A stretch of 64,000 nt of DNA from Mycobacterium sp. MS1601 (GTDB taxonomy: Bacteria; Actinomycetota; Actinomycetes; Mycobacteriales; Mycobacteriaceae). Position numbers and translations under genes: made by a program. Numbering within the stretch: the stretch's first letter is position 1; each line of letters starts with the position of its first letter. Of this stretch, positions 1 to 64,000 are shown in pieces. The notes beneath the pieces were generated by a model that had not been told where the DNA came from, did no database searches, and saw nothing but the letters and a program-made list of their open reading frames with translations. The stretch is taken from NCBI RefSeq assembly GCF_001984215.1, contig NZ_CP019420.1, positions 62,001 to 126,000 of the forward strand, in the 5' to 3' direction.

Positions 1-2
1 AG

Positions 3-527
3 AAACCGCTGCTGGCCCCGGCCTGGACCAGTGACGCGGTGACCGACGGCGTGATCGGTGCGCCGGTGTTGTCCGCCGACGGCGCCACCGTCTACGTCAA
101 CGGCCGCGACCAGCAGCTGTGGGCACTGGATGCCAGCACCGGGGAAGCGAAATGGTCTGCGCCCCTTGGCTTCCTTGCTCAGACACCGCCCACCGTCTCC
201 CCCGACGGCCTGATCATCTCCGGGGGTGGCCCCGGCGCAGCGCTGGTGGCCTTCCGCGATGAGGGGCAGAGCCCTGATGAGGTGTGGCGCGAGGAGGACG
301 TGGAGCCCTTGAGCACCACCAGCCGGTCCGGCGACACCGGATACACCGTGGTGCGCGACGGCCAGGGGCTGGCGCTACTGGTCTTCGACGCCACCAGTGG
401 TGAGACGCGCAACCGCTATCCGCTGCCGGAAGCCACCGGCTTTCCGGTGGGGGTGTCGATCGGTGTCGATCAGCGCGTGGTGACGGCAACCAGCGACGGT
501 CAGGTGTATGGCTTCTCGGGTAGCTGA
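3..527 (+). CDS. PQQ/WD40-like beta-propeller protein, C-terminal part (Rv3035-like)
   Basis: The reading frame is open to the left edge, so the N-terminus is missing; 174 codons remain. The protein carries beta-propeller blades of the PQQ-repeat type: a stretch reading VYVNGRDQQLWALDASTG near the start (strand, then LWALDASTG turn) and a final VSIGVDQRVVTATSDGQVYGF blade are typical. Such proteins are usually exported or membrane-linked scaffolds. The position next to the TB22.2-like and Rv3037c-like genes matches Rv3035 in M. tuberculosis. No catalytic residue can be assigned and the function is unknown. Confidence 0.75.
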   Translation, partial: KPLLAPAWTSDAVTDGVIGAPVLSADGATVYVNGRDQQLWALDASTGEAKWSAPLGFLAQTPPTVSPDGLIISGGGPGAALVAFRDEGQSPDEVWREEDVEPLSTTSRSGDTGYTVVRDGQGLALLVFDATSGETRNRYPLPEATGFPVGVSIGVDQRVVTATSDGQVYGFSGS

Positions 528-637
528 CCCCTAGTTCCGCTGCAGTTCCACAAACCTGGCATTAGGCTGTGCATTTGCTGTGCGAATGACCGCTTGCGTG
601 ACGAGTACGTGGATACGAAACGAACGAACGGGCGACT

Positions 638-2176
638 ATGAGCGATTTCCTGAGCACGGTCAATGGCTACATCTGGAGCAACGCCCTGGTGTACCTCTGT
701 CTGGCGGTGGGAATCTACTTCTCGGTCCGGTCACGGTTCGTGCAGGTCCGCCAGATCCCCGAAATGATCCGAGTGATGGTGCGCGGTGAGAAATCGCCTG
801 ACGGGGTGTCGTCGTTCCAGGCGCTGATGATGTCGCTGGCCGGAAGGGTGGGCACCGGCAACATCGCCGGCGTGGCCACCGCCATCGCCTTCGGCGGTCC
901 GGGCGCACTGTTCTGGATGTGGATGATGGCCTTCCTCGGCGCCTCCACGTCGTTCGTGGAATGCACCCTGGGCCAGATCTACAAAGTGCGTGACCAACTG
1001 ACCGGCGAATACCGCGGCGGCCCTGCGTATTACCTGAGCCGGGCCATGTCGCACACCGCGGCGGCTCCGCTGTTCAAGATCTACGGATTGGTGTTCGCCG
1101 CCGTCACCATCCTGGCCTGCGGCCTGCTGCTGCCGAGTGTGCAGTCGAACTCGATGGCCGTGGCCATGAACAACGCCTGGGGCTGGTCGGAGTGGTGGGT
1201 GGCCGTCGGCACCGTGATCGTACTGGCGTTCGTGATCATCGGCGGCGTCAAGCGAATCGCGGTCTTCGCCTCCGTGGTGGTCCCGTTCATGGCCATCGCC
1301 TACATCGTGTTCGCGCTCATCCTCGTCGCTGTCAACGCCTCGGCGGTGCCGCAGATGTTCAGCCTGATCATCTCCAGCGCACTGGGTTTTGACGCGGCAT
1401 TCGGCGCCATCATCGGCTCCGCCATCATGTGGGGCGTCAAGCGCGGCATCTACTCCAACGAGGCCGGCCAGGGCACCGGACCGCATGCCGCTGCCGCCGC
1501 CGAGGTGTCGCACCCGGCCAAACAGGGTCTGGTGCAGGCATTCGCGGTGTACGTCGACACCCTGTTCGTCTGCTCCGCCACCGGTTTTCTGATCCTCTCG
1601 ACCGGCGCCTACCGGGTCTACGAGGGCGAAAGTGATGAAGGCGCGGTGTTGGCCGAAGGCGGCCTGCTGCCCGCCGATGTGGCGGTGGGCCCGACCTACG
1701 CCCAGCACGGCTTCGACACCTTGTGGAGCGGCGCCGGGTCCAGCTTCGTGGCCATCTCGCTGTTCTTCTTCTGCCTGACCACCATCATCGCCTACTACTA
1801 CATGGCCGAAACCAACCTGCGGTTCATCATGGGCAAAGCGTCAACGGTGAACATGCCGGTCATCCGCGGTACCGTCGGCTCCAACGCGACCATGCTCCTG
1901 CAGGCGCTGATCCTGGTGTCGGTGGCGATCGGCGCGGTGTCCACGGCCAGCGAGGCTTGGACCCTGGGCGACATCGGCGTCGGCTTGATGGCATGGCTGA
2001 ACATCATCGGCATCCTGATCCTGCAGCAACCGGCCTACAAGGCACTGCGCGACTACGAACGGCAGAAGAAGGCCGGGCTGGACCCGGTGTTCGATCCAAT
2101 CGCCTTGGGCATACCGAACGCCACGTTCTGGGAAACCTACAAACGCGACAAGGTGTCCAGCTCGACCGGCAGTTAA
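638..2176 (+). CDS. Sodium:alanine/glycine symporter, AGCS family
   Basis: A 512-residue integral membrane protein with about ten hydrophobic segments. It has the AGCS family signature around residues 70-110 (GRVGTGNIAGVATAIAFGG followed by PGALFWMWMMAF) and the conserved KRGIYSNEAGQGTGP stretch near residue 268, which in this family lines the Na+/amino acid site. It imports alanine or glycine with Na+ across the cytoplasmic membrane. The length is usual for the family (450-540). The ATG at 638 is the first start in frame before the hydrophobic N-terminus. It converges with the next gene; the stop codons overlap by two bases. It is not part of the M. tuberculosis Rv3035-Rv3036c order and is a local addition. 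Confidence 0.9.
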   Translation: MSDFLSTVNGYIWSNALVYLCLAVGIYFSVRSRFVQVRQIPEMIRVMVRGEKSPDGVSSFQALMMSLAGRVGTGNIAGVATAIAFGGPGALFWMWMMAFLGASTSFVECTLGQIYKVRDQLTGEYRGGPAYYLSRAMSHTAAAPLFKIYGLVFAAVTILACGLLLPSVQSNSMAVAMNNAWGWSEWWVAVGTVIVLAFVIIGGVKRIAVFASVVVPFMAIAYIVFALILVAVNASAVPQMFSLIISSALGFDAAFGAIIGSAIMWGVKRGIYSNEAGQGTGPHAAAAAEVSHPAKQGLVQAFAVYVDTLFVCSATGFLILSTGAYRVYEGESDEGAVLAEGGLLPADVAVGPTYAQHGFDTLWSGAGSSFVAISLFFFCLTTIIAYYYMAETNLRFIMGKASTVNMPVIRGTVGSNATMLLQALILVSVAIGAVSTASEAWTLGDIGVGLMAWLNIIGILILQQPAYKALRDYERQKKAGLDPVFDPIALGIPNATFWETYKRDKVSSSTGS

Positions 2177-2868
2177 ATCTGCAGCGGCGGTATGGCGCTG
2201 CGCGGCACACTGGCCTGCAGGGCCCCCGCGGCTTCCGGCAGCAGCTCACCCTGGCCGAAGAAGAAGATCACCGCGTCATCGGTGATGGCGAAATTCTGGT
2301 AGTGAGTCGGGTCCAGGCCGTCACCCACCGGGGTTACCGACGGCTCGCCGAGCTGCTGGGTGATCTGGCGCATCACGATCGGGTACACCGCTTCCAGCGG
2401 TGTGGTACCCGGCGCGAACAAGTTGTCGAACGTGACCGGTGCCTGCGTGGCGGCATCGTAGGTGAAGCTCTGATACCAGGTGGACGGATGGGCGCCGCCG
2501 ACGTTCTGGTACATCTCCAACACCAGTGACTGGGTGCCTCGCTGCGGCGTCCCGCTGGTGTAGCGGGTGGACTTCACGTCCAGCGCGTACGGCAGATTCC
2601 AGTTGCCGGGCATCTCGGCGACGTTGACGAAACCGTCGCGGGTCTGCAGCAGGTAGTCCGTCAGCGCGCTTTCGTCCGGGAAATCGACGGGGAACACCAT
2701 GTCCAGCAGGTACTGGGGGTTCGAGACGTGCACTTCGCACATCTGCTCGGCCACCACAGTTCCCCCGAACCGGTCGCACACCGGCGACGGCTCGGCCGCG
2801 GCGGGGGCCGCGCTCAACAGGGTGATCGCCGCGGTGACGCCCGACAGGGCCGCAATCAGGGTGCGCAT
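2173..2868 (-). CDS. Secreted TB22.2/MPT64-family protein with RsiV-like (DUF3298) domain
   Basis: A 231-residue protein with a clear Sec signal peptide (hydrophobic residues 5-20, cleavage after about AAPAAAE at 25). The mature part has the mycobacterial MPT64/TB22.2 plan: an N-terminal domain ending near residue 130 and a C-terminal DUF3298/RsiV-like domain (TFDNLFAPGTTPLEAVYPIV, then FAITDDAVIFFFGQGELLP). It is the positional match of Rv3036c (TB22.2). The family is secreted and immunogenic; esterase activity has been reported for some members, but I see no obvious catalytic triad here. Convergent with the AGCS gene. Confidence 0.85.
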   Translation of the reverse strand: MRTLIAALSGVTAAITLLSAAPAAAEPSPVCDRFGGTVVAEQMCEVHVSNPQYLLDMVFPVDFPDESALTDYLLQTRDGFVNVAEMPGNWNLPYALDVKSTRYTSGTPQRGTQSLVLEMYQNVGGAHPSTWYQSFTYDAATQAPVTFDNLFAPGTTPLEAVYPIVMRQITQQLGEPSVTPVGDGLDPTHYQNFAITDDAVIFFFGQGELLPEAAGALQASVPRSAIPPLQI

Positions 2869-2886
2869 CGACCACAGATTACGTGT

Positions 2887-3990
2887 CTACCTCGACGACC
2901 TGCACACGAATGCCACGGCGCGGCTGCCTGCACCCGCTCCGATGCGGGTGATCACCACCGACAAGGGCAGCCGGCCGCGTGGCTTCAGGCGGCGCCGCAG
3001 AGCGTCCGGGTCCACCCCCACCCCCCGCACCAGGATTTCCAACGCACCGCAATCGAGCGACGAAAGCACTTGGCGCAGCTTCTTTTCCGCGAACGGCACG
3101 GTCTCGATCACTTCGAAGCCCCGCACTCCGCCCGGGAGTGTGTCTCCGGTCAGATAGGCGATCTCAGGGTCCAGTTGCCACAGGCCATGGCGCACCGCGT
3201 ACTGGCGCACCAGCCCGGCTCGAACCACCGCGCCGTCCGGATCGACGATCCACCGGCCCGCCGCACCCACCCCGCAGTCGTCGGGTTCGGCATCGGTGAG
3301 CTGTTCATCGGTGTCCAGCACCGTGGCTCGTCTGCGGATGCCGGGCTGCGCCAGGGCCGTCGACCACAGGCACGCCTCCCGCACCGATCCGCCCAGTGAC
3401 GTCACCTCGATCTCACCCTCGAATCCCAGTTCCTCCACCGCGGCGAAATCGATTCCGGGAGCGCACTTCACCACGAGATCTCGGTCGCGGTACACGTGCA
3501 GCACCGCGTCCAGCGCAGGTGTGTAGGCCCGCGGGTCGAACCGCCGGGCGCCACCGCTGCGCCGCGCCGGGTCCACGATCACCACGGCGTCGCGGGTGGT
3601 GGGGCGCAGCGCATCTGCGCGGCAGAGCGGGACTTGCCCACCCAGGTTGTGCCGGGCCATCGCCAGGCGCACCGGATCCAGATCACTGCCGACGACGTTC
3701 TCGGTCACCTCGCGCAGGACGGCCAGTTCGGTACCCACCGAACACGTCGCGTCGTGCACGGTGCGCCCGGTCAGCCGCGCCGCCCGATGTGCGGCCACAG
3801 CGGTGGCGGTGGCCTGCTGCAGCGCCTCGTCGGTGAACAGCCACTGCCCGGCGGCGGCCAGTTTGGCGGCGGCCCGGCGACGCAACAGTGCCGTCTCCAC
3901 CAGAACCGGTGCGTGCCCGCGGAAGCGTTTACGCACTGCGGCCACCTCGGCCACCAGGTCGGTCAGTGGACGCTCGCCGACGACGGTCAA
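2887..3990 (-). CDS. Class I SAM-dependent methyltransferase with THUMP-like C-terminus (Rv3037c-like)
   Basis: A 367-residue protein. The Rossmann methyltransferase core is visible: motif I as HDATCSVGTELAVLREV near residues 98-115, the acidic SDLDPVRLAMARHN after it, and VVIVDPARRSGGARRF near 155 (DPxR type motif IV, as in RNA methyltransferases). The C-terminal third corresponds to the THUMP-like domain of actinobacterial proteins of this family. The substrate is unknown; the DPAR motif suggests RNA. The start is a TTG at 3990 preceded by a strong GGAGGAGGG ribosome site; the nearby ATG is in another frame and stops at once. First of a same-strand series running down from the NUDIX gene. 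Confidence 0.8.
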   Translation of the reverse strand: MTVVGERPLTDLVAEVAAVRKRFRGHAPVLVETALLRRRAAAKLAAAGQWLFTDEALQQATATAVAAHRAARLTGRTVHDATCSVGTELAVLREVTENVVGSDLDPVRLAMARHNLGGQVPLCRADALRPTTRDAVVIVDPARRSGGARRFDPRAYTPALDAVLHVYRDRDLVVKCAPGIDFAAVEELGFEGEIEVTSLGGSVREACLWSTALAQPGIRRRATVLDTDEQLTDAEPDDCGVGAAGRWIVDPDGAVVRAGLVRQYAVRHGLWQLDPEIAYLTGDTLPGGVRGFEVIETVPFAEKKLRQVLSSLDCGALEILVRGVGVDPDALRRRLKPRGRLPLSVVITRIGAGAGSRAVAFVCRSSR

Positions 3991-4042
3991 CGCAGCATTA
4001 CCCTCCTCCGATGTCAGATAGGCGACATCGGCGAGGGTGAAC

Positions 4043-5020
4043 TCAAGCGCCAGGCTTCACTCCGGTGATCATCACGTTGTAGAACCAGCCCTTGGGCACC
4101 ACATGGCGCCACAGGTTCTCGTCGACCCAGCTCAGCGTGGTCCAGCCGCCGAAGGCGAACTTCGCCCAGCCCCAGCCCAACTTGCCCGGCGGCACCGTCG
4201 ACTCGAACGTACGCACCGGCCAGCCCAGCATGGCGGCGGTGAACTCGTCGGTGGCGGTCTCGACATCGACTGCACCGGCGTTGCGCGCCTTGGTCTCCAG
4301 CTCCGCCGGGTCGAAGGTGTGCAGGTCGACGATCCATTCCAGCGCCGCGGCGCGCGAGTTCTCGTCGAGCTCCTCCTGCGGGCGACGCCAGCTGCTCAGG
4401 CCCGGCAGTTTCATCGCGGCGACGGTGGTCTTCCACGTCAGGTCGGCCAAGGTACGAGCGTAGGTGTTGCCCACCTTCGTCGGCTCCCCCGCGAAGACGA
4501 AGCGCCCGCCGGGTTTGAGCACCCGGACCACCTCACGCAGCGACAGTTCGACATCCGGAATGTGGTGTAGCACCGCATGGCCGACCACCAGGTCGAAAGT
4601 GTTGTCCTCGTATGGAATGCCTTCGGCGTCGGCAACGCGGCCGTCGATGTCCAGGCCCAGATTCTGGCCGTTGCGGGTGGCGACCTTGACCATGCCGGGC
4701 GACAGGTCGGTCACCGAACCGCGCCGGGCCACCCCGGCCTGGATGAGGTTCAGCAGGAAGAATCCGGTGCCGCAGCCCAGTTCCAACGCACGGTCGTAGG
4801 GCAGCTCCCGCTGGACCCGCTCGGGCACGATGGCGTCGAACCGGCTGCGCGCGTACTCGACGCACCGCTGGTCATAGGAGATGGACCATTTGTCGTCGTA
4901 GGACTCCGCTTCCCAGTCGTGGTAGAGCACCTGCGCCAGCTTGGTGTCATGGCGGGCGGCTTCGACCTGTTCCGCGGTTGCGTGCGGATTGGGGACGGGA
5001 CCCTCGTGCGTGCTCGTCAT
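4043..5020 (-). CDS. SAM-dependent methyltransferase (Rv3038c-like)
   Basis: A 325-residue class I methyltransferase with motif I DRALELGCGTGFFLLNLI (around residue 78), a downstream acidic region (VTDLSPGMVKVATRNG), and FDLVVGHAVLHHIPDVE (motif IV), the Methyltransf_11 pattern. The small-molecule or lipid substrate is unknown. I chose the ATG at 5020 over an upstream in-frame ATG at 5077, because the latter would run into the echA gene that ends at 5031 and the added residues look non-coding. It follows echA by 10 bases, so the two are probably cotranscribed. Positional match to Rv3038c. Confidence 0.85.
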   Translation of the reverse strand: MTSTHEGPVPNPHATAEQVEAARHDTKLAQVLYHDWEAESYDDKWSISYDQRCVEYARSRFDAIVPERVQRELPYDRALELGCGTGFFLLNLIQAGVARRGSVTDLSPGMVKVATRNGQNLGLDIDGRVADAEGIPYEDNTFDLVVGHAVLHHIPDVELSLREVVRVLKPGGRFVFAGEPTKVGNTYARTLADLTWKTTVAAMKLPGLSSWRRPQEELDENSRAAALEWIVDLHTFDPAELETKARNAGAVDVETATDEFTAAMLGWPVRTFESTVPPGKLGWGWAKFAFGGWTTLSWVDENLWRHVVPKGWFYNVMITGVKPGA

Positions 5021-5030
5021 GGCTGGCAGC

Positions 5031-5771
5031 CTAACCCGCGTCGCTGTCCGGGTGACCGGCAGAGAACACCTCGACATATCGACGGCGTTCCTCGGCGATC
5101 CGTTTTGGCTTGGGCGCCACCAGACCGTCGATCACGGCCTTGGCCGCGGCCAGCGGAGCCGCAGGCGATTCGGCCAGACGCTGCGCCCAGGCCATCGCAC
5201 CGTCGAACACGTGGTCAGGAGCCACCAGCTCGTCGAGCAGACCCAGTGCCGCTGCTTCCTTGGCATCGGCGAACCGCCCGCTGTAGACCAGGTCCTTGGC
5301 GCGGCTGACCCCGACAGTGCGCACCAGCCGAGCCATACCGCCCCCGCTGGGAATCAGGCCGGCCAGTATCTCGGTGGCGCCGACTCGGACGTTGTCGCCG
5401 CTGACCCGCCAGTCGGCGGCCAGGGCCAGTGTCAACGCGCTGCCGAGGGCGTATCCGGTGACGGCGGCCACCGTCGGCTTCGGGATGGCCGCCACGGCCT
5501 CGATGGCGCGGTGGCGGACCTGTGCCGCGGTGTCGACCTCTGCTGCGGTCAGCGTGCGTAGTTCAGGGACGTCGTCGCCGGCCGAGAAGATCTCATGCCC
5601 GCCGAACAGGATCACCGCAGCGATGTCCTCGCGCGTTGCGACCTCAGCCGCGGCGGCGGCGAGTTCCCGGTAAGCCTGCCGGTTCAGCGCGTTGTCCGGT
5701 GGCCGCGACAGCAGGATGGTGCCGACGCCAGGGTGCTCGGCTGCGGTGTGGATCGAGACGAATTCCTTCAT
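5031..5771 (-). CDS. echA17: Enoyl-CoA hydratase/isomerase family protein (EchA17-like)
   Basis: A 246-residue crotonase-fold protein. The oxyanion-hole region [16 protein letters not shown] (residues about 55-70) and the second hole segment [24 protein letters not shown] (about 100-122) are conserved, followed by [16 protein letters not shown]. The usual catalytic Glu of hydratases is not obvious in that GGG segment, so the reaction on the acyl-CoA cannot be fixed. Its start overlaps the stop of the NUDIX gene by one base (TAATG), showing translational coupling. Positional match to Rv3039c. Confidence 0.85.
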
Positions 5772-6571
5772 TACGGCGCGCGCCCGTCGCGCGCCGCGTT
5801 GTACCGGTCGCTGTCGAAGAACTCGATGGCCCAGTTGCCGCGGCCCAGGGTCAGACTCGGCTGGATGGCCACGATCTGCCGCTCATGGGCCAGCACATCG
5901 GCGACCGAGCGATCGGCCAGCGAGTCCAGCTGGGTCCAGGTCGGCGGCAACAGAAAGGTCTTCTTGGCGGCGAAATCGCCGAGTGCCTGCTCCGGAGTCG
6001 CCCAGCCCACCTTGTCGGATTCGGTGTTCTCCCCGTCGGCACGTTGTCCTTCGGGAAGGGCGGCGGCGAAGAAGAAGGTGTCGTAGCGCCGGGTGCGTTC
6101 CTCTTCTGGGGTGATCCAGTTGGCCCATGGCCGCAGCAGGTCGGCACGCAGCATCAGCTTCTCGGTACGCAGGAACTCGCCGAAGGACAAGGTGTTGGCG
6201 GCCAGCGCCTTACGGGCGTCGCGGTAGACGCTGGCGTCGTCGACGATCAGGTCAGGGTCATCGGCGGCGCCGGCGAACAGCACCCCGGATTCTTCGAAGG
6301 TCTCCCGCGCCGCCGCACACACCAGCGCCAGGGCCAGGTCCTCGTCGACCCCAAAGCGCTGCGCCCACCAGGACGGGGGCGGACCGTGCCAATCGATATC
6401 GGCGTTGCGGTCACGGTCGTCGACCCCGCCGCCGGGGAAGACGATCACGCCGCCGACGAACTCCATCGCCCGGTGCCGGCGCATCAGGAAGACCTCGAGC
6501 CCCTCGGCACCGTCGCGGATCAGCATCACCGTCGCTGCCGGGCGTACCGGAAGTGGGGTGTTCTCAGTCAT
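5771..6571 (-). CDS. NUDIX hydrolase (Rv3040c-like)
   Basis: A 266-residue NUDIX protein. The box is split by an insertion: [15 protein letters not shown] (residues about 36-50) is followed about 35 residues later by [13 protein letters not shown], which holds the RETFEES helix and its metal-binding glutamates. The long insertion and the C-terminal half ([16 protein letters not shown]) are typical of the larger NUDIX proteins resembling mammalian NUDT7/NUDT19 (CoA diphosphatases), so hydrolysis of CoA or acyl-CoA is possible and would suit the echA neighbour. Starts four bases inside the end of the ABC gene (ATGA overlap). Confidence 0.85.
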
Positions 6572-7413
6572 GCGCGCCTCCGGTGTGCGGCGCGGCTGCG
6601 GAGGCGTCGCGCGAAGTAGCGGTTGTCGATCACCTCGAGTGCGATGGACTGACCGAAGGCCTTGGACAGGTTCTCGGAGTTCAGCACGTCGTCGAGCAGG
6701 CCGGCGGCCACCACCTGTCCTTCGGAGAGGATCAGGGCGTGGGAGAACCCGGGAGGGATCTCCTCGACGTGATGGGTCACCAGCACGGTGGCAGGTGCGT
6801 CGGGGTCGGCAGCCAGGTCCGCCAACCGGGCCACCAGTTCCTCCCGGCCACCAAGATCCAGGCCGGCAGCGGGCTCGTCGAGCAGCAGCAGCTCGGGGTC
6901 GGTCATCAGGGAGCGGGCAATCAGCACCCGCTTGCGCTCACCTTCACTCAAGGTGCCGTAGGTGCGTTCGGCCAGGTGCTCGGCGCCCACACTCTCGAGC
7001 ATGTCGACGGCCTGCGCGTAATCGATGTCCTCGTAAGCTTCGCGCCAGCGTCCCAGCACGGCATAGCCCGCGGAGACCACCAGGTCGCGGACCACCTCGT
7101 CATCCGGAATTCTTTGCGACAGTGCAGAACTCGAGAGCCCCACCCGAGAGCGGAGTTCGGCCATGTCGACCTTGCCCAGGCGGTCGCCGAGCACGAACGC
7201 GCGGCCGGTGGAGGGATACTCCATGGCTGCGGCGATCCGCAGCAGTGAGGTCTTGCCCGCACCGTTGGGGCCGATCACCACCCACCGCTCGTCGAGCTCC
7301 ACCTGCCAGGTCACCGGGCCCACCAGGACCCGGCCGCCCCGGCGCAGCGAGACCTTGCGGAAGTCGATCAGGAGGTCTGGGTCGCTGCCTTGCTCGGAGT
7401 CTCGTTCTGGCAC
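6568..7413 (-). CDS. ABC transporter ATP-binding protein (Rv3041c-like)
   Basis: A 281-residue single nucleotide-binding domain: Walker A GPNGAGKT (48-55), signature LSEGERKR (155-162), Walker B LLLLDEP (175-181) and the H-loop VTHHVEEI (212-219). The class resembles cytoplasmic ATP-binding proteins related to ModF/YlmA that lack a dedicated permease gene; none is next to it. I place the start at the GTG at 7413, because the longer open frame upstream is only the shadow of the yczE gene. It begins inside the last 46 bases of yczE and ends with an ATGA overlap with the NUDIX gene. Confidence 0.85.
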   Translation of the reverse strand: MPERDSEQGSDPDLLIDFRKVSLRRGGRVLVGPVTWQVELDERWVVIGPNGAGKTSLLRIAAAMEYPSTGRAFVLGDRLGKVDMAELRSRVGLSSSALSQRIPDDEVVRDLVVSAGYAVLGRWREAYEDIDYAQAVDMLESVGAEHLAERTYGTLSEGERKRVLIARSLMTDPELLLLDEPAAGLDLGGREELVARLADLAADPDAPATVLVTHHVEEIPPGFSHALILSEGQVVAAGLLDDVLNSENLSKAFGQSIALEVIDNRYFARRLRSRAAHRRRA

Positions 7414-8039
7414 TCGATCATGGTAGTCATGGGCGCCGCGGCACCGAACGCGCCGAGTACCCCGGCGGGAACGAATCGCAGGATCAGCTGCACCAGCGGG
7501 CCGATACCGAAGGCGTAGACAACGGTCCCGACGCCGACGGTGCCACCGAGCAACCAACCTGCGGCCAGCACACATCCCTCGATCGTGGTGCGCACCAACC
7601 GCACTGATCGCCCACTGCGCCCCACCAGCCCGGTCATCAGTCCGTCCCGCGGACCTGGACCCAGTGCGACGCCGATGTAGAGCACGGTGCTGACGGCGTT
7701 GAGCGCCACAGCACCCACCATCACGGCCACCCGGACCGGCGGCGACTCGAAGTCCGGCAACAGCGCCAGCGCGGCGTCGATACTCACGGCAAGGACGACC
7801 ACATTGGCCACGGTGCCGATACCGGGCCTGGTGCTCAGCGGAATCCACGCCAGCAGGACGACGACACCGACCAAGGCAGAGGCGGCACCGATGGTGATAC
7901 CGGTGCGCAGCGACAAGCCCTGGTCCAACACGGCCCAGGGAGCCAGGCCCAGGCCGGAGCGCACCATCAGCGCCATCGAGACGCCGTACCCGACCAGTCC
8001 GACCACCAGCACCGCCAGGCGCAGTGGCGACACCCTCAT
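7368..8039 (-). CDS. YczE/YitT-type integral membrane protein
   Basis: A 223-residue protein with five or six hydrophobic segments. It starts MRVSPLRLAVLVVGLVGYG and contains GLGLAPWAVLDQGLS, a feature of the YczE family (short-chain membrane proteins of unknown function, once annotated BCR/YitT). ATG at 8039 is preferred because it overlaps the stop of a 57-codon ORF (ATGA). A MocR-type regulator is divergent, with a palindrome between them; the YczR/YczE pairing is known from Firmicutes and Actinobacteria. It is absent between Rv3041c and serB2 in M. tuberculosis, so this pair is a local addition. Confidence 0.8.
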   Translation of the reverse strand: MRVSPLRLAVLVVGLVGYGVSMALMVRSGLGLAPWAVLDQGLSLRTGITIGAASALVGVVVLLAWIPLSTRPGIGTVANVVVLAVSIDAALALLPDFESPPVRVAVMVGAVALNAVSTVLYIGVALGPGPRDGLMTGLVGRSGRSVRLVRTTIEGCVLAAGWLLGGTVGVGTVVYAFGIGPLVQLILRFVPAGVLGAFGAAAPMTTMIECQNETPSKAATQTS

Positions 8040-8209
8040 CGGTGATCCTGGAACCGGACCCAGATGGCGTCCAGGTCGTCGAGCTCGCGGCGACTCCCCG
8101 GGTCGAGGTCCCAGCGGTCCCATGACTCCACGTCCCGGCAGGGGCGGGTCATCGCCGCGGCAGTCCTACGCCAGACTTTGGCGATCTTTGCAGTCCAGTT
8201 TTGCTTCAT
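8036..8209 (-). CDS. Small hypothetical protein coupled to yczE
   Basis: A 57-codon ORF beginning MKQNWTAKIAKVWRRTAAAM. The N-terminal half is basic and possibly amphipathic and the C-terminal half is acidic (ELDDLDAIWVRF). Its stop overlaps the yczE start by four bases (ATGA), which favours real translation and coupling. It starts 63 bases from the mocR start, so both promoters must lie in or close to that gap. I do not recognise a family. It could instead be only an untranslated leader of yczE. Confidence 0.5.
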   Translation of the reverse strand: MKQNWTAKIAKVWRRTAAAMTRPCRDVESWDRWDLDPGSRRELDDLDAIWVRFQDHR

Positions 8210-8226
8210 ACGCTCATCGTGTCGAC

Positions 8227-8268
8227 CAACTGGCTTGCCCATCAATAGCCAGTTGAGGAATACTGGCC
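8227..8268. promoter_or_regulatory. Inverted and direct repeats between yczE operon and mocR
   Basis: CAACTGGCT (8227-8235) and AGCCAGTTG (8247-8255) form a perfect 9-bp inverted repeat with an 11-base spacer. A third ACTGGC copy (8262-8267) lies in direct orientation 33 bases from the first, that is three helical turns. MocR regulators commonly bind such spaced repeats at divergent promoters, so this is the likely operator for MocR control of yczE and for autoregulation. The third copy sits five bases before the mocR ATG. Confidence 0.65.
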
Positions 8269-8272
8269 TCCA

Positions 8273-9730
8273 ATGACTACGGACATCACCACCGGCATGG
8301 CGCGCCGCGCCCTCGATGTGGACCTCTTGGCCCGCGAACTCGGAAACTGGCGCACCGCCAACCGGGCGGGGCCCGCCTACCAGGGCCTCTCCGACGCCAT
8401 CCGCCTGCTGATCGTGGACGGCCGGATACCCGTCGGTGCCCGACTCCCCAGCGAGCGCGCCCTCGCCGACGCCCTGCGGGTCTCGCGGACCACGGTCACC
8501 GCCGCCTACACCCAACTGGGCGAGGACGGCTATCTGCACGCGCGTCGCGGCGCCCGCAGCATCACCGCGTTGCCGACCCTGCCCGCCGTTCATACCAGCG
8601 CCTCCCCCGCCACCGTCAGCCTGGCTGCCGCCGCCCTGCCCGCACCCCCGGCGGCGGTGCTGCAGGCGTTCACCGAGGCCGCAGCGCAGGTGGCACCCTT
8701 TCTGCAGTCCCCGGGACACGAACTGGTCGGGGTGGACGCGCTGCGCCGGGCGGTGGCCGAAAGGTACTGCGGCCGTGGGCTTCCCACCGAGCCGGAACAG
8801 ATCCTGATCACCAGTGGCGCCCAACACGCCATCAGCCTGATCCTGGCCGCGTACACCCAGCCCGGCGACCGGGTGCTGGTGGAGCAGCCCACCTACCACG
8901 GTGCGCTGTCGGCCATCACCACCGCGGGAGCCCGGGCGGTGCCGGTGGCCATGACCGAAACCGGTTGGGAACTGGACGCCCTACACTCCGCCGTTCGGCA
9001 ACTGGCCCCCAATCTGGCCTATCTGATCCCCGACAACCACAACCCCACCGGTTTCACCATGGGCGCCGCGGAACGCAAACGGCTGGCACACATCATCGCC
9101 GAGACGCGCACCCGTACCGTCATCGACGAGACGATCCTCGACATGTGGGTGGACGAACCCTCCCCGCGCCCCCTCGCCGCCGAGATGACCGGTCGCCGCG
9201 ATTTGGTGATGACCATCGGATCGATGTCCAAGTCATTCTGGGGCGGCCTGCGGATCGGCTGGATCCGGGCCGAAGCTGGAATCATCGCCACGCTCGCCGC
9301 ACTGCGTCCGTCGTTGGACCTCGGTACCGCTGTGCTCGAACAACTGGTGGCGGCAACACTTCTCGACGGATATGACGACATCCTGGCCGAGCGTCGCGAA
9401 ACCCTGCGGACCCGCCGCGCATTCCTGGTGGAACTGCTGGCCCGCCGGTTGCCCGACTGGGAACCCGGACGCGGAGTCGGCGGCATGTCACTGTGGGTGC
9501 GCCTGCCTGCTCCCATGAGCACCGCGCTGTCGGCCTCCGCGTCACGACTCGGACTCGACCTGCCTGCCGGACCCCGCTTCGGCGTGGACGGCACCCTGGA
9601 GCGGTTCGTGCGGGTACCCTACGCGCTGCCGGAGGATCAGCTGGCCGATGCCGTCGAATTACTGGTCCGCGCTTGGCATTCCGTGACCGGGGTGGGTGTC
9701 GCTGAGGCGGGCGCCGCCGTCGTGGTGTGA
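8273..9730 (+). CDS. MocR-family PLP-dependent transcriptional regulator (YczR type)
   Basis: A 485-residue fusion of a GntR winged helix (about residues 35-95, ARLPSERALADALRVSRTTV) and an aminotransferase fold type I domain (about 120-470). The PLP-binding lysine is K320 in SMSKSFWGGLRIGW, and the NHNPTGF motif is present. It would sense a PLP-linked ligand and control the divergent yczE unit. There is little space between the operator repeats and the ATG, so the transcript is probably leaderless or nearly so. Its 3' end overlaps the convergent GGDEF/EAL gene by 72 bases. Confidence 0.88.
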   Translation: MTTDITTGMARRALDVDLLARELGNWRTANRAGPAYQGLSDAIRLLIVDGRIPVGARLPSERALADALRVSRTTVTAAYTQLGEDGYLHARRGARSITALPTLPAVHTSASPATVSLAAAALPAPPAAVLQAFTEAAAQVAPFLQSPGHELVGVDALRRAVAERYCGRGLPTEPEQILITSGAQHAISLILAAYTQPGDRVLVEQPTYHGALSAITTAGARAVPVAMTETGWELDALHSAVRQLAPNLAYLIPDNHNPTGFTMGAAERKRLAHIIAETRTRTVIDETILDMWVDEPSPRPLAAEMTGRRDLVMTIGSMSKSFWGGLRIGWIRAEAGIIATLAALRPSLDLGTAVLEQLVAATLLDGYDDILAERRETLRTRRAFLVELLARRLPDWEPGRGVGGMSLWVRLPAPMSTALSASASRLGLDLPAGPRFGVDGTLERFVRVPYALPEDQLADAVELLVRAWHSVTGVGVAEAGAAVVV

Positions 9731-11800
9731 GCGCCCGTTGCGCCGCTGCCGGTACATGTCGTGGTCCGCGCGTTCGAGCACACTGTCTATGGTGCGGCCG
9801 TCCCCGGGCTGATGCGCATCCACGCCTACGGTCAACGTCACCGGCAGCTCGCTTCCGTCGGCCAGCGTGATCGGTGTCCGACTGGTGTGCTCGGCGATGG
9901 TGTGCGCCAAGCGGTTCAGCTTGTCGACGTCGACAGTGCTTGTGATGACCAGGAATTCGTCGCCACCCCACCGTGCCACCATGTCCTCGGGCCCGATGGC
10001 CCTCAGAATCCGCTCGGCCACCGCGACCAGGAACTGGTCACCCGCGTGATGGCCGCGCAGATCGTTCACCGACTTGAACCGCTCGATGTCGCAGGACAGG
10101 ATCCCGTAACCGCCGTCGTCGGCAGCCAGTTCTTCCAGCCGACTCCATCCCGCAGCCCGATTGGCGATCGCGGTCAGCTGATCGGTGGCGGCGCGACGGG
10201 CGAGATCGGCCTCGCGCATACGCTCGGCGGTCACGTCCACGATCTGCGAGACGAAGCAGTGCGGCTCATCGTGAGGTCCGCGCACCAACACAGCGGTCAA
10301 CGTGCACCACACCGTGCGCCCGTCGGCGGCAATGTAGCGCTTGTCCATCCGGAATGAACGCCTCCGTCCGGCAAGGCAATCGGCCACCAGCGCCAGGTCC
10401 GAGTTCAGATCATCGGGATGGGTGATCTTCTGGAAGGTCAGGTCCGTCAGGGCCCGCCGTCCGTACCCGAGAATCGAACGCAGTGCCCGGTTGGTGCGCA
10501 GAAACGTGCCGTCCAGGCCCACGACGGCCATCCCGATCGGCGAGTGCGCCAACGCCAACTCGAATCGCCGCTCACCCATCAGGTCCACGGCAGCGGGCAA
10601 GGGGGCCATGGGAGCGGCGGTGGCACTCGCCACGGGAAACCCGGATTGATACGGTTTGGGTCGGCTCAGGTGATAGCCCTGCGCGTAGTCGATCCCGGCC
10701 GCACCCACCGCGTCCAGTTCCCGCTGCGTCTCCACACCTTCGGCGACGACCACGGCACCGATCTGACCGGCGAACTCGGCGATGGCCTGCGCCAGCCTTC
10801 GCCGGGCGTCGTCGCCGTCGATGTTGTGGGTGATCGAATGGTCGATCTTGACAAAATCCGGCTCCAGCTCCAGCACATGGGTGAAGGACGAGAATCCGGC
10901 GCCCACGTCGTCGACGGCAACCCGCATGCCCCGCGCCCGGCACGCCTCCAGCACCTCGTCGAGTGCTCCGTAGTCGTCGACCGCGTCATGTTCGGTGATC
11001 TCCAGGACAATGCGCGACGGGTCGACGCCGGTGAGGAGCTCGGTCCACGGCGCCTGCTGCGCCGCCGCCGGAGAGATGTTCACCGCGACGAACACATCGT
11101 CGGGCAGGCAGGGCACCAGATCCATCACCCGCGCGACGATCGCCGTCTCCAGTTGGATCCCCAGCCCCAATTGCGAGGCCTGCGCAAAAAACGCGTCCGG
11201 TCGAAACGGCTCGCACGGAAAGCGGGCCAGCGCCTCGACGCCCATCACCTTGCCGGAGGCGACGTCGTGGACCGATTGGAACACCACGTCAAAGTCGCGC
11301 TGATCGACCACATTGCGGATCGCCCTGCGCTGCTGTGCCGAGGAGTCGGGACCGGGCACCGGCGGCTCGATCAGCGCCCCGACAAGCTCAGCTGTGTGTT
11401 TCAGAATCCTCATGTCGACATCGGCGAGTTCCGGTCTGGCGCTTGCGCTCGCCGCGCACAGTGTCCCCACCGGCAGACCATCAGGTCCCGGCACCGGCAC
11501 CCCCACGTAGGTGCCGAGTCCCAACTCACGGGTGATCGGATAGCTCGGCGTGGGGTGGTTGTCGATCACACGGACGTAACAGGTGTCGGCCAGTGACGAA
11601 CGCACGCCCGCGGTCAGGCCCAACACTTCGGCGTCGCCGTCGATGACCTCGAAGACCTGCATGTCGTCACGGAACGACGCGAGCCAGGCGGTGTCGAGCC
11701 CCAACCGGGTCCGCAGCACGCCCAGCAATGCCCGCACCAGGTCGACGGGAATGTCGGCGTCACCCCAAGCGGCGTGCCCAGCCCCCCCGTCAGCCTGCAT
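9659..11800 (-). CDS. Cyclic di-GMP enzyme, GAF-EAL-PAS-GGDEF
   Basis: A 713-residue soluble protein. The order is GAF (about 20-145), EAL (about 165-385), PAS (about 412-530) and GGDEF (about 535-700). The EAL domain keeps its metal and catalytic residues: E189 of EAL, N241 in VNIS, E270 in EITE, D297-D298 in DDVGAG, K318 and E354 in AEGVE. The cyclase domain has an intact GGDEF at 612-616. It can therefore be expected to both make and degrade c-di-GMP under GAF/PAS sensory control. EAL preceding GGDEF with a PAS between is unusual; the M. smegmatis bifunctional enzyme DcpA is GAF-GGDEF-EAL. No transmembrane segment. Confidence 0.88.
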   Translation of the reverse strand: MQADGGAGHAAWGDADIPVDLVRALLGVLRTRLGLDTAWLASFRDDMQVFEVIDGDAEVLGLTAGVRSSLADTCYVRVIDNHPTPSYPITRELGLGTYVGVPVPGPDGLPVGTLCAASASARPELADVDMRILKHTAELVGALIEPPVPGPDSSAQQRRAIRNVVDQRDFDVVFQSVHDVASGKVMGVEALARFPCEPFRPDAFFAQASQLGLGIQLETAIVARVMDLVPCLPDDVFVAVNISPAAAQQAPWTELLTGVDPSRIVLEITEHDAVDDYGALDEVLEACRARGMRVAVDDVGAGFSSFTHVLELEPDFVKIDHSITHNIDGDDARRRLAQAIAEFAGQIGAVVVAEGVETQRELDAVGAAGIDYAQGYHLSRPKPYQSGFPVASATAAPMAPLPAAVDLMGERRFELALAHSPIGMAVVGLDGTFLRTNRALRSILGYGRRALTDLTFQKITHPDDLNSDLALVADCLAGRRRSFRMDKRYIAADGRTVWCTLTAVLVRGPHDEPHCFVSQIVDVTAERMREADLARRAATDQLTAIANRAAGWSRLEELAADDGGYGILSCDIERFKSVNDLRGHHAGDQFLVAVAERILRAIGPEDMVARWGGDEFLVITSTVDVDKLNRLAHTIAEHTSRTPITLADGSELPVTLTVGVDAHQPGDGRTIDSVLERADHDMYRQRRNGRSHHDGGARLSDTHPGHGMPSADQ

Positions 11801-11974
11801 GGCAAAGAATATAGACCTGCAGTTACTCGAATGAATGGATATCGCAGCATGCGAAGCACGGTGATCCCGTGGTTTTGTCAGCGCTCAGCCTGCATGAACC
11901 CGTGGTGGTCAAAATCATCGCCGCCGTTCAGGTGATGAGCACAGCGCCGCTGATGCGATCCGGGCAAACGCCGG

Positions 11975-13234
<1,260 letters not shown>

Positions 13235-13246
13235 TCAGGTGCTGGT

Positions 13247-15007
<1,761 letters not shown>

Positions 15008-15138
15008 TCAATCCAGGCCGCCGAGTGACGGCCACTGATCTTCTCGAGGAATCCTATCCCCCTCGTCTGTGTCTGTCGGCCCGGGTCCGACAAAGTGTCG
15101 TAGACGCGTCCCTGTCGCCGTCGAGTTACCATCGGCCC

Positions 15139-16200
15139 GTGTTGCGCTGCCGGAGGTCATCAGCCGCTGTGCCTGCAGCCATCGTCGCCATTCTGGCCGT
15201 CGGTTGCGCCACTCCCCAGGGCATGACACCGGTCGAACCGTCCCGCGTCGTGGTCACCAGCACCACTGCCATTGCCGACGCCGGAGTGCTGGGCAACCTG
15301 CGACGCCCCGACGACTCGTGCGCCGCCGAACCCGCCCCCGCAGATCCGAGCCCACCCACCAGAACGGTGAACAGCGGCACCGAACGCGGTGATATCGAGG
15401 TTCCCGCCGATCCGCAACGCATCGTCGCGCTGGCCGGTGCTCAACTCGACGCGCTCTGTGCGCTCGGATTGCAGTCGCGGGTGGTGGCCGCCGCCCTGCC
15501 TGACGGCAGCGATCAACAGCCCTCGTATCTGGGCACCGTCATCCACGACCTGCCAGGGGTCGGCCCACGCGGCGCGCCGGACGTCGCCGCCATCGCGGCG
15601 GCCGGCCCCGACCTGATCCTGGGTGCGCAGACGCCGCAGTCTTTCGGCCAGTTGCTGGCGGTCGCGCCCACGGTGTTCACCCCGGACGCCCCACAGCGCT
15701 GGGAAGACACTCTGCGCGCGGTGGGCGCGGCAACGAGTCGGACGGGGGCGGCCGACGAGCTGCTGGGCCGCTTCACGGAGGACGCCAGGGAGGCCGGCCG
15801 GGACAATGACGCCCAGCACTACCAGGCCTCGGTGGTCCAGCTGACCGACACTTCCGTGCGGATCTACGGGGTAGCCAACTTCCCGGCCAGTGTGCTGGCC
15901 GCCGTCGGGGTGGACCGTCCTGCCAGTCAGCGGTTCACCGACAGTCCGTTCGTGGAACTGGGTCTTGACGACGATCTGTCCGCCGCCGATGCCGACCTGA
16001 TCTTCGTGTCATTCGACTCACCGGCGGCCAAGGATGGTGCCGCTTCCTTCTTCGGCAGCGACGCCTGGCGGGCTCTGTCGGCCGTCCGTGACCACCGCGT
16101 CTACGTCGTCAACAACGAAATCTGGCAGCACGGCGACGGGGTGATCGCTGCCCGCGGCATCCTCGATGACCTGCGTGTGGTCAATGCCCCAATCAACTAG
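15139..16200 (+). CDS. fecB: Iron-siderophore periplasmic binding lipoprotein FecB
   Basis: A 353-residue lipoprotein: the GTG at 15139 gives a short signal with lipobox LAVGC (C23). The frame is open to 15025, but the extra residues are arginine-rich and have no signal. The body is a class III solute-binding fold (PeriplaBP_2): QRIVALAGAQLDALCALGL, then LPGVGPRGAPDVAAIAAAGPDLILG. M. tuberculosis FecB (Rv3044) binds ferric siderophores and has been linked to cell-envelope integrity. It stands alone, without permease genes, divergent from ctaD. Confidence 0.9.
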   Translation: MLRCRRSSAAVPAAIVAILAVGCATPQGMTPVEPSRVVVTSTTAIADAGVLGNLRRPDDSCAAEPAPADPSPPTRTVNSGTERGDIEVPADPQRIVALAGAQLDALCALGLQSRVVAAALPDGSDQQPSYLGTVIHDLPGVGPRGAPDVAAIAAAGPDLILGAQTPQSFGQLLAVAPTVFTPDAPQRWEDTLRAVGAATSRTGAADELLGRFTEDAREAGRDNDAQHYQASVVQLTDTSVRIYGVANFPASVLAAVGVDRPASQRFTDSPFVELGLDDDLSAADADLIFVSFDSPAAKDGAASFFGSDAWRALSAVRDHRVYVVNNEIWQHGDGVIAARGILDDLRVVNAPIN

Positions 16201-16374
16201 CGTGGCGCACACGCGGCCGTTGACCGTTCTTGAGCAATAAACTGACAAAAGGCGCGTAGCGGGACTATTTCACCCACCGGTTCTCGTTGCCACCCGTCGG
16301 ATGCCCGCAACGTCGCTGGCCGATTGATGTTCGAATACGCACATCTGCACAAGAGGTAAAGAGGTTTTCATCTC

Positions 16375-17421
16375 ATGAGCACCACTGTTTCCGCGTACGC
16401 CGCCACTTCGGCCACTGAGCCGCTGGTCAAGACCACCATCGAGCGCCGCGACGTCGGCCCGCACGACGTCGCCTTCGATATCAAGTTCGCCGGCATCTGC
16501 CACAGCGACATCCACACCGCCAAGGGCGAGTGGGGCCAACCCAACTACCCGGTGGTGGTCGGTCACGAGATCGCCGGCGTCGTCACCGAGGTCGGTTCCG
16601 AGGTCACCAAGTACAAGATCGGCGATCACGTGGGCGTCGGCTGCATGGTCAATTCGTGTCAGAAGTGTGACAACTGCAAGGACGGCAAAGAGCAGTACTG
16701 CACCGGCGGCGGCATGATCGGCACCTACGACGCCACCGACCGTGACGGCACCATCACCCAGGGCGGCTACAGCCAGGCCATCGTGGTCGACGAGAACTTC
16801 GTCCTGCGTATCCCCGATTCCCTGCCCCTGGACAAGGCCGCTCCCCTGCTGTGCGCGGGTGTGACACTGTGGTCGCCGCTCAAGCACTGGAAGGCCGGCC
16901 CCGGCACCAAGGTCGCCGTGATCGGCCTCGGCGGCCTCGGCCACATGGGCGTCAAGCTGGCCGTGGCCCTGGGCGCCGAGGTCACCGTGCTCAGCCAGTC
17001 CTTGAAGAAGATGGAGGACGGCCTGCGCCTGGGCGCCACCGAGTACTACGCCACCAGCGATCCCGAGACCTTCACGAAGCTGGCGGGCAAGTTCGACCTG
17101 ATCCTCAACACGGTGTCGGCCAACCTGCCGATGGGCGCATACCTGTCGATTTTGAAGATCGACGGCACCCTGGTGGAGCTGGGCGCCCCCGAGCATCCGC
17201 TCGAGGTGCCGTTCTTCCCGCTGGCCGCCGGCCGGCGCAGCATCTCCGGCTCGATGATCGGTGGCATCCCGGAAACCCAGGAGATGCTCGATTTCTGCGC
17301 CGAGCACAACGTCACCCCTGAGATCGAGGTCATCGAGGCGTCCTACGTCAACGAGGCCTACGAGCGGGTGCTGGCCAGCGACGTGCGGTACCGCTTCGTC
17401 ATCGACACCAGCACCATCTAG
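16375..17421 (+). CDS. adhC: NADP-dependent zinc alcohol dehydrogenase AdhC
   Basis: A 348-residue medium-chain dehydrogenase of the cinnamyl-alcohol-dehydrogenase type. Catalytic zinc residues are C42 (GICHSD) and H64-E65 (GHEIAG); the structural zinc is held by C95, C98, C101 and C109. The nucleotide-binding [19 protein letters not shown] follows. It interconverts aldehydes and alcohols in the cytosol with NADP(H), with broad substrates in relatives. Orthologous by position to Rv3045. The ATG at 16375 follows AAGAGGTAAAGAGG, a purine-rich ribosome-binding region. Confidence 0.93.
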
Positions 17422-17460
17422 CAGGGTCGACGAGGCGGCCGAGGGTCGCTAGGACCCTGC
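17421..17460. terminator. Possible bidirectional hairpin between adhC and pbp
   Basis: GCAGGGTC (17421-17428) and GACCCTGC (17453-17460) are perfect 8-bp complements around the two convergent stop codons. The loop is long (24 bases) and there is no T tract, so this would be a weak terminator at best. Confidence 0.3.
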
Positions 17461-19254
17461 CGCTGAGCGTAGGAAGTCTCCGGTGACGGTGAGCGCGGGC
17501 GCCGACGAGTCGCCTCCCACCACCAGAGTGGCGAACGCGATGTCACCGGAGATTCCCGCGAACCAGCCGTGTGACGGGGACACTCCCCCGAACTGGACAG
17601 GATCTCCGAACTCTGCGGTGCCGGTCTTGCCTCCGAGTTCGGGGATATCCTGCAGCTGGGTCGCGGTCCCCTCGGTGACGGTCTGTCGCATCATCGCCCG
17701 CAAGGCGGCGGTGACATTGGGCGGCAACGGAACCGACGGGGTGTCCACCTGGGTGGTCTCCCCCTCTATCAATGTGGGTACGACGGTGGCTCCGTGCGCC
17801 AGGCTCGCCTCGGCGACCGCCAGACCGAACGGGCTGACGGTGACGGTGCCCTGACCGATCCCGTTCTCCACCCGCTGTGCCGCGGTGTCGGCGACGGGCA
17901 CGTTGCCGGTCACGGTCGTGATCCCCGGGATGACGTAATCCACACCGATGCCGAAACTGCGCGCCATCTTGGTCAGGGCATCGTTGGGCAACTGGTCGGC
18001 CAGCTGACCCATGGTGGTGTTGCAGGACCGCGCAAAAGCCGTGGCGAAAGGCACCACGCCGAGATCGAAGTTGTCGTCGTTGGGGATCGTGCGGTTGTCG
18101 ATGGTCAGCACCCCCGGGCAGGCCACCGGAGTCTCCGGCGTCACCAGGGACGCGTTCAGGGCCGCCGCGGAGGTGATGGTCTTGAACGTCGACCCCGGCG
18201 GGTACAACCCCGAAAAGGCAAGGGGCCCTTGGCTGTCGGCGGGAACATTCTGGGCCGCCGCGAGAATGCCACCGGTGCCGGTGGACAATGCCACCAAAAT
18301 CGCCGGCCGCGGATCGCGCGCCACAGCACGCTGGGCAAGTAATTGCAGCCGCAGGTCCAAGGTGGTGCGAATGGGCTCGGCGGGCTTCGGCGGCGTCGAC
18401 TCCAGCCGCTGCACCGGCGCCCCGCTGCCATCGACCAGCGACACCGACCACCCCGAATTCGCCGTCACCCGGTCCAACCAGTAGTCGTCGAGTCCCGCCA
18501 GTGCCGGCGAGGACAGCGCCCGGTCCGCGGTCAGCAATTCACCTTGCTGCCGCACCGTGACACCGGGCAGGGCGCCCAGCGCGGGAGCCACCAGTGCCAG
18601 GTCCGGCTCGCGCAGCTTCATCACCGTCACCCGGTCGTCGGTGTTTCCGTTGAACAGCGCGCTGATCGATTCCGACGTGACACCGGGTTCGAACGGCGCC
18701 AACAATGGCGCCAGCGCGGCAGCCGTCGGCAGCTGGGCCCGCTCCAGGGTGATCACACCCACGGTCTGCCAGGTCAGCAGCGGCTGCCCCGTGCGGTCCA
18801 GCACCGGAGTCTGCAGTTCGCTGTCCTGGCTGTACTGAAAGGTCAAGCCCGGCTGCAGATCCTGGTGCAGCAGAGTCGGCGACCAGGCAATGCGCCAGTC
18901 GTCGCCACTCTGAGTGGCCTCAGCATCGGTGTTGTAGCTGAACTCGCGGTTCGGCCCGAACGACCACCGGTAGTCGACGCTGAACTCGTTGTCCCGGCCG
19001 TCCACCGGGACCGGGCTGGCCGACACCGATGCGGCCTCTCCCATGCCGGCGAACATCGCTTCGATCACCGGTTCGGCGGCTGCCGGGTCGGTGGTCTCCG
19101 CGGCCGCCGCGTGCGCATCCTTGCGCTGCAGGGCATTGGCGAACGAGGTGAACCGCTCCTCGGGATCGGGACCCGTCGAACAGCTGACCGCACCCGCCGT
19201 CAGGGCGAACGTCGACACCATCACTACCGCTGCGTGCACACCGCGTCGCCACAT
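17449..19254 (-). CDS. Penicillin-binding lipoprotein (Rv2864c-like paralogue)
   Basis: A 601-residue class B penicillin-binding protein. It has a lipoprotein-type signal (lipobox-like AGAVSC, C25), an NTF2-like MecA_N domain (about 30-135), a dimerisation region and a transpeptidase domain. Catalytic motifs are complete: S355-T-F-K358, S410-C-N412 and K543-T-G. It cross-links peptidoglycan outside the membrane. The plan resembles M. tuberculosis Rv2864c. Here it occupies the site where M. tuberculosis has Rv3046c-Rv3047c, so it is probably a lineage-specific paralogue. Convergent with adhC. Confidence 0.88.
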   Translation of the reverse strand: MWRRGVHAAVVMVSTFALTAGAVSCSTGPDPEERFTSFANALQRKDAHAAAAETTDPAAAEPVIEAMFAGMGEAASVSASPVPVDGRDNEFSVDYRWSFGPNREFSYNTDAEATQSGDDWRIAWSPTLLHQDLQPGLTFQYSQDSELQTPVLDRTGQPLLTWQTVGVITLERAQLPTAAALAPLLAPFEPGVTSESISALFNGNTDDRVTVMKLREPDLALVAPALGALPGVTVRQQGELLTADRALSSPALAGLDDYWLDRVTANSGWSVSLVDGSGAPVQRLESTPPKPAEPIRTTLDLRLQLLAQRAVARDPRPAILVALSTGTGGILAAAQNVPADSQGPLAFSGLYPPGSTFKTITSAAALNASLVTPETPVACPGVLTIDNRTIPNDDNFDLGVVPFATAFARSCNTTMGQLADQLPNDALTKMARSFGIGVDYVIPGITTVTGNVPVADTAAQRVENGIGQGTVTVSPFGLAVAEASLAHGATVVPTLIEGETTQVDTPSVPLPPNVTAALRAMMRQTVTEGTATQLQDIPELGGKTGTAEFGDPVQFGGVSPSHGWFAGISGDIAFATLVVGGDSSAPALTVTGDFLRSAAGS

Positions 19255-19415
19255 AAGAAGCCCAGTTAACCGCGCCAGCGTCCTGTGCTCAAGCTGTCAG
19301 GCACCTGCCAGTTTCCCTGACGCAGTTGCCCGTTGCCATTCTCGGTGTCACGCTCGCTGCGGATTCGCAATGCCGCGGAAATCCCAGCATCCGATATCGG
19401 CTCAGGAGGCCAGCG

Positions 19416-20996
19416 GTGAGCACTGATTCCGCAGCACTGTCGGAAACCCCGCAAGGACTCAAGAAGGGCGCCATCGGGATGATGGCGGTCATCTTCATGG
19501 CCGTGGCCAATGCCGCGCCCATCACCGCGATGACCGGGAACACGCCCATCGCAGTGGGTTTCGGCAACGGACTCGGCGCACCGGCGGGATTTCTGTTCGC
19601 CACCATCATTCTGACGCTGTTCGCCCTCGGGTATGTGGCGATGGCCAGACACATCACCACCACCGGGGCCTTCTACGGCTTCATCTCCCACGGCCTGGGC
19701 CAGGTCTGGGGCATGGCCAGTGGATTCCTGGCGACATTCGCCTACGTGGTGTTCGAAGGCTCGCTGATCGGTGGGTGCACCTATTTCGCTAACGATGCCG
19801 TCAATACCATTGTCGGCGTTGATGTCCCATGGCTGGTGTTCGCCGTCGGCGCCACAGTGGTCATTGCGGTTCTGTGCCATTTCCACATCAGCCTCACCGC
19901 GGCGATCCTCGGTGTCACGTTGGTGTCGGAAGTGGTGATCCTGTTCGCGCTCGCGTTCTCGGTGATCTTCTCCGGCGGCGGACCCGACGGCTTCATGCTG
20001 GACAAGACCGTGCTGTTGAACCGCGCGTTCGAGAGCCTGCCCGAGGGGGCGTTCGGCACCGCAGCGGCGGCAGGATCGATGGCCATCGGTCTGTTCTTCG
20101 CCTTCTGGTCGTGGGTCGGTTTCGAGACCACCGCCGTCTACGGCGAGGAATCGCGCAACCCGAAGAAGATCATTCCCCGCGCCACGCTGATCGCCGTCAT
20201 CGGGCTGGGGCTGTTCTACACGTTCATCTCGGCAATGGTGTTGGCAGGCAACGGCGCCAAGGCGTCGGTCGAGGCATCGATCAGCGCCTCGCCGCTGGAT
20301 CTGTTCTTCGGTCTGGTCGAGTCCAACCTCGGCAGCGTCCTGCTCGATGTCTACAAGGCGCTGCTGGTCATCGGGTCATTCGCCTGCGCGCTGGCCTTTC
20401 ACAATGCCGCATCGCGCTACCTGTTCGCTCTCGGACGCGAAATCCCTTCTGCCGCAGTCCAGAAGACCATCGGCAGCGCGCACCCCAAGCATGGTTCGCC
20501 CTACATCGCCTCGGCACTGCAGGGCGTCATCACCCTGGTGCTGGTGCTGCTGTTCGCCTTCTTCACCGCGGTACAGGTGCCCGACGCCAACGGGGTGCCC
20601 GTCGACACCCCGGCTCTGGTGCCCTACACCAACATCTACGGCTTGCTGGCACTGATCGGCACCGCGGCCATCCTGCTGGTGCAGGCCATCTGCTCATTCG
20701 CGGTCATCTGGTTCTTCTGGGTGCGAAAAGTGCACAGCGGCAACGTGATCACCACCCTGATCTGCCCGCTGATCGGTGGCGTGGCGATGCTGTACGTGGT
20801 GTGGCTGCTGTGGGACAACCGGGCGTTCGCCGCCGGATACGCCGCCAATTCGCTGGTGTTCAAGGATGCGCCCTACTTCATCGCCGGGGTGTTCGTCGTG
20901 GGCCTGATGTACGCGATGTGGCTGCGCTTCGCGCGCCCGGAGGTGTACGCCGCGGTGGGCCGCACCGTCATGGAGGACGCACACGAGCGCAGTTAG
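19416..20996 (+). CDS. APC-family amino acid permease
   Basis: A 526-residue polytopic membrane protein (about twelve to fourteen hydrophobic stretches). It has the APC pattern: a glycine-rich first helix region (ITAMTGNTPIAVGFGNGLGAP) and FAFWSWVGFETTAVYGEESRNPKKIIPRA, the family's conserved loop after helix 6. It imports an amino acid or related amine; the substrate is not deducible. The GTG at 19416 is chosen because AGGAGG lies seven bases upstream (19404-19409); an upstream ATG in frame at 19326 has no ribosome site. Convergent with nrdF, separated by a long palindrome. Confidence 0.88.
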   Translation: MSTDSAALSETPQGLKKGAIGMMAVIFMAVANAAPITAMTGNTPIAVGFGNGLGAPAGFLFATIILTLFALGYVAMARHITTTGAFYGFISHGLGQVWGMASGFLATFAYVVFEGSLIGGCTYFANDAVNTIVGVDVPWLVFAVGATVVIAVLCHFHISLTAAILGVTLVSEVVILFALAFSVIFSGGGPDGFMLDKTVLLNRAFESLPEGAFGTAAAAGSMAIGLFFAFWSWVGFETTAVYGEESRNPKKIIPRATLIAVIGLGLFYTFISAMVLAGNGAKASVEASISASPLDLFFGLVESNLGSVLLDVYKALLVIGSFACALAFHNAASRYLFALGREIPSAAVQKTIGSAHPKHGSPYIASALQGVITLVLVLLFAFFTAVQVPDANGVPVDTPALVPYTNIYGLLALIGTAAILLVQAICSFAVIWFFWVRKVHSGNVITTLICPLIGGVAMLYVVWLLWDNRAFAAGYAANSLVFKDAPYFIAGVFVVGLMYAMWLRFARPEVYAAVGRTVMEDAHERS

Positions 20997-21007
20997 CGAC
21001 CTCCTGC

Positions 21008-21065
21008 CGAGCAGACACAAACTCGAGCGGAATCCGCGGATTCCGCTCGAGTTTGCGTCTGCTCG
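21008..21065. terminator. 58-nt near-perfect palindrome, likely bidirectional terminator
   Basis: Two 29-base arms pair with a single mismatch, centred at 21036/21037, with the core CGGAATCCGCGGATTCCG. It lies between the stop of the APC permease (20996) and the stop of nrdF (21092), which converge. There is no strong T run, but such long stems between convergent mycobacterial genes are usual termination sites. Confidence 0.65.
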
Positions 21066-21091
21066 CGGGCGTTACTCGCAGCGTGCCGTGG

Positions 21092-22078
<987 letters not shown>

Positions 22079-22100
22079 TCACCAGGTTTTCGTTGACTTT

Positions 22101-22116
22101 CTATAGCGCGCTATAG
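22101..22116. promoter_or_regulatory. Perfect 16-bp palindrome in the nrdF upstream region
   Basis: CTATAGCGCGCTATAG is a perfect palindrome centred about 42 bases before the nrdF GTG. It lies between the paired NrdR-like boxes and the gene, where the promoter core or a second operator would be expected. The protein that would bind it is not evident. Confidence 0.45.
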
Positions 22117-22125
22117 ATAACCCAG

Positions 22126-22173
22126 ACACTACTCGTAGTAGGGCAGATGTCCTTGTAGCGCTAGATATTGGGG
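22126..22173. promoter_or_regulatory. Tandem NrdR-box-like operators upstream of nrdF
   Basis: Box 1, ACACTACTCGTAGTAG (22126-22141), contains the inverted repeat ACTAC-TC-GTAGT. Box 2, GCGCTAGATATTGGGG (22158-22173), starts exactly 32 bases away. Against the ACACTATATATTGTGT-type NrdR consensus I count 9 and 11 of 16 matches. Box 1 shares ACACTAC...TAGT.G with the box upstream of nrdH. NrdR is the nucleotide-sensing repressor of ribonucleotide reductase genes and binds paired boxes at three-turn spacing. Box 2 overlaps the 3' end of the neighbouring monooxygenase gene. Confidence 0.7.
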
Positions 22174-23642
22174 TTTGCGCGTGTCGTCAACTGGTACTCG
22201 TCGAGGTCCAGCTTCCGCGTCGCCGCCCAATACTGCCAGGTGAAACCACTCCACAGCGTGCGGTTGTTGCCATGCTCGTCGAGGTACCAGCTGCGACAGC
22301 CACCGGTGTTCCAGACCGACTGCGCAAGATCGCGCTGCAACTCGTCGTTGAACTCGTCCTGTGCGGCGCGGATCGGGGCCAGCGCGTCGACGCCGGCTTC
22401 GTCGACCGCGGCGATGGCCTGGGCGACGTAGCGGATCTGCGATTCGATCATGAACACCACCGAGGTGTGCCCCAGCCCGGTGTTGGGCCCGAGCAGGAAA
22501 AACAGGTTCGGCATGCCGGCCACCGCGATGCCCCGATGTGCTGCCACCCCTTCGGCGTTCCACCGGTCCACCAGATCCTCGCCGCCCGGGCCCGAGATGG
22601 CGACGTAGGTGTAGGAGTCGGTGACGTGGAAGCCGGTGGCGAAGACGATGACATCAGCGCGACGCTCGGTACCGTCAGCGGTCACCACACCGGTGGGCCT
22701 CACCCGCACGATCGGGTCGGTGATCACCTCGACGTCGGATTGCGCCAGGGCTTGGTAGTAGTTGGTGGAATACAGGATTCGCTTGCAGCCGGCCCGGTAG
22801 TCGGGCGTCAGCTTCCTGCGCAGAGCCGGGTCGCTGATGGCACGACGGATGTTCCACTTCCCCATCGCCTCGTACACCCGCAGCAGGCCGGGCCGCCGCG
22901 TCAGCCCGTACGCGGTGGCTTCGAGGAACCAGTAGATGCCTGCCCGCAGTGCGGCACGGACCCCGGGCACCCGGGTGAGCACCGTCTGCAGCCGCGCCGA
23001 GATGTGCGCGTTAGGTCGCGGGAACACCCACGGCGGGGTGCGTTGGTAGAGCTGCAGTTCGGCAACCTGCCCGACGATGTTGGGGACGATCTGGATGGCG
23101 CTGGCGCCGGTGCCGATGATCGCGACCTTCTTGTCTGTCAGATCGATGTCCTGATCCCACTGTGCGGAGTGAAACGCCGCACCCGCAAAGGTGTCGAGGC
23201 CGTCGATCTCGGGAGTCGATGGAATGTGCAAGGCGCCGGCCCCGGAGATGAGGAACTGTGCGACGAATTCGTCGCCGGCAGCGGTGAAGACATGCCAGCG
23301 GTGTTCGTCGTCATCCCAGTGCGCACCCTCGACCTTGGCTCCGAACCGGATTCGACGACGCAGACCGTACTTGGCGGTGACGCCGCGCAGGTACTCCAGG
23401 ATCTCCGGCTGCGGCGAGAACATCCGCGACCAATCGGGTTTCGGTTCGAAGGAAAAGGAGTACAGGTGCGACGGCACATCACATGCGCAGCCGGGATAGA
23501 CATTGTCACGCCACGTGCCGCCGATGTCGTCGGCCTTCTCCAGGACAGTGAAGTCCACACCCTGTTTCTGCAGGGCGATCGCCATGCCCAGACCCGAGAA
23601 GCCGGTGCCGATGATCAGTGCGCGAGTCCGGTGCACGCTCAT
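22161..23642 (-). CDS. Flavin-dependent Baeyer-Villiger-type monooxygenase (Rv3049c-like)
   Basis: A 493-residue FAD/NADPH monooxygenase. FAD site GTGFSG at 12-17, the Baeyer-Villiger fingerprint F-x-G-x3-H-x3-W at 152-162 (FAGAAFHSAQW), the NADPH site IGTGASAIQIVPNI near 186, and the late FATGFHVTDSYTY motif. It would insert oxygen beside a carbonyl group or oxidise N/S centres; the substrate is unknown. Relatives in mycobacteria include EthA-like enzymes. A TetR gene ends nine bases upstream on the same strand, so the pair is likely one operon. Confidence 0.88.
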   Translation of the reverse strand: MSVHRTRALIIGTGFSGLGMAIALQKQGVDFTVLEKADDIGGTWRDNVYPGCACDVPSHLYSFSFEPKPDWSRMFSPQPEILEYLRGVTAKYGLRRRIRFGAKVEGAHWDDDEHRWHVFTAAGDEFVAQFLISGAGALHIPSTPEIDGLDTFAGAAFHSAQWDQDIDLTDKKVAIIGTGASAIQIVPNIVGQVAELQLYQRTPPWVFPRPNAHISARLQTVLTRVPGVRAALRAGIYWFLEATAYGLTRRPGLLRVYEAMGKWNIRRAISDPALRRKLTPDYRAGCKRILYSTNYYQALAQSDVEVITDPIVRVRPTGVVTADGTERRADVIVFATGFHVTDSYTYVAISGPGGEDLVDRWNAEGVAAHRGIAVAGMPNLFFLLGPNTGLGHTSVVFMIESQIRYVAQAIAAVDEAGVDALAPIRAAQDEFNDELQRDLAQSVWNTGGCRSWYLDEHGNNRTLWSGFTWQYWAATRKLDLDEYQLTTRANPNI

Positions 23643-23651
23643 AGAGTCACG

Positions 23652-24287
23652 CTACTGCGCAAGCATGGCGATCGAGCGCCGTAATTGCTGTTCCGGTTGA
23701 GCGGGCGGCAGCACCTCCGACGGCGTCACCGCGAAAGCGTTGAGGATCAGTGCCGCGAACCGGCGCCACGGTTCGGCGCCCGGCGCCGACTCCGGCGTCG
23801 CCGTCACCACTGCGGCATTGCCCAGCAGCATCACCACGACGTCACCGGGTACCAGGTCCGGGCGCAGCGCGCCGACGGCTTTGGCGCGTTCCATCAGCGC
23901 ACCCAACTTGGCCAGTGCCTCACCCGACTGTTTCTCGATGATGCTGCTGGCCGGGAACGACATGGTGAGCAGTTCACGCAGACCGGCGTCGCTGGCCTGC
24001 AACTGGCACAGGTCGTAGACCAATGTCCGGAACCCCCGCCACGGGTCGGCATCGGCAAGAGCGCGGTCGACGGCGTCGGTGTAGCGCGACAGGTTGCGCT
24101 CGAACGTTGCGGCAGCCAGATCTGCGCGGGTGGGAAAGCGTCGGTAGAGCGTGGCGACACCGACGCCGGCGTGGCGGGCCACCTCGTCGAGCGGCACCGC
24201 GATACCACGAGCGGCGAACAGCTCGGTCGCGGCATCGAGAATGCGGTCGCGGTTGAGGGCGGCGTCGGCACGCAATCGCCGGGTCAC
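23652..24287 (-). CDS. TetR-family transcriptional regulator
   Basis: A 211-residue TetR protein. The N-terminal helix-turn-helix reads RDRILDAATELFAARGIAVPLDEVARHAGVGVATLYRRFPTRADL (about residues 14-58, split here by its recognisable parts ILDAATELFAARG and VGVATLYRRFPTR). The C-terminal ligand domain is helical. I place the start at GTG 24287; upstream residues of the open frame are histidine/arginine-rich noise. It probably controls itself and the monooxygenase that follows after nine bases. Confidence 0.82.
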   Translation of the reverse strand: MTRRLRADAALNRDRILDAATELFAARGIAVPLDEVARHAGVGVATLYRRFPTRADLAAATFERNLSRYTDAVDRALADADPWRGFRTLVYDLCQLQASDAGLRELLTMSFPASSIIEKQSGEALAKLGALMERAKAVGALRPDLVPGDVVVMLLGNAAVVTATPESAPGAEPWRRFAALILNAFAVTPSEVLPPAQPEQQLRRSIAMLAQ

Positions 24288-24331
24288 GGATTCAGGGTAG
24301 CGCCGTAAGTGAAGTACGCCTTCCGGATAGC

Positions 24332-25102
24332 TCAGCCGGCGACGTTGGTGCGCGGCACGGCCTTGCCGATCGGCAGATCGGGGTCGATGCGGATCCCCAG
24401 TAGCGCCGTCGTCCCGTTGATCGCGCCCAACATGATGGTGGTGAGGTGCTCGATGAACTTGTCGCGGTCCATTCGGCGCGGGCTCGCGGGGTTGGTGCCC
24501 AACCACCAGTCGGTGGCCGAGGTGGCCGAACCGAACGTCGTGTAAGCGGCCAACTCGATGGCTTCGCGGTCGAGTTCCATTTCACGCAATTCGTTGTTGA
24601 ACATCTCGGCCATCGCCAGGGTGATCTCGCGCCCCTCGTTGAGGGCCCGCATCGTCGACTCGGACTGCTCCGGGAAACCCTGCACCAGGAACCGCACCAC
24701 GTTGGGATGCTCGTCCACCAGGTAGACGTATTGCTCGACGCTGCGGCGGATGACCTCGCGCGCCGGGTCGGTGGCCAGGTTGATCACCGGGAAGATGCCG
24801 GCCCACAACATGTCCCGCATCCGCTCGCCGATGGCCTGGAACAGGTCGGATTTGTCGGCGAAGTGACGGTAGATCTTCGGCTTGGCGGTTCCCGCTTCCT
24901 CGGCGATCTCGCGCAGGCTGACCTCAGGGCCCAACTTGTCGATGGCCCGGAACGCCGCGTCGACGATCTCGGCGCGCACCTTCTTGCGGTGTTCGCGCCA
25001 GCGCTCGCTGCGCGCGTCCACCTTCACCTCGGCGGAGTCCCCGCTTCTGGTCCCTCTGCGCACCTGTGCACTGTACCGCTCGGAACTCGCTGACCTGCGC
25101 AT
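24332..25102 (-). CDS. TetR-family transcriptional regulator (Rv3050c-like)
   Basis: A 256-residue TetR protein with helix-turn-helix AEIVDAAFRAIDKLG then EEAGTAKPKIYRHFADKSDL (about residues 45-90). A long C-terminal domain contains a GFPEQSESTMRALNEG stretch. It matches Rv3050c by order. The ATG at 25102 is one option; a GTG at 25063 would remove thirteen residues. Divergent from the FAD-dependent reductase gene at 25252, with about 150 bases between them available for promoters. Confidence 0.8.
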   Translation of the reverse strand: MRRSASSERYSAQVRRGTRSGDSAEVKVDARSERWREHRKKVRAEIVDAAFRAIDKLGPEVSLREIAEEAGTAKPKIYRHFADKSDLFQAIGERMRDMLWAGIFPVINLATDPAREVIRRSVEQYVYLVDEHPNVVRFLVQGFPEQSESTMRALNEGREITLAMAEMFNNELREMELDREAIELAAYTTFGSATSATDWWLGTNPASPRRMDRDKFIEHLTTIMLGAINGTTALLGIRIDPDLPIGKAVPRTNVAG

Positions 25103-25251
25103 ACCGCAGTCAGAGTGCAGGTCAGCCGTGTTGTTATTACAGTCACACCCGGTTTTGTCCACCACGGGCAAACCCGACAAGCGCACCACACAGCTCGGTC
25201 GGCTAGCATCACGACGCGAAAGCTGAGACCACATCAACATGAGAGGCACTA

Positions 25252-26436
25252 GTGACGCAGCGATATGACCTGGTCATAGCGGGCGGGGGCCCCTCTGGAT
25301 CGGCGGCCGCGTGGCAAGCCGCCCAGACCGGCGCCAAGGTGCTGGTAGTGGACAAGGCGGAGTTCCCGCGCGCCAAGCCCTGCGGTGACGGGCTCACCGC
25401 ACGCGCCGTCAGCTACCTGCAGAAGATGGGGCTGGCCGACGAGGTGGCCACCTACCACCGGGTGAACCGTGTGACGGTGTTCAGCCCCAGCGCCTGGGAA
25501 CTGTCGTTCCCCAAGCGCCCCGGTATGCCCGACCATGGCCATACCGTGAGCCGCGAACACCTCGACACCGTGCTGCTCAAGCACGCCGAGTCCGCTGGCG
25601 CGGAAGTGCGCCAGGGCGCCGAAGTCGCCGGACCCGAGCTGAACGAGAACGGCCGCGTCATCGGCGTCACGCTAAAGGGTGGCGAGAAGATCTACGGCGA
25701 CGCGGTGATCGCCGCCGATGGCGCCTACTCCCCCATCAAGCGGGCACTGAAGATCGATTCCCAGTACAACGGCTATTCGGCCATCGCGATCCGCTCGGAG
25801 ATGCCGGCCAACCGCGTCGACTCCGACAGCCTGGACATCTATCTGAAGCTGCAGTTCCAGGGTGACCAGCTGCCCGGCTACGGCTGGGTGTTCCCGATGG
25901 GCAACGGCATCTTCAACATCGGCCTGGGCTACGTGAACAGCTACAAGAACTGGCAGTCCATCAACGCCACCCAGTTCCTCGGCGAGTTCCTCCGGACCCT
26001 GCCGCGCGAATGGGATCTGCCTGCCATCGAAGAGCTCAAGAAGAACAAGAGTGTGCGCGCCTGGCGCCTGCCCATGGGCTTCACCGCGTGGCCGCCGTTC
26101 CGCCCTGGCGTGCTGTTCACCGGCGACTCCCTGGGCGCCGGCAAGCCGGCGTCCGGTGCGGGTATCTCCAAGGCCCTGGAGTCCGGCCTGGCCGCCGGTG
26201 AGTGCGCCATCGCCGCCCTGCAGAACGGCGGCCCGGACGACTTCACCAACTACGCGCAGCGCATGGAAGCGTCGTGGGGCAAGGAGTACAAGCGGGGCCG
26301 CTACATGCACAAGCTGATCGGGCAGCCCAAGCTGGCGAACGCCGGTATCAAGCTGATCGACAATGCGGCTTTCCGGGATCGCATGCTCAAAGCGCTGTAC
26401 AAGAAGGCGCAGGGCCCCCAGCACACCACCCACTGA
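25252..26436 (+). CDS. FAD-dependent geranylgeranyl-reductase-type oxidoreductase (MenJ-like)
   Basis: A 394-residue flavoprotein of the geranylgeranyl reductase family. It shows the FAD site VIAGGGPSGSAAAWQAAQTG (about 8-27), the family signature AEFPRAKPCGDGLTARAV (about 40-57) and GDSLGAGKPASGAGISKALESG near 290 (second FAD motif GD). In mycobacteria MenJ (Rv0561c) saturates one isoprene unit of menaquinone; this is a relative or paralogue that may act on a prenyl chain. GTG start after GAGAGG. An intrinsic terminator follows. First gene of the accessory block. Confidence 0.85.
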   Translation: MTQRYDLVIAGGGPSGSAAAWQAAQTGAKVLVVDKAEFPRAKPCGDGLTARAVSYLQKMGLADEVATYHRVNRVTVFSPSAWELSFPKRPGMPDHGHTVSREHLDTVLLKHAESAGAEVRQGAEVAGPELNENGRVIGVTLKGGEKIYGDAVIAADGAYSPIKRALKIDSQYNGYSAIAIRSEMPANRVDSDSLDIYLKLQFQGDQLPGYGWVFPMGNGIFNIGLGYVNSYKNWQSINATQFLGEFLRTLPREWDLPAIEELKKNKSVRAWRLPMGFTAWPPFRPGVLFTGDSLGAGKPASGAGISKALESGLAAGECAIAALQNGGPDDFTNYAQRMEASWGKEYKRGRYMHKLIGQPKLANAGIKLIDNAAFRDRMLKALYKKAQGPQHTTH

Positions 26437-26451
26437 CGCCAGCTCGAAAGT

Positions 26452-26484
26452 GCGGCCTCCCGCTGTGCGGGGGGTCGCATTTTT
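26452..26484 (+). terminator. Rho-independent terminator after the reductase gene
   Basis: GCGGCCTCCCGC (26452-26463) pairs with GCGGGGGGTCGC (26467-26478) around a three-base loop, with one mismatch and one G-T pair, followed by ATTTTTG. A T run of this kind is rare in such GC-rich DNA, and the position 15 bases past the stop is right. Confidence 0.8.
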
Positions 26485-26511
26485 GTCGGACATGGGCGGT
26501 ACACCGGAGCC

Positions 26512-26913
26512 ATGACCTCAGCCCAGCTCACCGCCTTCATCTGCTACCGCGACCCCGACGCAGCGGTGGGCTGGATCACCGAGGTGCTGGGCTTTGTGGT
26601 GGTTCGCGAGTTCCGGTACGCCGGTCAGTTGGTGCACTCCGAACTTCGCCGCGCCGATGCTGTTGTGTGCGTCCAGTTCGACGATCGCGGCTACCACGTC
26701 CCCGTACCGATTGGCGACTGCGTGGGTTCAGGGCTGTACGTCGTGGTCGAGGACGCCGAGGTGACGGCCATCCACCAGCGCGCCGTCTCGCGCGGCACCC
26801 CGGTGCTGATTGCGCCCGAAACCACGGCGTGGGGCAACTTGCGTACCGAACTGCTGGACCCCGAGGGCAGACAGTGGTCCGTCGGGACGTATCTGCCGGG
26901 ACTGCCCGAATAG
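26512..26913 (+). CDS. VOC-superfamily (glyoxalase/bleomycin resistance-like) protein
   Basis: A 133-residue protein with the two beta-alpha-beta-beta-beta modules of the VOC fold: AFICYRDPDAAVGWITEVLGF (start) and LYVVVEDAEVTAIHQRAVSRG with the terminal LLDPEGRQWSVGTYLP. The late Glu of DPEGRQW is the usual metal ligand. The activity cannot be named; members include glyoxalases, dioxygenases and antibiotic-binding proteins. Confidence 0.8.
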   Translation: MTSAQLTAFICYRDPDAAVGWITEVLGFVVVREFRYAGQLVHSELRRADAVVCVQFDDRGYHVPVPIGDCVGSGLYVVVEDAEVTAIHQRAVSRGTPVLIAPETTAWGNLRTELLDPEGRQWSVGTYLPGLPE

Positions 26914-26986
26914 GGTGGGTGACTATGAATCAGCGCAAGCATGCTCCGCCGTGCACGGTGAATGACGATGAGACGCCGACACTTTG

Positions 26987-27472
26987 ATGCCCGTCGACTC
27001 CGAACCCGGTTTAACTGACGCCGAATTCGACCGGCTGGAGCAGCAATTCGATTTCACTTTCGCCGACGACCATCGGGCCTACCTGGCCGCCGGACTGCCG
27101 CTCGGCGCCGGCTGGCCGAACTGGCGCAGCGGTGGCCGAGCCCTGCAGAAGCAATTGCAGCTGCCGGTCGACGGCATCCTGTACGCGGTGGAGTGGACAG
27201 AGTTCTGGCATGACGCTTGGGACTCTCGGCCTGCCAGGATGAAAGATGCTCTGCGCAGCGCGAAGTACCACCTGGCGCGGGCGCCGAAGTTGCTTCCGGT
27301 GTTCTCACACCACTATCTGCCTTCACGTGAGTCACATCAGCCGGTGCTGTCGGTGGTCCGGACCGATGTGAGCGTCGTCGGCGTTGATCTGGCGGACTAC
27401 CTCGAACGCGACGCTTCCAGTCCGGTAGCGGCGACCTGCATGATCGAGTTCTGGTCGTCGCTCATCAGTTAG
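26987..27472 (+). CDS. SMI1/KNR4 (SUKH)-like hypothetical protein
   Basis: A 161-residue protein beginning MPVDSEPGLTDAEFDRLEQQ. The opening helix followed by FTFADDHRAYLAAGLPLG is the pattern of SUKH domains (acidic helix, then PxDhRxhLxxGxP), and WPNWRSGG fits. SUKH proteins often serve as immunity proteins to toxins, but no toxin gene is adjacent, so a house-keeping or orphan role is equally possible. ATG at 26987 is used; a TTG three bases upstream is the only alternative. Its stop overlaps the end of the convergent LysR-domain gene by four bases. Confidence 0.65.
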   Translation: MPVDSEPGLTDAEFDRLEQQFDFTFADDHRAYLAAGLPLGAGWPNWRSGGRALQKQLQLPVDGILYAVEWTEFWHDAWDSRPARMKDALRSAKYHLARAPKLLPVFSHHYLPSRESHQPVLSVVRTDVSVVGVDLADYLERDASSPVAATCMIEFWSSLIS

Positions 27473-28182
27473 CGGCGACCGCGTTTGGTCGGCCCAGGTT
27501 TGCGGGCAATCTTGCCTGCGGCAGCGCGGGCAGCCTGCTTGGCCAGCGTCTTCTCCCGGGCCGTGCGCTTGGGCGCCGGCTCAGTCTGCGCCCGCGACGA
27601 GCCCGGCTTGCGGCCTCGCACGATCCCGACGAATTCCTCGACCAGCGCCGACTGCTCCCCCTCCCGGAAGACCAGCGCCATCGGGCAGGCGGGTGCGTCC
27701 GTGATGGGCCGATAGGTGAGGTCTTTGCGGTGATGTAACCGCGCCAACGACTGCGGCACGATCAACACACCGAGCCCCGCAGCAACAAGTTCTATTGCAT
27801 CGCCGGTGGTTTCGGGACGGTGCTCAATCGCTGTGCCCGGAGCATCCGACCAGGCAACCACGTCGTCGAGTGGGTGCAGAACCGGCTCGTCGTCGAGGTC
27901 CGCCGCCGTGATCTCGTCGACGGCGGTCAGTAGGTGGTCGGTCGGCACCACAGCGACCGTCGTCTCTTCGTAGAGCGGGATGACAGCCAACCCGGAGGTG
28001 TCTGCCGTTGGCCGGAGCAGAGCCGCGTCCACGGTGCCCGCTCGAACCTCATTCGCTGCGTCTGCCGCAGTCACCACACGCAGGTGCAATGGCAGCTCGG
28101 GGTGACGCTCCGTCCAGATCCTGGCCCACTTCGCGGGCGTCCCACCGGGGACGTAGCCGAGGGTGAGCGAGGGCGAAGTCAC
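27469..28182 (-). CDS. LysR-type substrate-binding domain protein lacking a DNA-binding domain
   Basis: A 237-residue protein. Residues about 5-190 form a LysR co-inducer domain (LTLGYVPGGTPAKWARIW, then AALLRPTADTSGLAVIPLYEE, then LVAAGLGVLIVPQSLARLHHR). There is no N-terminal helix-turn-helix. Instead the last 45 residues are strongly basic and lysine/arginine/proline-rich (RTAREKTLAKQAARAAAGK), which could bind nucleic acid non-specifically. Divergent from a DUF5997 gene with 28 bases between starts, so expression is probably linked. The function is unknown. Confidence 0.75.
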   Translation of the reverse strand: MTSPSLTLGYVPGGTPAKWARIWTERHPELPLHLRVVTAADAANEVRAGTVDAALLRPTADTSGLAVIPLYEETTVAVVPTDHLLTAVDEITAADLDDEPVLHPLDDVVAWSDAPGTAIEHRPETTGDAIELVAAGLGVLIVPQSLARLHHRKDLTYRPITDAPACPMALVFREGEQSALVEEFVGIVRGRKPGSSRAQTEPAPKRTAREKTLAKQAARAAAGKIARKPGPTKRGRR

Positions 28183-28210
28183 CGCCTCAGGCTACCGATA
28201 GGCTTATCCC

Positions 28211-28597
28211 ATGAGCAGGCCCAACGCACAGTCCATGAAACCCGCTACGGCGGCAAAGAAGCTGGACGTGTACCTGCCGGCGACTCCCGCGGAGTTCCAG
28301 GAGAACGCGATCACCCGCGCCGAACTGGCCGCTCTCCAGGCTGACCCGCCGCAGTGGCTCAAGGATCTCCGCAAGAACGGGCCGCATCCGAAGAATCTGG
28401 TGGCGGCCAAGCTGGGCGTCTCGATCGCCGGGCTCGGACGCGGCGGAATCGTCGACGCCTTGACCACCGAGCAGATCAATGCGTTGCTCGAGGAGAAACC
28501 GGACTGGCTGGTCACTGAACGCGAGAGCTACCAGAGCGTGCTGGCCGAGGAGCGCCGGGTCAAGGCATTGCACGCGGACAAGGCTCGGAAGGACTGA
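28211..28597 (+). CDS. DUF5997 family protein
   Basis: A 128-residue soluble protein of the actinobacterial DUF5997 family, recognised by LDVYLPATPAEFQENAITRAEL and the central NLVAAKLGVSIAGLGRGGI. The function is unknown. The helical central part GVSIAGLGRGGIVDALTTEQI resembles a small helix-turn-helix, but I do not claim DNA binding. Divergent from the LysR-like gene. Confidence 0.75.
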   Translation: MSRPNAQSMKPATAAKKLDVYLPATPAEFQENAITRAELAALQADPPQWLKDLRKNGPHPKNLVAAKLGVSIAGLGRGGIVDALTTEQINALLEEKPDWLVTERESYQSVLAEERRVKALHADKARKD

Positions 28598-28639
28598 TCC
28601 GGCAATCTGCTGCAGGCCTGCCCCAGCGCTCCAGGCCGC

Positions 28640-29953
28640 TCAGCTGCTCGCACAGTTGGGTGTCGTCGGTAGGCCGTTGAAGCGGTCAGCCACCCACTGC
28701 ATGGAGCGCTCCCCATCGACGAAGTAGGGCAGCAAGGTGTTGATACCCGTCTTGTTGAGGAACGGCGGTTGCTCATTGGTCCACAACTGCACATCGGCTC
28801 CCTTGCCGCACCAGTCCCGAGCAAGGTCCGCTGAGGCCTGATACGGATTGAAGCTATCGAATCGATTGGCCGAAATATAGCTAGGTCCAGCAGGTTTCAT
28901 CGATCCCAGGTTCTGCGCGGCTAGGAGACTCTTCACCGGATCCGTACCGAACAGGGTTGCGGGGTCGACATTGAAGTACCCCGTGTTGTCCGGAAAATAC
29001 ATATGCCGAAATGCGAAGTCCGCCACCGACTGCACCAAGCAGATCTGACTCGACCACTGCACGAAGTGCTTACCGCGTTCGGTGAGAGTACCCATCAATA
29101 GATCCGCGGTCTCCGGGTAAGCGAACACCACGCCATTGAGCAGATACCCCAGTGCCCCAACCAGCATGCTGCCGTCCATGTATGACGGCATCAGCGAGAG
29201 GTTCGCAACCGGCGTGTTGAGCGCGGTCCCCACGACGTTCAACTCGGGCGCGTAGGCCGGTGCCAACTCAGCCGCCGCGCCGGCCGCTTGCCCGCCGGTC
29301 AGCCAGCCCCAGAAAGCCACTGGCCCTGCCACGTCCAACGATGTGTGCGGCAATTGCTTGGCGGCACGCGCCGCATCGAGCAAGGCCGTGCCTGCCGCTT
29401 GACGGATACCGAACTGCGGACCAGACGGAGTGTGAGTACCCATCCCGACGCCGTCAGCTACGACGATTGCGAAACCGCGCGCCACCATCGTGGCCAGGAA
29501 TGTCTCCTCATAGTTGAACGTCAGATCGAAGCCCTGCGAGAAGTGGATGCCCTGATCCATCAGCCGCGACGGCGCACACTGCTCTCCGATTCCGTACGGC
29601 CCAGGGGCGTAGGCAATCAATGGCCTCGGACCGTTGCCTGGCCACGGGTTGTCGGGCTCGAGGTAAACACCTGTCGCCGCTGCGGAGTTGCCTTTGGCAT
29701 CCGTGGTGCGGTACATGATCCGCGTACCTGTGGCCACCCAGCTTCCGAGCTGTCCGGACGGCTCGTATACCAGCTTCATCGGCTCCGAGCGGAGCAGATC
29801 ACCAGGCTTGCCGGCTGGCAACGGATCCGGCGGTGTGTAGAACGCCAGGTATTTGGTCTCGTCGGCGTGCGCGACTGGGTGGACGATGCCAACGAGAAGT
29901 GCGAGCACACTGAGCACCGCACCGGTGAGTGTGCCGAACGTGGCACGAGACAT
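28640..29953 (-). CDS. Secretory lipase (LIP) family protein lacking the usual nucleophile serine
   Basis: A 437-residue exported protein. The ATG at 29953 has GAGGAAC upstream and opens a signal peptide ending at about VAHA-D (residue 31). The body is a fungal-type secretory lipase (PF03583) alpha/beta hydrolase with WPGNGPRPLIAYAPGPYGIGEQCAPS near residue 90. In active relatives the elbow reads GYSQGG; here it is GWLTGG, with leucine (codon CTG) in the serine position. It may be inactive, or threonine may be used. Last gene of the P450/phenol hydroxylase run. Confidence 0.78.
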   Translation of the reverse strand: MSRATFGTLTGAVLSVLALLVGIVHPVAHADETKYLAFYTPPDPLPAGKPGDLLRSEPMKLVYEPSGQLGSWVATGTRIMYRTTDAKGNSAAATGVYLEPDNPWPGNGPRPLIAYAPGPYGIGEQCAPSRLMDQGIHFSQGFDLTFNYEETFLATMVARGFAIVVADGVGMGTHTPSGPQFGIRQAAGTALLDAARAAKQLPHTSLDVAGPVAFWGWLTGGQAAGAAAELAPAYAPELNVVGTALNTPVANLSLMPSYMDGSMLVGALGYLLNGVVFAYPETADLLMGTLTERGKHFVQWSSQICLVQSVADFAFRHMYFPDNTGYFNVDPATLFGTDPVKSLLAAQNLGSMKPAGPSYISANRFDSFNPYQASADLARDWCGKGADVQLWTNEQPPFLNKTGINTLLPYFVDGERSMQWVADRFNGLPTTPNCASS

Positions 29954-29998
29954 GGTTGTTCCTCGACTTGTTCGGGGTAGTGGGAAGTTCGGCCGCAC

Positions 29999-30304
29999 TC
30001 AGCAGGTCTGCGAGAAGTGCAAGATATCGACACCGCCGGAGGCGAAGTGGACCACGTCGGCCTGCGCTCGCTGGCCTTCCGGTGACGCAAGGGCCGACTG
30101 CAGCGACGTCAGATCGGCGAAATCGGCTTCGAAGACCGCGAAATAGGACGCCTCCCCGGCCAGCGACGTCACATCCAGGGTGTAGCGCACGCACAGAACA
30201 CCGGGGATCGCCCTGGCAAGCGGTAGGTGGTGATCGCGGTAATAACGGCGAAACTCGTCCGGGTCGTCGGGTTGTCGATAGAGAACCTGAAGCGTGTGCG
30301 CCAC
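29999..30304 (-). CDS. EthD-domain protein
   Basis: A 101-residue EthD protein (dimeric ferredoxin-like alpha/beta barrel fold), beginning HTLQVLYRQPDDPDEFRRYY and containing DHHLPLARAIPGV, the family hallmark with the conserved HxxLA. In Rhodococcus the ethRABCD locus uses EthD with a P450 and an AraC/XylS-type regulator for O-dealkylation of ethyl tert-butyl ether; the biochemical role of EthD is unknown. Four bases separate it from pheA1, so it is part of the same operon. Confidence 0.82.
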   Translation of the reverse strand: MAHTLQVLYRQPDDPDEFRRYYRDHHLPLARAIPGVLCVRYTLDVTSLAGEASYFAVFEADFADLTSLQSALASPEGQRAQADVVHFASGGVDILHFSQTC

Positions 30305-30308
30305 GAGT

Positions 30309-31931
30309 TCAACCTCTGCCGAAGTAGGAGACGTCGGCGTTGCCGATGAGGTCGGGCACGGTCCATCCGTCGAGGTCGTACTCGGCCAGGCACGCCTCGG
30401 CCAGCCCGGTCATGCTGCTCACCGCGCCACGGTTCTGGGCGGCGAACAACAGCTCCGCCTTGACGTTCTCATGGTTACCCGAGTAGTTGCGCTCGTACAG
30501 TTCATGGCGACCGCCGAACTCCGAACCGATTGAATCCCACAGTGCCTTCATGATTTTCACCCGATCCACCGCAGTCATGCCGTCGGAGCCCCGTACGTAC
30601 TTGTCGAGATACGGGCGCACCTCGGCGCTCTTGAAATCTGCGGCACTCGACGGTAGGTAAATCAACCCGGAGGCAACGTCTTGTTCGATGATCTCCTTCA
30701 CTCGGGGATAACCCTGGATCATGAACATGCGGTAGGTGAGGCCGTACTCGAGCTTCGGGATCACCGTGTCCCCCACCCACGGCTCAGGGTCGCGTGCCAT
30801 GGATTCGGTGAGTGACCAGAACAGGTTCCGCCAACCGATTACCTCACCGACTCGTGTCTGCACACCGCGGAATCCGCCGGACCCGGTTGCTTCCAACGCC
30901 TTGAGGAGCAGGCCGGCGATGAAGTCGAGCTTCACAGCCAATCGGGTGCAGCCCTGGAACGTGAACCGCGGCAGGAATCCGGACTGCGGGAAGAACGCAT
31001 TGATCTTCTCCACGTCGCCGTACATGAAGATGTTCTCCCACGGTACCAGCACCTTGTCGAAGACGAAGATGGTGTCATTCTCGTCCATCCTGCTCGACAA
31101 CGGATAGTCGAACGGAGTTCCCATCACAGCTGCGTTCTGGGTGTACGACGAGCGGCAGATCAACTTGATACCGGGAGCATCCATCGGCACGGTGCAGATA
31201 ATCGCGAACTGCTTCTTCTTGATCGGAAGGCCGTAGTGCGCAATGAAATTGTAGTTGGTGATGGCCGAACCGGTGGCCACGACTTTGGCTCCGGAAACGA
31301 TCACACCGGCGTCGGTCTCCTTCTCGACCTTCATGTACACGTCGCCGACCTCGTCGGGCGGCAGATGTCGGTCCACCGGCGGGTTGATGATCGCGTGATT
31401 CCAGTACAGCACCTTCTCCTGCGACTCCCGGTACCACCTTTCAGCGTTGTCCTGAAAAGGTGCGTATAGCTCCTTATTCGCGTGCAGCGTGCCCAAGAAA
31501 CTGGCCTTGTAGTCGGGACTACGCCCCATCCACCCATAGGTCATGCGCGCCCACGCGGCAATCGCGTCACGCTCCTTGAGAAGATCCGCCGACGACGTCG
31601 ACGCCTTGAAGAAAGGCATGGTGACGCCACCATTGCCGGTATCGGTCGGGCTGGTCACCGTATCGACCACGTCCCCTTGGTGCATCGAGTCGTACAGTCG
31701 CGCCACCATCCGGATCGGGTTACGGAACGCAGGGTGACTGGTGACATCTGACACTCGCTCACCCTGCAGATAGATCTCACGACCGTCTCGGAGAGACTCG
31801 ATGTACTCGGCACCGGTCATCGGCCTGGTCGCAAACGTCGCGTTCGCCAGTTCCGCCGACTGCGATGCCGGATTGCTGGTCAGGACGGGAGTCGACGTGG
31901 GGTCGGACTCTCGTGATGCGATGGTGGTCAT
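30309..31931 (-). CDS. pheA1: Two-component phenol hydroxylase large subunit (PheA1-like, HpaB family)
   Basis: A 540-residue FADH2-dependent aromatic hydroxylase of the 4-hydroxyphenylacetate 3-monooxygenase group. It contains [19 protein letters not shown] at the N-terminus, the substrate/flavin region [19 protein letters not shown], and [17 protein letters not shown] near the end. From memory it is closest in wording to Rhodococcus phenol hydroxylase PheA1, which converts phenol to catechol with reduced FAD from PheA2. The catechol pathway and AraC regulator nearby favour phenol over 4-hydroxyphenylacetate. Starts with TAATG overlap at the flavin reductase stop. Confidence 0.82.
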
Positions 31932-32512
31932 TAGGTGACTGCTCCTTGGCGGGTCTTGTTGAGGTAGAGCGGCGTGAACTCGGCATCAGCGCCGAACCAT
32001 CCGCAGAATGGGTCGTCGAACGAGCCGCTCCACGGCACGTGCGACTCCGGTATTCCAAGTTCGTGAAATGTGCTTCGGAAGTAGAGAAGCGGACGCTTGT
32101 CGGTGACCTCGGCGGCGACTATCTCACCGATGAAGATCACGTGGTCACCACCGTCGTACTCGGCCCAAGGACGGCAGGAGATCATCGCGACCGACCCGCA
32201 GATCATCGGAGCGGTCGGCCCCTGGCGCCACACCGGCCCCGGATTGCACGGCCGCCCTGCGAAGTTCATCGCAATATCGCCCTGATCGTCGGCCAGGATA
32301 TTCACTGTGAACGGTGCACCACTTAGTAATGCACAGGCTCTCGACGATCGGTGCAACGTGACCTGGCACAGCCTCGGCTCGACCGAGACCGGAGTGAAGG
32401 CCGTAACCGTGGCGCCGTGCGGAGTACCTTCGTCGTTCGCGCAGGTGATCACCGTGACACCACTGGCGAACTGCCCGAAGATGCTCCGGGTCTGTTGGGG
32501 TTCCGAGGTCAC
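31931..32512 (-). CDS. pheA2: Flavin reductase (PheA2/HpaC-like)
   Basis: A 193-residue flavin reductase of the HpaC/DIM6 family: [32 protein letters not shown] split around residue 12-42 is the family N-terminus; [20 protein letters not shown] and the late FRSTFHELG follow. It would supply FADH2 to the downstream hydroxylase. The GTG at 32512 is preferred: it overlaps the P450 stop (GTGA) and the residues upstream are P450 shadow. Tight overlaps on both sides indicate coupled translation P450-pheA2-pheA1. Confidence 0.85.
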
Positions 32513-33822
32513 GGCCTGTCCTGCGCCATTGGGTTCTGCTGCGGATCCCAAGTGACCAGTACATTGTCTGGTCCACGGAACGAGGTGTTGGGCGAATACG
32601 TCCACGTCTGCCCGTCCACCAGCTGCATGTGCGGCAGCCGACGGGTCGTCTCCTCCAGCATGACCCGCATCTCCATGCGCGCCAGCGCCTGCCCGAGGCA
32701 GTGGTGTACGCCCCACCCGAAAGCCAAGTGTTCATCGGCGTTCTCACGGGTGATGTCGAACGAATCGCCGTCGGCGAACACCGTGTCATCATGGTTTGCC
32801 GATCCAGTGAGCACCAGAATCCGCTGCCCCGCAGGAATGTCGAGGCCACCGATGTTGACCGGACGCGTGGTCACCCTGCGCCACGTGGGAACCGAGGAAG
32901 CAAAGCGCAGGATCTCCTCGACCGCGTTGGGAATCAAGGTGGGATCGGCACACAGTTGCTCCCACTGGTCGCGGTGCTCGAGAAGCACCTTGAACCCGCT
33001 TGCCGCTGCGTTGGTGGTGGTCTCATGTGAGGCGTACAGGTGGCTCTGCATGATGGAGGCCAGATAGGTCTTGTCCCACACCTCGTCGTTGCCTGCGGCC
33101 TGCCAGGCTTTGATGGCGTTGCTCATGTAGTCGTCGCCAGGATTCTCGATCAGCCGGTCGACATGCTCACGCGCATACTGCAGGTAGGCCGCAAACTCTT
33201 CGGCCAGCGCGACCTGTTGTTCGTCGGACGGGCGTCCCCAGATCCACAGCGCGAATCGGGAAGCGTAGCCGCGAACCCGGGCAACTTCGGCTTCGGGGAC
33301 GCCCATCAGAACGAACGCCGTCAGCGCGGGCACCTCGAAGGTCATATCGGTGACCATGTCTGCACTGCCGCTCTTGATCATAGTGTCCAGACACTGGTTG
33401 ACGAATCGTCTTGTCAGCGGCTCGATTTCCGCAACTCGTGCTTCGCTCACGCCTTTGCGGAGTACGCGTCGGCGCTTGGTGTGCAACGGGGCGTCCTCGT
33501 CGACCAGCATGGTCGACGGGACGTAATCCACAGCGGCCAATTTGTCCATCGCCGCCGGGCAGGGCGGCTTGATGAGTTCGCCTGCCGCAGTGGCCGAGTA
33601 GGACTCGGTGTCGCGGAAGATCGCCAACACATCTTCATGCCGGCTGACCACCCAGTAGTCGATCTCTGGACTGTAGAAGACCGGCTCTTCTCGGCGCGCC
33701 CGAGCGAATACCGAGTAGGGGTCCTGGAGGTACTCCTCGTCGAACGGGTTGAACGCGGCTGCGAAGCCCGAGACTGGGCAACCGCTGGGAAGACTCCCCG
33801 TGTTGGCCATTGTTTCGGTCAT
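32509..33822 (-). CDS. Cytochrome P450, CYP116-like
   Basis: A 437-residue class P450 with heme cysteine C375 in FGWGVHHCLGQALARMEM, K-helix EEILRF and I-helix ASHETTTNAA in place of the common AGxDTT. The sequence follows the CYP116 group, whose best-known members (P450 RhF type, CYP116B) are natural fusions to a phthalate-oxygenase-type reductase; shared wording includes RLPHMQLVDGQTWTYSPNTS and the WDPQQNP end. Here the reductase is a separate gene 48 bases upstream. CYP116B enzymes perform O-dealkylation among other reactions, so an aromatic methyl ether is a plausible substrate. Confidence 0.85.
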   Translation of the reverse strand: MTETMANTGSLPSGCPVSGFAAAFNPFDEEYLQDPYSVFARARREEPVFYSPEIDYWVVSRHEDVLAIFRDTESYSATAAGELIKPPCPAAMDKLAAVDYVPSTMLVDEDAPLHTKRRRVLRKGVSEARVAEIEPLTRRFVNQCLDTMIKSGSADMVTDMTFEVPALTAFVLMGVPEAEVARVRGYASRFALWIWGRPSDEQQVALAEEFAAYLQYAREHVDRLIENPGDDYMSNAIKAWQAAGNDEVWDKTYLASIMQSHLYASHETTTNAAASGFKVLLEHRDQWEQLCADPTLIPNAVEEILRFASSVPTWRRVTTRPVNIGGLDIPAGQRILVLTGSANHDDTVFADGDSFDITRENADEHLAFGWGVHHCLGQALARMEMRVMLEETTRRLPHMQLVDGQTWTYSPNTSFRGPDNVLVTWDPQQNPMAQDRP

Positions 33823-33870
33823 CTTCTCCTCATTTCTCGTTGGGGGCTGGATGTTTGGTGATGTGGCCGT

Positions 33871-34821
33871 TCAGATATCGAGCACAAGTCGCCGCGAGGT
33901 CGCCCGCGAGCAACAGATCATCATGACTTCGTTTGCAGCCTTTTCGTCGTCGTCCAGGATCTGATCGCGGTGGTCGACATCGCCATCGAGAACGGCGGTT
34001 TCGCACGACCCGCAGATACCCTCGGCGCAGCTGCTGGTCACCTTGATGCCGGCCGCCGCGAGGGCGTCGAGAATGGTCTGCTCAGCGCCCACTTCGATGA
34101 CTTTGTTGGATCTCGCGAGCTCCACATCGAAGGATTGATCCTTGGAGGTATCCACATTCAGTGCTGCCGCGGCGAATCGCTCGATATGGAGCTGGTCGGT
34201 CAATCCGATCTCTGCGCATCGACTACTCAACGCGTCCAGCAGGCGCGCCGGCCCGCAGGAGTAGATCAGACAGCCGGCTGACAGGTCAGGTGTCAGCACC
34301 TCCTCCAGCCGCAGCCGTGGACCCTCATCAGAGGCGTGGATCATGGTGTTCGGTAACGCATCCACCAAGTCGACAAATGCCATGGCAGACCGGCGAGAAC
34401 CTGCATAGCGAACGGCGAAAGGCACGCCGGACCGCTGTGCCGCGGCGATCATCGGGATCAGCGGGGTGATGCCGATGCCACCCGCCACGAACAGGTACTC
34501 CTGCGCCTCGCGGAAGTGAAAGTGGTTCCGCGGAGCGGAAACGGTTAGCGTTGCACCTTTTTTCACCTGTGCGTGGAGGAACTCCGACCCGCCCCTGCTG
34601 TTTGGGTCACGAAGGACCGCAATCTCGTAGCGGCTGCGGTCCTGCGGATCCCCGCACAACGAATACTGACGGACGAGGTCATTGGGCAGATGGACGTCGA
34701 TGTGCGCCCCGGCATTCCAGGGCGGCAGCGTCCTGCCGCGGGCGTCGATCATCACAAGAACGATCACGCCTTGACATTCAGTGCGGACCTCATCGACGGT
34801 CAGACTTAGCGTGTTATCCAT
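33871..34821 (-). CDS. Phthalate-dioxygenase-reductase-type electron transfer protein
   Basis: A 316-residue flavin/iron-sulphur reductase of the PDR/VanB class: an N-terminal flavin (FMN) barrel (QYSLCGDP, residues about 52-59), NADH domain (VAGGIGITPLIPMIAAAQ), and a C-terminal plant-type [2Fe-2S] domain with SSCAEGICGSCE and a distal cysteine in MMICCSRA. It would pass NADH electrons to the P450 that follows. The ATG at 34821 starts just before the conserved LSLTVDEVR; an in-frame GTG at 34941 or ATG at 34938 would add about 40 unrelated residues. Neither has a good ribosome site, so the start is uncertain. Confidence 0.85.
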   Translation of the reverse strand: MDNTLSLTVDEVRTECQGVIVLVMIDARGRTLPPWNAGAHIDVHLPNDLVRQYSLCGDPQDRSRYEIAVLRDPNSRGGSEFLHAQVKKGATLTVSAPRNHFHFREAQEYLFVAGGIGITPLIPMIAAAQRSGVPFAVRYAGSRRSAMAFVDLVDALPNTMIHASDEGPRLRLEEVLTPDLSAGCLIYSCGPARLLDALSSRCAEIGLTDQLHIERFAAAALNVDTSKDQSFDVELARSNKVIEVGAEQTILDALAAAGIKVTSSCAEGICGSCETAVLDGDVDHRDQILDDDEKAANEVMMICCSRATSRRLVLDI

Positions 34822-35024
34822 ATCCGTTGTTGTGCAATCCAATTCGTTCCTTCTTCCCAGGCCTTGGTCTGCCGCATGGACGGCGATGGCCGCACATCGC
34901 ATGGCGCCACCGCCGACTTCCCCTGGTGAGCTTTCCATCACAACGACTCTAGAAAGTGGTGCAGACCATATCTATCCGTCGGACGCCAGAAAACATCCGT
35001 AGCGCGCCATTGTCGGCGGGCGTA

Positions 35025-36023
35025 CTACAGGCTGGTGGCGCGTAAGGTTTCCGAGGGCGTTTCGCCGTACTCACGCCGGTAGTCCGCGGCGAATCTACCC
35101 AAGTGGGTGAATCCCCACGCCGTCGCCAGCTGGGCCACCGACGCGGCCTCAGGAGACGCCGCAGCAAGCGCGACGCGAACTCTGTTCAGGCGCACTTTGC
35201 GCACGAATTCCATTGGCGTGCATTGGTGTTGCTCGCGAAATCCGCGCTGCAGCGAACGAACGCTGACGCCGACCGCAGCGGCGATGTCCGCCGGCGTCAA
35301 GGAATCCGCCGTATGCCCGTTGATGTACTCCACAGCTTTGCTGATCACACCTGAGGTGATCGCCGGCTCAGGCGCAACCAGTGTCGCGCTGTAGCGATTC
35401 TCCGCGAGCATCAGAAGGCCAACGATCATGCTGTACGAGAGGGGCTTGATCATCAGGTGGTTGGCCAGTATCGAGTTTTCGACCTGCGCGCGGTAGACCT
35501 CGCGCACCAGAGACCACCAAGCCTTGCCGTCGGTGCCGGTGAGATCAAGGGGCCCGCCCAGATCGATCGGATCACTGACCGGACCGTCGATGAGGCCGGA
35601 CAACACCGACCGCAGGGCGGTTCCGTCGATCTTCATTGCGAAGATGTTCAGCTGGCTGCCCTGCGGACAGAAAATCTTCGCATCCGATCCCGACTCGTAC
35701 ACCACGGCCGCATCGGTTCCCACCCGGCTGGTGGTGCTGCCAGATACCGAGACCAGTTCCCCACTTAGCGGAATGTTGATGTGGTAGCCGTCAATCGTCG
35801 GGCAGTAGAGGTCACTATTGCTGTTGTAGTGCAGTATCCCTGAAACGATAGGGCCCGATGTGACGGCGACGAGCTCGGCGTGAAATCCCCGCTCGCATCC
35901 GACGCGGGTGAGCTCGTGCGGATGAAAGATCTGACCCACCTGTTGGGTGGCCTCATTGACGTCCAGGCTGGACATCCGGATCGACGAGGCCGTCGCAGCG
36001 GACCGCAGTGACATGTCGGTCAT
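35025..36023 (-). CDS. AraC-family transcriptional regulator (PheR-like)
   Basis: A 332-residue regulator. The N-terminal two thirds is an AraC_binding_2-type effector domain; the C-terminal double helix-turn-helix runs from about 232, with TPADIAAAVGVSVRSLQRGF and ATAWGFTHLGRFAADYRREY followed by GETPSETLR. ATG at 36023 has GAGAG upstream; the longer frame adds arginine-rich noise. It sits upstream of, and is co-oriented with, the reductase-P450-pheA2-pheA1 genes. Phenol hydroxylase operons of Rhodococcus are controlled by an AraC-type PheR, so this is the likely activator. Confidence 0.82.
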   Translation of the reverse strand: MTDMSLRSAATASSIRMSSLDVNEATQQVGQIFHPHELTRVGCERGFHAELVAVTSGPIVSGILHYNSNSDLYCPTIDGYHINIPLSGELVSVSGSTTSRVGTDAAVVYESGSDAKIFCPQGSQLNIFAMKIDGTALRSVLSGLIDGPVSDPIDLGGPLDLTGTDGKAWWSLVREVYRAQVENSILANHLMIKPLSYSMIVGLLMLAENRYSATLVAPEPAITSGVISKAVEYINGHTADSLTPADIAAAVGVSVRSLQRGFREQHQCTPMEFVRKVRLNRVRVALAAASPEAASVAQLATAWGFTHLGRFAADYRREYGETPSETLRATSL

Positions 36024-36230
36024 CCGACTCTCTCGGCGCGATGTACGTCGCGCACGCCCGCACCTGCCGACAGCGATCTGGGCGCTCCCGCGAACCAGTG
36101 CTGGAGCGCCGCTGGAAAATTGCCGGGCTTCTTGGCCCCATCCACGGTCGACACGCTGAGTGCACTGTAGATCCGATAGCCGCACATAGAATCTGCTTTC
36201 AGCAATCCACTTTCGACTGACGCCACGCCT

Positions 36231-37532
36231 TCAGGACGTGAACTGGGTATATGTGGCAGGCAAGGCACCAGCTCGCAGTCCTATGGCGGCCGCCTCACCC
36301 CGATTCTGGGCGCCGAGCTTGCGCAACACCGCGGCGACATGGAACTTCACTGTGCTCTCACTGATGCCCAGCTGTTCCCCGATGGCCTTGTTGCGCTTTC
36401 CGACGGCAACGTGCCGCAGTACCTCCCGTTCGCGCGGGTTCAGCATGGCCAGTAGGTGATCGGCCGGCTCGGCTGCCGGTGCATCCAGAGGAATCGACAA
36501 ACAGACGCGGCTCCCCCAACCTTTCACCGAGTCAATGTCGACCCGACCCCGCAGGGCGTACAGCCGGTCGCCCAGCTGCCGGCGTAACGCCGTCTGGTCG
36601 ACATCGCCTGAGCCCTGATCGCGCACTTCCACCAGCAGATGCGCCCCATCGCATCCCCATCCGACAAGCAGTCGTCGCAACTGTGTCTGAGCGGTCAGCG
36701 CCTCGATGACTCCACGCACCATCGCGCGTGCACCGAAAGCCACCTCACCAGGCAGCGGACGTCCGTCCCGTGGCGGCTCAACGAGGTCGATCCCGACACC
36801 ATCTGGAAGAAGAAGGTCACACAGTTCGGTTCGCAGTCTGGCGAAGGCCGTCGTCACCGCCTCCTCCGAGATTGCCCGATCCGCCACTCCCACCGATCGG
36901 ACCGCAATCAGGGCAGACGACGCGGCTTCCCGCGCAATCACTCGGGCTCTCCGGTCATCGATCCGGTCGGAGCGTAGCGTGGCCAACAGCGTCGAGAGCG
37001 TGGCCTCATGCATCTCGGTCAACTCGGCGATGGTGCGTGCACGTTCAGTGGATGCAGCCCGAGATTCGGCCAGATAGTCGGGACTGGCCTGCGCCACCCG
37101 ATGCCGGATCGAGTCGGCGACAATTCCGAACATGGCCGCGACAGTCGCGGTCACGTCCCAGGCCGGTGGTGGGCGCCGGTCGCACACCACCACCAACAAG
37201 GTGTCAGTGCTGTCTCGTAGTACCCAAGCTTGTCGCGCAAGCCCCGCAACGCGGGCAACCCCGAACCGTTGCTCACCGAGATCGAGCTGCTCCCTGATAT
37301 GTGACAGCTCCGCCGTTGTCACCTTCGAGACGATCCCCGGCTCCCCACTCACCTTCCCGGGACGACCAGTGCACTCGCGGGTGAAGATCACCAAGGCTTC
37401 ATGCGGCAGCAGTGGCGCCAGCAGCCGTGAAAACCGGTCGGCGATGTCCGGTAGCGGACCCGAAATCACCGATCTCATCGCCCGCCAGGCGTCAGATCCG
37501 GCACTGTCACTCTGCAACGCTTCGATACTCAT
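36231..37532 (-). CDS. LuxR-type regulator with HATPase-like region
   Basis: A 433-residue protein. The C-terminal LuxR helix-turn-helix (about 370-425) reads LNPREREVLRHVAVGKRNKA then LGISESTVKFHVAAVLRKLG. Before it, LLVEVRDQGSGDVDQTALRR and the DIDSVKGWGSRVCLSIPLD segment resemble a degenerate histidine-kinase ATPase domain; the N-terminus may be GAF-like. ATG 37532 has GGAGG five bases or so upstream; the open frame continues to 39134, but that part is antisense to other genes. It is divergent from hxlB with 145 bases between, so it is the likely regulator of formaldehyde fixation. Confidence 0.8.
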   Translation of the reverse strand: MSIEALQSDSAGSDAWRAMRSVISGPLPDIADRFSRLLAPLLPHEALVIFTRECTGRPGKVSGEPGIVSKVTTAELSHIREQLDLGEQRFGVARVAGLARQAWVLRDSTDTLLVVVCDRRPPPAWDVTATVAAMFGIVADSIRHRVAQASPDYLAESRAASTERARTIAELTEMHEATLSTLLATLRSDRIDDRRARVIAREAASSALIAVRSVGVADRAISEEAVTTAFARLRTELCDLLLPDGVGIDLVEPPRDGRPLPGEVAFGARAMVRGVIEALTAQTQLRRLLVGWGCDGAHLLVEVRDQGSGDVDQTALRRQLGDRLYALRGRVDIDSVKGWGSRVCLSIPLDAPAAEPADHLLAMLNPREREVLRHVAVGKRNKAIGEQLGISESTVKFHVAAVLRKLGAQNRGEAAAIGLRAGALPATYTQFTS

Positions 37533-37677
37533 CAAGACCTCCAAGTTAAACATCCTGCACGCGAAGGGAACTGACCGACCGTCGAGCAACAACTCACCGA
37601 TCGAATGGGTGCTCAGTGCCCGGCGGCACGGCAACGTTGGACGCGATTCGGTAGTTGTCGACCAGCAAAGGAGAATG

Positions 37678-38259
37678 ATGAACAGAACGGTCGAGCGCGG
37701 GCAGGTCAGCTTCAGCGATGCGCGCCGAACTGTGCTCGACGAGAACGAACGCCTGCTCGAGTCCCTCGACGACGAGGGTTGGGAACACTTCGGCGAGGTG
37801 CTGAGCCAGGGCCGGGCGGTCTTTGTGATCGGCTCTGGCCGTAGCGGTTTAGCGGCCCAGATGGCCGCGATGAGATTGATGCACCTCGGTTTGCGAGTGC
37901 ACGTGGCAGGCGAGGTCACTGCACCGGCGATCGGCGCCGGTGATGTCTTGCTCGCGGTGTCCGGGTCGGGCACCACAGCAGCTGTCGTCCAGGCAGCCGA
38001 AGTCGCCAGAGGTGTCGGCGCCATTGTCGTCGCCGTCACCACAGCCGCGCAATCGCCACTCGCACAGCGCTGCGACCACGCGCTCGTGCTCGCAGCCGCC
38101 GACAAGCAGGACCACAGCACATCTGTCACCCGGCAATACGCCGGCAGCCTGTTCGAGCAGAGCCTTCTGCTTGCACTCGACGCACAGTTCCACATGCTCT
38201 GGCGCACAACATCACTGACACCCGAGCAGTTGTGGACCAGGCACGCCAACATCGGGTAG
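37678..38259 (+). CDS. hxlB: 6-phospho-3-hexuloisomerase (PHI)
   Basis: A 193-residue SIS-domain protein of the PHI family: FVIGSGRSGLAAQMAAMRLMHLG (about 42-64) and LLAVSGSGTTAAVVQAAEVA bind the sugar phosphate, and QYAGSLFEQSLLLALD is the family C-terminal helix. It isomerises 3-hexulose 6-phosphate to fructose 6-phosphate in the ribulose monophosphate pathway. AAGGAG ends four bases before the ATG at 37678; an ATG three bases earlier is also possible. The hxlA gene follows by 44 bases. In Mycobacterium gastri this pair is known as rmpB-rmpA. Confidence 0.9.
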   Translation: MNRTVERGQVSFSDARRTVLDENERLLESLDDEGWEHFGEVLSQGRAVFVIGSGRSGLAAQMAAMRLMHLGLRVHVAGEVTAPAIGAGDVLLAVSGSGTTAAVVQAAEVARGVGAIVVAVTTAAQSPLAQRCDHALVLAAADKQDHSTSVTRQYAGSLFEQSLLLALDAQFHMLWRTTSLTPEQLWTRHANIG

Positions 38260-38303
38260 CCAACCGGCATGCCCGCAATACCACTCACCTCAGGAGTACA
38301 TTC

Positions 38304-38933
38304 ATGACCCAACTCCAAGTCGCCATCGACTTGCTCAGCACGGCCGAAGCTCTCGCACTGACCCGGCAGGTATCGCAGTATGTCGACATCATCGAGCTGG
38401 GTACACCGCTGATCAAAAGCGAAGGTATCGCCGTCATCAGCGCGATCAAGGCAGCGCACCCGGACAAGATCGTGTTCGCTGACATGAAGACGGCCGACGC
38501 GGGCCTGCTGGAAGCGGATCTCGCTTTCAAGGCCGGTGCCGACATCGTGACCGTTCTCGGCAGCGCGGCCGATGCCACGATCGCAGGTGCGGTTGAAGCA
38601 GCCAACACGCACGGCAAGCGTGTCGTCGCAGATCTGATCGGTGTCGCCAATCGTGTTGAGCGGGCGCGCGAAGTCTCCAAGCTTGGTGTCGCGTTCGTGG
38701 AGATCCATGCCGGTCTGGACGAGCAGGCTCAACCCGGGTACACGATCGAGACGTTGCTCGCCGACGGACAGCTCGCTGGTGTGCCATTTTCGGTTGCCGG
38801 CGGCGTCAAGGCCAATACCATTGAGGAAGTGCGCAATGCGGGAGCAACCGTCGCTGTGGCCGGCGCAGCGATCTACGGCGCCGACGACCCCGCGGCGGCA
38901 GCCAGGTCGCTGAAAGCGGCCCTGACAGCCTGA
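38304..38933 (+). CDS. hxlA: 3-hexulose-6-phosphate synthase (HPS)
   Basis: A 209-residue OMP-decarboxylase-fold enzyme. It condenses formaldehyde with ribulose 5-phosphate. The sequence opens MTQLQVAIDLLSTAEALALT, with the catalytic region IVFADMKTADAGLLEADLAF (Asp-x-Lys in the DMKT) and VEIHAGLDEQAQPG, then the phosphate-binding PFSVAGGVKANTI. AGGAG lies eight bases before the ATG. The wording is very close to the Mycobacterium gastri enzyme as I recall it. With hxlB it fixes and detoxifies formaldehyde. Confidence 0.93.
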   Translation: MTQLQVAIDLLSTAEALALTRQVSQYVDIIELGTPLIKSEGIAVISAIKAAHPDKIVFADMKTADAGLLEADLAFKAGADIVTVLGSAADATIAGAVEAANTHGKRVVADLIGVANRVERAREVSKLGVAFVEIHAGLDEQAQPGYTIETLLADGQLAGVPFSVAGGVKANTIEEVRNAGATVAVAGAAIYGADDPAAAARSLKAALTA

Positions 38934-38943
38934 ACCACGCCGT

Positions 38944-38981
38944 GATGTGGCCCTGGATCCTTGCGGGTCCAGGGCCACATC
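38944..38981. terminator. Bidirectional hairpin between hxlA and zwf
   Basis: GATGTGGCCCTGGA (38944-38957) and TCCAGGGCCACATC (38968-38981) are perfect 14-bp complements with a ten-base loop, eleven bases after the hxlA stop and 18 before the end of the convergent zwf. No T tract, but the stem is very stable. Confidence 0.7.
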
Positions 38982-38998
38982 GCCGTTGCCGGCGCGAT

Positions 38999-40510
38999 TC
39001 ACAAGGAACGCCACATTCGTCCGTCTCGTGCCAGCATCCGGGCTGCCGACCGAGGTCCGTCCGAACCCGCCGGATAGTCCTCGGGGCGGCCACCTTTGGA
39101 CCAGTACTCGATGACCGGATCGACGATCTCCCACGATCTTTCCACTTCGTCTCCGCTCGGGAAAAGCGTCGCATCTCCGGTCAGGGCATCACGGATCAGC
39201 CGCTCATAGGCGCTCGGTGCGGCGTCAAAGGACGCACGCAGATCCAGCTCGAGATTCATCGGCTGCACCTGCAACCCGGGTCCGTGCTGCTTGGCCCCAA
39301 TCTGAAGCTCAATGCTGATCTCGGGTTGCAGACGCAAGACCAACACGTTGGCGACCCCGTCCCGCGCCGCGTACTCGGCCGGCCGAAAAGTCACGACGAT
39401 CTCGACACCCTGGCGGCTCAGCCGTTTCCCGGTGCGGAGATAGAAGGGCACACCCGACCACCTCGGTGAGTCGACCAACACGGTCAGTGCCGCGTAGGTT
39501 TCGGTTGCCGAATCCGCGGCGAACGACGCCTCCTCGGTGAGGGCACCCACCGGAACCCCTTCCGACGTCCCGGCGACATACTGGCCTCGTGCTGTGGTCC
39601 GGTCGAACGGCAGCGCGACGGAGCTGGCAGCCAACACAGCACATTTGGCGGCCGCCACCGCGGCGGCGGCGTAGGACGAGGGTTCCTCCATAGCGACCAG
39701 CGCGAGCAGTTGGAGCAGGTGGTTCTGGATGACGTCACGGGCAGCTCCGACCCCGTCGTAGTACGACGCACGGCCGGTGACACCGATGGTCTCCGCCATG
39801 GTGATCTGCACGTGATCGATATGCAGGTTGTTCCACGATGGTTCGAACAGCCGGTTGGCGAACCGTAATGCCAAGATGTTTTGTACCGCCTCCTTACCCA
39901 GGTAGTGGTCAGTACGGAAGATCGACGCCGAGGCGAACGCCGATTCCAGGGCTGTCGCGATGACCCGGGCGCTGGCGAGGTCGTGGCCGAGCGGCTTCTC
40001 TACCATCACCCGCCGCCAGCCGGTCCGTGATCTGGAGAGGCCGGCGGCGTCGAGCCGAGTGGACACCTCTGCGAAGGCAGACGGCGGCAACGACAGGTGG
40101 TACAGGCAGTTGCTCGGCTTGCGTCGACGATGCTGCAGCGAATCGAGCAACACGGTGAGCCGCCGGTATGCTTCTGGATCCTCATAGGAACCACCCAGAG
40201 GATGGATCCTCTCCCGCAGCTCGGCCCAGACATCCGGGTTGTAATCCCGCCCAGCGTAACTAGCGATACTCGCCTGCAATCTCTCGTGCAGTCCGTCGGG
40301 ACGCCGAGTGAATCCCACCAGGTCGAAATCCGGACCTAACTCGCCCCTGCTGGCCAGCTCGTACACGGCCGGCATCAGCTTCTTGCGCGCCAAGTCCCCG
40401 GTGATACCGAAGATCACCATCGTCGCGGATTCTATTTCCGCACCGGGGTTTCGCGCGTCGACCGAGATCGAGGCGGGCGCCTCACCCTGGCGCAGCTGCG
40501 TGGTGGTCAT
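38999..40510 (-). CDS. zwf: Glucose-6-phosphate 1-dehydrogenase
   Basis: A 503-residue G6PDH. Coenzyme fingerprint VIFGITGDLARKKLMPAVY (about 31-49), VEKPLGHD, and the active-site segment FRTDHYLGKEAVQNILALRF (usually RIDHYLGKE; Ile is replaced by Thr). It oxidises glucose 6-phosphate to 6-phosphogluconolactone. GGAG lies nine bases before the ATG at 40510; the 29 extra residues upstream are rejected. M. tuberculosis carries other zwf copies elsewhere; this one is isolated from opcA/tal/tkt and faces the hxl genes, which suggests a dedicated role in cycling RuMP carbon. Confidence 0.92.
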   Translation of the reverse strand: MTTTQLRQGEAPASISVDARNPGAEIESATMVIFGITGDLARKKLMPAVYELASRGELGPDFDLVGFTRRPDGLHERLQASIASYAGRDYNPDVWAELRERIHPLGGSYEDPEAYRRLTVLLDSLQHRRRKPSNCLYHLSLPPSAFAEVSTRLDAAGLSRSRTGWRRVMVEKPLGHDLASARVIATALESAFASASIFRTDHYLGKEAVQNILALRFANRLFEPSWNNLHIDHVQITMAETIGVTGRASYYDGVGAARDVIQNHLLQLLALVAMEEPSSYAAAAVAAAKCAVLAASSVALPFDRTTARGQYVAGTSEGVPVGALTEEASFAADSATETYAALTVLVDSPRWSGVPFYLRTGKRLSRQGVEIVVTFRPAEYAARDGVANVLVLRLQPEISIELQIGAKQHGPGLQVQPMNLELDLRASFDAAPSAYERLIRDALTGDATLFPSGDEVERSWEIVDPVIEYWSKGGRPEDYPAGSDGPRSAARMLARDGRMWRSL

Positions 40511-40623
40511 CTGATCGCTCCTTTGGCTAGCGGCAGCCGGCATAGCCAGCGTTCGTTGTAATACTGCGGGACAACGAAATCGGATACACCGAGCCAACCG
40601 GGTAGCACGTACTCGCCCTACGA

Positions 40624-40914
40624 TCAGGTGGGCATCAACGCAATGTTGGAGGGGTGGACCGCTAGCGGAGTGACGACTATCCTCATGTACGGGAAGAGCG
40701 GCAATCCTGAAAGGATCTGGTGCAATTCGTCATTCGATTCGACGTCGAAAATCGAGAAGTTCGCGTACTCCCCCACGATGCGCCAGATATGCGGCCATTT
40801 GCCCGCCCGCTGCAGTTCTTGCGAATAGGCCTTTTCCGTGGCCAATACCTCGTCTTTGACAGTCGGATCGAGTCCCTGCGGAATTCGGACGTCCATACGA
40901 ACATGAAAAAGCAT
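40624..40914 (-). CDS. catC: Muconolactone delta-isomerase
   Basis: A 96-residue protein beginning MLFHVRMDVRIPQGL, with EKAYSQELQRAGKWPHIWRIVGEYAN split around residues 27-52 and FDVESNDELHQILSGLPLFP near 55-74, matching the family in length (about 92-96) and order. It converts (4S)-muconolactone to 3-oxoadipate enol-lactone. It follows catA by seven bases. The larger open frame upstream is a shadow of catA. Confidence 0.92.
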   Translation of the reverse strand: MLFHVRMDVRIPQGLDPTVKDEVLATEKAYSQELQRAGKWPHIWRIVGEYANFSIFDVESNDELHQILSGLPLFPYMRIVVTPLAVHPSNIALMPT

Positions 40915-40921
40915 GCGCGCG

Positions 40922-41785
40922 TCAGATTTCCGGGTCAAGGACAAAGTCGTAGACGACCACCTGCGACCCATCAGGTTTCGTGACAGGCTCCAGCATGAGC
41001 TCGGGCTTGACTGCGCTGGCGATGTCGTCGCCGTTGTGCGGGTCGCCCGGAAAGTAGAGCTGGGCAGTGAGTTGCTCATGTCCGGGCGCAGACACCTTGA
41101 CGTGCAGATGGGCGGGCCGCCAGGCATGCCAACCGGCCGCCGCGATGAGTTTCCCGCACGACCCATCGGTAGGAATCTGGTAGGGCGCGGGGCGGATCGT
41201 GGTGATCTCGAAAACGCCGTCAGCGTCGACGGAAAAGGTCCCACGCAGATTCCACTCGGGAATGTTCGGAGCGAACTGCGAATAGAAGCCCTCGGCATCG
41301 GCGTGCCACAGTTCGATCTTGCCGGCCAGCGGCGTGCCGTCAGTGGCTTTGATGACGCCGCGCAAGACCAGCGGTGTTCCTGACTCGCCGGCGCGCATCG
41401 GTAGGATACCGCTGGCGCCGAGCTCCGGTGCGCCGGGTACATAGTAGGGCCCCTCGATGGTGCCCTTACTTCCCTTACGGTGTTGGGTGGCAACGTCTTC
41501 GACGACATGCTCTATCCACACATCGAGAAAGAGCGGCCACTCGCCGTCCTGCCCGACTGAGATAAGCCACGCCTTGAGGGCGTTGTATTCGTCGTAGGTG
41601 ACGTTGTGACGCCGCACCGTGGCACGCACCGCTTCCAGCACCTCGGTGGCCAGTTCATGCACCCGCGCTGGAGGCGTGTCGGCGACCGCCGCGAAGGGTG
41701 ATTTGTCGGTGTTGAAGCGTTCGGTCGCGGAGGCACCTGACGCAGCTGCACTCGCGCTCACCGCGGGGTTTTCGATGGTGGTCAT
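40922..41785 (-). CDS. catA: Catechol 1,2-dioxygenase
   Basis: A 287-residue intradiol dioxygenase. The Fe(III) ligands are visible: Y168 (GFYSQF), Y202 (APYQIPTDG), H226 and H228 (RPAHLHVKV). The N-terminal helical dimerisation domain (about 40-110) is present. It opens catechol to cis,cis-muconate. It lies between catB (61 bases) and catC (7 bases) on one strand. Both phenol hydroxylase and the proposed O-demethylase would feed it. Confidence 0.95.
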   Translation of the reverse strand: MTTIENPAVSASAAASGASATERFNTDKSPFAAVADTPPARVHELATEVLEAVRATVRRHNVTYDEYNALKAWLISVGQDGEWPLFLDVWIEHVVEDVATQHRKGSKGTIEGPYYVPGAPELGASGILPMRAGESGTPLVLRGVIKATDGTPLAGKIELWHADAEGFYSQFAPNIPEWNLRGTFSVDADGVFEITTIRPAPYQIPTDGSCGKLIAAAGWHAWRPAHLHVKVSAPGHEQLTAQLYFPGDPHNGDDIASAVKPELMLEPVTKPDGSQVVVYDFVLDPEI

Positions 41786-41846
41786 GTCGTAGTTTCTCTC
41801 TTCCTATCTTGATCAAATCCCCGGACTGTGTCCGGAGGGCTGCGAC

Positions 41847-42953
41847 TTACTGATGGTCGGTGCGGTAATGGGCCAACTTGTCCTCGTCGATCTCGATCCC
41901 GAGGCCGCAACCCGCGGGCACATGCAATCTGCCGTCCGCGATGCTGAGCGGTTCGGTCAACAGGTCATCGGACATGTCGAGGAAGTTCGACAGTTCGCCG
42001 GCGCGCCGCGAGGTCAACGCGAAAGCCGCGCCGAACGTCACGGTGCATACGGTGCCGAGCTGACCGTCGATCTGGTTGCCCATCACGACTTCCAGACCGA
42101 GCCCCTCAGCGAGGTGGTGCACGCGGCAGGAATCCGTGAATCCGGTGCGCGCCGTTTTGATGCTGAGTGCGGTTGCTGAGCCGGCGAGGATCTCGCGCGT
42201 CACATCTGCTGCGGTGCTGGCTGATTCGTCGGCAACAAACGGAGTGTCGATATGCTGCACCAACCATCGGCGGCCCAGCACATCGTCGGCCGGGCACAAT
42301 TCTTCGGCGAACAATAGATCGAGGTCAGCCATCTCGCGCATGGCACGAAGCGATTCCGAGGCCGTCCAACCGCGATTGCCGTCGACGTAGAGTTCGATGG
42401 CATCGCCGAAGGCTTCGCGCAGTGCGCGGACCACCGCGGTGTCCAGGGTCACCGGACGCCGGCCGACCTTTACTTTGAACGTGCTGATGCCATAGATCGA
42501 TCGCAGGCGCTGGGCCTCGTCGACCATCGCAGCGGGCTCGTCGAATCCCAACATGTGGCACACCCGCATTCCGTCGGCGTATCCGCCCAGGAGCCGGGTC
42601 ACCGGCAGTTGCAGCGATCGCCCTAGCGCATCCCAGATCGCCATGTCCACAGCCGCTTTGGCGGTGGGGTTGCCGACGGTACGGGCAAGACGGGTCCGAA
42701 CCAGTTCACGCTCGGTGAGTTGGAGTCCGAGAATCTGAGGAGCGAAGATATCACGGACGACCGCGATGATCCCAGCCTGCGTCTCGCCATAGGTGAACGG
42801 CCTCGGCGGAGCCTCGGCCACACCCACGATGCCTTCGTCGGTTCGGACACGAACCAGGACATGCTCAGCAGCATGTATTTCACCGGAGGCGAACCTCAGT
42901 GGCTTACGATACCGAATCCTGTAGGGAATCGCCTCTATCGCAGAGATTTTCAT
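41847..42953 (-). CDS. catB: Muconate cycloisomerase
   Basis: A 368-residue enolase-superfamily enzyme. Catalytic K160-x-K162 in FKVKVG, metal ligands D191 (YVDGN), E217 or E218 (FAEELC) and D242 (VADES), and K266 (SIKTARTG). It cyclises cis,cis-muconate to muconolactone. Its ATG overlaps the catR stop by four bases (ATGA), so the regulator and enzyme are translated from one message, unlike the usual divergent LysR arrangement. Confidence 0.93.
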   Translation of the reverse strand: MKISAIEAIPYRIRYRKPLRFASGEIHAAEHVLVRVRTDEGIVGVAEAPPRPFTYGETQAGIIAVVRDIFAPQILGLQLTERELVRTRLARTVGNPTAKAAVDMAIWDALGRSLQLPVTRLLGGYADGMRVCHMLGFDEPAAMVDEAQRLRSIYGISTFKVKVGRRPVTLDTAVVRALREAFGDAIELYVDGNRGWTASESLRAMREMADLDLLFAEELCPADDVLGRRWLVQHIDTPFVADESASTAADVTREILAGSATALSIKTARTGFTDSCRVHHLAEGLGLEVVMGNQIDGQLGTVCTVTFGAAFALTSRRAGELSNFLDMSDDLLTEPLSIADGRLHVPAGCGLGIEIDEDKLAHYRTDHQ

Positions 42954-43867
42954 CGTCGACCGCCGTGAATATCGTCGGAGGAAGCGGCGACGGCGCTAGT
43001 TCGCAAGATGGTCTCGACCACGGCGGGAATCACGGGGTTATCTGCCGCGGCGCACCAGGCCAACGCCAGCTCGATCGACCTGCCGTCGAGCAAGTCACAA
43101 AAGTGCACACCCGGCAGCGGCAACGCCCGGGCCGAGGCCGGCACCACACCTACTCCCAAACCGGCAGCCACCAACGCAAGGAGCACGGCGGTGCCGTCTG
43201 CGGCATGCTCTCGATTCGGTACGAAACCTGCTTCGCGACAACTGCGCAGCACCGCGTCGTTGACGGCGGAATCTCGGCTCGAATAGGCGACGAACGACTC
43301 GGACCGCGCGTCAGCAAGCTCGACGACGATCTGACCGGCGAGCCGATGGTCTGCCGGGACAGCGAGCACCAGTGACTCGACCTCGATGGTGCGGAATTCG
43401 ATACCCTCGCCAACCAGCGGCGGACGCAACACCGCCACATCCAGGTTCCCGGTTCGCAGCGCGTCGCACTGCGCGGGTGTGAGCATGTCCGCACAGATCG
43501 TTAACGCAACGTCGGGCAGGTCGCTGCGGAGCGCGCGGGCAATGCGCGGCAACTGGGAGAACACCGCGGTTCCGGTGAGGCCGAGTCGGACCATTCCGGA
43601 TCGTCCCACGGCGATCCGTCGGACCCCCCGTTGCGCCTCGTTAACACTGCCGAGAATGCGAATCACCTCGGCCCTTAGGTACTCACCGGCGGCCGTCAGC
43701 GCGACATGCCTGGTGGTTCGGTTGAACAACGTCACATCCAATTCAGATTCCAACTGGCGGATCGCATACGACAGTGCGGGCTGGGCGATGTGCAGCTGCT
43801 CAGCGGCCCGACCGAAGTGACAGGTGTCAGCGACGGTAGCGAAGTAGCGAAGGTGACGTAGTTCCAT
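42950..43867 (-). CDS. catR: LysR-type regulator of the catechol genes
   Basis: A 305-residue LysR regulator with N-terminal winged helix MELRHLRYFATVADTCHFG and AAEQLHIAQPALSYAIRQLE, then the effector domain (LALTICADM, VPADHRLAG). The CatR/BenM type senses cis,cis-muconate. ATG 43867 starts at the conserved MELRHLRYF. It heads the catRBAC operon, so it is autoregulated together with its targets. An 8-bp inverted repeat lies about 78 bases upstream. Confidence 0.87.
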   Translation of the reverse strand: MELRHLRYFATVADTCHFGRAAEQLHIAQPALSYAIRQLESELDVTLFNRTTRHVALTAAGEYLRAEVIRILGSVNEAQRGVRRIAVGRSGMVRLGLTGTAVFSQLPRIARALRSDLPDVALTICADMLTPAQCDALRTGNLDVAVLRPPLVGEGIEFRTIEVESLVLAVPADHRLAGQIVVELADARSESFVAYSSRDSAVNDAVLRSCREAGFVPNREHAADGTAVLLALVAAGLGVGVVPASARALPLPGVHFCDLLDGRSIELALAWCAAADNPVIPAVVETILRTSAVAASSDDIHGGRR

Positions 43868-43944
43868 TTTTCCCGCCTTTGTGACTGAAACTACAATCCA
43901 CGCTATAAGCGACATACATAAATGACAAAGACTTAGATGCGGGT

Positions 43945-43969
43945 GATTGATCGATGTATTTGATCAATC
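43945..43969. promoter_or_regulatory. Inverted repeat upstream of catR, candidate operator
   Basis: GATTGATC (43945-43952) and GATCAATC (43962-43969) are perfect complements with nine bases between. It stands upstream of catR in unusually AT-rich sequence, where the catRBAC promoter is expected. LysR proteins bind interrupted palindromes of similar size. It could be a terminator of the dead gene on its other side, but there is no T run. Confidence 0.45.
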
Positions 43970-44203
43970 GGCTCGAGGCGCAGTGCCTCAGCAGGTGCGG
44001 CGGGCACCGCCTGGCGAATTCCTTGATGTCCCGACACAGCGGGCTATGACGCGGCTGACTCCGCGTGCCTCTATTGGGCAGCAGAGCCCGCTGCCGTCGA
44101 CACCGCGGTTGTTGCTGACGATCGTCAGATCGTCCGGTCCGTGCTCGAGCACCGTCTCGATCAGCAACCCCAGGATGCCGACGTCCTCGTCGAGGGTCAG
44201 CAC
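43970..44203 (-). pseudogene. Remnant of 3-oxoadipate CoA-transferase subunit A (PcaI/CatI-like)
   Basis: In frame from a GTG at 44203 one reads LIETVLEHGPDDLTIVSNN followed by RGVDGSGL and a VSRVIARCVG segment, clearly the CoA-transferase alpha subunit core (GPDDLTVVSNN, then RRVIASYVG). The expected next piece, IKEFARR (usually ENKEFARR), appears only in another frame, and the N-terminal glycine-rich region is shortened. The frame overlaps the catD stop by bases (GTGCTGA), so catD and this gene were once an operon. The thiolase and subunit B are missing. Confidence 0.75.
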
Positions 44204-44946
44204 GCCAGGTGTTCGATGAGCGCAGCCGTGATCACCGCGGGTTGTTCGACGTTCGCGAGGTGAGCGGCATGATCGACGACCAGCAGCCGCGAGCCCGGTA
44301 TGCCTGCGGCGACCTGTTCGAGAACGGCCGGTGGGGTGGCTGGATCTTCGTCACCCGCGATGACCAACGCAGGTGCGGTGATGTCCGCGAGCTGCTCGCG
44401 CAGATCGAGTCGCGCGATCACCTCGCAGCAGCTTGCGTAGCCTTCTGCAGGTGTGCCCGCGCACATCGCAAGCCATGGCCCGCGGTCGCCGGTGTATCCG
44501 CGAGTGAACCAGCGATCGATGACGGCCGCCGCCACCGCTCCCGAACCGGCCGTACGCACCGCGTCGGCGCGGTCGATCCACCCGCTCGCCGGCGGCAGAT
44601 GAGCGCCTGTGCACAACAACGCAATCCGGCCTACTCGATCAGGGTTGCGGGCGGCCACTCGCATCGTGGTCATTCCACCGAGCGAGAGCCCGACCAAGTG
44701 CGCACGCTGCAGGCCGAGCCGGTCGAGCAGCGCGATCAGATCATCGGCCAGTTCGTCGATGACGTATGGGCCCGGCGGCACCGTAGAGTCCCCGTGCCCG
44801 CGCGTGTCGTATCTGACGACGGTGAAATGCTGTTCCAAATCAGCGATCTGGGCGTCCCACATGCGGTGAGTCGACCCCAGCGAGTTTGACAGCACCACGG
44901 CGGGTCCAGATCCAGAGACCACGGCATGGACGTCGACAGCGTTCAT
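44197..44946 (-). CDS. catD: 3-oxoadipate enol-lactonase
   Basis: A 249-residue alpha/beta hydrolase, the CatD/PcaD family: N-terminal LSNSLGSTHRMWDAQIADLE, RYDTRGHGDS and nucleophile S88 in GLSLGGMTTMR; the late acid and histidine lie in VIAGDEDPATPP and DHAAHLANVEQP. It hydrolyses the enol-lactone from CatC to 3-oxoadipate. Separated from catR by a dead CoA-transferase gene. A LysR box precedes it. Confidence 0.9.
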   Translation of the reverse strand: MNAVDVHAVVSGSGPAVVLSNSLGSTHRMWDAQIADLEQHFTVVRYDTRGHGDSTVPPGPYVIDELADDLIALLDRLGLQRAHLVGLSLGGMTTMRVAARNPDRVGRIALLCTGAHLPPASGWIDRADAVRTAGSGAVAAAVIDRWFTRGYTGDRGPWLAMCAGTPAEGYASCCEVIARLDLREQLADITAPALVIAGDEDPATPPAVLEQVAAGIPGSRLLVVDHAAHLANVEQPAVITAALIEHLAC

Positions 44947-44964
44947 GCCCCCACGCTAGAACCG

Positions 44965-44985
44965 GTACTCAGTAAACAGAAGTAC
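44965..44985. promoter_or_regulatory. LysR-type box (T-N11-A) upstream of catD
   Basis: GTACT (44965-44969) and AGTAC (44981-44985) are perfect complements separated by eleven bases, the T-N11-A form of LysR regulator sites. It lies 19-39 bases before the catD ATG and 38 bases before a decayed LysR gene in the opposite direction, so it was probably that regulator's site and may now be served by CatR. Confidence 0.55.
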
Positions 44986-45022
44986 TTAAATGTTGGCTAT
45001 TGAGAGTCCTGGATTCTTAATC

Positions 45023-45178
45023 ATGGAACTGCGCCGTCTGCGGTACGTCCGTGCGGTCGCCCGAGGAACTGCATTTCGGCCCCGCCGGCGAACGCATACC
45101 GGTTCGGTCCACGACTTGCCCGCCACGCTTCCACCTTGCGTCACCAGTTGTCCGATCGGGAAATCCACGCTACCGACG
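45023..45178 (+). pseudogene. Decayed LysR-family regulator, N-terminal remnant
   Basis: The start reads MELRRLRYVRAVA, the usual LysR opening. The continuation EELHFGPAGERI (normally EELHFGRAAERL) is in a second frame, and LRHQLSDREIHAT (normally IRQLEREIG) in a third. At least two frameshifts and loss of all the effector domain make it dead. The divergent orientation relative to catD is the usual LysR layout. Confidence 0.7.
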
Positions 45179-45182
45179 GCCA

Positions 45183-45365
45183 TTACCGGTCGAGCATCTC
45201 GCCGATCCGGTCGAAGAAGCGATCAACACGCCGCTGCAGTCGCGAGCCCTTTCCCCGCTTCTCCCACGCGTAGATGATCACGAACATCACCACCACGATC
45301 CCGAACACCAGCGCGGTGACGAGGATCGCCTCAACAGTTGTCGACACCTGGCCATTCTCGCGCAC
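45183..45365 (-). CDS. Small membrane protein, 60 residues
   Basis: One strong hydrophobic helix (AILVTALVFGIVVVMFVIIY) is followed by a positively charged tail (RGKGSRLQRRVDRFFDRIG), the topology of a single-pass protein with its C-terminus in the cytoplasm. The start is a GTG with GAGGCG upstream; a second GTG six codons later is possible. It follows another small membrane ORF by 21 bases. No family recognised. Confidence 0.5.
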   Translation of the reverse strand: MRENGQVSTTVEAILVTALVFGIVVVMFVIIYAWEKRGKGSRLQRRVDRFFDRIGEMLDR

Positions 45366-45386
45366 CGGTGCCGCCTCGGGCCGGGG

Positions 45387-45518
45387 TCACCACTCATCGA
45401 GATCGTCGTCCTCACGCCGTGGACGCGGCTTGCGCATCACTATCACCGCCGATACCACCCCAGCGATCAAGGCTGCGACGATCGCATAGAACACCAGCTG
45501 TCCCGCCAAGTAGGCCAT
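45387..45518 (-). CDS. Small membrane protein, 43 residues
   Basis: The ATG at 45518 has GGGGGAT upstream. The product begins MAYLAGQLVFYAIVAALIAG, one hydrophobic helix to about residue 28, then a basic MRKPRPRR and an acidic end (EDDDLDEW). Together with the next ORF it forms a tandem of single-pass small proteins of opposite tail character. The function is unknown; it is too short for most gene finders. Confidence 0.5.
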   Translation of the reverse strand: MAYLAGQLVFYAIVAALIAGVVSAVIVMRKPRPRREDDDLDEW

Positions 45519-45597
45519 TGCTCATCCCCCGTTTAGCCGCCCACGAGCCCGGCGACCGTCGTTCTTCACGGCGGGGACCCCGTTGTCGCCACCGAGG

Positions 45598-46160
45598 CTA
45601 GAGCGCATCGATCCAGCGACTCCCGGGGTGCAGGCGCGACAACCATGTGCGCAGCCTGGATCGCCGAACCGCCGCCAGTTCCGGCAGCACGCGTCGGAAG
45701 TCTGCTTGGTCCTTAGTGCGCCGATGTTTGGCCTTGAACGACAGGGCACTCGGGGAGGACGTACGGGATTGCCGTCGTCTGTGCGCAGGATCAGTTCGGC
45801 ATAGGGCACGCTGATGGCGGGGTCGCGCCGGCACAGCCAGCGCTCGTCCGACGGGTTCGCGGAAGACATCGGGCCGGTAGATCCCGGTGGCCGGTTCGCG
45901 CAGCCAGATCTGAAAGTGGGTCTGCAGCCGTTCGGGGCATTGCCAGATCCTGCCATCGCCCACGACATCCCATGCATAGTCAGACAGGTCCGCGACGATC
46001 TCGTCGAATTGCGCTGCCAGCACGGCGATCTCGATATCGACATGACCGCGGGTGACCTCGCCGACGAACAGGTCCAGCGACCACACATCATGGCGCGCGC
46101 ACCGTCGCGAGACGCTGGGCGACGTCGGCCGGGCTCCAGGCCTACCAGCGGTCGTCAATC
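45598..46160 (-). pseudogene. Aminoglycoside-type nucleotidyltransferase pseudogene
   Basis: Pieces of an aminoglycoside 2''-adenylyltransferase-like protein are spread over frames. WSPADVAQRLATVRAP is followed at once by a stop where the glycine-rich strand should be; SLDLFVGEVTRGHVDIEIAV and the sugar-binding region continue in a second frame; DERWLCRRDPAISVPYAELI is in a third; and SFKAKHRRTKDQADFRRVLP with the terminal LHPGSRWIDAL returns to the second. The longest open frame (to 46239) is therefore not a working gene unless the base calls are wrong. Confidence 0.7.
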
Positions 46161-46416
46161 TGGTCGCCGGAAAGAGCAACTCCCCCGACACCAGTCGTGT
46201 CGCTGCCCGCCGAAACCGAAGGTGCGACCCCTTCCGCACCGCATGGCGTGTCGCAGACGAATCCGCACATTCGCATCACGCGAAAAACCCAGCGGACCAA
46301 CGGTCATAAACACTATGGCTGCCATCGTCAGCCTGAGAACACCACCTCCCAGGGACGCCAACCGTAGTCGGTCGACGTTTCGGCAAATTCAGTTGTTTAG
46401 CGTGAAGCTTCGAGCG

Positions 46417-48582
46417 TCACAGCATGCAGCTGACGCAACCCTCGACTTCGGTACCCTCCAGGGCCATCTGGCGCAGCCGGATGTAGTACAGCGTCTTGAT
46501 ACCCTTGCGCCAGGCGTAGATCTGCGCCTTGTTCACGTCGCGGGTGTTGGCGGTGTCCTTGAAGAACAGCGTCAGCGACAGGCCCTGATCCACATGCTGG
46601 GTGGCTGCGGCGTAGGTGTCGATGATCTTCTCGTAGCCGATCTCGTACGCGTCCTGGTAATACTCCAGGTTGTCGTTGGTCAGATACGGTGCCGGGTAGT
46701 AGACGCGGCCGATCTTGCCTTCCTTGCGGATCTCGATCTTGCTTGCCACGGGGTGGATCGACGACGTGGAGTGGTTGATGTAGGAGATGGACCCGGTGGG
46801 CGGCACCGCCTGCAGGTTCTGGTTGTAGATGCCGTGCTGCTGCACCGACTCCTTCAACCGCTTCCAATCCTCTTGTGTCGGAATGCGAATGCCCGCGTCG
46901 GCGAAGATCTGCCGCACCCGCGCGGTGGCCGGCTCCCACACCTGATCGGTGTACTTGTCGAAGAACTCGCCAGAGGCGTACTTCGAGTCGGCGAAGCCGC
47001 CGAACGCCCGGCCCCGTTCGATCGCAATACGATTCGAGGCACGCAGGGCGTGGTAGAGCACCGTGTAGAAGTAGATATTGGTGAAGTCGACGCCCTCTTC
47101 TGAGCCGTACATCACCCGCTCGCGAGCTAGGTAGCCGTGCAGGTTCATCTGTCCCAGGCCGATGGCGTGGGATTCGTTGTTGCCCTGTTCGATCGACGGC
47201 ACCGAGGTGATGGACGTCTGGTCGCTGACTGCGGTCAACGCTCTGATGGCCACCTCGATGGTCTGTGCGAAGTCCGGCGAATCCATGGCTTTGGCGATGT
47301 TGAGCGAGCCGAGGTTGCACGAGATGTCCTTGCCCACTTTGGAATACGACAGATCGTCGTTGAATTCCGACGGGGTGGACACCTGCAGGATCTCCGAGCA
47401 CAGATTGCTGTGGGTGATCTTGCCCGCGATCGGGTTGGCCCGGTTGACCGTGTCCTCGTACATGATGTACGGGTAGCCGGACTCGAACTGCAGCTCGGCC
47501 AGGGTCTGGAAGAACTCGCGGGCCTTGATCTTGGTCTTGCGGATCCGGCTGTCGTCGACCATCTCGTAGTACTTCTCGGTGACCGAGATGTCGGCGAACG
47601 CCACCCCGTAGACGCGCTCCACGTCATAGGGCGAGAACAGGTACATGTCCTCGTTCTTCTTGGCCAGCTCGAAGGTGATGTCCGGGATCACCACGCCCAG
47701 CGAGAGCGTCTTGATGCGGATCTTTTCGTCGGCGTTCTCACGCTTGGTGTCCAGGAAGCGGTAGATGTCGGGGTGGTGCGCGTGCAGGTACACCGCACCG
47801 GCGCCCTGGCGGGCCCCGAGCTGATTGGCGTAGGAGAACGAGTCTTCGAGCAGCTTCATGATGGGGATGACGCCCGAGCTCTGGTTCTCGATGTTCTTGA
47901 TCGGAGCGCCGTGCTCACGGATGTTGGTGAGCAGCAAGGCAACTCCGCCACCGCGCTTGGACAACTGCAGCGCCGAGTTGATGGAGCGCCCGATGGACTC
48001 CATGTTGTCCTCGATGCGCAGCAGGAAGCAGGACACCGGCTCGCCGCGCTGTTTCTTGCCCGAATTCAGAAAGGTCGGAGTGGCTGGCTGAAAGCGGCCG
48101 TCGATGATCTCGTCCACCAGCTTCTCGGCCAGGACGGTGTCGCCGGACGCCAGCGTCAGCGCCACCATCACCACACGGTCCTCGAAGCGTTCGAGGTAGC
48201 GCTTGCCGTCAAACGTCTTCAGCGTGTAGCTGGTGTAGTACTTGAACGCGCCGAGGAAGGTCGGGAACCGGAACTTCTTGGCGTAGGCCCGATCCAGCAG
48301 CGTCTTGACGAAGTTGCGGGAGTACTGGTCGAGCACCTCGCGCTCGTAGTAGTTCTTCTCCACCAGGTAGTCGAGCTTCTCGTCCTGGCTGTGGAAGAAC
48401 ACCGTGTTCTGGTTGACGTGCTGCAGGAAGTACTGGTTGGCGGCTTCCCGGTCCTTGTCGAATTGGATCTTGCCGTTCTTGTCGTACAGGTTGAGCATCG
48501 CGTTGAGCGCGTGGTAGTCCGTCTCACCGGGAAGGGCATGCACTGCGGTTTCGGGTTCGGCGGCGGTCACGGTTGGAGGCAC
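46417..48582 (-). CDS. nrdE: Class Ib ribonucleotide reductase large subunit NrdE
   Basis: A 721-residue R1 subunit that reduces ribonucleoside diphosphates. Landmarks: [20 protein letters not shown] (active-site Cys), NLCSEI (second redox and radical region), and the C-terminal [13 protein letters not shown] with the CxxC pair that is rereduced by NrdH. Almost identical in plan to M. tuberculosis NrdE (Rv3051c). GTG 48582 with AAGGAAC upstream is chosen; it starts within the last 16 bases of nrdI. Longer frames upstream are nrdI shadow. Confidence 0.96.
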
Positions 48583-49010
48583 TGCTGTTCCTTCCAGAAG
48601 TCGGCGAGACCGGCGCGGACGGCGAAGACGTCGTCGGTCGTTCCCATGAGTTCGAAGCGGTAGAGATAGGGGACGCCGCACTTACGCGAGACCACATTGC
48701 CCGCGTAGCCGAATTCAGCCCCGAAGTTGGTGTTGCCGGCGGCGATGACGCCCCGCAGCAGCGATCGGTTGTGTTCGTTGTTCAAGAAAGCGATCACCTG
48801 CTTGGGGACGTATCCCCCGGCATCGGGATCGGGGCCGTTGGCGTGCCCACCTCCATAGGTGGGCACGATCAGCACGTAAGGATGGTCGACCTGGATCCGG
48901 TCCCGCAGCGGGATCCGGATGGCCGGCAGCTCGAGCTTCAGGACAAAACGGTGGGTGTTCTCGGACACGCTGGAGAAGTAGACGAGGTTGGGCTCTGGCA
49001 GCTCGGCCAT
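48567..49010 (-). CDS. nrdI: Ribonucleotide reductase flavodoxin NrdI
   Basis: A 147-residue flavodoxin-like protein that helps assemble the manganese-tyrosyl radical of NrdF. It has [18 protein letters not shown] at the start (FMN phosphate loop), VPTYGGG and a [14 protein letters not shown] segment. Middle gene of nrdHIE; overlaps nrdE by 16 bases. Positional match to Rv3052c. Confidence 0.95.
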
Positions 49011-49043
49011 CTCGTTCTCCTCTCCAGTGGTTCGATAACTCCG

Positions 49044-49289
49044 TCAGGCGGTGGCGGTGACCGCGGCGCCGCTGAGCGCCTTGATCCGGTCCGGCCGGAA
49101 ACCCGACCAGTGGTCGTTCCCGGCCACCACGACCGGGGCCTGCAGGTAGCCCAGGGCCATCACGTAGTCACGCGCGTCAGAGTCGACGGTGATGTCGACG
49201 ATGTTGTACTCAACGCCCTGCTTGTCCAACGCCTTGTAGGTGGCATTGCACTGAACACAGGCAGGCTTGGTGTACACGGTGACGCTCAT
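49044..49289 (-). CDS. nrdH: Glutaredoxin-like NrdH-redoxin
   Basis: An 81-residue thioredoxin-fold protein with active site C11-V-Q-C14 in YTKPACVQCNATYKALDKQG and the NrdH-type end (SGFRPDRIKAL). It donates electrons to NrdE. It is first in nrdHIE, 33 bases before nrdI. The upstream region holds paired NrdR-like boxes. Confidence 0.96.
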   Translation of the reverse strand: MSVTVYTKPACVQCNATYKALDKQGVEYNIVDITVDSDARDYVMALGYLQAPVVVAGNDHWSGFRPDRIKALSGAAVTATA

Positions 49290-49691
49290 ATTCGGACGAC
49301 TCCCTCTATCTGCTCAGCGAAACTGGTGTGGACAAGTTCTCGGGCAAAGCTCACTACTGTTCAGCGACTCACGACGGCCCGAAATTCCAGGTCCGGACCG
49401 GAAGTTCGGGCCCGGTCAGTCCTGCTGGACTGCTCGGATCTCGCCCTCCGGGTGACCTCCACGGCTTGGGGTCCGTCGGCTCGTCAGACACTACACCTAG
49501 TGGCTCACATTCAGAAGCGACACCAGATGTTCTGAACAACATTCATGAAATTCCCTGGTCGTAAGTGCCTCCGTTGCCGTGCCGACGGCGTGTCGCGACA
49601 CGTGTGTCGGCTTCTGCTGAAACCTCGCCCCTATATGTAGCAGCCGGCACCGACAACAGAGCGGCACCCAGGAAGCAGGCCCTACCACAGC
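49290..49691. other. Gene-free stretch upstream of nrdH
   Basis: About 400 bases without a convincing gene on either strand. It holds two NrdR-box-like sites (49488-49535) and, further from the gene, the perfect 14-bp palindrome CGTGTCGCGACACG (49589-49602) flanked by GCCGAC and GTCGGC. The large distance between the boxes and the nrdH start (about 200 bases) implies a long leader or a distant promoter. Confidence 0.6.
49488..49535. promoter_or_regulatory. Tandem NrdR-box-like operators upstream of nrdHIE
   Basis: Box 1 ACACTACACCTAGTGG (49488-49503) has the inverted repeat CACTA-CACC-TAGTG. Box 2 ACACCAGATGTTCTGA (49520-49535) starts 32 bases later. Each matches an ACACTATATATTGTGT-type NrdR consensus at 11 of 16 positions. 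The 32-base interval equals that at nrdF, and box 1 shares twelve positions with nrdF box 1. Confidence 0.75.
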
Positions 49692-49730
49692 AAAGCCGCC
49701 GGAGGGTCACATCCGACCCGCCGGCGGCTT
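49692..49730 (-). terminator. Intrinsic hairpin after the FMN reductase gene
   Basis: AAGCCGCCGG-A-GGGT (49693-49707) and ACCC-G-CCGGCGGCTT (49716-49730) form a 15-bp stem with one mismatch and an eight-base loop, 18 bases after the stop of the minus-strand gene; on that strand it ends CTTTGCTG. Confidence 0.75.
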
Positions 49731-49747
49731 CGTGTCGTGCGCGAGGT

Positions 49748-50305
49748 TCAGCCGACCTCGGCAACCAGCTTTTCCACCACATCACGCAGCTGTTCCACCA
49801 CGTCGGCATTGTCCTGTGGATGCTTGCCGTCGAGGTTCTTGGTGGGAATCGACAGCGAGGACGACTCCACCACCTTCAGCCCGGCAACTCCGATGGATTT
49901 GCGGGTCTCGTCATGCGCCCACACTCCGCCGTACTGCCCCAGCGCGGCGCCGACCACCGCGGCAGGCTTGTCCTTCAGGGCACCCTGGCCGTACGGGCGC
50001 GACACCCAGTCGATCGCGTTCTTCAGCACGCCGGGCATGGTGCCGTTGTATTCGGGAGTGATGATCAGGGTTGCGTCGGCGGCCGCGGCCGCATCACGCA
50101 AAGCCTGCACCGACTCGGGGGCGGGGTCGATGTCGATGTCCTCGTTGTAGAACGGCAGCTCGCCGAGCCTGTCGAACAGGTTCAACCGGACCCCTGCGGG
50201 CGCGTTGGCGATCGCCACTTCGGCCAGCTGACGATTCACCGATGCCGCCCGCAGGCTTCCCACCAGCACCAGCACGTTCACGGTTTTTGATTCGGTTTCA
50301 GGCAC
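49748..50305 (-). CDS. NADPH-dependent FMN reductase family protein (Rv3054c-like)
   Basis: A 185-residue flavodoxin-fold reductase: VLVLVGSLRAASVNRQLAEV (FMN phosphate loop, about 10-29), LIITPEYNGTMPGVLKNAID (about 98-117, the family signature PEYNGxxPG). It reduces FMN, quinones or azo compounds with NAD(P)H. Divergent from a TetR gene with a palindrome between, as for Rv3054c/Rv3055 in M. tuberculosis. Confidence 0.88.
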   Translation of the reverse strand: MPETESKTVNVLVLVGSLRAASVNRQLAEVAIANAPAGVRLNLFDRLGELPFYNEDIDIDPAPESVQALRDAAAAADATLIITPEYNGTMPGVLKNAIDWVSRPYGQGALKDKPAAVVGAALGQYGGVWAHDETRKSIGVAGLKVVESSSLSIPTKNLDGKHPQDNADVVEQLRDVVEKLVAEVG

Positions 50306-50348
50306 AGCCCGTCCTTTCTTCTCGTCGGATGATCTCCTGCCATTAAAC

Positions 50349-50362
50349 CGGACTACGGTCCG
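50349..50362. promoter_or_regulatory. Palindromic candidate TetR operator
   Basis: CGGAC-TACG-GTCCG lies 31-44 bases before the tetR ATG and 44-57 before the start of the divergent FMN reductase. Short dyads with a GGAC/GTCC core at divergent promoters are typical for autoregulating TetR proteins. Confidence 0.55.
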
Positions 50363-50392
50363 AATTGTTCCGCCTGAGCTACAGTTTCTGGC

Positions 50393-50998
50393 ATGAGCAC
50401 TGTGGAGTTCCCCGGCGCCCTGCCGGTCACGAACACACCGCAGGAGCGCGGCGATGCGGCCAGAAACCGCCTGCTACTGCTCGATGCCGCCCGACGACTG
50501 ATCGCCGAACGGGGTGCCGACGCGGTCACGATGGACGACATCGCCTCGGCCGCCGGAGTGGGCAAGGGCACAGTGTTCCGCCGCTTCGGCAGCCGCGCCG
50601 GGCTGATGATGGTGCTGCTCGACGAAGACGAGAAGGCGGCACAGCAGGCGTTCCTGTTCGGGCCTCCCCCGCTGGGGCCGGGCGCGCCGCCGCTGGCCCG
50701 GTTGCTGGCCTACGGCCGAGCCAGGCTGGAGTTCGTCCACGCACACCACGGGCTGTTGTCCGACGCCGCGCGCGACCCGCAGACCCGGTTCAACGCGCCG
50801 GCCACCCTGCAGCGCACCCATATCCGGATGCTGCTCGCTGCGGCCGGCACCACCGGGGACCTCGACGCGCAAGCCGATGCGCTGACCGCGCTGATGGACG
50901 CCGATTACGTCGAACATCAACTCACCGATCACGGCAAGACGCTGCAGACCCTCGGCGACGCGTGGGAGGACGTGGCCCGCAAGTTCTGCGGGCACTGA
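50393..50998 (+). CDS. TetR-family transcriptional regulator (Rv3055-like)
   Basis: A 201-residue TetR protein: helix-turn-helix LLLLDAARRLIAERGADAVT and MDDIASAAGVGKGTVFRRFG (about 27-65), C-terminal ligand domain. It should repress itself and the divergent FMN reductase. The dinB2 gene starts five bases after its stop, so the polymerase may share its transcript. Confidence 0.87.
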   Translation: MSTVEFPGALPVTNTPQERGDAARNRLLLLDAARRLIAERGADAVTMDDIASAAGVGKGTVFRRFGSRAGLMMVLLDEDEKAAQQAFLFGPPPLGPGAPPLARLLAYGRARLEFVHAHHGLLSDAARDPQTRFNAPATLQRTHIRMLLAAAGTTGDLDAQADALTALMDADYVEHQLTDHGKTLQTLGDAWEDVARKFCGH

Positions 50999-51002
50999 CC
51001 CG

Positions 51003-52037
51003 ATGACTCCGCGCTGGGTGCTGCATGTCGACCTCGACCAGTTCCTCGCGTCGGTGGAACTTCGTCGTCGGCCCGATCTGGCGGGACTTCCGGTGATCGT
51101 CGGAGGCAACGGTGACCCGACCGAACCCCGCAAGGTCGTCACCTGCGCCTCCTACGAAGCCCGCCGGTTCGGCGTGCATGCGGGTATGCCGCTGCGCACT
51201 GCGGCCCGGCGCTGCCCGGAGGCCACCTTCCTGCCGTCGGATCCCGATGCCTACGACGAAGCCTCCGAACAGGTGATGGCCCTGCTGCGCGATCTGGGGC
51301 ATCCGCTGGAGGTGTGGGGCTGGGACGAGGCATATCTTGGAGCCGACGTCGACGACCCCGTGGCGCTGGCGGAGCAGGTGCGCGCAGTAATCGCCGCTGA
51401 AACCGGCCTGTCCTGTTCCGTCGGCATCAGCGACAACAAGCAACGCGCCAAGGTGGCCACCGGGTTCGGCAAGCCGGCGGGTGTCTTCACCCTCACCGAT
51501 GTCAACTGGATGTCGGTGATGGGCGACCGCCCGGTGGACGCCCTGTGGGGCGTCGGTCCCAAAACGGCAAAAAAGCTCGCCAGCTTGGACATCAGCACTG
51601 TGGCAGATCTGGCTTCTACCGATTCGACCGTGCTCACAAAGACTTTCGGCCCCACCACCGGACTGTGGATCCTGTTGTTGGCCAAGGGTGGAGGCGACGA
51701 CGACGTCCGTGCCGAACCCTGGGTGCCCCGCTCGCGCAGCCATGTGGTGACCTTCCCCGCAGACCTCACCGACCCCGACGAAATAGCCTCGGTTGTAACC
51801 ATGTTGGCCGACACCACCACCGATGAGGTCGTGAGCGCGGGCCGGGTGGTCAACCGGGTGGCGGTCACCGTCCGTACCGCCACCTTCCACACCCGCACGA
51901 AGATCCGCAAACTTGCCCACCCGAGCGTGGACAAGGCGCTGATCAGCGACACCGCACGGTCGATTCTGGAGCAGTTTCCCCTCGACCGGCCGATCAGACT
52001 GGTCGGGGTACGCCTGGAACTCGTCATGCCGAAATGA
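51003..52037 (+). CDS. dinB2: DNA polymerase IV, DinB2 type (Rv3056-like)
   Basis: A 344-residue Y-family polymerase. The first catalytic motif is HVDLDQFLASVELRR (D10), the second is WGWDEAYLGADV, and the helix-hairpin-helix region is ALWGVGPKTAKKLASL. The residue at the steric-gate position is L15 rather than Phe or Tyr. The M. smegmatis DinB2 enzyme with Leu at this position readily uses ribonucleotides. No beta-clamp motif is obvious at the short C-terminus. Known as dinP in M. tuberculosis annotation. Confidence 0.92.
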   Translation: MTPRWVLHVDLDQFLASVELRRRPDLAGLPVIVGGNGDPTEPRKVVTCASYEARRFGVHAGMPLRTAARRCPEATFLPSDPDAYDEASEQVMALLRDLGHPLEVWGWDEAYLGADVDDPVALAEQVRAVIAAETGLSCSVGISDNKQRAKVATGFGKPAGVFTLTDVNWMSVMGDRPVDALWGVGPKTAKKLASLDISTVADLASTDSTVLTKTFGPTTGLWILLLAKGGGDDDVRAEPWVPRSRSHVVTFPADLTDPDEIASVVTMLADTTTDEVVSAGRVVNRVAVTVRTATFHTRTKIRKLAHPSVDKALISDTARSILEQFPLDRPIRLVGVRLELVMPK

Positions 52038-52076
52038 CGTGCGGACTTGTCGCAACCGACGATTACGGTGGCGGTC

Positions 52077-53228
52077 ATGCTGCAAATCGTCGCTGTGCGC
52101 GGGTACCGGTCGCTACGGGATATCGTGTTGCCGCTGCGTCAACTGACCGTCGTCACCGGCGCCAACGGCACCGGCAAATCGTCGCTGTACCGGGCCCTGA
52201 AACTGTTGGCCGACTGCGGCCGCGGAGAAGTCATCGGATCGCTGGCACGCGAGGGCGGCCTGCAGTCGGTACTGTGGGCGGGCCCGGAGAACACAGCGGG
52301 CGCCCGCCGCACCGGGCGGGTGGAGGGCACCGTCCGAACGCGCTCGGTGTCACTCGAAATGGGCTATGCTGCAGATGATTTCGGCTATCTCGTTGATCTC
52401 GGACTGCCTCAGATGGCCGGCATCCAATCCGCGTTCACGCTGGACCCGGAAATCAAACGCGAGGCGGTGTTCGTCGGGTCCACACCGCGCACCAACTCGA
52501 TGCTGGTGCGGCGCGGCGGCCCGTTGGCCGAAGCTCGTGCCGAATCGGGCCGCGGCTTTGATCAATTGACGTCGGGCTTGCCCACCTACCACAGCGTCCT
52601 CACCGAATTCGCTCACCCCGGCGAGTTGCCCGAACTGTCGGCAGTGCGAGAGCGATTGCGGTCATGGCGTTTCTACGACGGATTTCGTGTCGACGCCTCA
52701 GCACCCGCGCGGCGCCCTCACATCGGCACTCGCACGCCCGTGCTCGCCGATGACGGAGGCGATCTGGCTGCCGCGGTGCAGACCATCATCGAAGCGGGGT
52801 TCGACGATTTCGCCACGGCAGTCGCCGATGCGTTCAACGGCGCCACCGTATCGGTCAGCGTGACCGACGGCCTGTTCGACCTGGCAGTGCAGCAGCCCGG
52901 AATGCTGCGAGCACTGCGAACAGCCGAGCTGTCGGACGGCACTTTGCGTTTCCTGCTGTGGGCGGCGGCACTGCTGAGCCCGCGACCCCCCTCGATGATG
53001 GTGCTCAACGAGCCCGAAACGTCACTGCATCCTGATCTTGTCCGCCCGCTGGCCACGCTGATTCGGTCGGCGTCCCGACAGACGCAGGTTCTGGTGGTCA
53101 CGCATTCCCAGACGCTGCTGAAGCACCTCGACGCCGAACCGATCGAGCTCTACAAGGACTGCGGCGAGACCATGGTGGCCGGTCAGACGCAGCTCACTGC
53201 TCCGGCCTGGGATTGGGGAAAGCGCTGA
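52077..53228 (+). CDS. AAA-type (RecF/OLD-like) ATPase
   Basis: A 383-residue single-chain ATPase: Walker A TGANGTGKSSLYRAL (about 29-43), a long middle region without recognised domain, a signature-like ELSDGTLRFLLWAAALL and Walker B MMVLNEPETSLHPDL with D-loop, then VVTHSQTLL. It is of the SMC/RecF/OLD type but has no nuclease domain. ATG 52077 is preferred over a GTG at 52047. Follows dinB2 by 39 bases; not present there in M. tuberculosis. The role is unknown; DNA repair or a phage-related role are guesses from fold and neighbour. Confidence 0.8.
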   Translation: MLQIVAVRGYRSLRDIVLPLRQLTVVTGANGTGKSSLYRALKLLADCGRGEVIGSLAREGGLQSVLWAGPENTAGARRTGRVEGTVRTRSVSLEMGYAADDFGYLVDLGLPQMAGIQSAFTLDPEIKREAVFVGSTPRTNSMLVRRGGPLAEARAESGRGFDQLTSGLPTYHSVLTEFAHPGELPELSAVRERLRSWRFYDGFRVDASAPARRPHIGTRTPVLADDGGDLAAAVQTIIEAGFDDFATAVADAFNGATVSVSVTDGLFDLAVQQPGMLRALRTAELSDGTLRFLLWAAALLSPRPPSMMVLNEPETSLHPDLVRPLATLIRSASRQTQVLVVTHSQTLLKHLDAEPIELYKDCGETMVAGQTQLTAPAWDWGKR

Positions 53229-54090
53229 CCGCCGGAGCGGTTGCAGGCTTGAGCACTCGCGTGAACAGTGAATTCACCTGACGCATAACCACGCTGTAAG
53301 GCCACCACGCCACCCGTTTGAAGAGGTACAACGCGCGGATGTCCGGCGAGGTGTAGACCAAAAAGCGGTTCTTCTTGACCCCCAGCAGTATTCGGTCGGC
53401 CACGTGTTCGGCGGATACCGCATGCCCGGAGAAGCGGTCCACCCAGGGCGCCACCTTGGGGTGCTCACGGTCCACTCCGGCGATCTCGACGGACTTCACC
53501 AGCGGTGTGCGGACGGCCCCGGGCACCACCACCGACACTCCGATGCGGTACTTGGCCAGATCGAATCGCAGTACCTCGGACAGCCCCCGCAGGCCGTACT
53601 TGCTGGCGCTGTAGGCCGCGTGCCACGGCAAGGCGACCAGCCCGGCCGCCGACGAGACGTTGACCAGGTGGCCGCCGCGCTTGGCCGCAACCATCGGCGG
53701 CACGAATGTCTCGATGACGTGCACCGGGCCCATCAGGTTGATGTCGATCATCGACCGCCACTGCTGGTGGGTGAGACGGTCCACGGTCCCCCACGCCGAC
53801 ACTCCGGCGATGTTGAAGACCGCATCCATGGCTGGGTGTGCGGCGTGGATATCGGCAGCGAAGGCGGCTACGGCGTCGTAGTCGGAGATGTCGAGCACAC
53901 GGTGAGCGCGGACCTGCCCGCCGAGCGCGCGGGCATCGGCCACCGTCTGCGTCAGACCCTCGGCGTCACGATCGGTCAGATAAAGCTCGGCACCCTCGCG
54001 GGCCAGCCGCAGCGCGGTGGCCCTGCCGATGCCACTGGCCGCTCCGGTCAGGAGACAGCGTTTGCCCGAGAAACCAGAGAAGTCAGCCAT
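53194..54090 (-). CDS. Short-chain dehydrogenase/reductase (Rv3057c-like)
   Basis: A 298-residue SDR: cofactor motif LTGAASGIGRATALRLAREG (about 13-32), NIAGVSAWG, catalytic Ser in VNVSSAAGLVALP, and Y-x3-K in YSASKYGL. The Asp after the second strand suggests NAD. The C-terminal third (KKNRFLVYTSPDIRALYLFK) matches the mycobacterial group thought to act on lipids. ATG 54090 fits the family start. The end overlaps the convergent AAA ATPase by 35 bases. Confidence 0.87.
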   Translation of the reverse strand: MADFSGFSGKRCLLTGAASGIGRATALRLAREGAELYLTDRDAEGLTQTVADARALGGQVRAHRVLDISDYDAVAAFAADIHAAHPAMDAVFNIAGVSAWGTVDRLTHQQWRSMIDINLMGPVHVIETFVPPMVAAKRGGHLVNVSSAAGLVALPWHAAYSASKYGLRGLSEVLRFDLAKYRIGVSVVVPGAVRTPLVKSVEIAGVDREHPKVAPWVDRFSGHAVSAEHVADRILLGVKKNRFLVYTSPDIRALYLFKRVAWWPYSVVMRQVNSLFTRVLKPATAPAVSAFPNPRPEQ

Positions 54091-54100
54091 GGTGGCGACA

Positions 54101-54745
54101 CTACCGAGGTGTGGCGCCCCAGAAGCCGTGCAGCCAGAGCTGCTCGAGCACGTGGACGCCGCGTTGCAGGTCCCCGTCGGGCCCCAGGAACGTGGAGTCG
54201 CCTGACAGCATCCAGGCCGTCGTCGCACCAAGGGTGCGGACCAGCATCGGCAGGTCGTCGCTGATCGGGTGGGCGGTACCGGCGGCCACCTCGGCGGAGA
54301 TGTTGGTGACGATCTGGTTGATCACGGTGTCGATCTGGGCGTCGAGGATCTTGCGGATCTCGGCGTCGGCGTTGCGGGCGAGGTTGCACGCCGCCATCAC
54401 CGGGTCGTTGTGGGCGAACACCGCCACCGCGCTGCCCACCATCCGCTTGGCGTACGCCGCGGGCGTCTCACCCTCGCTGCGGGCGGCGAAGAAGTGGGTC
54501 AGTTCCTCGAGCTCCTGCGTGGCTTCGGCGAGAATCTGGGCCAATACGGCGTACTTGGTGTCGAAGTAGAAGTAAAAGCCCGAGCGAGCGACCCCCGCGC
54601 GATCACTGATCGTGCTCACCGACAGGTCCGCGAACGGAGTCTCCTCCAGCAGCTCCCGCACTGCGTTGACGATCGCCTGGCGCTGCCGATCGCCGCGCCT
54701 GCGTGGTACTGACTCGCCGGGATCGGACTGCTGGGGAACACTCAC
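54101..54745 (-). CDS. TetR-family transcriptional regulator (Rv3058c-like)
   Basis: A 214-residue TetR protein: QAIVNAVRELLEETPFADLS and ISDRAGVARSGFYFYFDTKY (about 25-68). It is ten bases before the SDR gene on the same strand and divergent from cyp136 by about 115 bases, so it is well placed to control both. Confidence 0.87.
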   Translation of the reverse strand: MSVPQQSDPGESVPRRRGDRQRQAIVNAVRELLEETPFADLSVSTISDRAGVARSGFYFYFDTKYAVLAQILAEATQELEELTHFFAARSEGETPAAYAKRMVGSAVAVFAHNDPVMAACNLARNADAEIRKILDAQIDTVINQIVTNISAEVAAGTAHPISDDLPMLVRTLGATTAWMLSGDSTFLGPDGDLQRGVHVLEQLWLHGFWGATPR

Positions 54746-54862
54746 GGTCTAACCATGCACCACGCCGGTGCGCTAACGAAACTTGACAGGCGTCAAGAAT
54801 GCCGTTGAAGATGGGATGAGTGGCTCACGCCACATCGGATCGACGCTTCTCGAGGAGTGCCC

Positions 54863-56347
54863 ATGCCAGCCACCATCAACACCTCCGACTACCTGATCGA
54901 CCAGGCCAAGCGCCGGCTGACCCCGACGCTGAACAACATGCCCGGGTTGGGCGCGGTGGAGAAGCGGCTGCGCGATCACGACTTCAAGCAGTTCGTGCTC
55001 GCCGAGCCCCCACCCGGCAGCGGCCTGAAGCCCGTGATGGGTGACTCGGGCGTACCGATCCTCGGCCACATGATCGAGACGTTCCGCGGCGGCCCGGAGT
55101 ATCTGCTGGAGGTCTACAAGAAGTTCGGCCCGCTGCACTACTCCTACTCGCCGGCGCTACCCGCCGTTGTCGCGCTGGGACCTGACGCCACGCAGGCGGT
55201 GTTCTCCAATCGCAACAAGGACTTCTCTCAGAAGGGCTGGGATCCGGTCATCGGCCCGTTCTTCAACCGCGGCCTGATGATGCTCGACTTCGAGGAACAC
55301 ATGTTCCACCGCCGGATCATGCAGGAGGCGTTCACCCGCTCCCGGCTGTCCGGGTACATCGAGCACATCGACCGGGTGGCTTCGCACGTCATCGCCAACG
55401 ACTGGGTGGAAAACGATCCGCGATTCCTGTTCTACCCGGCAGTCAAGGAGCTGACGCTCGACATCGCCTCGGTGGTGTTCATGGGCCACGAACCAGGCAG
55501 CGACAAGGAACTGGTGACCAAGGTCAACGACGCCTTCACCATGACCACCCGGGCCGGCGGCGCCATCATCCGCACCGCACTACCGCCGTTCAAGTGGTGG
55601 CGTGGGCTACAGGCGCGCAAGGTGCTCGACAGCTACTTCGAGGAGCGGGTCAAGGAACGGCGCAGGGCCGAGGGCACGGACATGCTCACGGTGCTGTGCC
55701 ACACCGAGGACGAGGACGGCAACAGCTTCAGCGATCAGGACATCGTGAACCACATGATCTTCCTGATGATGGCCGCCCACGACACGTCCACGTCGACGCT
55801 GACCACCATGGCCTATCACCTGGCCGCCAACCAGGACTGGCAGGACCGGTGCCGTGACGAATGCGATCGCCTGGGCGACGGACCGCTCGATATCGAGGCG
55901 CTGGACAAGCTGGAGACCTTGGACCTGGTGATCAACGAGTCGCTACGCCTGGTGACCCCGCTGCCTTTCAACGTGCGTTCGACGGTGCGCGATACCGAAT
56001 TGCTGGGCCATTTCCTGCCGGCCGATACCACCGTGATCACCTGGCCATCGGTCAATCACCACCTTCCCGAGCTGTGGACGGACCCGGAGAGGTTCGACCC
56101 GGACCGCTTCGCCGAGCCGCGCAACGAACACAAGCAGCACCGCTATGCCTTCGCCCCCTTCGGCGGCGGCGCCCACAAGTGCATCGGCATGGTGTTCGGC
56201 CAACTCGAGATCAAAACAGTGATGCACCGGCTGCTGCGTCGCTACCGGCTCGAGCCCCCGCGCCCCGGCTATCGTGCCCGGCTGGACTACGGCGGCATGC
56301 CGGTACCCATGGACGGGATGCCGGTGACGCTGCGTCCGATTTTCTGA
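54863..56347 (+). CDS. cyp136: Cytochrome P450 CYP136 (Rv3059-like)
   Basis: A 494-residue P450 of the longer mycobacterial type. I-helix FLMMAAHDTSTSTLTTMAY, K-helix ESLR, and heme loop FAPFGGGAHKCIGMVFGQLE. It resembles CYP136A1 of M. tuberculosis; the substrate is unknown, with sterol-like folds suggested for relatives. The ATG at 54863 has AGGAG five bases upstream; a GTG two codons earlier overlaps that site. No ferredoxin gene is adjacent. Confidence 0.92.
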   Translation: MPATINTSDYLIDQAKRRLTPTLNNMPGLGAVEKRLRDHDFKQFVLAEPPPGSGLKPVMGDSGVPILGHMIETFRGGPEYLLEVYKKFGPLHYSYSPALPAVVALGPDATQAVFSNRNKDFSQKGWDPVIGPFFNRGLMMLDFEEHMFHRRIMQEAFTRSRLSGYIEHIDRVASHVIANDWVENDPRFLFYPAVKELTLDIASVVFMGHEPGSDKELVTKVNDAFTMTTRAGGAIIRTALPPFKWWRGLQARKVLDSYFEERVKERRRAEGTDMLTVLCHTEDEDGNSFSDQDIVNHMIFLMMAAHDTSTSTLTTMAYHLAANQDWQDRCRDECDRLGDGPLDIEALDKLETLDLVINESLRLVTPLPFNVRSTVRDTELLGHFLPADTTVITWPSVNHHLPELWTDPERFDPDRFAEPRNEHKQHRYAFAPFGGGAHKCIGMVFGQLEIKTVMHRLLRRYRLEPPRPGYRARLDYGGMPVPMDGMPVTLRPIF

Positions 56348-56358
56348 GAAAGACCGAT

Positions 56359-56817
56359 TTACCGGGCCAGCCGGTTGGCACAGGCGATCACGGCACGCAA
56401 CGCCGACTGGGTACCGTCCTCGGCCCAGGCCATCGCCCACTCGTCGCGAGTGCCGTCGGTGCCGCGGATGAACGTGACGATGTCGCGGCCCATCTGCAGC
56501 TGGTGAAAGTTCAGCATCTCCAGGCCGAACCCGCGCTGGTAGAGCATGTCGGTGAGCGCGGCGATCGATCCGGTGGCCGTTGCCGACCACACCGCCAGGC
56601 CGTCGGCGTGGCGAACGGTGGCAGCGAAACTGCGCACCTGCGGCCCGAAACGCCGCGAGGTGTCGGTGCACTCCCAGCCGATCAGCTCGAGCGGGCCCGC
56701 GGTGTGGCCGTAGGCAGCCAAGAAGTCGTCCCAGGACATCTCCCGGGCCTGTTCGCGCAAGCCGCGCGGCAGCGGCGTCAAGGTGTTGGCGGTGAAGGAA
56801 AGAGTGTGGATGCTCAT
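56359..56817 (-). CDS. Free-standing LeuA-type allosteric domain protein
   Basis: A 152-residue protein resembling only the C-terminus of 2-isopropylmalate synthase: a linker-like part (MSWDDFLAAYG, about 29-39), then the regulatory fold: TATVRHADG-type strand, ATGSIAALTDMLYQRGFGLE, FHQ, and SALRAVIACANR (normally TASLRAVVSAVNR). The catalytic barrel is absent. It may bind leucine or another 2-oxo-acid-derived ligand or associate with LeuA. ATG 56817 is chosen; an in-frame GTG at 56874 would run through the leader structure. Convergent with cyp136. Confidence 0.7.
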   Translation of the reverse strand: MSIHTLSFTANTLTPLPRGLREQAREMSWDDFLAAYGHTAGPLELIGWECTDTSRRFGPQVRSFAATVRHADGLAVWSATATGSIAALTDMLYQRGFGLEMLNFHQLQMGRDIVTFIRGTDGTRDEWAMAWAEDGTQSALRAVIACANRLAR

Positions 56818-56858
56818 GAACCGGTCTTCTCGATCTCGTTGGAGACGACCGACAGGCA

Positions 56859-56917
56859 GTAGCTTGCGACCCACAGCGGGGGGTCGGTCTGGATCAGACC
56901 CCGCTGCGGGGAGCTAC
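56859..56917 (-). promoter_or_regulatory. Candidate structured leader RNA of the LeuA-like gene
   Basis: Nested and adjacent inverted repeats fill these 59 bases: a closing helix GTAGCT/AGCTAC (56859-56864 with 56912-56917) encloses CGACCC/GGGTCG (56867-56872 with 56881-56886), TCTG/CAGA (56888-56891 with 56895-56898) and CCCCG/CGGGG (56899-56903 with 56907-56911). This would be a tight four-way junction 41 bases before the gene start. It could be a cis-regulatory RNA. A start-less open frame passes through it and ends with an ATGA overlap at the gene. Confidence 0.5.
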
Positions 56918-57139
56918 TACGAGAATCAAACGACTGGAGAGAGTCCGCACATCGGCGACACTAGCGGCCCACACCAGCACCGCGCAACCACCTTTCCAGT
57001 CAGATGAACAGATGTCCCGTCGGGGGGCCTGGGCCGATGTACGCCATGAACCACCCGAGCATGCCCAGCCGCCGACGTCCGCCCGGACATCAGATATGGG
57101 CGGGAGCTTCCAGGTACCCCCGAGGTGTCGCCGAAGCTG

Positions 57140-57161
57140 CCGGCGATGACGTCATCGCCGG
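57140..57161. promoter_or_regulatory. Perfect 22-bp palindrome upstream of the hydrogenase operon
   Basis: The arms are CCGGCGATGAC and GTCATCGCCGG, centred at 57150/57151 without spacer (core TGACGTCA), about 250 bases before hypA. An uninterrupted dyad of this length suggests a dimeric regulator site; a terminator for leftward transcription is the alternative, though no T run follows. Confidence 0.5.
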
Positions 57162-57411
57162 TGGCGATCTCCTGATCCCGGTCGACCTGTTGCAAATGAT
57201 TGAATGTGCCCGTCCACCAACCACTTCCATGGCCATCCGAGTGGGCGCCGGCGTGGAAGTGTTCACAGGCCTGAAGAGCTCAGGTCAGCGCAAAACCCCG
57301 CGTCAGGTGGACTGTTCGACGCAGGACGGTCCCCTTCAGGCTAAACCCGTTCACGCTGCGGGAGATGGCAATTGGACACCAAATGTGGCAATCCGGGTGC
57401 ACGATGAGCAG

Positions 57412-57747
57412 ATGCACGAGCTGGCTCTGTGCCAGGCCATCGCCGGGGTGGTGCGGCCACACGCGGCAGGTCGGCATGTCACCGTGGTCCGGGTGCGGGT
57501 GGGAGCGCTGCGCCAGGTGGTGCCACAGTCACTGGAGTTCTGCTGGACTCTGGTCCGCGAGCACGAAAGCATGCCCGATGCCGAACTGGACCTGGAGGTG
57601 GTGGCAGCCGAGGTGAACTGCCGGTCGTGTGCGCAGCGCGGCGTCATCGAGTCGCGATGGGCGGTGCTGTGCCCGGTATGCGGTAGCGCCGACGTCGAGG
57701 TGGTGCACGGCAACGAATTCCTGGTGACCTCCCTGGACGTCACCTGA
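57412..57747 (+). CDS. hypA: Hydrogenase nickel-insertion protein HypA
   Basis: A 111-residue HypA: N-terminal MHELALCQAI gives the Ni-binding Met-His, and the zinc site is C70-x2-C73 and C87-x2-C90 (CRSC, CPVC). It delivers nickel to the hydrogenase large subunit with HypB. The frame is open further upstream, but MHEL is the invariant family start. It precedes hhyS by 160 bases and faces the same way. Confidence 0.92.
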   Translation: MHELALCQAIAGVVRPHAAGRHVTVVRVRVGALRQVVPQSLEFCWTLVREHESMPDAELDLEVVAAEVNCRSCAQRGVIESRWAVLCPVCGSADVEVVHGNEFLVTSLDVT

Positions 57748-57907
57748 TCGGAAGCTGAGATGCATTTGAAATCAACGGCGTTCGGCTCTCCACACACGAT
57801 TGACATCACCGCGCGCCAGGAGTAGAGACGAGAGCAACGCCGCGCAAGTGGGCCGACGGTCGACTCCGGCGGCGCCAGGGGCCCACCCCGCCCCGGAAAG
57901 CTGCAGC

Positions 57908-58963
57908 ATGCCCACGGAAGCAGCAGTCAAAGCGGAAGAAACGTTGATTCACGTGCTCTGGATCAACGCGGGTCTCAGTTGTGACGGCGATTCGGTGGCG
58001 CTGACTGCCGCCACCCAGCCCACGATCGAGGAGATCGCGCTCGGCGCCCTCCCCGGACTCCCCCGCATCGCCGTCCACTGGCCGTTGATCGACTTCGAAT
58101 GTGGTCCCGCCGGTGGCGCGGACGATTTCCTCAGTTGGTTCTTCAAAGCCGACCGCGGTGAGCTCGAACCGTTCGTCTTGGTGGTGGAAGGCTCCATACC
58201 CAACGAAGACCTCCACACCGAGGGCTACTGGTGCGGGTTCGGCAACGATCCCGCCACCGGGCAGCCCATCACCACCAGCGAATGGCTGGATCGGCTGACA
58301 CCCAAGGCCACCGCGGTGGTTGCGGTGGGCACGTGCGCCACCTACGGCGGCATCCACGCGATGGCCGGTAACCCGACCGGGGCCATGGGAGTACCGGACT
58401 ACCTCGGCTGGGACTGGAAGAGCAAGGCAGACATACCCATCGTGTGCGTGCCGGGTTGCCCCACCCATCCCGACAATCTGTCCGAGACGTTGACCTACCT
58501 GCTGTACATGGCGACCGGGCAGGCACCCATGATCCCCCTGGACGACGCACTGCGGCCGACGTGGTTGTTCGGCAACACCGTGCACGAGGGTTGCGATCGG
58601 GCCGGCTACTACGAACAGGGTGATTTCGCGACCGAGTACGGATCGCCGAAATGCATAGTCAAGCTCGGCTGTTGGGGTCCGGTGGTGAAATGCAATGTGC
58701 CCAAACGTGGTTGGATCAACGGTATCGGCGGCTGTCCGAATGTCGGCGGTATCTGCATCGGATGCACCATGCCTGGTTTCCCCGACATGTTCATGCCGTT
58801 CATGGACGAACCACCAGGCGGCAAACTCTCTTCGGCGGCATCGGGCCTGTACGGCTCGGTGATCCGCAGCCTTCGCCATATCACCGGTCGCACAGTCGAT
58901 CACGAGCCCAAATGGCGCCACACCGGTTCCGAACTACTCACCGGCGCCCGTCGCACCTGGTGA
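57908..58963 (+). CDS. hhyS: [NiFe]-hydrogenase small subunit, group 1h
   Basis: A 351-residue small subunit without twin-arginine signal or membrane anchor, so cytosolic or membrane-associated on the inside. The proximal cluster motif is C25-D-G-D28 instead of the usual CxxC, as in the O2-tolerant Ralstonia actinobacterial-type enzyme (three Cys and one Asp). Further ligands lie in VGTCATYGG, VPGCPTHPDN, and the medial/distal region EGCDRAGYYEQGDFA to GGICIGCTMPGFPD. ATG 57908 with GGAAAG upstream. Followed by hhyL after 34 bases. In M. smegmatis this enzyme (Hhy) oxidises H2 at atmospheric levels. Confidence 0.95.
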   Translation: MPTEAAVKAEETLIHVLWINAGLSCDGDSVALTAATQPTIEEIALGALPGLPRIAVHWPLIDFECGPAGGADDFLSWFFKADRGELEPFVLVVEGSIPNEDLHTEGYWCGFGNDPATGQPITTSEWLDRLTPKATAVVAVGTCATYGGIHAMAGNPTGAMGVPDYLGWDWKSKADIPIVCVPGCPTHPDNLSETLTYLLYMATGQAPMIPLDDALRPTWLFGNTVHEGCDRAGYYEQGDFATEYGSPKCIVKLGCWGPVVKCNVPKRGWINGIGGCPNVGGICIGCTMPGFPDMFMPFMDEPPGGKLSSAASGLYGSVIRSLRHITGRTVDHEPKWRHTGSELLTGARRTW

Positions 58964-58997
58964 TCGACCACCCCGCACTACAGAGAGCCCACCTACG

Positions 58998-60794
58998 ATG
59001 ACAACGATCATCCCCGAGCCGTCACACATGGAGCACGAACCCGGCCAGCTCGTCGAGATGTCCTGGGATCCGATCACCCGGATTGTCGGCAGCCTCGGCA
59101 TCTACACCAAGATCGACTTCGACAACCAGCAGGTGGCCGAGTGCAAGAGCACGTCGTCCATCTTCCGCGGCTACTCGATCTTCATGAAGGGCAAGGATCC
59201 GCGCGACGCCCACTTCATCACCAGCCGGATCTGCGGAATCTGCGGTGACAATCACGCCACCTGCTCCTGCTACACCCAGAACATGGCGTACGGAGTCAAG
59301 CCGCCCCACCTCGGCGAGTGGCTGGTCAATCTCGGCGAAGCCGCCGAATACATGTTCGACCACAACATCTTTCAAGAGAATCTGGTAGGAGTGGACTACT
59401 GCGAGAAGATGGTCTCCGAGACCAATCCCGGTGTCCTCGCCGAGGCAGAGCACACCTCAGCTCCCCATTCCGATGCCCACGGCTACCGGACCATCGCCGA
59501 CATCATGCGCGCCCTCAACCCGTTCACCGGGGAGTTCTACCGCGAGGCCCTTCAGGTCAGCCGCTACACGCGGGAGATGTTCTGTCTCATGGAGGGGCGT
59601 CACGTCCATCCGTCGACGCTCTACCCCGGCGGTATCGGCACCACCGCGACCATCCAGTTGATGACCGACTACATGACCCGGCTGATGCGCTACATCGAAT
59701 TCATGAAGAAGGTCGTCCCGATGCACGACGACCTGTTCGACTTCTTCTACGACGCCATCCCCGGCTACGAGAAAGTCGGCCTGCGCCGCACACTGCTGGG
59801 CTGTTGGGGTTCGTTCCAGGATCCCGAAGTGTGCAACTTCGCCTACAAGGACATGGAGCGGTGGGGCGACGCGATGTTCGTCACCCCTGGTGTGGTGGTG
59901 GACGGCAAACTGGTCACCCACTCCCTGGTGGACATCAACCTGGGTATCCGGATCCTGTTGGGGAGTTCCTATTACGATGACTGGTCCGACCAGGAGATGT
60001 TCGTCAAGACCGATCCACTCGGTCACCCGGTGGACCGACGGCATCCGTGGAATCAGCACACCTTCCCCCATCCCCAGAAACGGGATCTCGAGGACAAGTA
60101 CAGCTGGGTGATGTCGCCACGCTGGTTCGACGGCAAGGATCACCTGGCACTGGACACCGGTGGCGGTGCCCTGGCCCGCATGTGGTCTACGGCATTGGCC
60201 GGCCTGGTCGACATCGGGTACGTCACATCGACGGGCCACAGCGTCCAGATCAACCTGCCCAAGACCGCGCTCAAAGGCCCTGTCGAATTCGAATGGCACA
60301 TACCGCAACACGGCAGCAACACCATCGAACGCAACCGGGCTCGCAGCTACTTCCAGGCCTACGCGGCGGCGGCTGCGTTGCATTTCGCCGAGAAGGCACT
60401 GGTGGAGATCCGGGCCGGCCGCACCAAGACCTGGGAGAAGTTCGAGGTGCCCGACGAGGGCATCGGCTGCGGGTTCACCGAGGCGGTACGCGGCGTTCTG
60501 AGCCATCACATGGTGATCCGCGACGGCAAGATCGCCAACTACCACCCCTATCCGCCGACGCCGTGGAACGCCAACCCCCGAGACAGCTTCGGAACGCCAG
60601 GACCGTACGAGGATGCCGTCCAGGGCACCCCCATCTTCGAGGAGAACAACCGGGACAACTTCAAGGGCATCGACATCATGCGCACGGTGCGTAGCTTCGA
60701 CCCGTGTCTGCCCTGCGGTGTCCATATGTACCTCGGTGAGGGAAAGTCATTGCAGCGGATGCACTCCCCCACTCAGGCGGCCACCGGAGAATGA
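58998..60794 (+). CDS. hhyL: [NiFe]-hydrogenase large subunit, group 1h
   Basis: A 598-residue catalytic subunit. Ni ligands: C79 and C82 in RICGICGDNH (L1) and C570 and C573 in DPCLPCGVH (L2). The 22 residues after H576 form the peptide removed by the maturation protease once nickel is inserted, so processing is needed. Start ATG 58998. The next gene overlaps its stop by four bases (ATGA). Confidence 0.96.
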   Translation: MTTIIPEPSHMEHEPGQLVEMSWDPITRIVGSLGIYTKIDFDNQQVAECKSTSSIFRGYSIFMKGKDPRDAHFITSRICGICGDNHATCSCYTQNMAYGVKPPHLGEWLVNLGEAAEYMFDHNIFQENLVGVDYCEKMVSETNPGVLAEAEHTSAPHSDAHGYRTIADIMRALNPFTGEFYREALQVSRYTREMFCLMEGRHVHPSTLYPGGIGTTATIQLMTDYMTRLMRYIEFMKKVVPMHDDLFDFFYDAIPGYEKVGLRRTLLGCWGSFQDPEVCNFAYKDMERWGDAMFVTPGVVVDGKLVTHSLVDINLGIRILLGSSYYDDWSDQEMFVKTDPLGHPVDRRHPWNQHTFPHPQKRDLEDKYSWVMSPRWFDGKDHLALDTGGGALARMWSTALAGLVDIGYVTSTGHSVQINLPKTALKGPVEFEWHIPQHGSNTIERNRARSYFQAYAAAAALHFAEKALVEIRAGRTKTWEKFEVPDEGIGCGFTEAVRGVLSHHMVIRDGKIANYHPYPPTPWNANPRDSFGTPGPYEDAVQGTPIFEENNRDNFKGIDIMRTVRSFDPCLPCGVHMYLGEGKSLQRMHSPTQAATGE

Positions 60795-61678
60795 CAGCCG
60801 ACGGCCAGTGGCGCCAGGTCGGTGACCGGATCCAGACACTGCTGGATGCGGTGGGTTCGCCGGGTGTCAGTGGCCCCGCAGCACGGGAGCGTGCTGAGCT
60901 ACTGGTGCGTGAAGTGGTGGGACTCTACGGTGCGGCACTCACGCGCATCCTGGAGCTCAGTGATCCCGACACCGTAGACCGGTACGCCGACGACGAACTG
61001 GTGGCCAGCCTGTTGGTGGTGCACGGACTGCATCCGCACGATCTCCGCCGGCGGGTCGACGACGCGCTGCAGCGGGTACGTCCCTACCTGGGCTCACATG
61101 GTGGTGACATCGAATTGGTCACCGTCACCGACGATCTCGTGGTGCAGTTGCGCTTCGGGGGAAGTTGCACCGGCTGCCCGTCCTCGGCGGCGACGCTCGA
61201 GTTGGCCGTCGAAGACGCAGTGCGATCGGCGGCCCCGGAGATCTCCGGGATCGAGGTAGTCGGTCCGGATGCCGCAACCGGGAACCTGTTCCCAGCGGAA
61301 TCGTTGTTACGGCAGGTGCATTCCGCCGCGCCCACCCGGTGGCACCCGGTCCCGGAACTCGAGGATCTGGCCGACGGAGAGGTCGGCGGATTCGGCGTGG
61401 ACGGTGTCGCGGTGGTCGCGTGCCGTGTCGGCGGACAGCTGTATGCCTATCTGGACCACTGTCCGCGTTGTGCCAACGGTTTGGCCGGCGCGGTTCTGCT
61501 TCGCCGGGATGACCGCGTACTTCTGCGATGTCCGCTCTGCGACGCCCACTTCGACGTCGTGCGTGCCGGTGCCCAGATCGAGGAAATCGGAATGCATCTG
61601 CAACCACTGCCGTTGGTCCAACGCGACGGGCAGCTGTGCGTGGCGTCGGCCGGCCAACCGAGCGGGGTGCCGGCATGA
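60791..61678 (+). CDS. hhyE: NifU-domain and Rieske-like fusion, hydrogenase-associated (HhyE-like)
   Basis: A 295-residue two-domain iron-sulphur protein. The NifU C-terminal module (about 85-160) has C126-x2-C129 in GGSCTGCPSS. The second domain (about 185-290) is Rieske-like, but the ligand pattern is C224-x2-C227 and C247-x2-C250 (HCPRCANG, RCPLCDAHF) rather than CxH and Cx2H. In M. smegmatis the equivalent protein is required for Hhy activity and is proposed to carry electrons. ATGA overlaps on both sides couple it to hhyL and the DUF5947 gene. Confidence 0.85.
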   Translation: MTADGQWRQVGDRIQTLLDAVGSPGVSGPAARERAELLVREVVGLYGAALTRILELSDPDTVDRYADDELVASLLVVHGLHPHDLRRRVDDALQRVRPYLGSHGGDIELVTVTDDLVVQLRFGGSCTGCPSSAATLELAVEDAVRSAAPEISGIEVVGPDAATGNLFPAESLLRQVHSAAPTRWHPVPELEDLADGEVGGFGVDGVAVVACRVGGQLYAYLDHCPRCANGLAGAVLLRRDDRVLLRCPLCDAHFDVVRAGAQIEEIGMHLQPLPLVQRDGQLCVASAGQPSGVPA

Positions 61679-62295
61679 GCACGCCGTATGAAGTACTGTC
61701 CCGGATCACCAGCCGGCCGGCCGCGGAACCCGCAGGCCAACGGTGTGAGATGTGTGCCGAACCGGTAGCCGACGAACACCGACACGTGGTGGACACCACC
61801 GGCCGGGAGCTGATGTGCGTGTGCCGGGGTTGCCATCTGCTGTTCACCGAACCCGGCGCTGCGTTGCGATACCGGTCCGTCCCCGACCGCCACCTGGCGC
61901 TGCCGGGACTGGTCGACGGGCCTGCGCTGTGGGATGCGCTGCAGATCCCCGTCGGACTGGCGGCGTTGTTCCGCAACTCGGCGCTCGACCGGCTCGTCGC
62001 CGTCTACCCCGGCCCGGCGGGCGCCACGGAATCCGACCTCGATCTCGCCGCATGGCAGGAGATCGCCGCGGCGGACGCCCGGCTGAGCCTGATGGCCGAC
62101 GACGTCGAGGTCCTGCTCCTGCGCGCCACACCCGATGGCACCCAGGCTTTCGTGATCCCCGTCGACCGCTGCTACCAGTTCATCGGTGGTCTTCGGCTGC
62201 GGTGGCGAGGTTTTGACGGTGGGCAGGAGGTCTCGGCGTACATCGACGGGTTCTTCGCCGACTTGGACCGGCGGGCCGAGGTGGTGCCACGATGA
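61675..62295 (+). CDS. DUF5947 family protein, hydrogenase-associated
   Basis: A 206-residue protein. Near the N-terminus is a zinc-ribbon-like pair of knuckles, C24-x2-C27 and C50-x2-C53 (CEMC, CRGC). The remainder (about 65-200) is a globular domain without known motif. DUF5947 proteins occur in actinobacterial group 1h hydrogenase clusters; a role in assembly is inferred only. ATG 61675 overlaps the preceding stop (ATGA); the next gene overlaps its end by four bases. Confidence 0.8.
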   Translation: MSTPYEVLSRITSRPAAEPAGQRCEMCAEPVADEHRHVVDTTGRELMCVCRGCHLLFTEPGAALRYRSVPDRHLALPGLVDGPALWDALQIPVGLAALFRNSALDRLVAVYPGPAGATESDLDLAAWQEIAAADARLSLMADDVEVLLLRATPDGTQAFVIPVDRCYQFIGGLRLRWRGFDGGQEVSAYIDGFFADLDRRAEVVPR

Positions 62296-62933
62296 CCGCG
62301 CTCGGACACGCAGCGTCCTTCGGAGTGCTGGACATCGCACCCGAGCCCTACACGGTGACACCGATGCTCGCGGCCAGGATCGGTGTGGCATTCAGCGCGG
62401 ACGAACCGGTCACGGCCATCGCCCTGCGGGCCCAGGTTCGCATCGAGCCGTCACGGCGCACCTATTCCGACGCCGAGGCCGCCGGGATGCTGGATCTGTT
62501 CGGGCCGCGCCCTCGATGGTCGGACACCCAGCGGTCGTTCCTCTGGATGCACGCGGCCACGATGATTCCCGGATTCACCAGACTCACCCAGGTGACGCTG
62601 CCGCTGGCTTGTACCTACGACTTCGAAGTCGCCGCCGACAAATACATGCACGCGCTGCGCGACGGGCTCGTACCGCTGCAGTTCCTGTTCAGTGGAACCA
62701 TTTTCACCGCGGGTGCCAACGGTTTCACCGTGCACCAGATTTCGTGGGACCGCGAGCATCGTTACAACATGCCGGTGCAGGTGTGGCGTGACCTGATGGC
62801 ACAGCACTTTCCCGACAGCGGCTGGGTGCGGTTGCACCACGACACGGTCTCGGCGTTGGCGCAGTTCAAGTCAGCGCGCGGGCTGCTCGATTTCGACACC
62901 GCTGTCACCACACTCCTGGAGTCAAGCCCGTGA
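62292..62933 (+). CDS. DUF6084 family protein, hydrogenase-associated
   Basis: A 213-residue protein found next to group 1h hydrogenases in actinobacteria. It has a beta-rich pattern with RIGVAFSADEPVTAIALRAQ early and FEVAADKYMHALRDGLVPLQ in the middle. No cofactor motif. The function is unknown; four-base overlaps on both sides suggest fixed stoichiometry with its neighbours. Confidence 0.8.
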   Translation: MTALGHAASFGVLDIAPEPYTVTPMLAARIGVAFSADEPVTAIALRAQVRIEPSRRTYSDAEAAGMLDLFGPRPRWSDTQRSFLWMHAATMIPGFTRLTQVTLPLACTYDFEVAADKYMHALRDGLVPLQFLFSGTIFTAGANGFTVHQISWDREHRYNMPVQVWRDLMAQHFPDSGWVRLHHDTVSALAQFKSARGLLDFDTAVTTLLESSP

Positions 62934-64000
62934 ACAGCGATCTCGAAGCCACGCGGGCCGTCGCCGACGCGCTGCTCTACGAGGGCTATCTGCTGTATCC
63001 CTACCGAGCCAGCTCGGGAAAGAACCAATGCCGCTGGCAGTTCGGTGTGCTCGGACCACCGGGGGCCGCCACTGCCGGGGTGGGCGAACCGAATTCGCTG
63101 TCGGCCCAGTTCCCCGTCTGCGGTGCCGCCGATATGGACGTGACCGTCCGATTTCTGCAGTTGCAGCACCGCCGGGTCGAGCAGCGCACGCAGTCCGGCT
63201 ACACCGTCGTGGATCGGCTCGAGACGCCGGCGGGCCCGCTGCTCACCTGGGATGAGGCCGTCGAGGTGGAGTGCCGTCTCGACGGGGTCAGCTTGGCTCA
63301 GCCGGTTCGTCTGCCGGTGACCGCGCGCGCCCACACCGAGGTGGAAGACGTCGAGGGCGGCCGTATCATCAGGCAGCGCCGCGCCGTGGCGGGCCGGGTG
63401 GAAGTCAGCGCGTGCAACCAGGGTCCGGCACAGCTTGTGACCGTGACCGTCCGCAACACGGGGGCGGCTGCCACCAGCAAGAGCGACGCGCTGTCACGGT
63501 CGATGATCAGCGCCCACGTGATCGTCCGCCTGCATGCCGGCCGCTTCATCTCCCTGCTGGAGCCGCCTGCGGGGTTGCAACCGCTGGTGGATCTTTGTCG
63601 CCAGGACCGCTGCTTTCCGGTACTGGCGGGCAGTCCTGCCTGCGACGACGTTCTGTTGATCTCACCGATCATCCTCTACGACCACCCCGAGATCGCCCCG
63701 GAGAGCAGGGGTGCGCTCTATGACGCGACCGAGATCGACGAGATCCTGACGCTACGGGTGATGGCGCTGACCGACGGCGAGAAGGCCGAGGCCCGCGCCA
63801 CCGACCCCCGGGCCGCCAGAGTTGTCGAGCAGTGCGACGGCATGACTGCGGAGGCCATGCTGGGCCTGCATGGGGCACGGCGAGACATCGACCCTGCGCA
63901 GAACTGCGTGATCGTCGACGGAGTGCCTGTGCAAGCCGGCTGCCGGGTCCGGTTGCGACCGACGCGTAGGGCCGACGCCCAGGACATGTTCATCTCGGGT
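62930..64000 (+). CDS. Hypothetical protein of the group 1h hydrogenase cluster (cut by window end)
   Basis: The frame starts at GTG 62930, overlapping the DUF6084 stop (GTGA), and is open through all 357 codons to the right edge, so its C-terminus is missing. It begins MNSDLEATRAVADALLYEGY and continues LLYPYRASSGKNQCRWQFGV, wording found in the large uncharacterised protein of these clusters. It contains several cysteines (VDLCRQDRCFPV) but no recognised motif. The function is unknown. Confidence 0.75.
   Translation, partial: MNSDLEATRAVADALLYEGYLLYPYRASSGKNQCRWQFGVLGPPGAATAGVGEPNSLSAQFPVCGAADMDVTVRFLQLQHRRVEQRTQSGYTVVDRLETPAGPLLTWDEAVEVECRLDGVSLAQPVRLPVTARAHTEVEDVEGGRIIRQRRAVAGRVEVSACNQGPAQLVTVTVRNTGAAATSKSDALSRSMISAHVIVRLHAGRFISLLEPPAGLQPLVDLCRQDRCFPVLAGSPACDDVLLISPIILYDHPEIAPESRGALYDATEIDEILTLRVMALTDGEKAEARATDPRAARVVEQCDGMTAEAMLGLHGARRDIDPAQNCVIVDGVPVQAGCRVRLRPTRRADAQDMFISG

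Follow-up and report, generated by a model that had tools for sequence, protein, structure and literature searches.

Gene content and boundaries of the island

The window, the whole stretch of DNA analysed here, spans 64,000 nt of Mycobacterium sp. MS1601 (assembly GCF_001984215.1, contig NZ_CP019420.1, positions 62,001–126,000, forward strand). Within it lies an island made up of a PDR reductase–P450–pheA2–pheA1–ethD–lipase operon, araC, luxR, hxlB–hxlA, zwf, catRBAC and catD (Table 1). Profile matches to NCBIfam and Pfam families, with signature motifs intact, confirmed the genes named in the original prediction at their places, although that list had omitted the LuxR-type regulator between araC and hxlB. 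Seven products (HxlA, HxlB, EthD, Zwf, CatA, CatC and CatD) scored over NCBIfam cut-offs, while CatB, CatR, PheA1, PheA2, AraC, the P450 and the reductase fell below curated cut-offs but were clear by family. The first gene of the block (28640–29998), a secretory lipase, is a further addition to the list.

Table 1: Features of the island, with window coordinates and supporting matches.
Feature	Coordinates	Strand	Evidence
lip, secretory lipase/esterase	28640..29953 (start 29953 or 29998 possible)	-	PF03583 (Pfam), 150.9 bits
ethD, EthD family protein	29999..30304	-	TIGR02118, 73.7 bits (cut-off 30.5)
pheA1, oxygenase of two-component (group D) phenol hydroxylase	30309..31931	-	HpaB-2 profile
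pheA2, flavin reductase, GTG start	31931..32512	-	Flavin_Reduct, 106.6 bits
P450, CYP116-like, stand-alone; proposed aryl-ether O-demethylase	32509..33822	-	phmmer, motifs
PDR-type reductase, flavin/NAD domains and C-terminal 2Fe-2S	33871..34821 (likely start 34821; ORF to 34941)	-
araC-type regulator, likely controlling the P450/phenol operon	35025..36023 (likely start 36023)	-	HTH_18 and AraC_binding_2
luxR, C-terminal LuxR HTH, divergent from hxlB	36231..37532	-	GerE, 64.4 bits
luxR–hxlB divergent intergenic region	37533..37674	.	Where Rhodococcus loci have the palindrome CTRGCC-N4-GGCYAG
hxlB, 6-phospho-3-hexuloisomerase (PHI)	37675..38259	+	TIGR03127, 212.3 bits (cut-off 160)
hxlA, 3-hexulose-6-phosphate synthase (HPS)	38304..38933	+	TIGR03128, 246.7 bits (cut-off 200)
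zwf, glucose-6-phosphate dehydrogenase (G6PDH), start uncertain	38999..40543	-	TIGR00871, 521 bits (cut-off 400.6)
catC, muconolactone isomerase, start uncertain	40624..40911	-	TIGR03221, 145 bits (cut-off 131)
catA, actinobacterial catechol 1,2-dioxygenase	40922..41785	-	TIGR02438, 467 bits (cut-off 404)
catB, muconate cycloisomerase	41847..42953	-	TIGR02534, 190.8 bits (below cut-off 335)
catR, LysR-type regulator	42950..43915	-	LysR profiles incl. BenM/CatM, below cut-offs
catD, 3-oxoadipate enol-lactonase	44197..44946	-	TIGR02427, 272 bits (cut-off 256)

The simplest reading of the segment at 28.6–46.4 kb is that ~17.8 kb were inserted between DUF5997 and nrdE. The DUF5997–nrdI gap measures 20.0 kb here against 2.2–4.9 kb in all five relatives with both genes among 21 genomes searched, where gap length is what fits nrdE as the content of the relatives' gap. 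GC content alone gave no useful sign of transfer for the island. We rejected the view of this neighbourhood as an accident of gene packing: with the boundaries of the block resembling those of one insertion and the key P450/hxl pairing recurring in other genomes, the arrangement is more than chance.

P450, phenol hydroxylase and catechol genes

A phmmer search placed the P450 closest to CYP116 haem domains (best match the haem half of 6kbh at 424 bits, followed by 6gii, 6ldl, 6laa and 6ro8, the last named P450 RhF). We take 6kbh to be a fused CYP116, and 6kbh, 6gii, 6ldl and 6laa to be CYP116B enzymes. The reductase, in turn, best matched the reductase half of 6kbh, then 6laa and then phthalate dioxygenase reductase 2pia, so that a single 786-residue protein provides, in its two halves, the best solved relatives of both. 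With the haem (FGWGVHHCLG) and I-helix (ASHETT) motifs of the P450 and the 2Fe-2S motif of the reductase (CAEGICGSC, in a domain at residues 275–348 of 356) all intact, the predicted CYP116-like P450 with its own reductase is borne out. A fused CYP116B was ruled out, as the two are separate ORFs (32509–33822 and 33871–34941) 48 nt apart. Relatives of the P450 in Rhodococcus share 75–83% identity.

The start of pheA2 overlaps the P450 stop by 4 nt and pheA2 overlaps pheA1 by 1 nt, which makes a common operon of the P450 and phenol hydroxylase genes probable. PheA1 scored 676 bits against the HpaB-2 profile, below the 4-HPA cut-off of 885, and is predicted to be a group D oxygenase rather than a 4-HPA hydroxylase; its best PDB match was 4oo2, ‘chlorophenol-4-monooxygenase’ (762 bits), and it shares 84% identity with a protein encoded by pR1CP1, the plasmid to which phenol hydroxylase 1 of Rhodococcus opacus 1CP is assigned. 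The operon ends with lip, which has homologues in the G012 locus (62% identical) and in L025 (65%). The AraC regulator is AndR-like by profile, and an araC gene also lies beside the P450 in L024–L027, L029 and L030.

The cat genes make up the catechol branch of the 3-oxoadipate pathway, with catA, catC and catD assigned over cut-offs and catB by family only; the catR-B-A-C order is the same in L025.

Formaldehyde-fixation genes and their regulator

HPS and PHI both scored above curated cut-offs, pointing to ribulose monophosphate (RuMP) fixation of formaldehyde. The best PDB match of HxlA (274 bits) was 3ajx, annotated only as 3-hexulose-6-phosphate synthase and presumably the Mycobacterium gastri enzyme; the motif DMKTAD is intact, DxKxxD being what we take as the HPS signature. 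The hxlB–hxlA pair lies on the plus strand, convergent with zwf, which is one of five in the genome. There is no gnd in the island; two 6-phosphogluconate dehydrogenases over cut-off are encoded elsewhere in the genome. The genome also has a second means of dealing with formaldehyde in a mycothiol-dependent dehydrogenase (695 bits); this and the absence of gnd from the island both count against our preferred explanation.

In most of the hxl loci compared, luxR adjoins hxlBA. Its product has an N-terminal part in which Cys54 is invariant (alignment A2, 11 homologues) and a middle part with weak CheA matches (E 0.005–0.01) and a correspondingly weak likeness to a histidine-kinase ATPase. The exact CTRGCC-N4-GGCYAG palindrome was not found in the window, where the luxR–hxlB version is degenerate (three of six pairs), a further point against that explanation. 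In L013, the sole match to the exact palindrome falls within a coding region.

Co-occurrence and linkage in other genomes

HPS is rare: it was found in 4 of 78 genomes of the genus sample, 8 of 28 Rhodococcus genomes and at least 4 of 298 in the order sample, the last a lower bound because nine candidates per genome were scored. The genus count led us to reject hxlAB as a common mycobacterial housekeeping pair. Among ten genomes with a close relative of the island P450—three of them metagenome-assembled (SZAS-8, PMG_259 and 53_S67), with the plasmid-borne relatives in 1CP and JS3073 outside the ten—eight had HPS, seen in 53_S67 only as fragments at contig ends. It was not seen in G079 (a metagenome-assembled genome) or G082 (M. 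moriokaense), which counts against the proposed link.

The original prediction had proposed a search of other mycobacteria for conserved co-occurrence. In the genus sample, HPS occurs in 2/2 genomes carrying a P450 of ≥50% identity vs 2/76 others (p = 0.002); in Rhodococcus, where the cut was set at ≥55% P450 identity, it occurs in 5/5 genomes above the cut vs 3/23 others (Fisher p = 5.7e-4), although both tests ignore relatedness and use thresholds set after the first linked loci had been seen.

Physical linkage recurs too. The P450 lies 0.6–8 kb from hxlA, in differing geometries, in four genomes (the window, G012, R. wratislaviensis and R. jostii RHA1 plasmid pRHL3), with the P450 module of R. 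wratislaviensis sitting between hxlA and zwf; on plasmid pR1CP1 of R. opacus 1CP, the distance is 24 kb. The pRHL3 pair of RHA1 is WP_011600592 (P450) and WP_011600591 (PDR), and this strain has another hxlA copy on its chromosome. Across the P450 tree, HPS was present within 10 kb in 4 of 12 rows vs 0 of 40 (Fisher; ancestry ignored).

These linkages bear on an alternative in which the P450 hydroxylates arenes or phenols and hxlAB–zwf is an unrelated formaldehyde-defence cassette that landed in the same island. Such a reading draws on CYP116B OhpA, described in passages of PMC8449657 as a ring hydroxylase, which counts against an O-demethylase here, and on L025, L030 and L130, which have the P450 and phenol hydroxylase with no hxl nearby. 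It also gains from an outcome that the original prediction had named as refuting, neighbours scattered in relatives, which holds in part: across 28 Rhodococcus genomes a close P450 is found within 10 kb of only 2 of the 12 hxlA places, with the cassette apart in the other ten, one of them on a 3.6 kb contig too short to judge, yet the two genes share genomes far more often than expected. Similarly, hxlA was not found near a close P450, or on the same plasmid, for RHA1 pRHL1, a Rhodococcus sp. JS3073 plasmid (the part of that genome covered) and G114. Against this alternative stand the four linkages of ≤8 kb among eight genomes with both genes, for which the rough chance of at least four is 6e-9 (assuming one copy of each and leaving common descent and the tendency of catabolic genes to cluster out of account), and their varied geometries. 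In addition, ‘RuMP-linked’ required four changes on the P450 tree, where shuffled labels did equally well (ten labelled rows, five RuMP-linked vs five phenol-hydroxylase-linked, with 42 rows unlabelled), so the linkage is not one frozen arrangement. We therefore consider an unrelated cassette unlikely.

Ring-cleavage modules vary beside constant P450 and RuMP parts, being of catechol type in the window, hydroquinone type in G012, hydroxyquinol type in RHA1 and chlorocatechol type in 1CP; the RHA1 and 1CP clusters both contain hxlAB, zwf, gnd and pgi. In L025, cat genes, the P450 module and pheA2A1 are linked without hxl, an independent tie of the P450 to phenol and catechol catabolism. Other copies of the formaldehyde genes keep different company: near another P450/PDR pair in R. 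qingshengii TG-1 (that P450 being 37% identical to a CYP199-like one of G012), near a Rieske/PDR pair in R. erythropolis R138, and with no obvious demethylase on the VOC-14 plasmid, the last of these counting against the explanation we favour.

Proposed pathway and alternative readings

Taken together, the island probably strips methyl groups from aromatic ethers, degrades the ring and fixes the released formaldehyde. In the scheme we favour, the CYP116-like P450, with electrons from the separate PDR-type reductase, would hydroxylate the O-methyl group to a hemiacetal that would break down to a phenol and formaldehyde. As expected from their families, PheA1/PheA2 would convert phenol to catechol, and CatA, CatB, CatC and CatD would take catechol to 3-oxoadipate. 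HPS would join formaldehyde to ribulose 5-phosphate and PHI would yield fructose 6-phosphate, here plausibly as a means of detoxification. The island G6PDH, a 6-phosphogluconate dehydrogenase encoded elsewhere and an assumed phosphoglucose isomerase could then close a dissimilatory RuMP cycle oxidising formaldehyde to CO2 and returning NAD(P)H to the monooxygenases. Judging from position, control would fall to AraC for the P450/phenol operon, to LuxR for hxlBA and to CatR for the cat genes.

P450/hxl co-occurrence and linkage support a demethylase that releases formaldehyde and is coupled to its detoxification by the RuMP enzymes, a reading for which we infer the substrate and chemistry. The original claim that the P450 supplies formaldehyde to the hxl genes is thus supported in part, through the linkage of the P450 clade to hxlAB at five loci of differing geometry; O-demethylation and the substrate are putative, and no sequence feature by itself proves O-demethylation by this P450. 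We judge it likely that the scheme as a whole, breakdown of simple methoxyarenes (aryl methyl ethers of the anisole type) with RuMP disposal of formaldehyde, is right.

The P450 might instead free formaldehyde from another substrate if it demethylenates a methylenedioxyarene, removes the methyl group of an N-methylaniline or hydroxylates a hydroxymethyl-phenol at the ipso position (giving a quinol and formaldehyde), with RuMP enzymes still detoxifying it. CYP116A ThcB is an N-dealkylase according to passages of PMC12915292, which again speaks against an O-demethylase; the hydroquinone-type ring cleavage of G012 could be fed by ipso-hydroxylation; and the M. moriokaense P450 (63% identical) follows other one-carbon genes, a weak methylenetetrahydrofolate-reductase-like gene and purU. 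We nevertheless hold this to be improbable, since a gene string with phenol hydroxylase asks for a monophenol, of which anisole-type ethers are the simplest source, and no aniline dioxygenase was present among the island ORFs scanned.

Still more remote, and in our view very improbable, is that zwf and hxlAB serve mainly NAD(P)H supply or one-carbon assimilation, on the model of methylotrophic mycobacteria, the formaldehyde having another source. G041 and G062 do have hxlAB with no CYP116 neighbour in the stretch examined; zwf adjoins the cat genes; and 1CP on phenol up-regulates a G6PDH listed beside cat and phenol genes (passages of PMC13101518), by analogy with which zwf may provide NADPH generally. 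However, the island ORFs scanned included no gene for oxidising methanol or methylamine, and HPS presence tracks the close P450.

Comparison with known systems

Two-component P450 O-demethylases and formaldehyde fixation on methoxyaromatics are both already known. Burkholderia cepacia, the species in which the latter was described, is a proteobacterium, unlike the host of the island, and the demethylase of its strain TM1 is reportedly a Rieske enzyme. When TM1 is given vanillic acid, its Hps and Phi rise (Mitsui et al., 2003, as cited in PMC8879981), a likeness in that RuMP fixation detoxifies during methoxyaromatic growth of a non-methylotroph. PMC8879981 also covers the rmp operon (HPS/PHI) of M. 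gastri MB19, another mycobacterial HPS, and cites by title its host as a facultative methylotroph, whereas the island genes are linked to aromatic catabolism.

GcoAB (CYP255A; Amycolatopsis, Rhodococcus) demethylates guaiacol and anisole, yielding about one formaldehyde per NADH, and likewise pairs a P450 with a three-domain iron-sulphur flavoprotein reductase (passages of PMC6021390, PMC6411806). In GcoB, however, the order is 2Fe-2S, FAD, NADH, with the iron-sulphur domain N-terminal; that of the island reductase is C-terminal and its P450 is CYP116-like. A GcoB-like reductase was rejected on this difference in domain order. Closer are the CYP116B enzymes (P450RhF, OhpA) and CYP116A ThcB, the closest solved relatives of the island pair, although CYP116B P450s are fused to their reductases. 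O-dealkylation is one of several reactions of P450RhF and its homologues (passages of PMC8449657), and the passages available from PMC8449657 and PMC12915292 mention no RuMP neighbour for CYP116B P450s or ThcB.

The original prediction knew of no described locus combining all these genes. Similar sets do exist in sequence records, at 306–330 kb of RHA1 pRHL3 and 766–798 kb of 1CP pR1CP1, which share the P450/PDR/AraC/EthD module, hxlAB, LuxR and zwf, but add gnd, pgi and hemQ and have, unlike the island, hydroxyquinol- or chlorocatechol-type ring cleavage. The records annotate these genes one at a time and assign them no joint function, and no paper discussing the combination was apparent among the matches listed from open-licence PubMed Central.

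Wider meaning

A broader reading, which we offer tentatively as somewhat short of probable, is that Actinobacteria share a mobile formaldehyde cassette (the LuxR regulator, hxlB–hxlA, zwf and often gnd and pgi) that repeatedly settles near oxidative demethylases, among them CYP116-like P450/PDR pairs, other P450/PDR pairs (TG-1) and Rieske/PDR pairs (R138). Exchangeable ring-cleavage modules would fit each copy to a different methoxyarene; LuxR, with its invariant N-terminal cysteine, would be a formaldehyde sensor of a kind not described before, with CTRGCC-N4-GGCYAG as its putative operator; and the split CYP116-like pair would represent a novel type of aryl O-demethylase with two components.

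Formaldehyde from O-demethylation burdens the bioconversion of lignin and methoxyarenes, and R. jostii RHA1 grown on vanillate excretes it (passages of PMC8963497). The comparable genes on RHA1 and 1CP plasmids open the idea to direct testing. If correct, such a natural and transferable combination of demethylation, formaldehyde disposal and NAD(P)H regeneration would have direct practical value, besides assigning a native function to one branch of CYP116-like P450s and pointing to a new formaldehyde-responsive regulator.

Gene content and organisation of the proposed island

The window covers bases 62001-126000 of the main contig, in a genome of 6.83 Mb whose GTDB genus also includes Mycolicibacterium austroafricanum DSM 44191 (G037 and L032, with P450s identical to each other). 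The named genes of the originally predicted block are real, and profile matches (NCBIfam, Pfam) bear out its gene list. On the minus strand, read right to left, lie catD, catR, catB, catA, catC and zwf (one of five zwf genes above the family cut-off in this genome), while hxlB-hxlA occupy the plus strand, convergent with zwf. The luxR gene diverges from hxlB and araC comes next along, followed by a tight string of reductase, P450, pheA2, pheA1, ethD and secretory lipase genes, with overlaps of 4 nt (P450/pheA2) and 1 nt (pheA2/pheA1) and an ethD start 4 nt past pheA1. Sequence signatures of the P450, its reductase and HPS were all found; PheA, CatA-D, HPS, PHI and G6PDH have known family-level reactions.

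The block is flanked on the left by a DUF5997 gene and on the right by nrdE and then nrdI. A flank search of 21 genomes, the window genome included, found DUF5997 in six and nrdI in 13, with both genes on one contig in 5/5 relatives holding both. The DUF5997-nrdI gap is 20.0 kb in the window versus 2.2, 3.2, 2.8, 2.4 and 4.9 kb in the relatives G002, G004, G009, G011 and G012. Because the smallest of these gaps fits, by length, nrdE alone, the simplest reading of the block is an insert of ~17.8 kb, which would exceed the predicted limits by 1.4 kb. In the right insert end (~1.4 kb), two ORFs lack Pfam or NCBIfam matches. G012 holds a similar gene set elsewhere in its genome and has the short gap at the island site.

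Coordinates of the features discussed, within the window or the fetched locus named
Feature	Locus	Position	Strand
DUF5997 gene, left flank	Window	28211-28597	
Predicted block	Window	28640..44946	
Proposed insert	Window	28.6-46.4 kb	
LuxR-type gene	Window	36231-37532	
Right insert end	Window	45000-46400	
ORF without profile match	Window	45522-46091	-
ORF without profile match	Window	45814-47103	+
hemQ	L140 (R. opacus 1CP)	26471-27166	
hemQ	L141 (R. jostii RHA1)	22220-22915	
P450 locus without HPS	L028 (M. moriokaense GAS496)	152-4744	

Co-occurrence and linkage of the P450 and hxlA

HPS was found in 4/78 genus genomes, at least 4/298 order genomes and 8/28 Rhodococcus genomes. Relatives of the P450 at ≥50% identity occur in ten genomes: the window's, G012, R. 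wratislaviensis NCTC13229, the MAGs SZAS-8 and PMG_259, R. jostii NBRC 16295, M. moriokaense GAS496, Pseudonocardia MAG 53_S67, R. jostii RHA1 and G114. Eight of the ten carry HPS (53_S67 as fragments at contig ends only); it was not found in SZAS-8 or M. moriokaense GAS496. Using identity thresholds chosen after the first linked loci (55% for Rhodococcus, 50% for the genus) and ignoring relatedness, HPS was present in 5/5 Rhodococcus genomes with a close P450 versus 3/23 others (Fisher p 5.7e-4) and in 2/2 versus 2/76 in the genus sample (p 0.002). Two further close P450s, outside the ten, lie on plasmids of 1CP and JS3073; the 1CP plasmid carries hxlA, and the seven Rhodococcus records in which hxlA was found do not include the JS3073 plasmid.

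The original prediction expected the neighbours to stay together in relatives. This held in part: for five loci, the window included, where the P450 lies 4.5 kb (window), 5.8 kb (G012), 0.6 kb (R. wratislaviensis, with an AraC-reductase-P450-EthD block between hxlA and zwf), 7.6 kb (RHA1 pRHL3) and 24 kb (1CP pR1CP1) from hxlA, but not for Rhodococcus at large, where a close P450 lies within 10 kb of only two (R. wratislaviensis, pRHL3) of the 12 hxlA places in 28 genomes. Among 78 P450 loci covering up to 10 kb each side, HPS was near the P450 only in L024 (R. wratislaviensis) and by none of the more distant P450s. In a tree of 52 P450s the window's falls within a clade of ten (support 99/97); the ‘RuMP-linked’ label requires at least four changes among ten labelled rows (42 are unlabelled, and shuffled labels do as well), and the linkage would therefore have been gained or lost repeatedly.

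The M. moriokaense GAS496 P450 is 63% identical to the window's, in a genome with no HPS match. Upstream lie a ribokinase-like gene, a methylenetetrahydrofolate-reductase-like gene with a weak match (69 bits against a cut-off of 294) and purU, which exceeds its own cut-off. The last two possibly form another one-carbon sink, a reading that stays a hint because the contig ends there.

Ring-cleavage modules

The P450/PDR pair and hxlAB are the parts shared across differing ring modules. The window combines phenol hydroxylase with the catechol pathway; G012 has a gene that carries the Pfam domain of the hydroquinone dioxygenase PnpD (no NCBIfam match), an aldehyde dehydrogenase, an iron alcohol dehydrogenase, an intradiol dioxygenase and a second, CYP199-like P450. 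RHA1 pRHL3 carries a group D monooxygenase, an intradiol dioxygenase and a maleylacetate reductase, and 1CP chlorocatechol-type genes, a maleylacetate reductase and PheA1A2. Among P450 loci, L025 groups catRBAC, AraC, reductase, P450, EthD, lipase and pheA2A1 without hxl, L030 and L130 hold the P450, a catechol-dioxygenase-like gene, EthD and pheA2A1, and on RHA1 pRHL1 PheA1 lies ~9 kb beyond the P450. In 1CP and RHA1, hemQ (haem synthesis) has the P450 module to one side and the RuMP genes to the other, and perhaps supplies haem for the P450.

The RuMP cassette and its putative regulator

The luxR gene adjoins hxlBA in most of the loci covered (G012, L111, L112, L115, L118, L121-L126, 1CP, RHA1, VOC-14, TG-1 and R138). 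In L113 and L114 the two are ~7 kb apart; G041 has luxR beyond zwf, and G062 has it downstream of hxlA. None is listed beside hxlBA in NBC_00297. In an alignment of 11 LuxR homologues, Cys54 is invariant within a conserved CTGRPRK-like segment, and the C-terminus is a LuxR HTH. The window protein, with this N-terminal cysteine, is a possible formaldehyde sensor.

In ten Rhodococcus loci (L024, L112, L121-L124, L140, L143-L145), the gap between luxR and hxlB contains one exact CTRGCC-N4-GGCYAG palindrome, against a chance expectation of ~0.02 per 38 kb of shuffled sequence; these fetched loci contain no further copy outside the gap. In L124, paired changes affect both arms. For L111, L113, L114, L125, L126, G012 and the window, the palindrome is either imperfect or missing; that of the window is degenerate.

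Other candidate demethylases near copies of the cassette are a P450/PDR pair ~7 kb away on the R. qingshengii TG-1 plasmid (L144), its P450 37% identical to G012's CYP199-like protein, and a Rieske/PDR pair ~12 kb away on R. erythropolis R138 pLRE138 (L145). A formate-dehydrogenase-like gene also lies near the R138 locus. The VOC-14 cassette has no obvious demethylase.

R. koreensis DSM 44498 (G086, L112-L114) has three hxlA copies, one on a 9.06 Mb contig and two on 72-73 kb contigs; in L114, zwf matches in several pieces. L015 and L016 (G041, G062) hold hxlAB and LuxR, with no CYP116 neighbour within the fetched stretch; a short HPS-like match some kb off is perhaps a ribulose-phosphate epimerase.

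Proposed pathway

Because the P450 shares a gene string with phenol hydroxylase, its product is likely a phenol. That product and the recurring formaldehyde-removing partner lead us to infer O-demethylation, an aryl methyl ether being the simplest substrate giving both: the P450 would release a phenol and formaldehyde, and hxlAB would take up the formaldehyde, with LuxR and AraC as putative regulators.

Counterparts of both halves of this scheme are already known. GcoAB is described as demethylating guaiacol and anisole and releasing formaldehyde in about stoichiometric amounts (PMC6021390); its reductase carries the iron-sulphur domain at the opposite end from the window's. Vanillic acid is reported to raise Hps and Phi in B. 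cepacia TM1 (PMC8879981). Characterised CYP116 enzymes are described as catalysing ring hydroxylation (OhpA; PMC8449657) and N-dealkylation (ThcB; PMC12915292). Phenol-induced consecutive chromosomal entries reported for R. opacus 1CP comprise CatABC, glucose-6-phosphate dehydrogenase, a CatA3 homologue, PheA1(2) and a GcoA-like O-demethylase (PMC13101518, Table 3); ‘hexulose’ and ‘formaldehyde’ are both absent from that article. Among the matches listed for open-licence PubMed Central titles and abstracts, none linked aromatic demethylation to hexulose-phosphate synthase for either Rhodococcus or mycobacteria.

The cassettes of RHA1 pRHL3, 1CP, VOC-14 and R. koreensis also include gnd and pgi, which makes the oxidative cycle complete. 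The window genome has two gnd genes over the cut-off, both outside the island, so gnd must be supplied from elsewhere in the genome. A mycothiol-dependent formaldehyde dehydrogenase is encoded there too, so hxlAB is not this genome's only formaldehyde defence. Comparison across genomes gives good support to the proposed system, in which methoxyarene demethylation would be coupled to formaldehyde disposal through RuMP.
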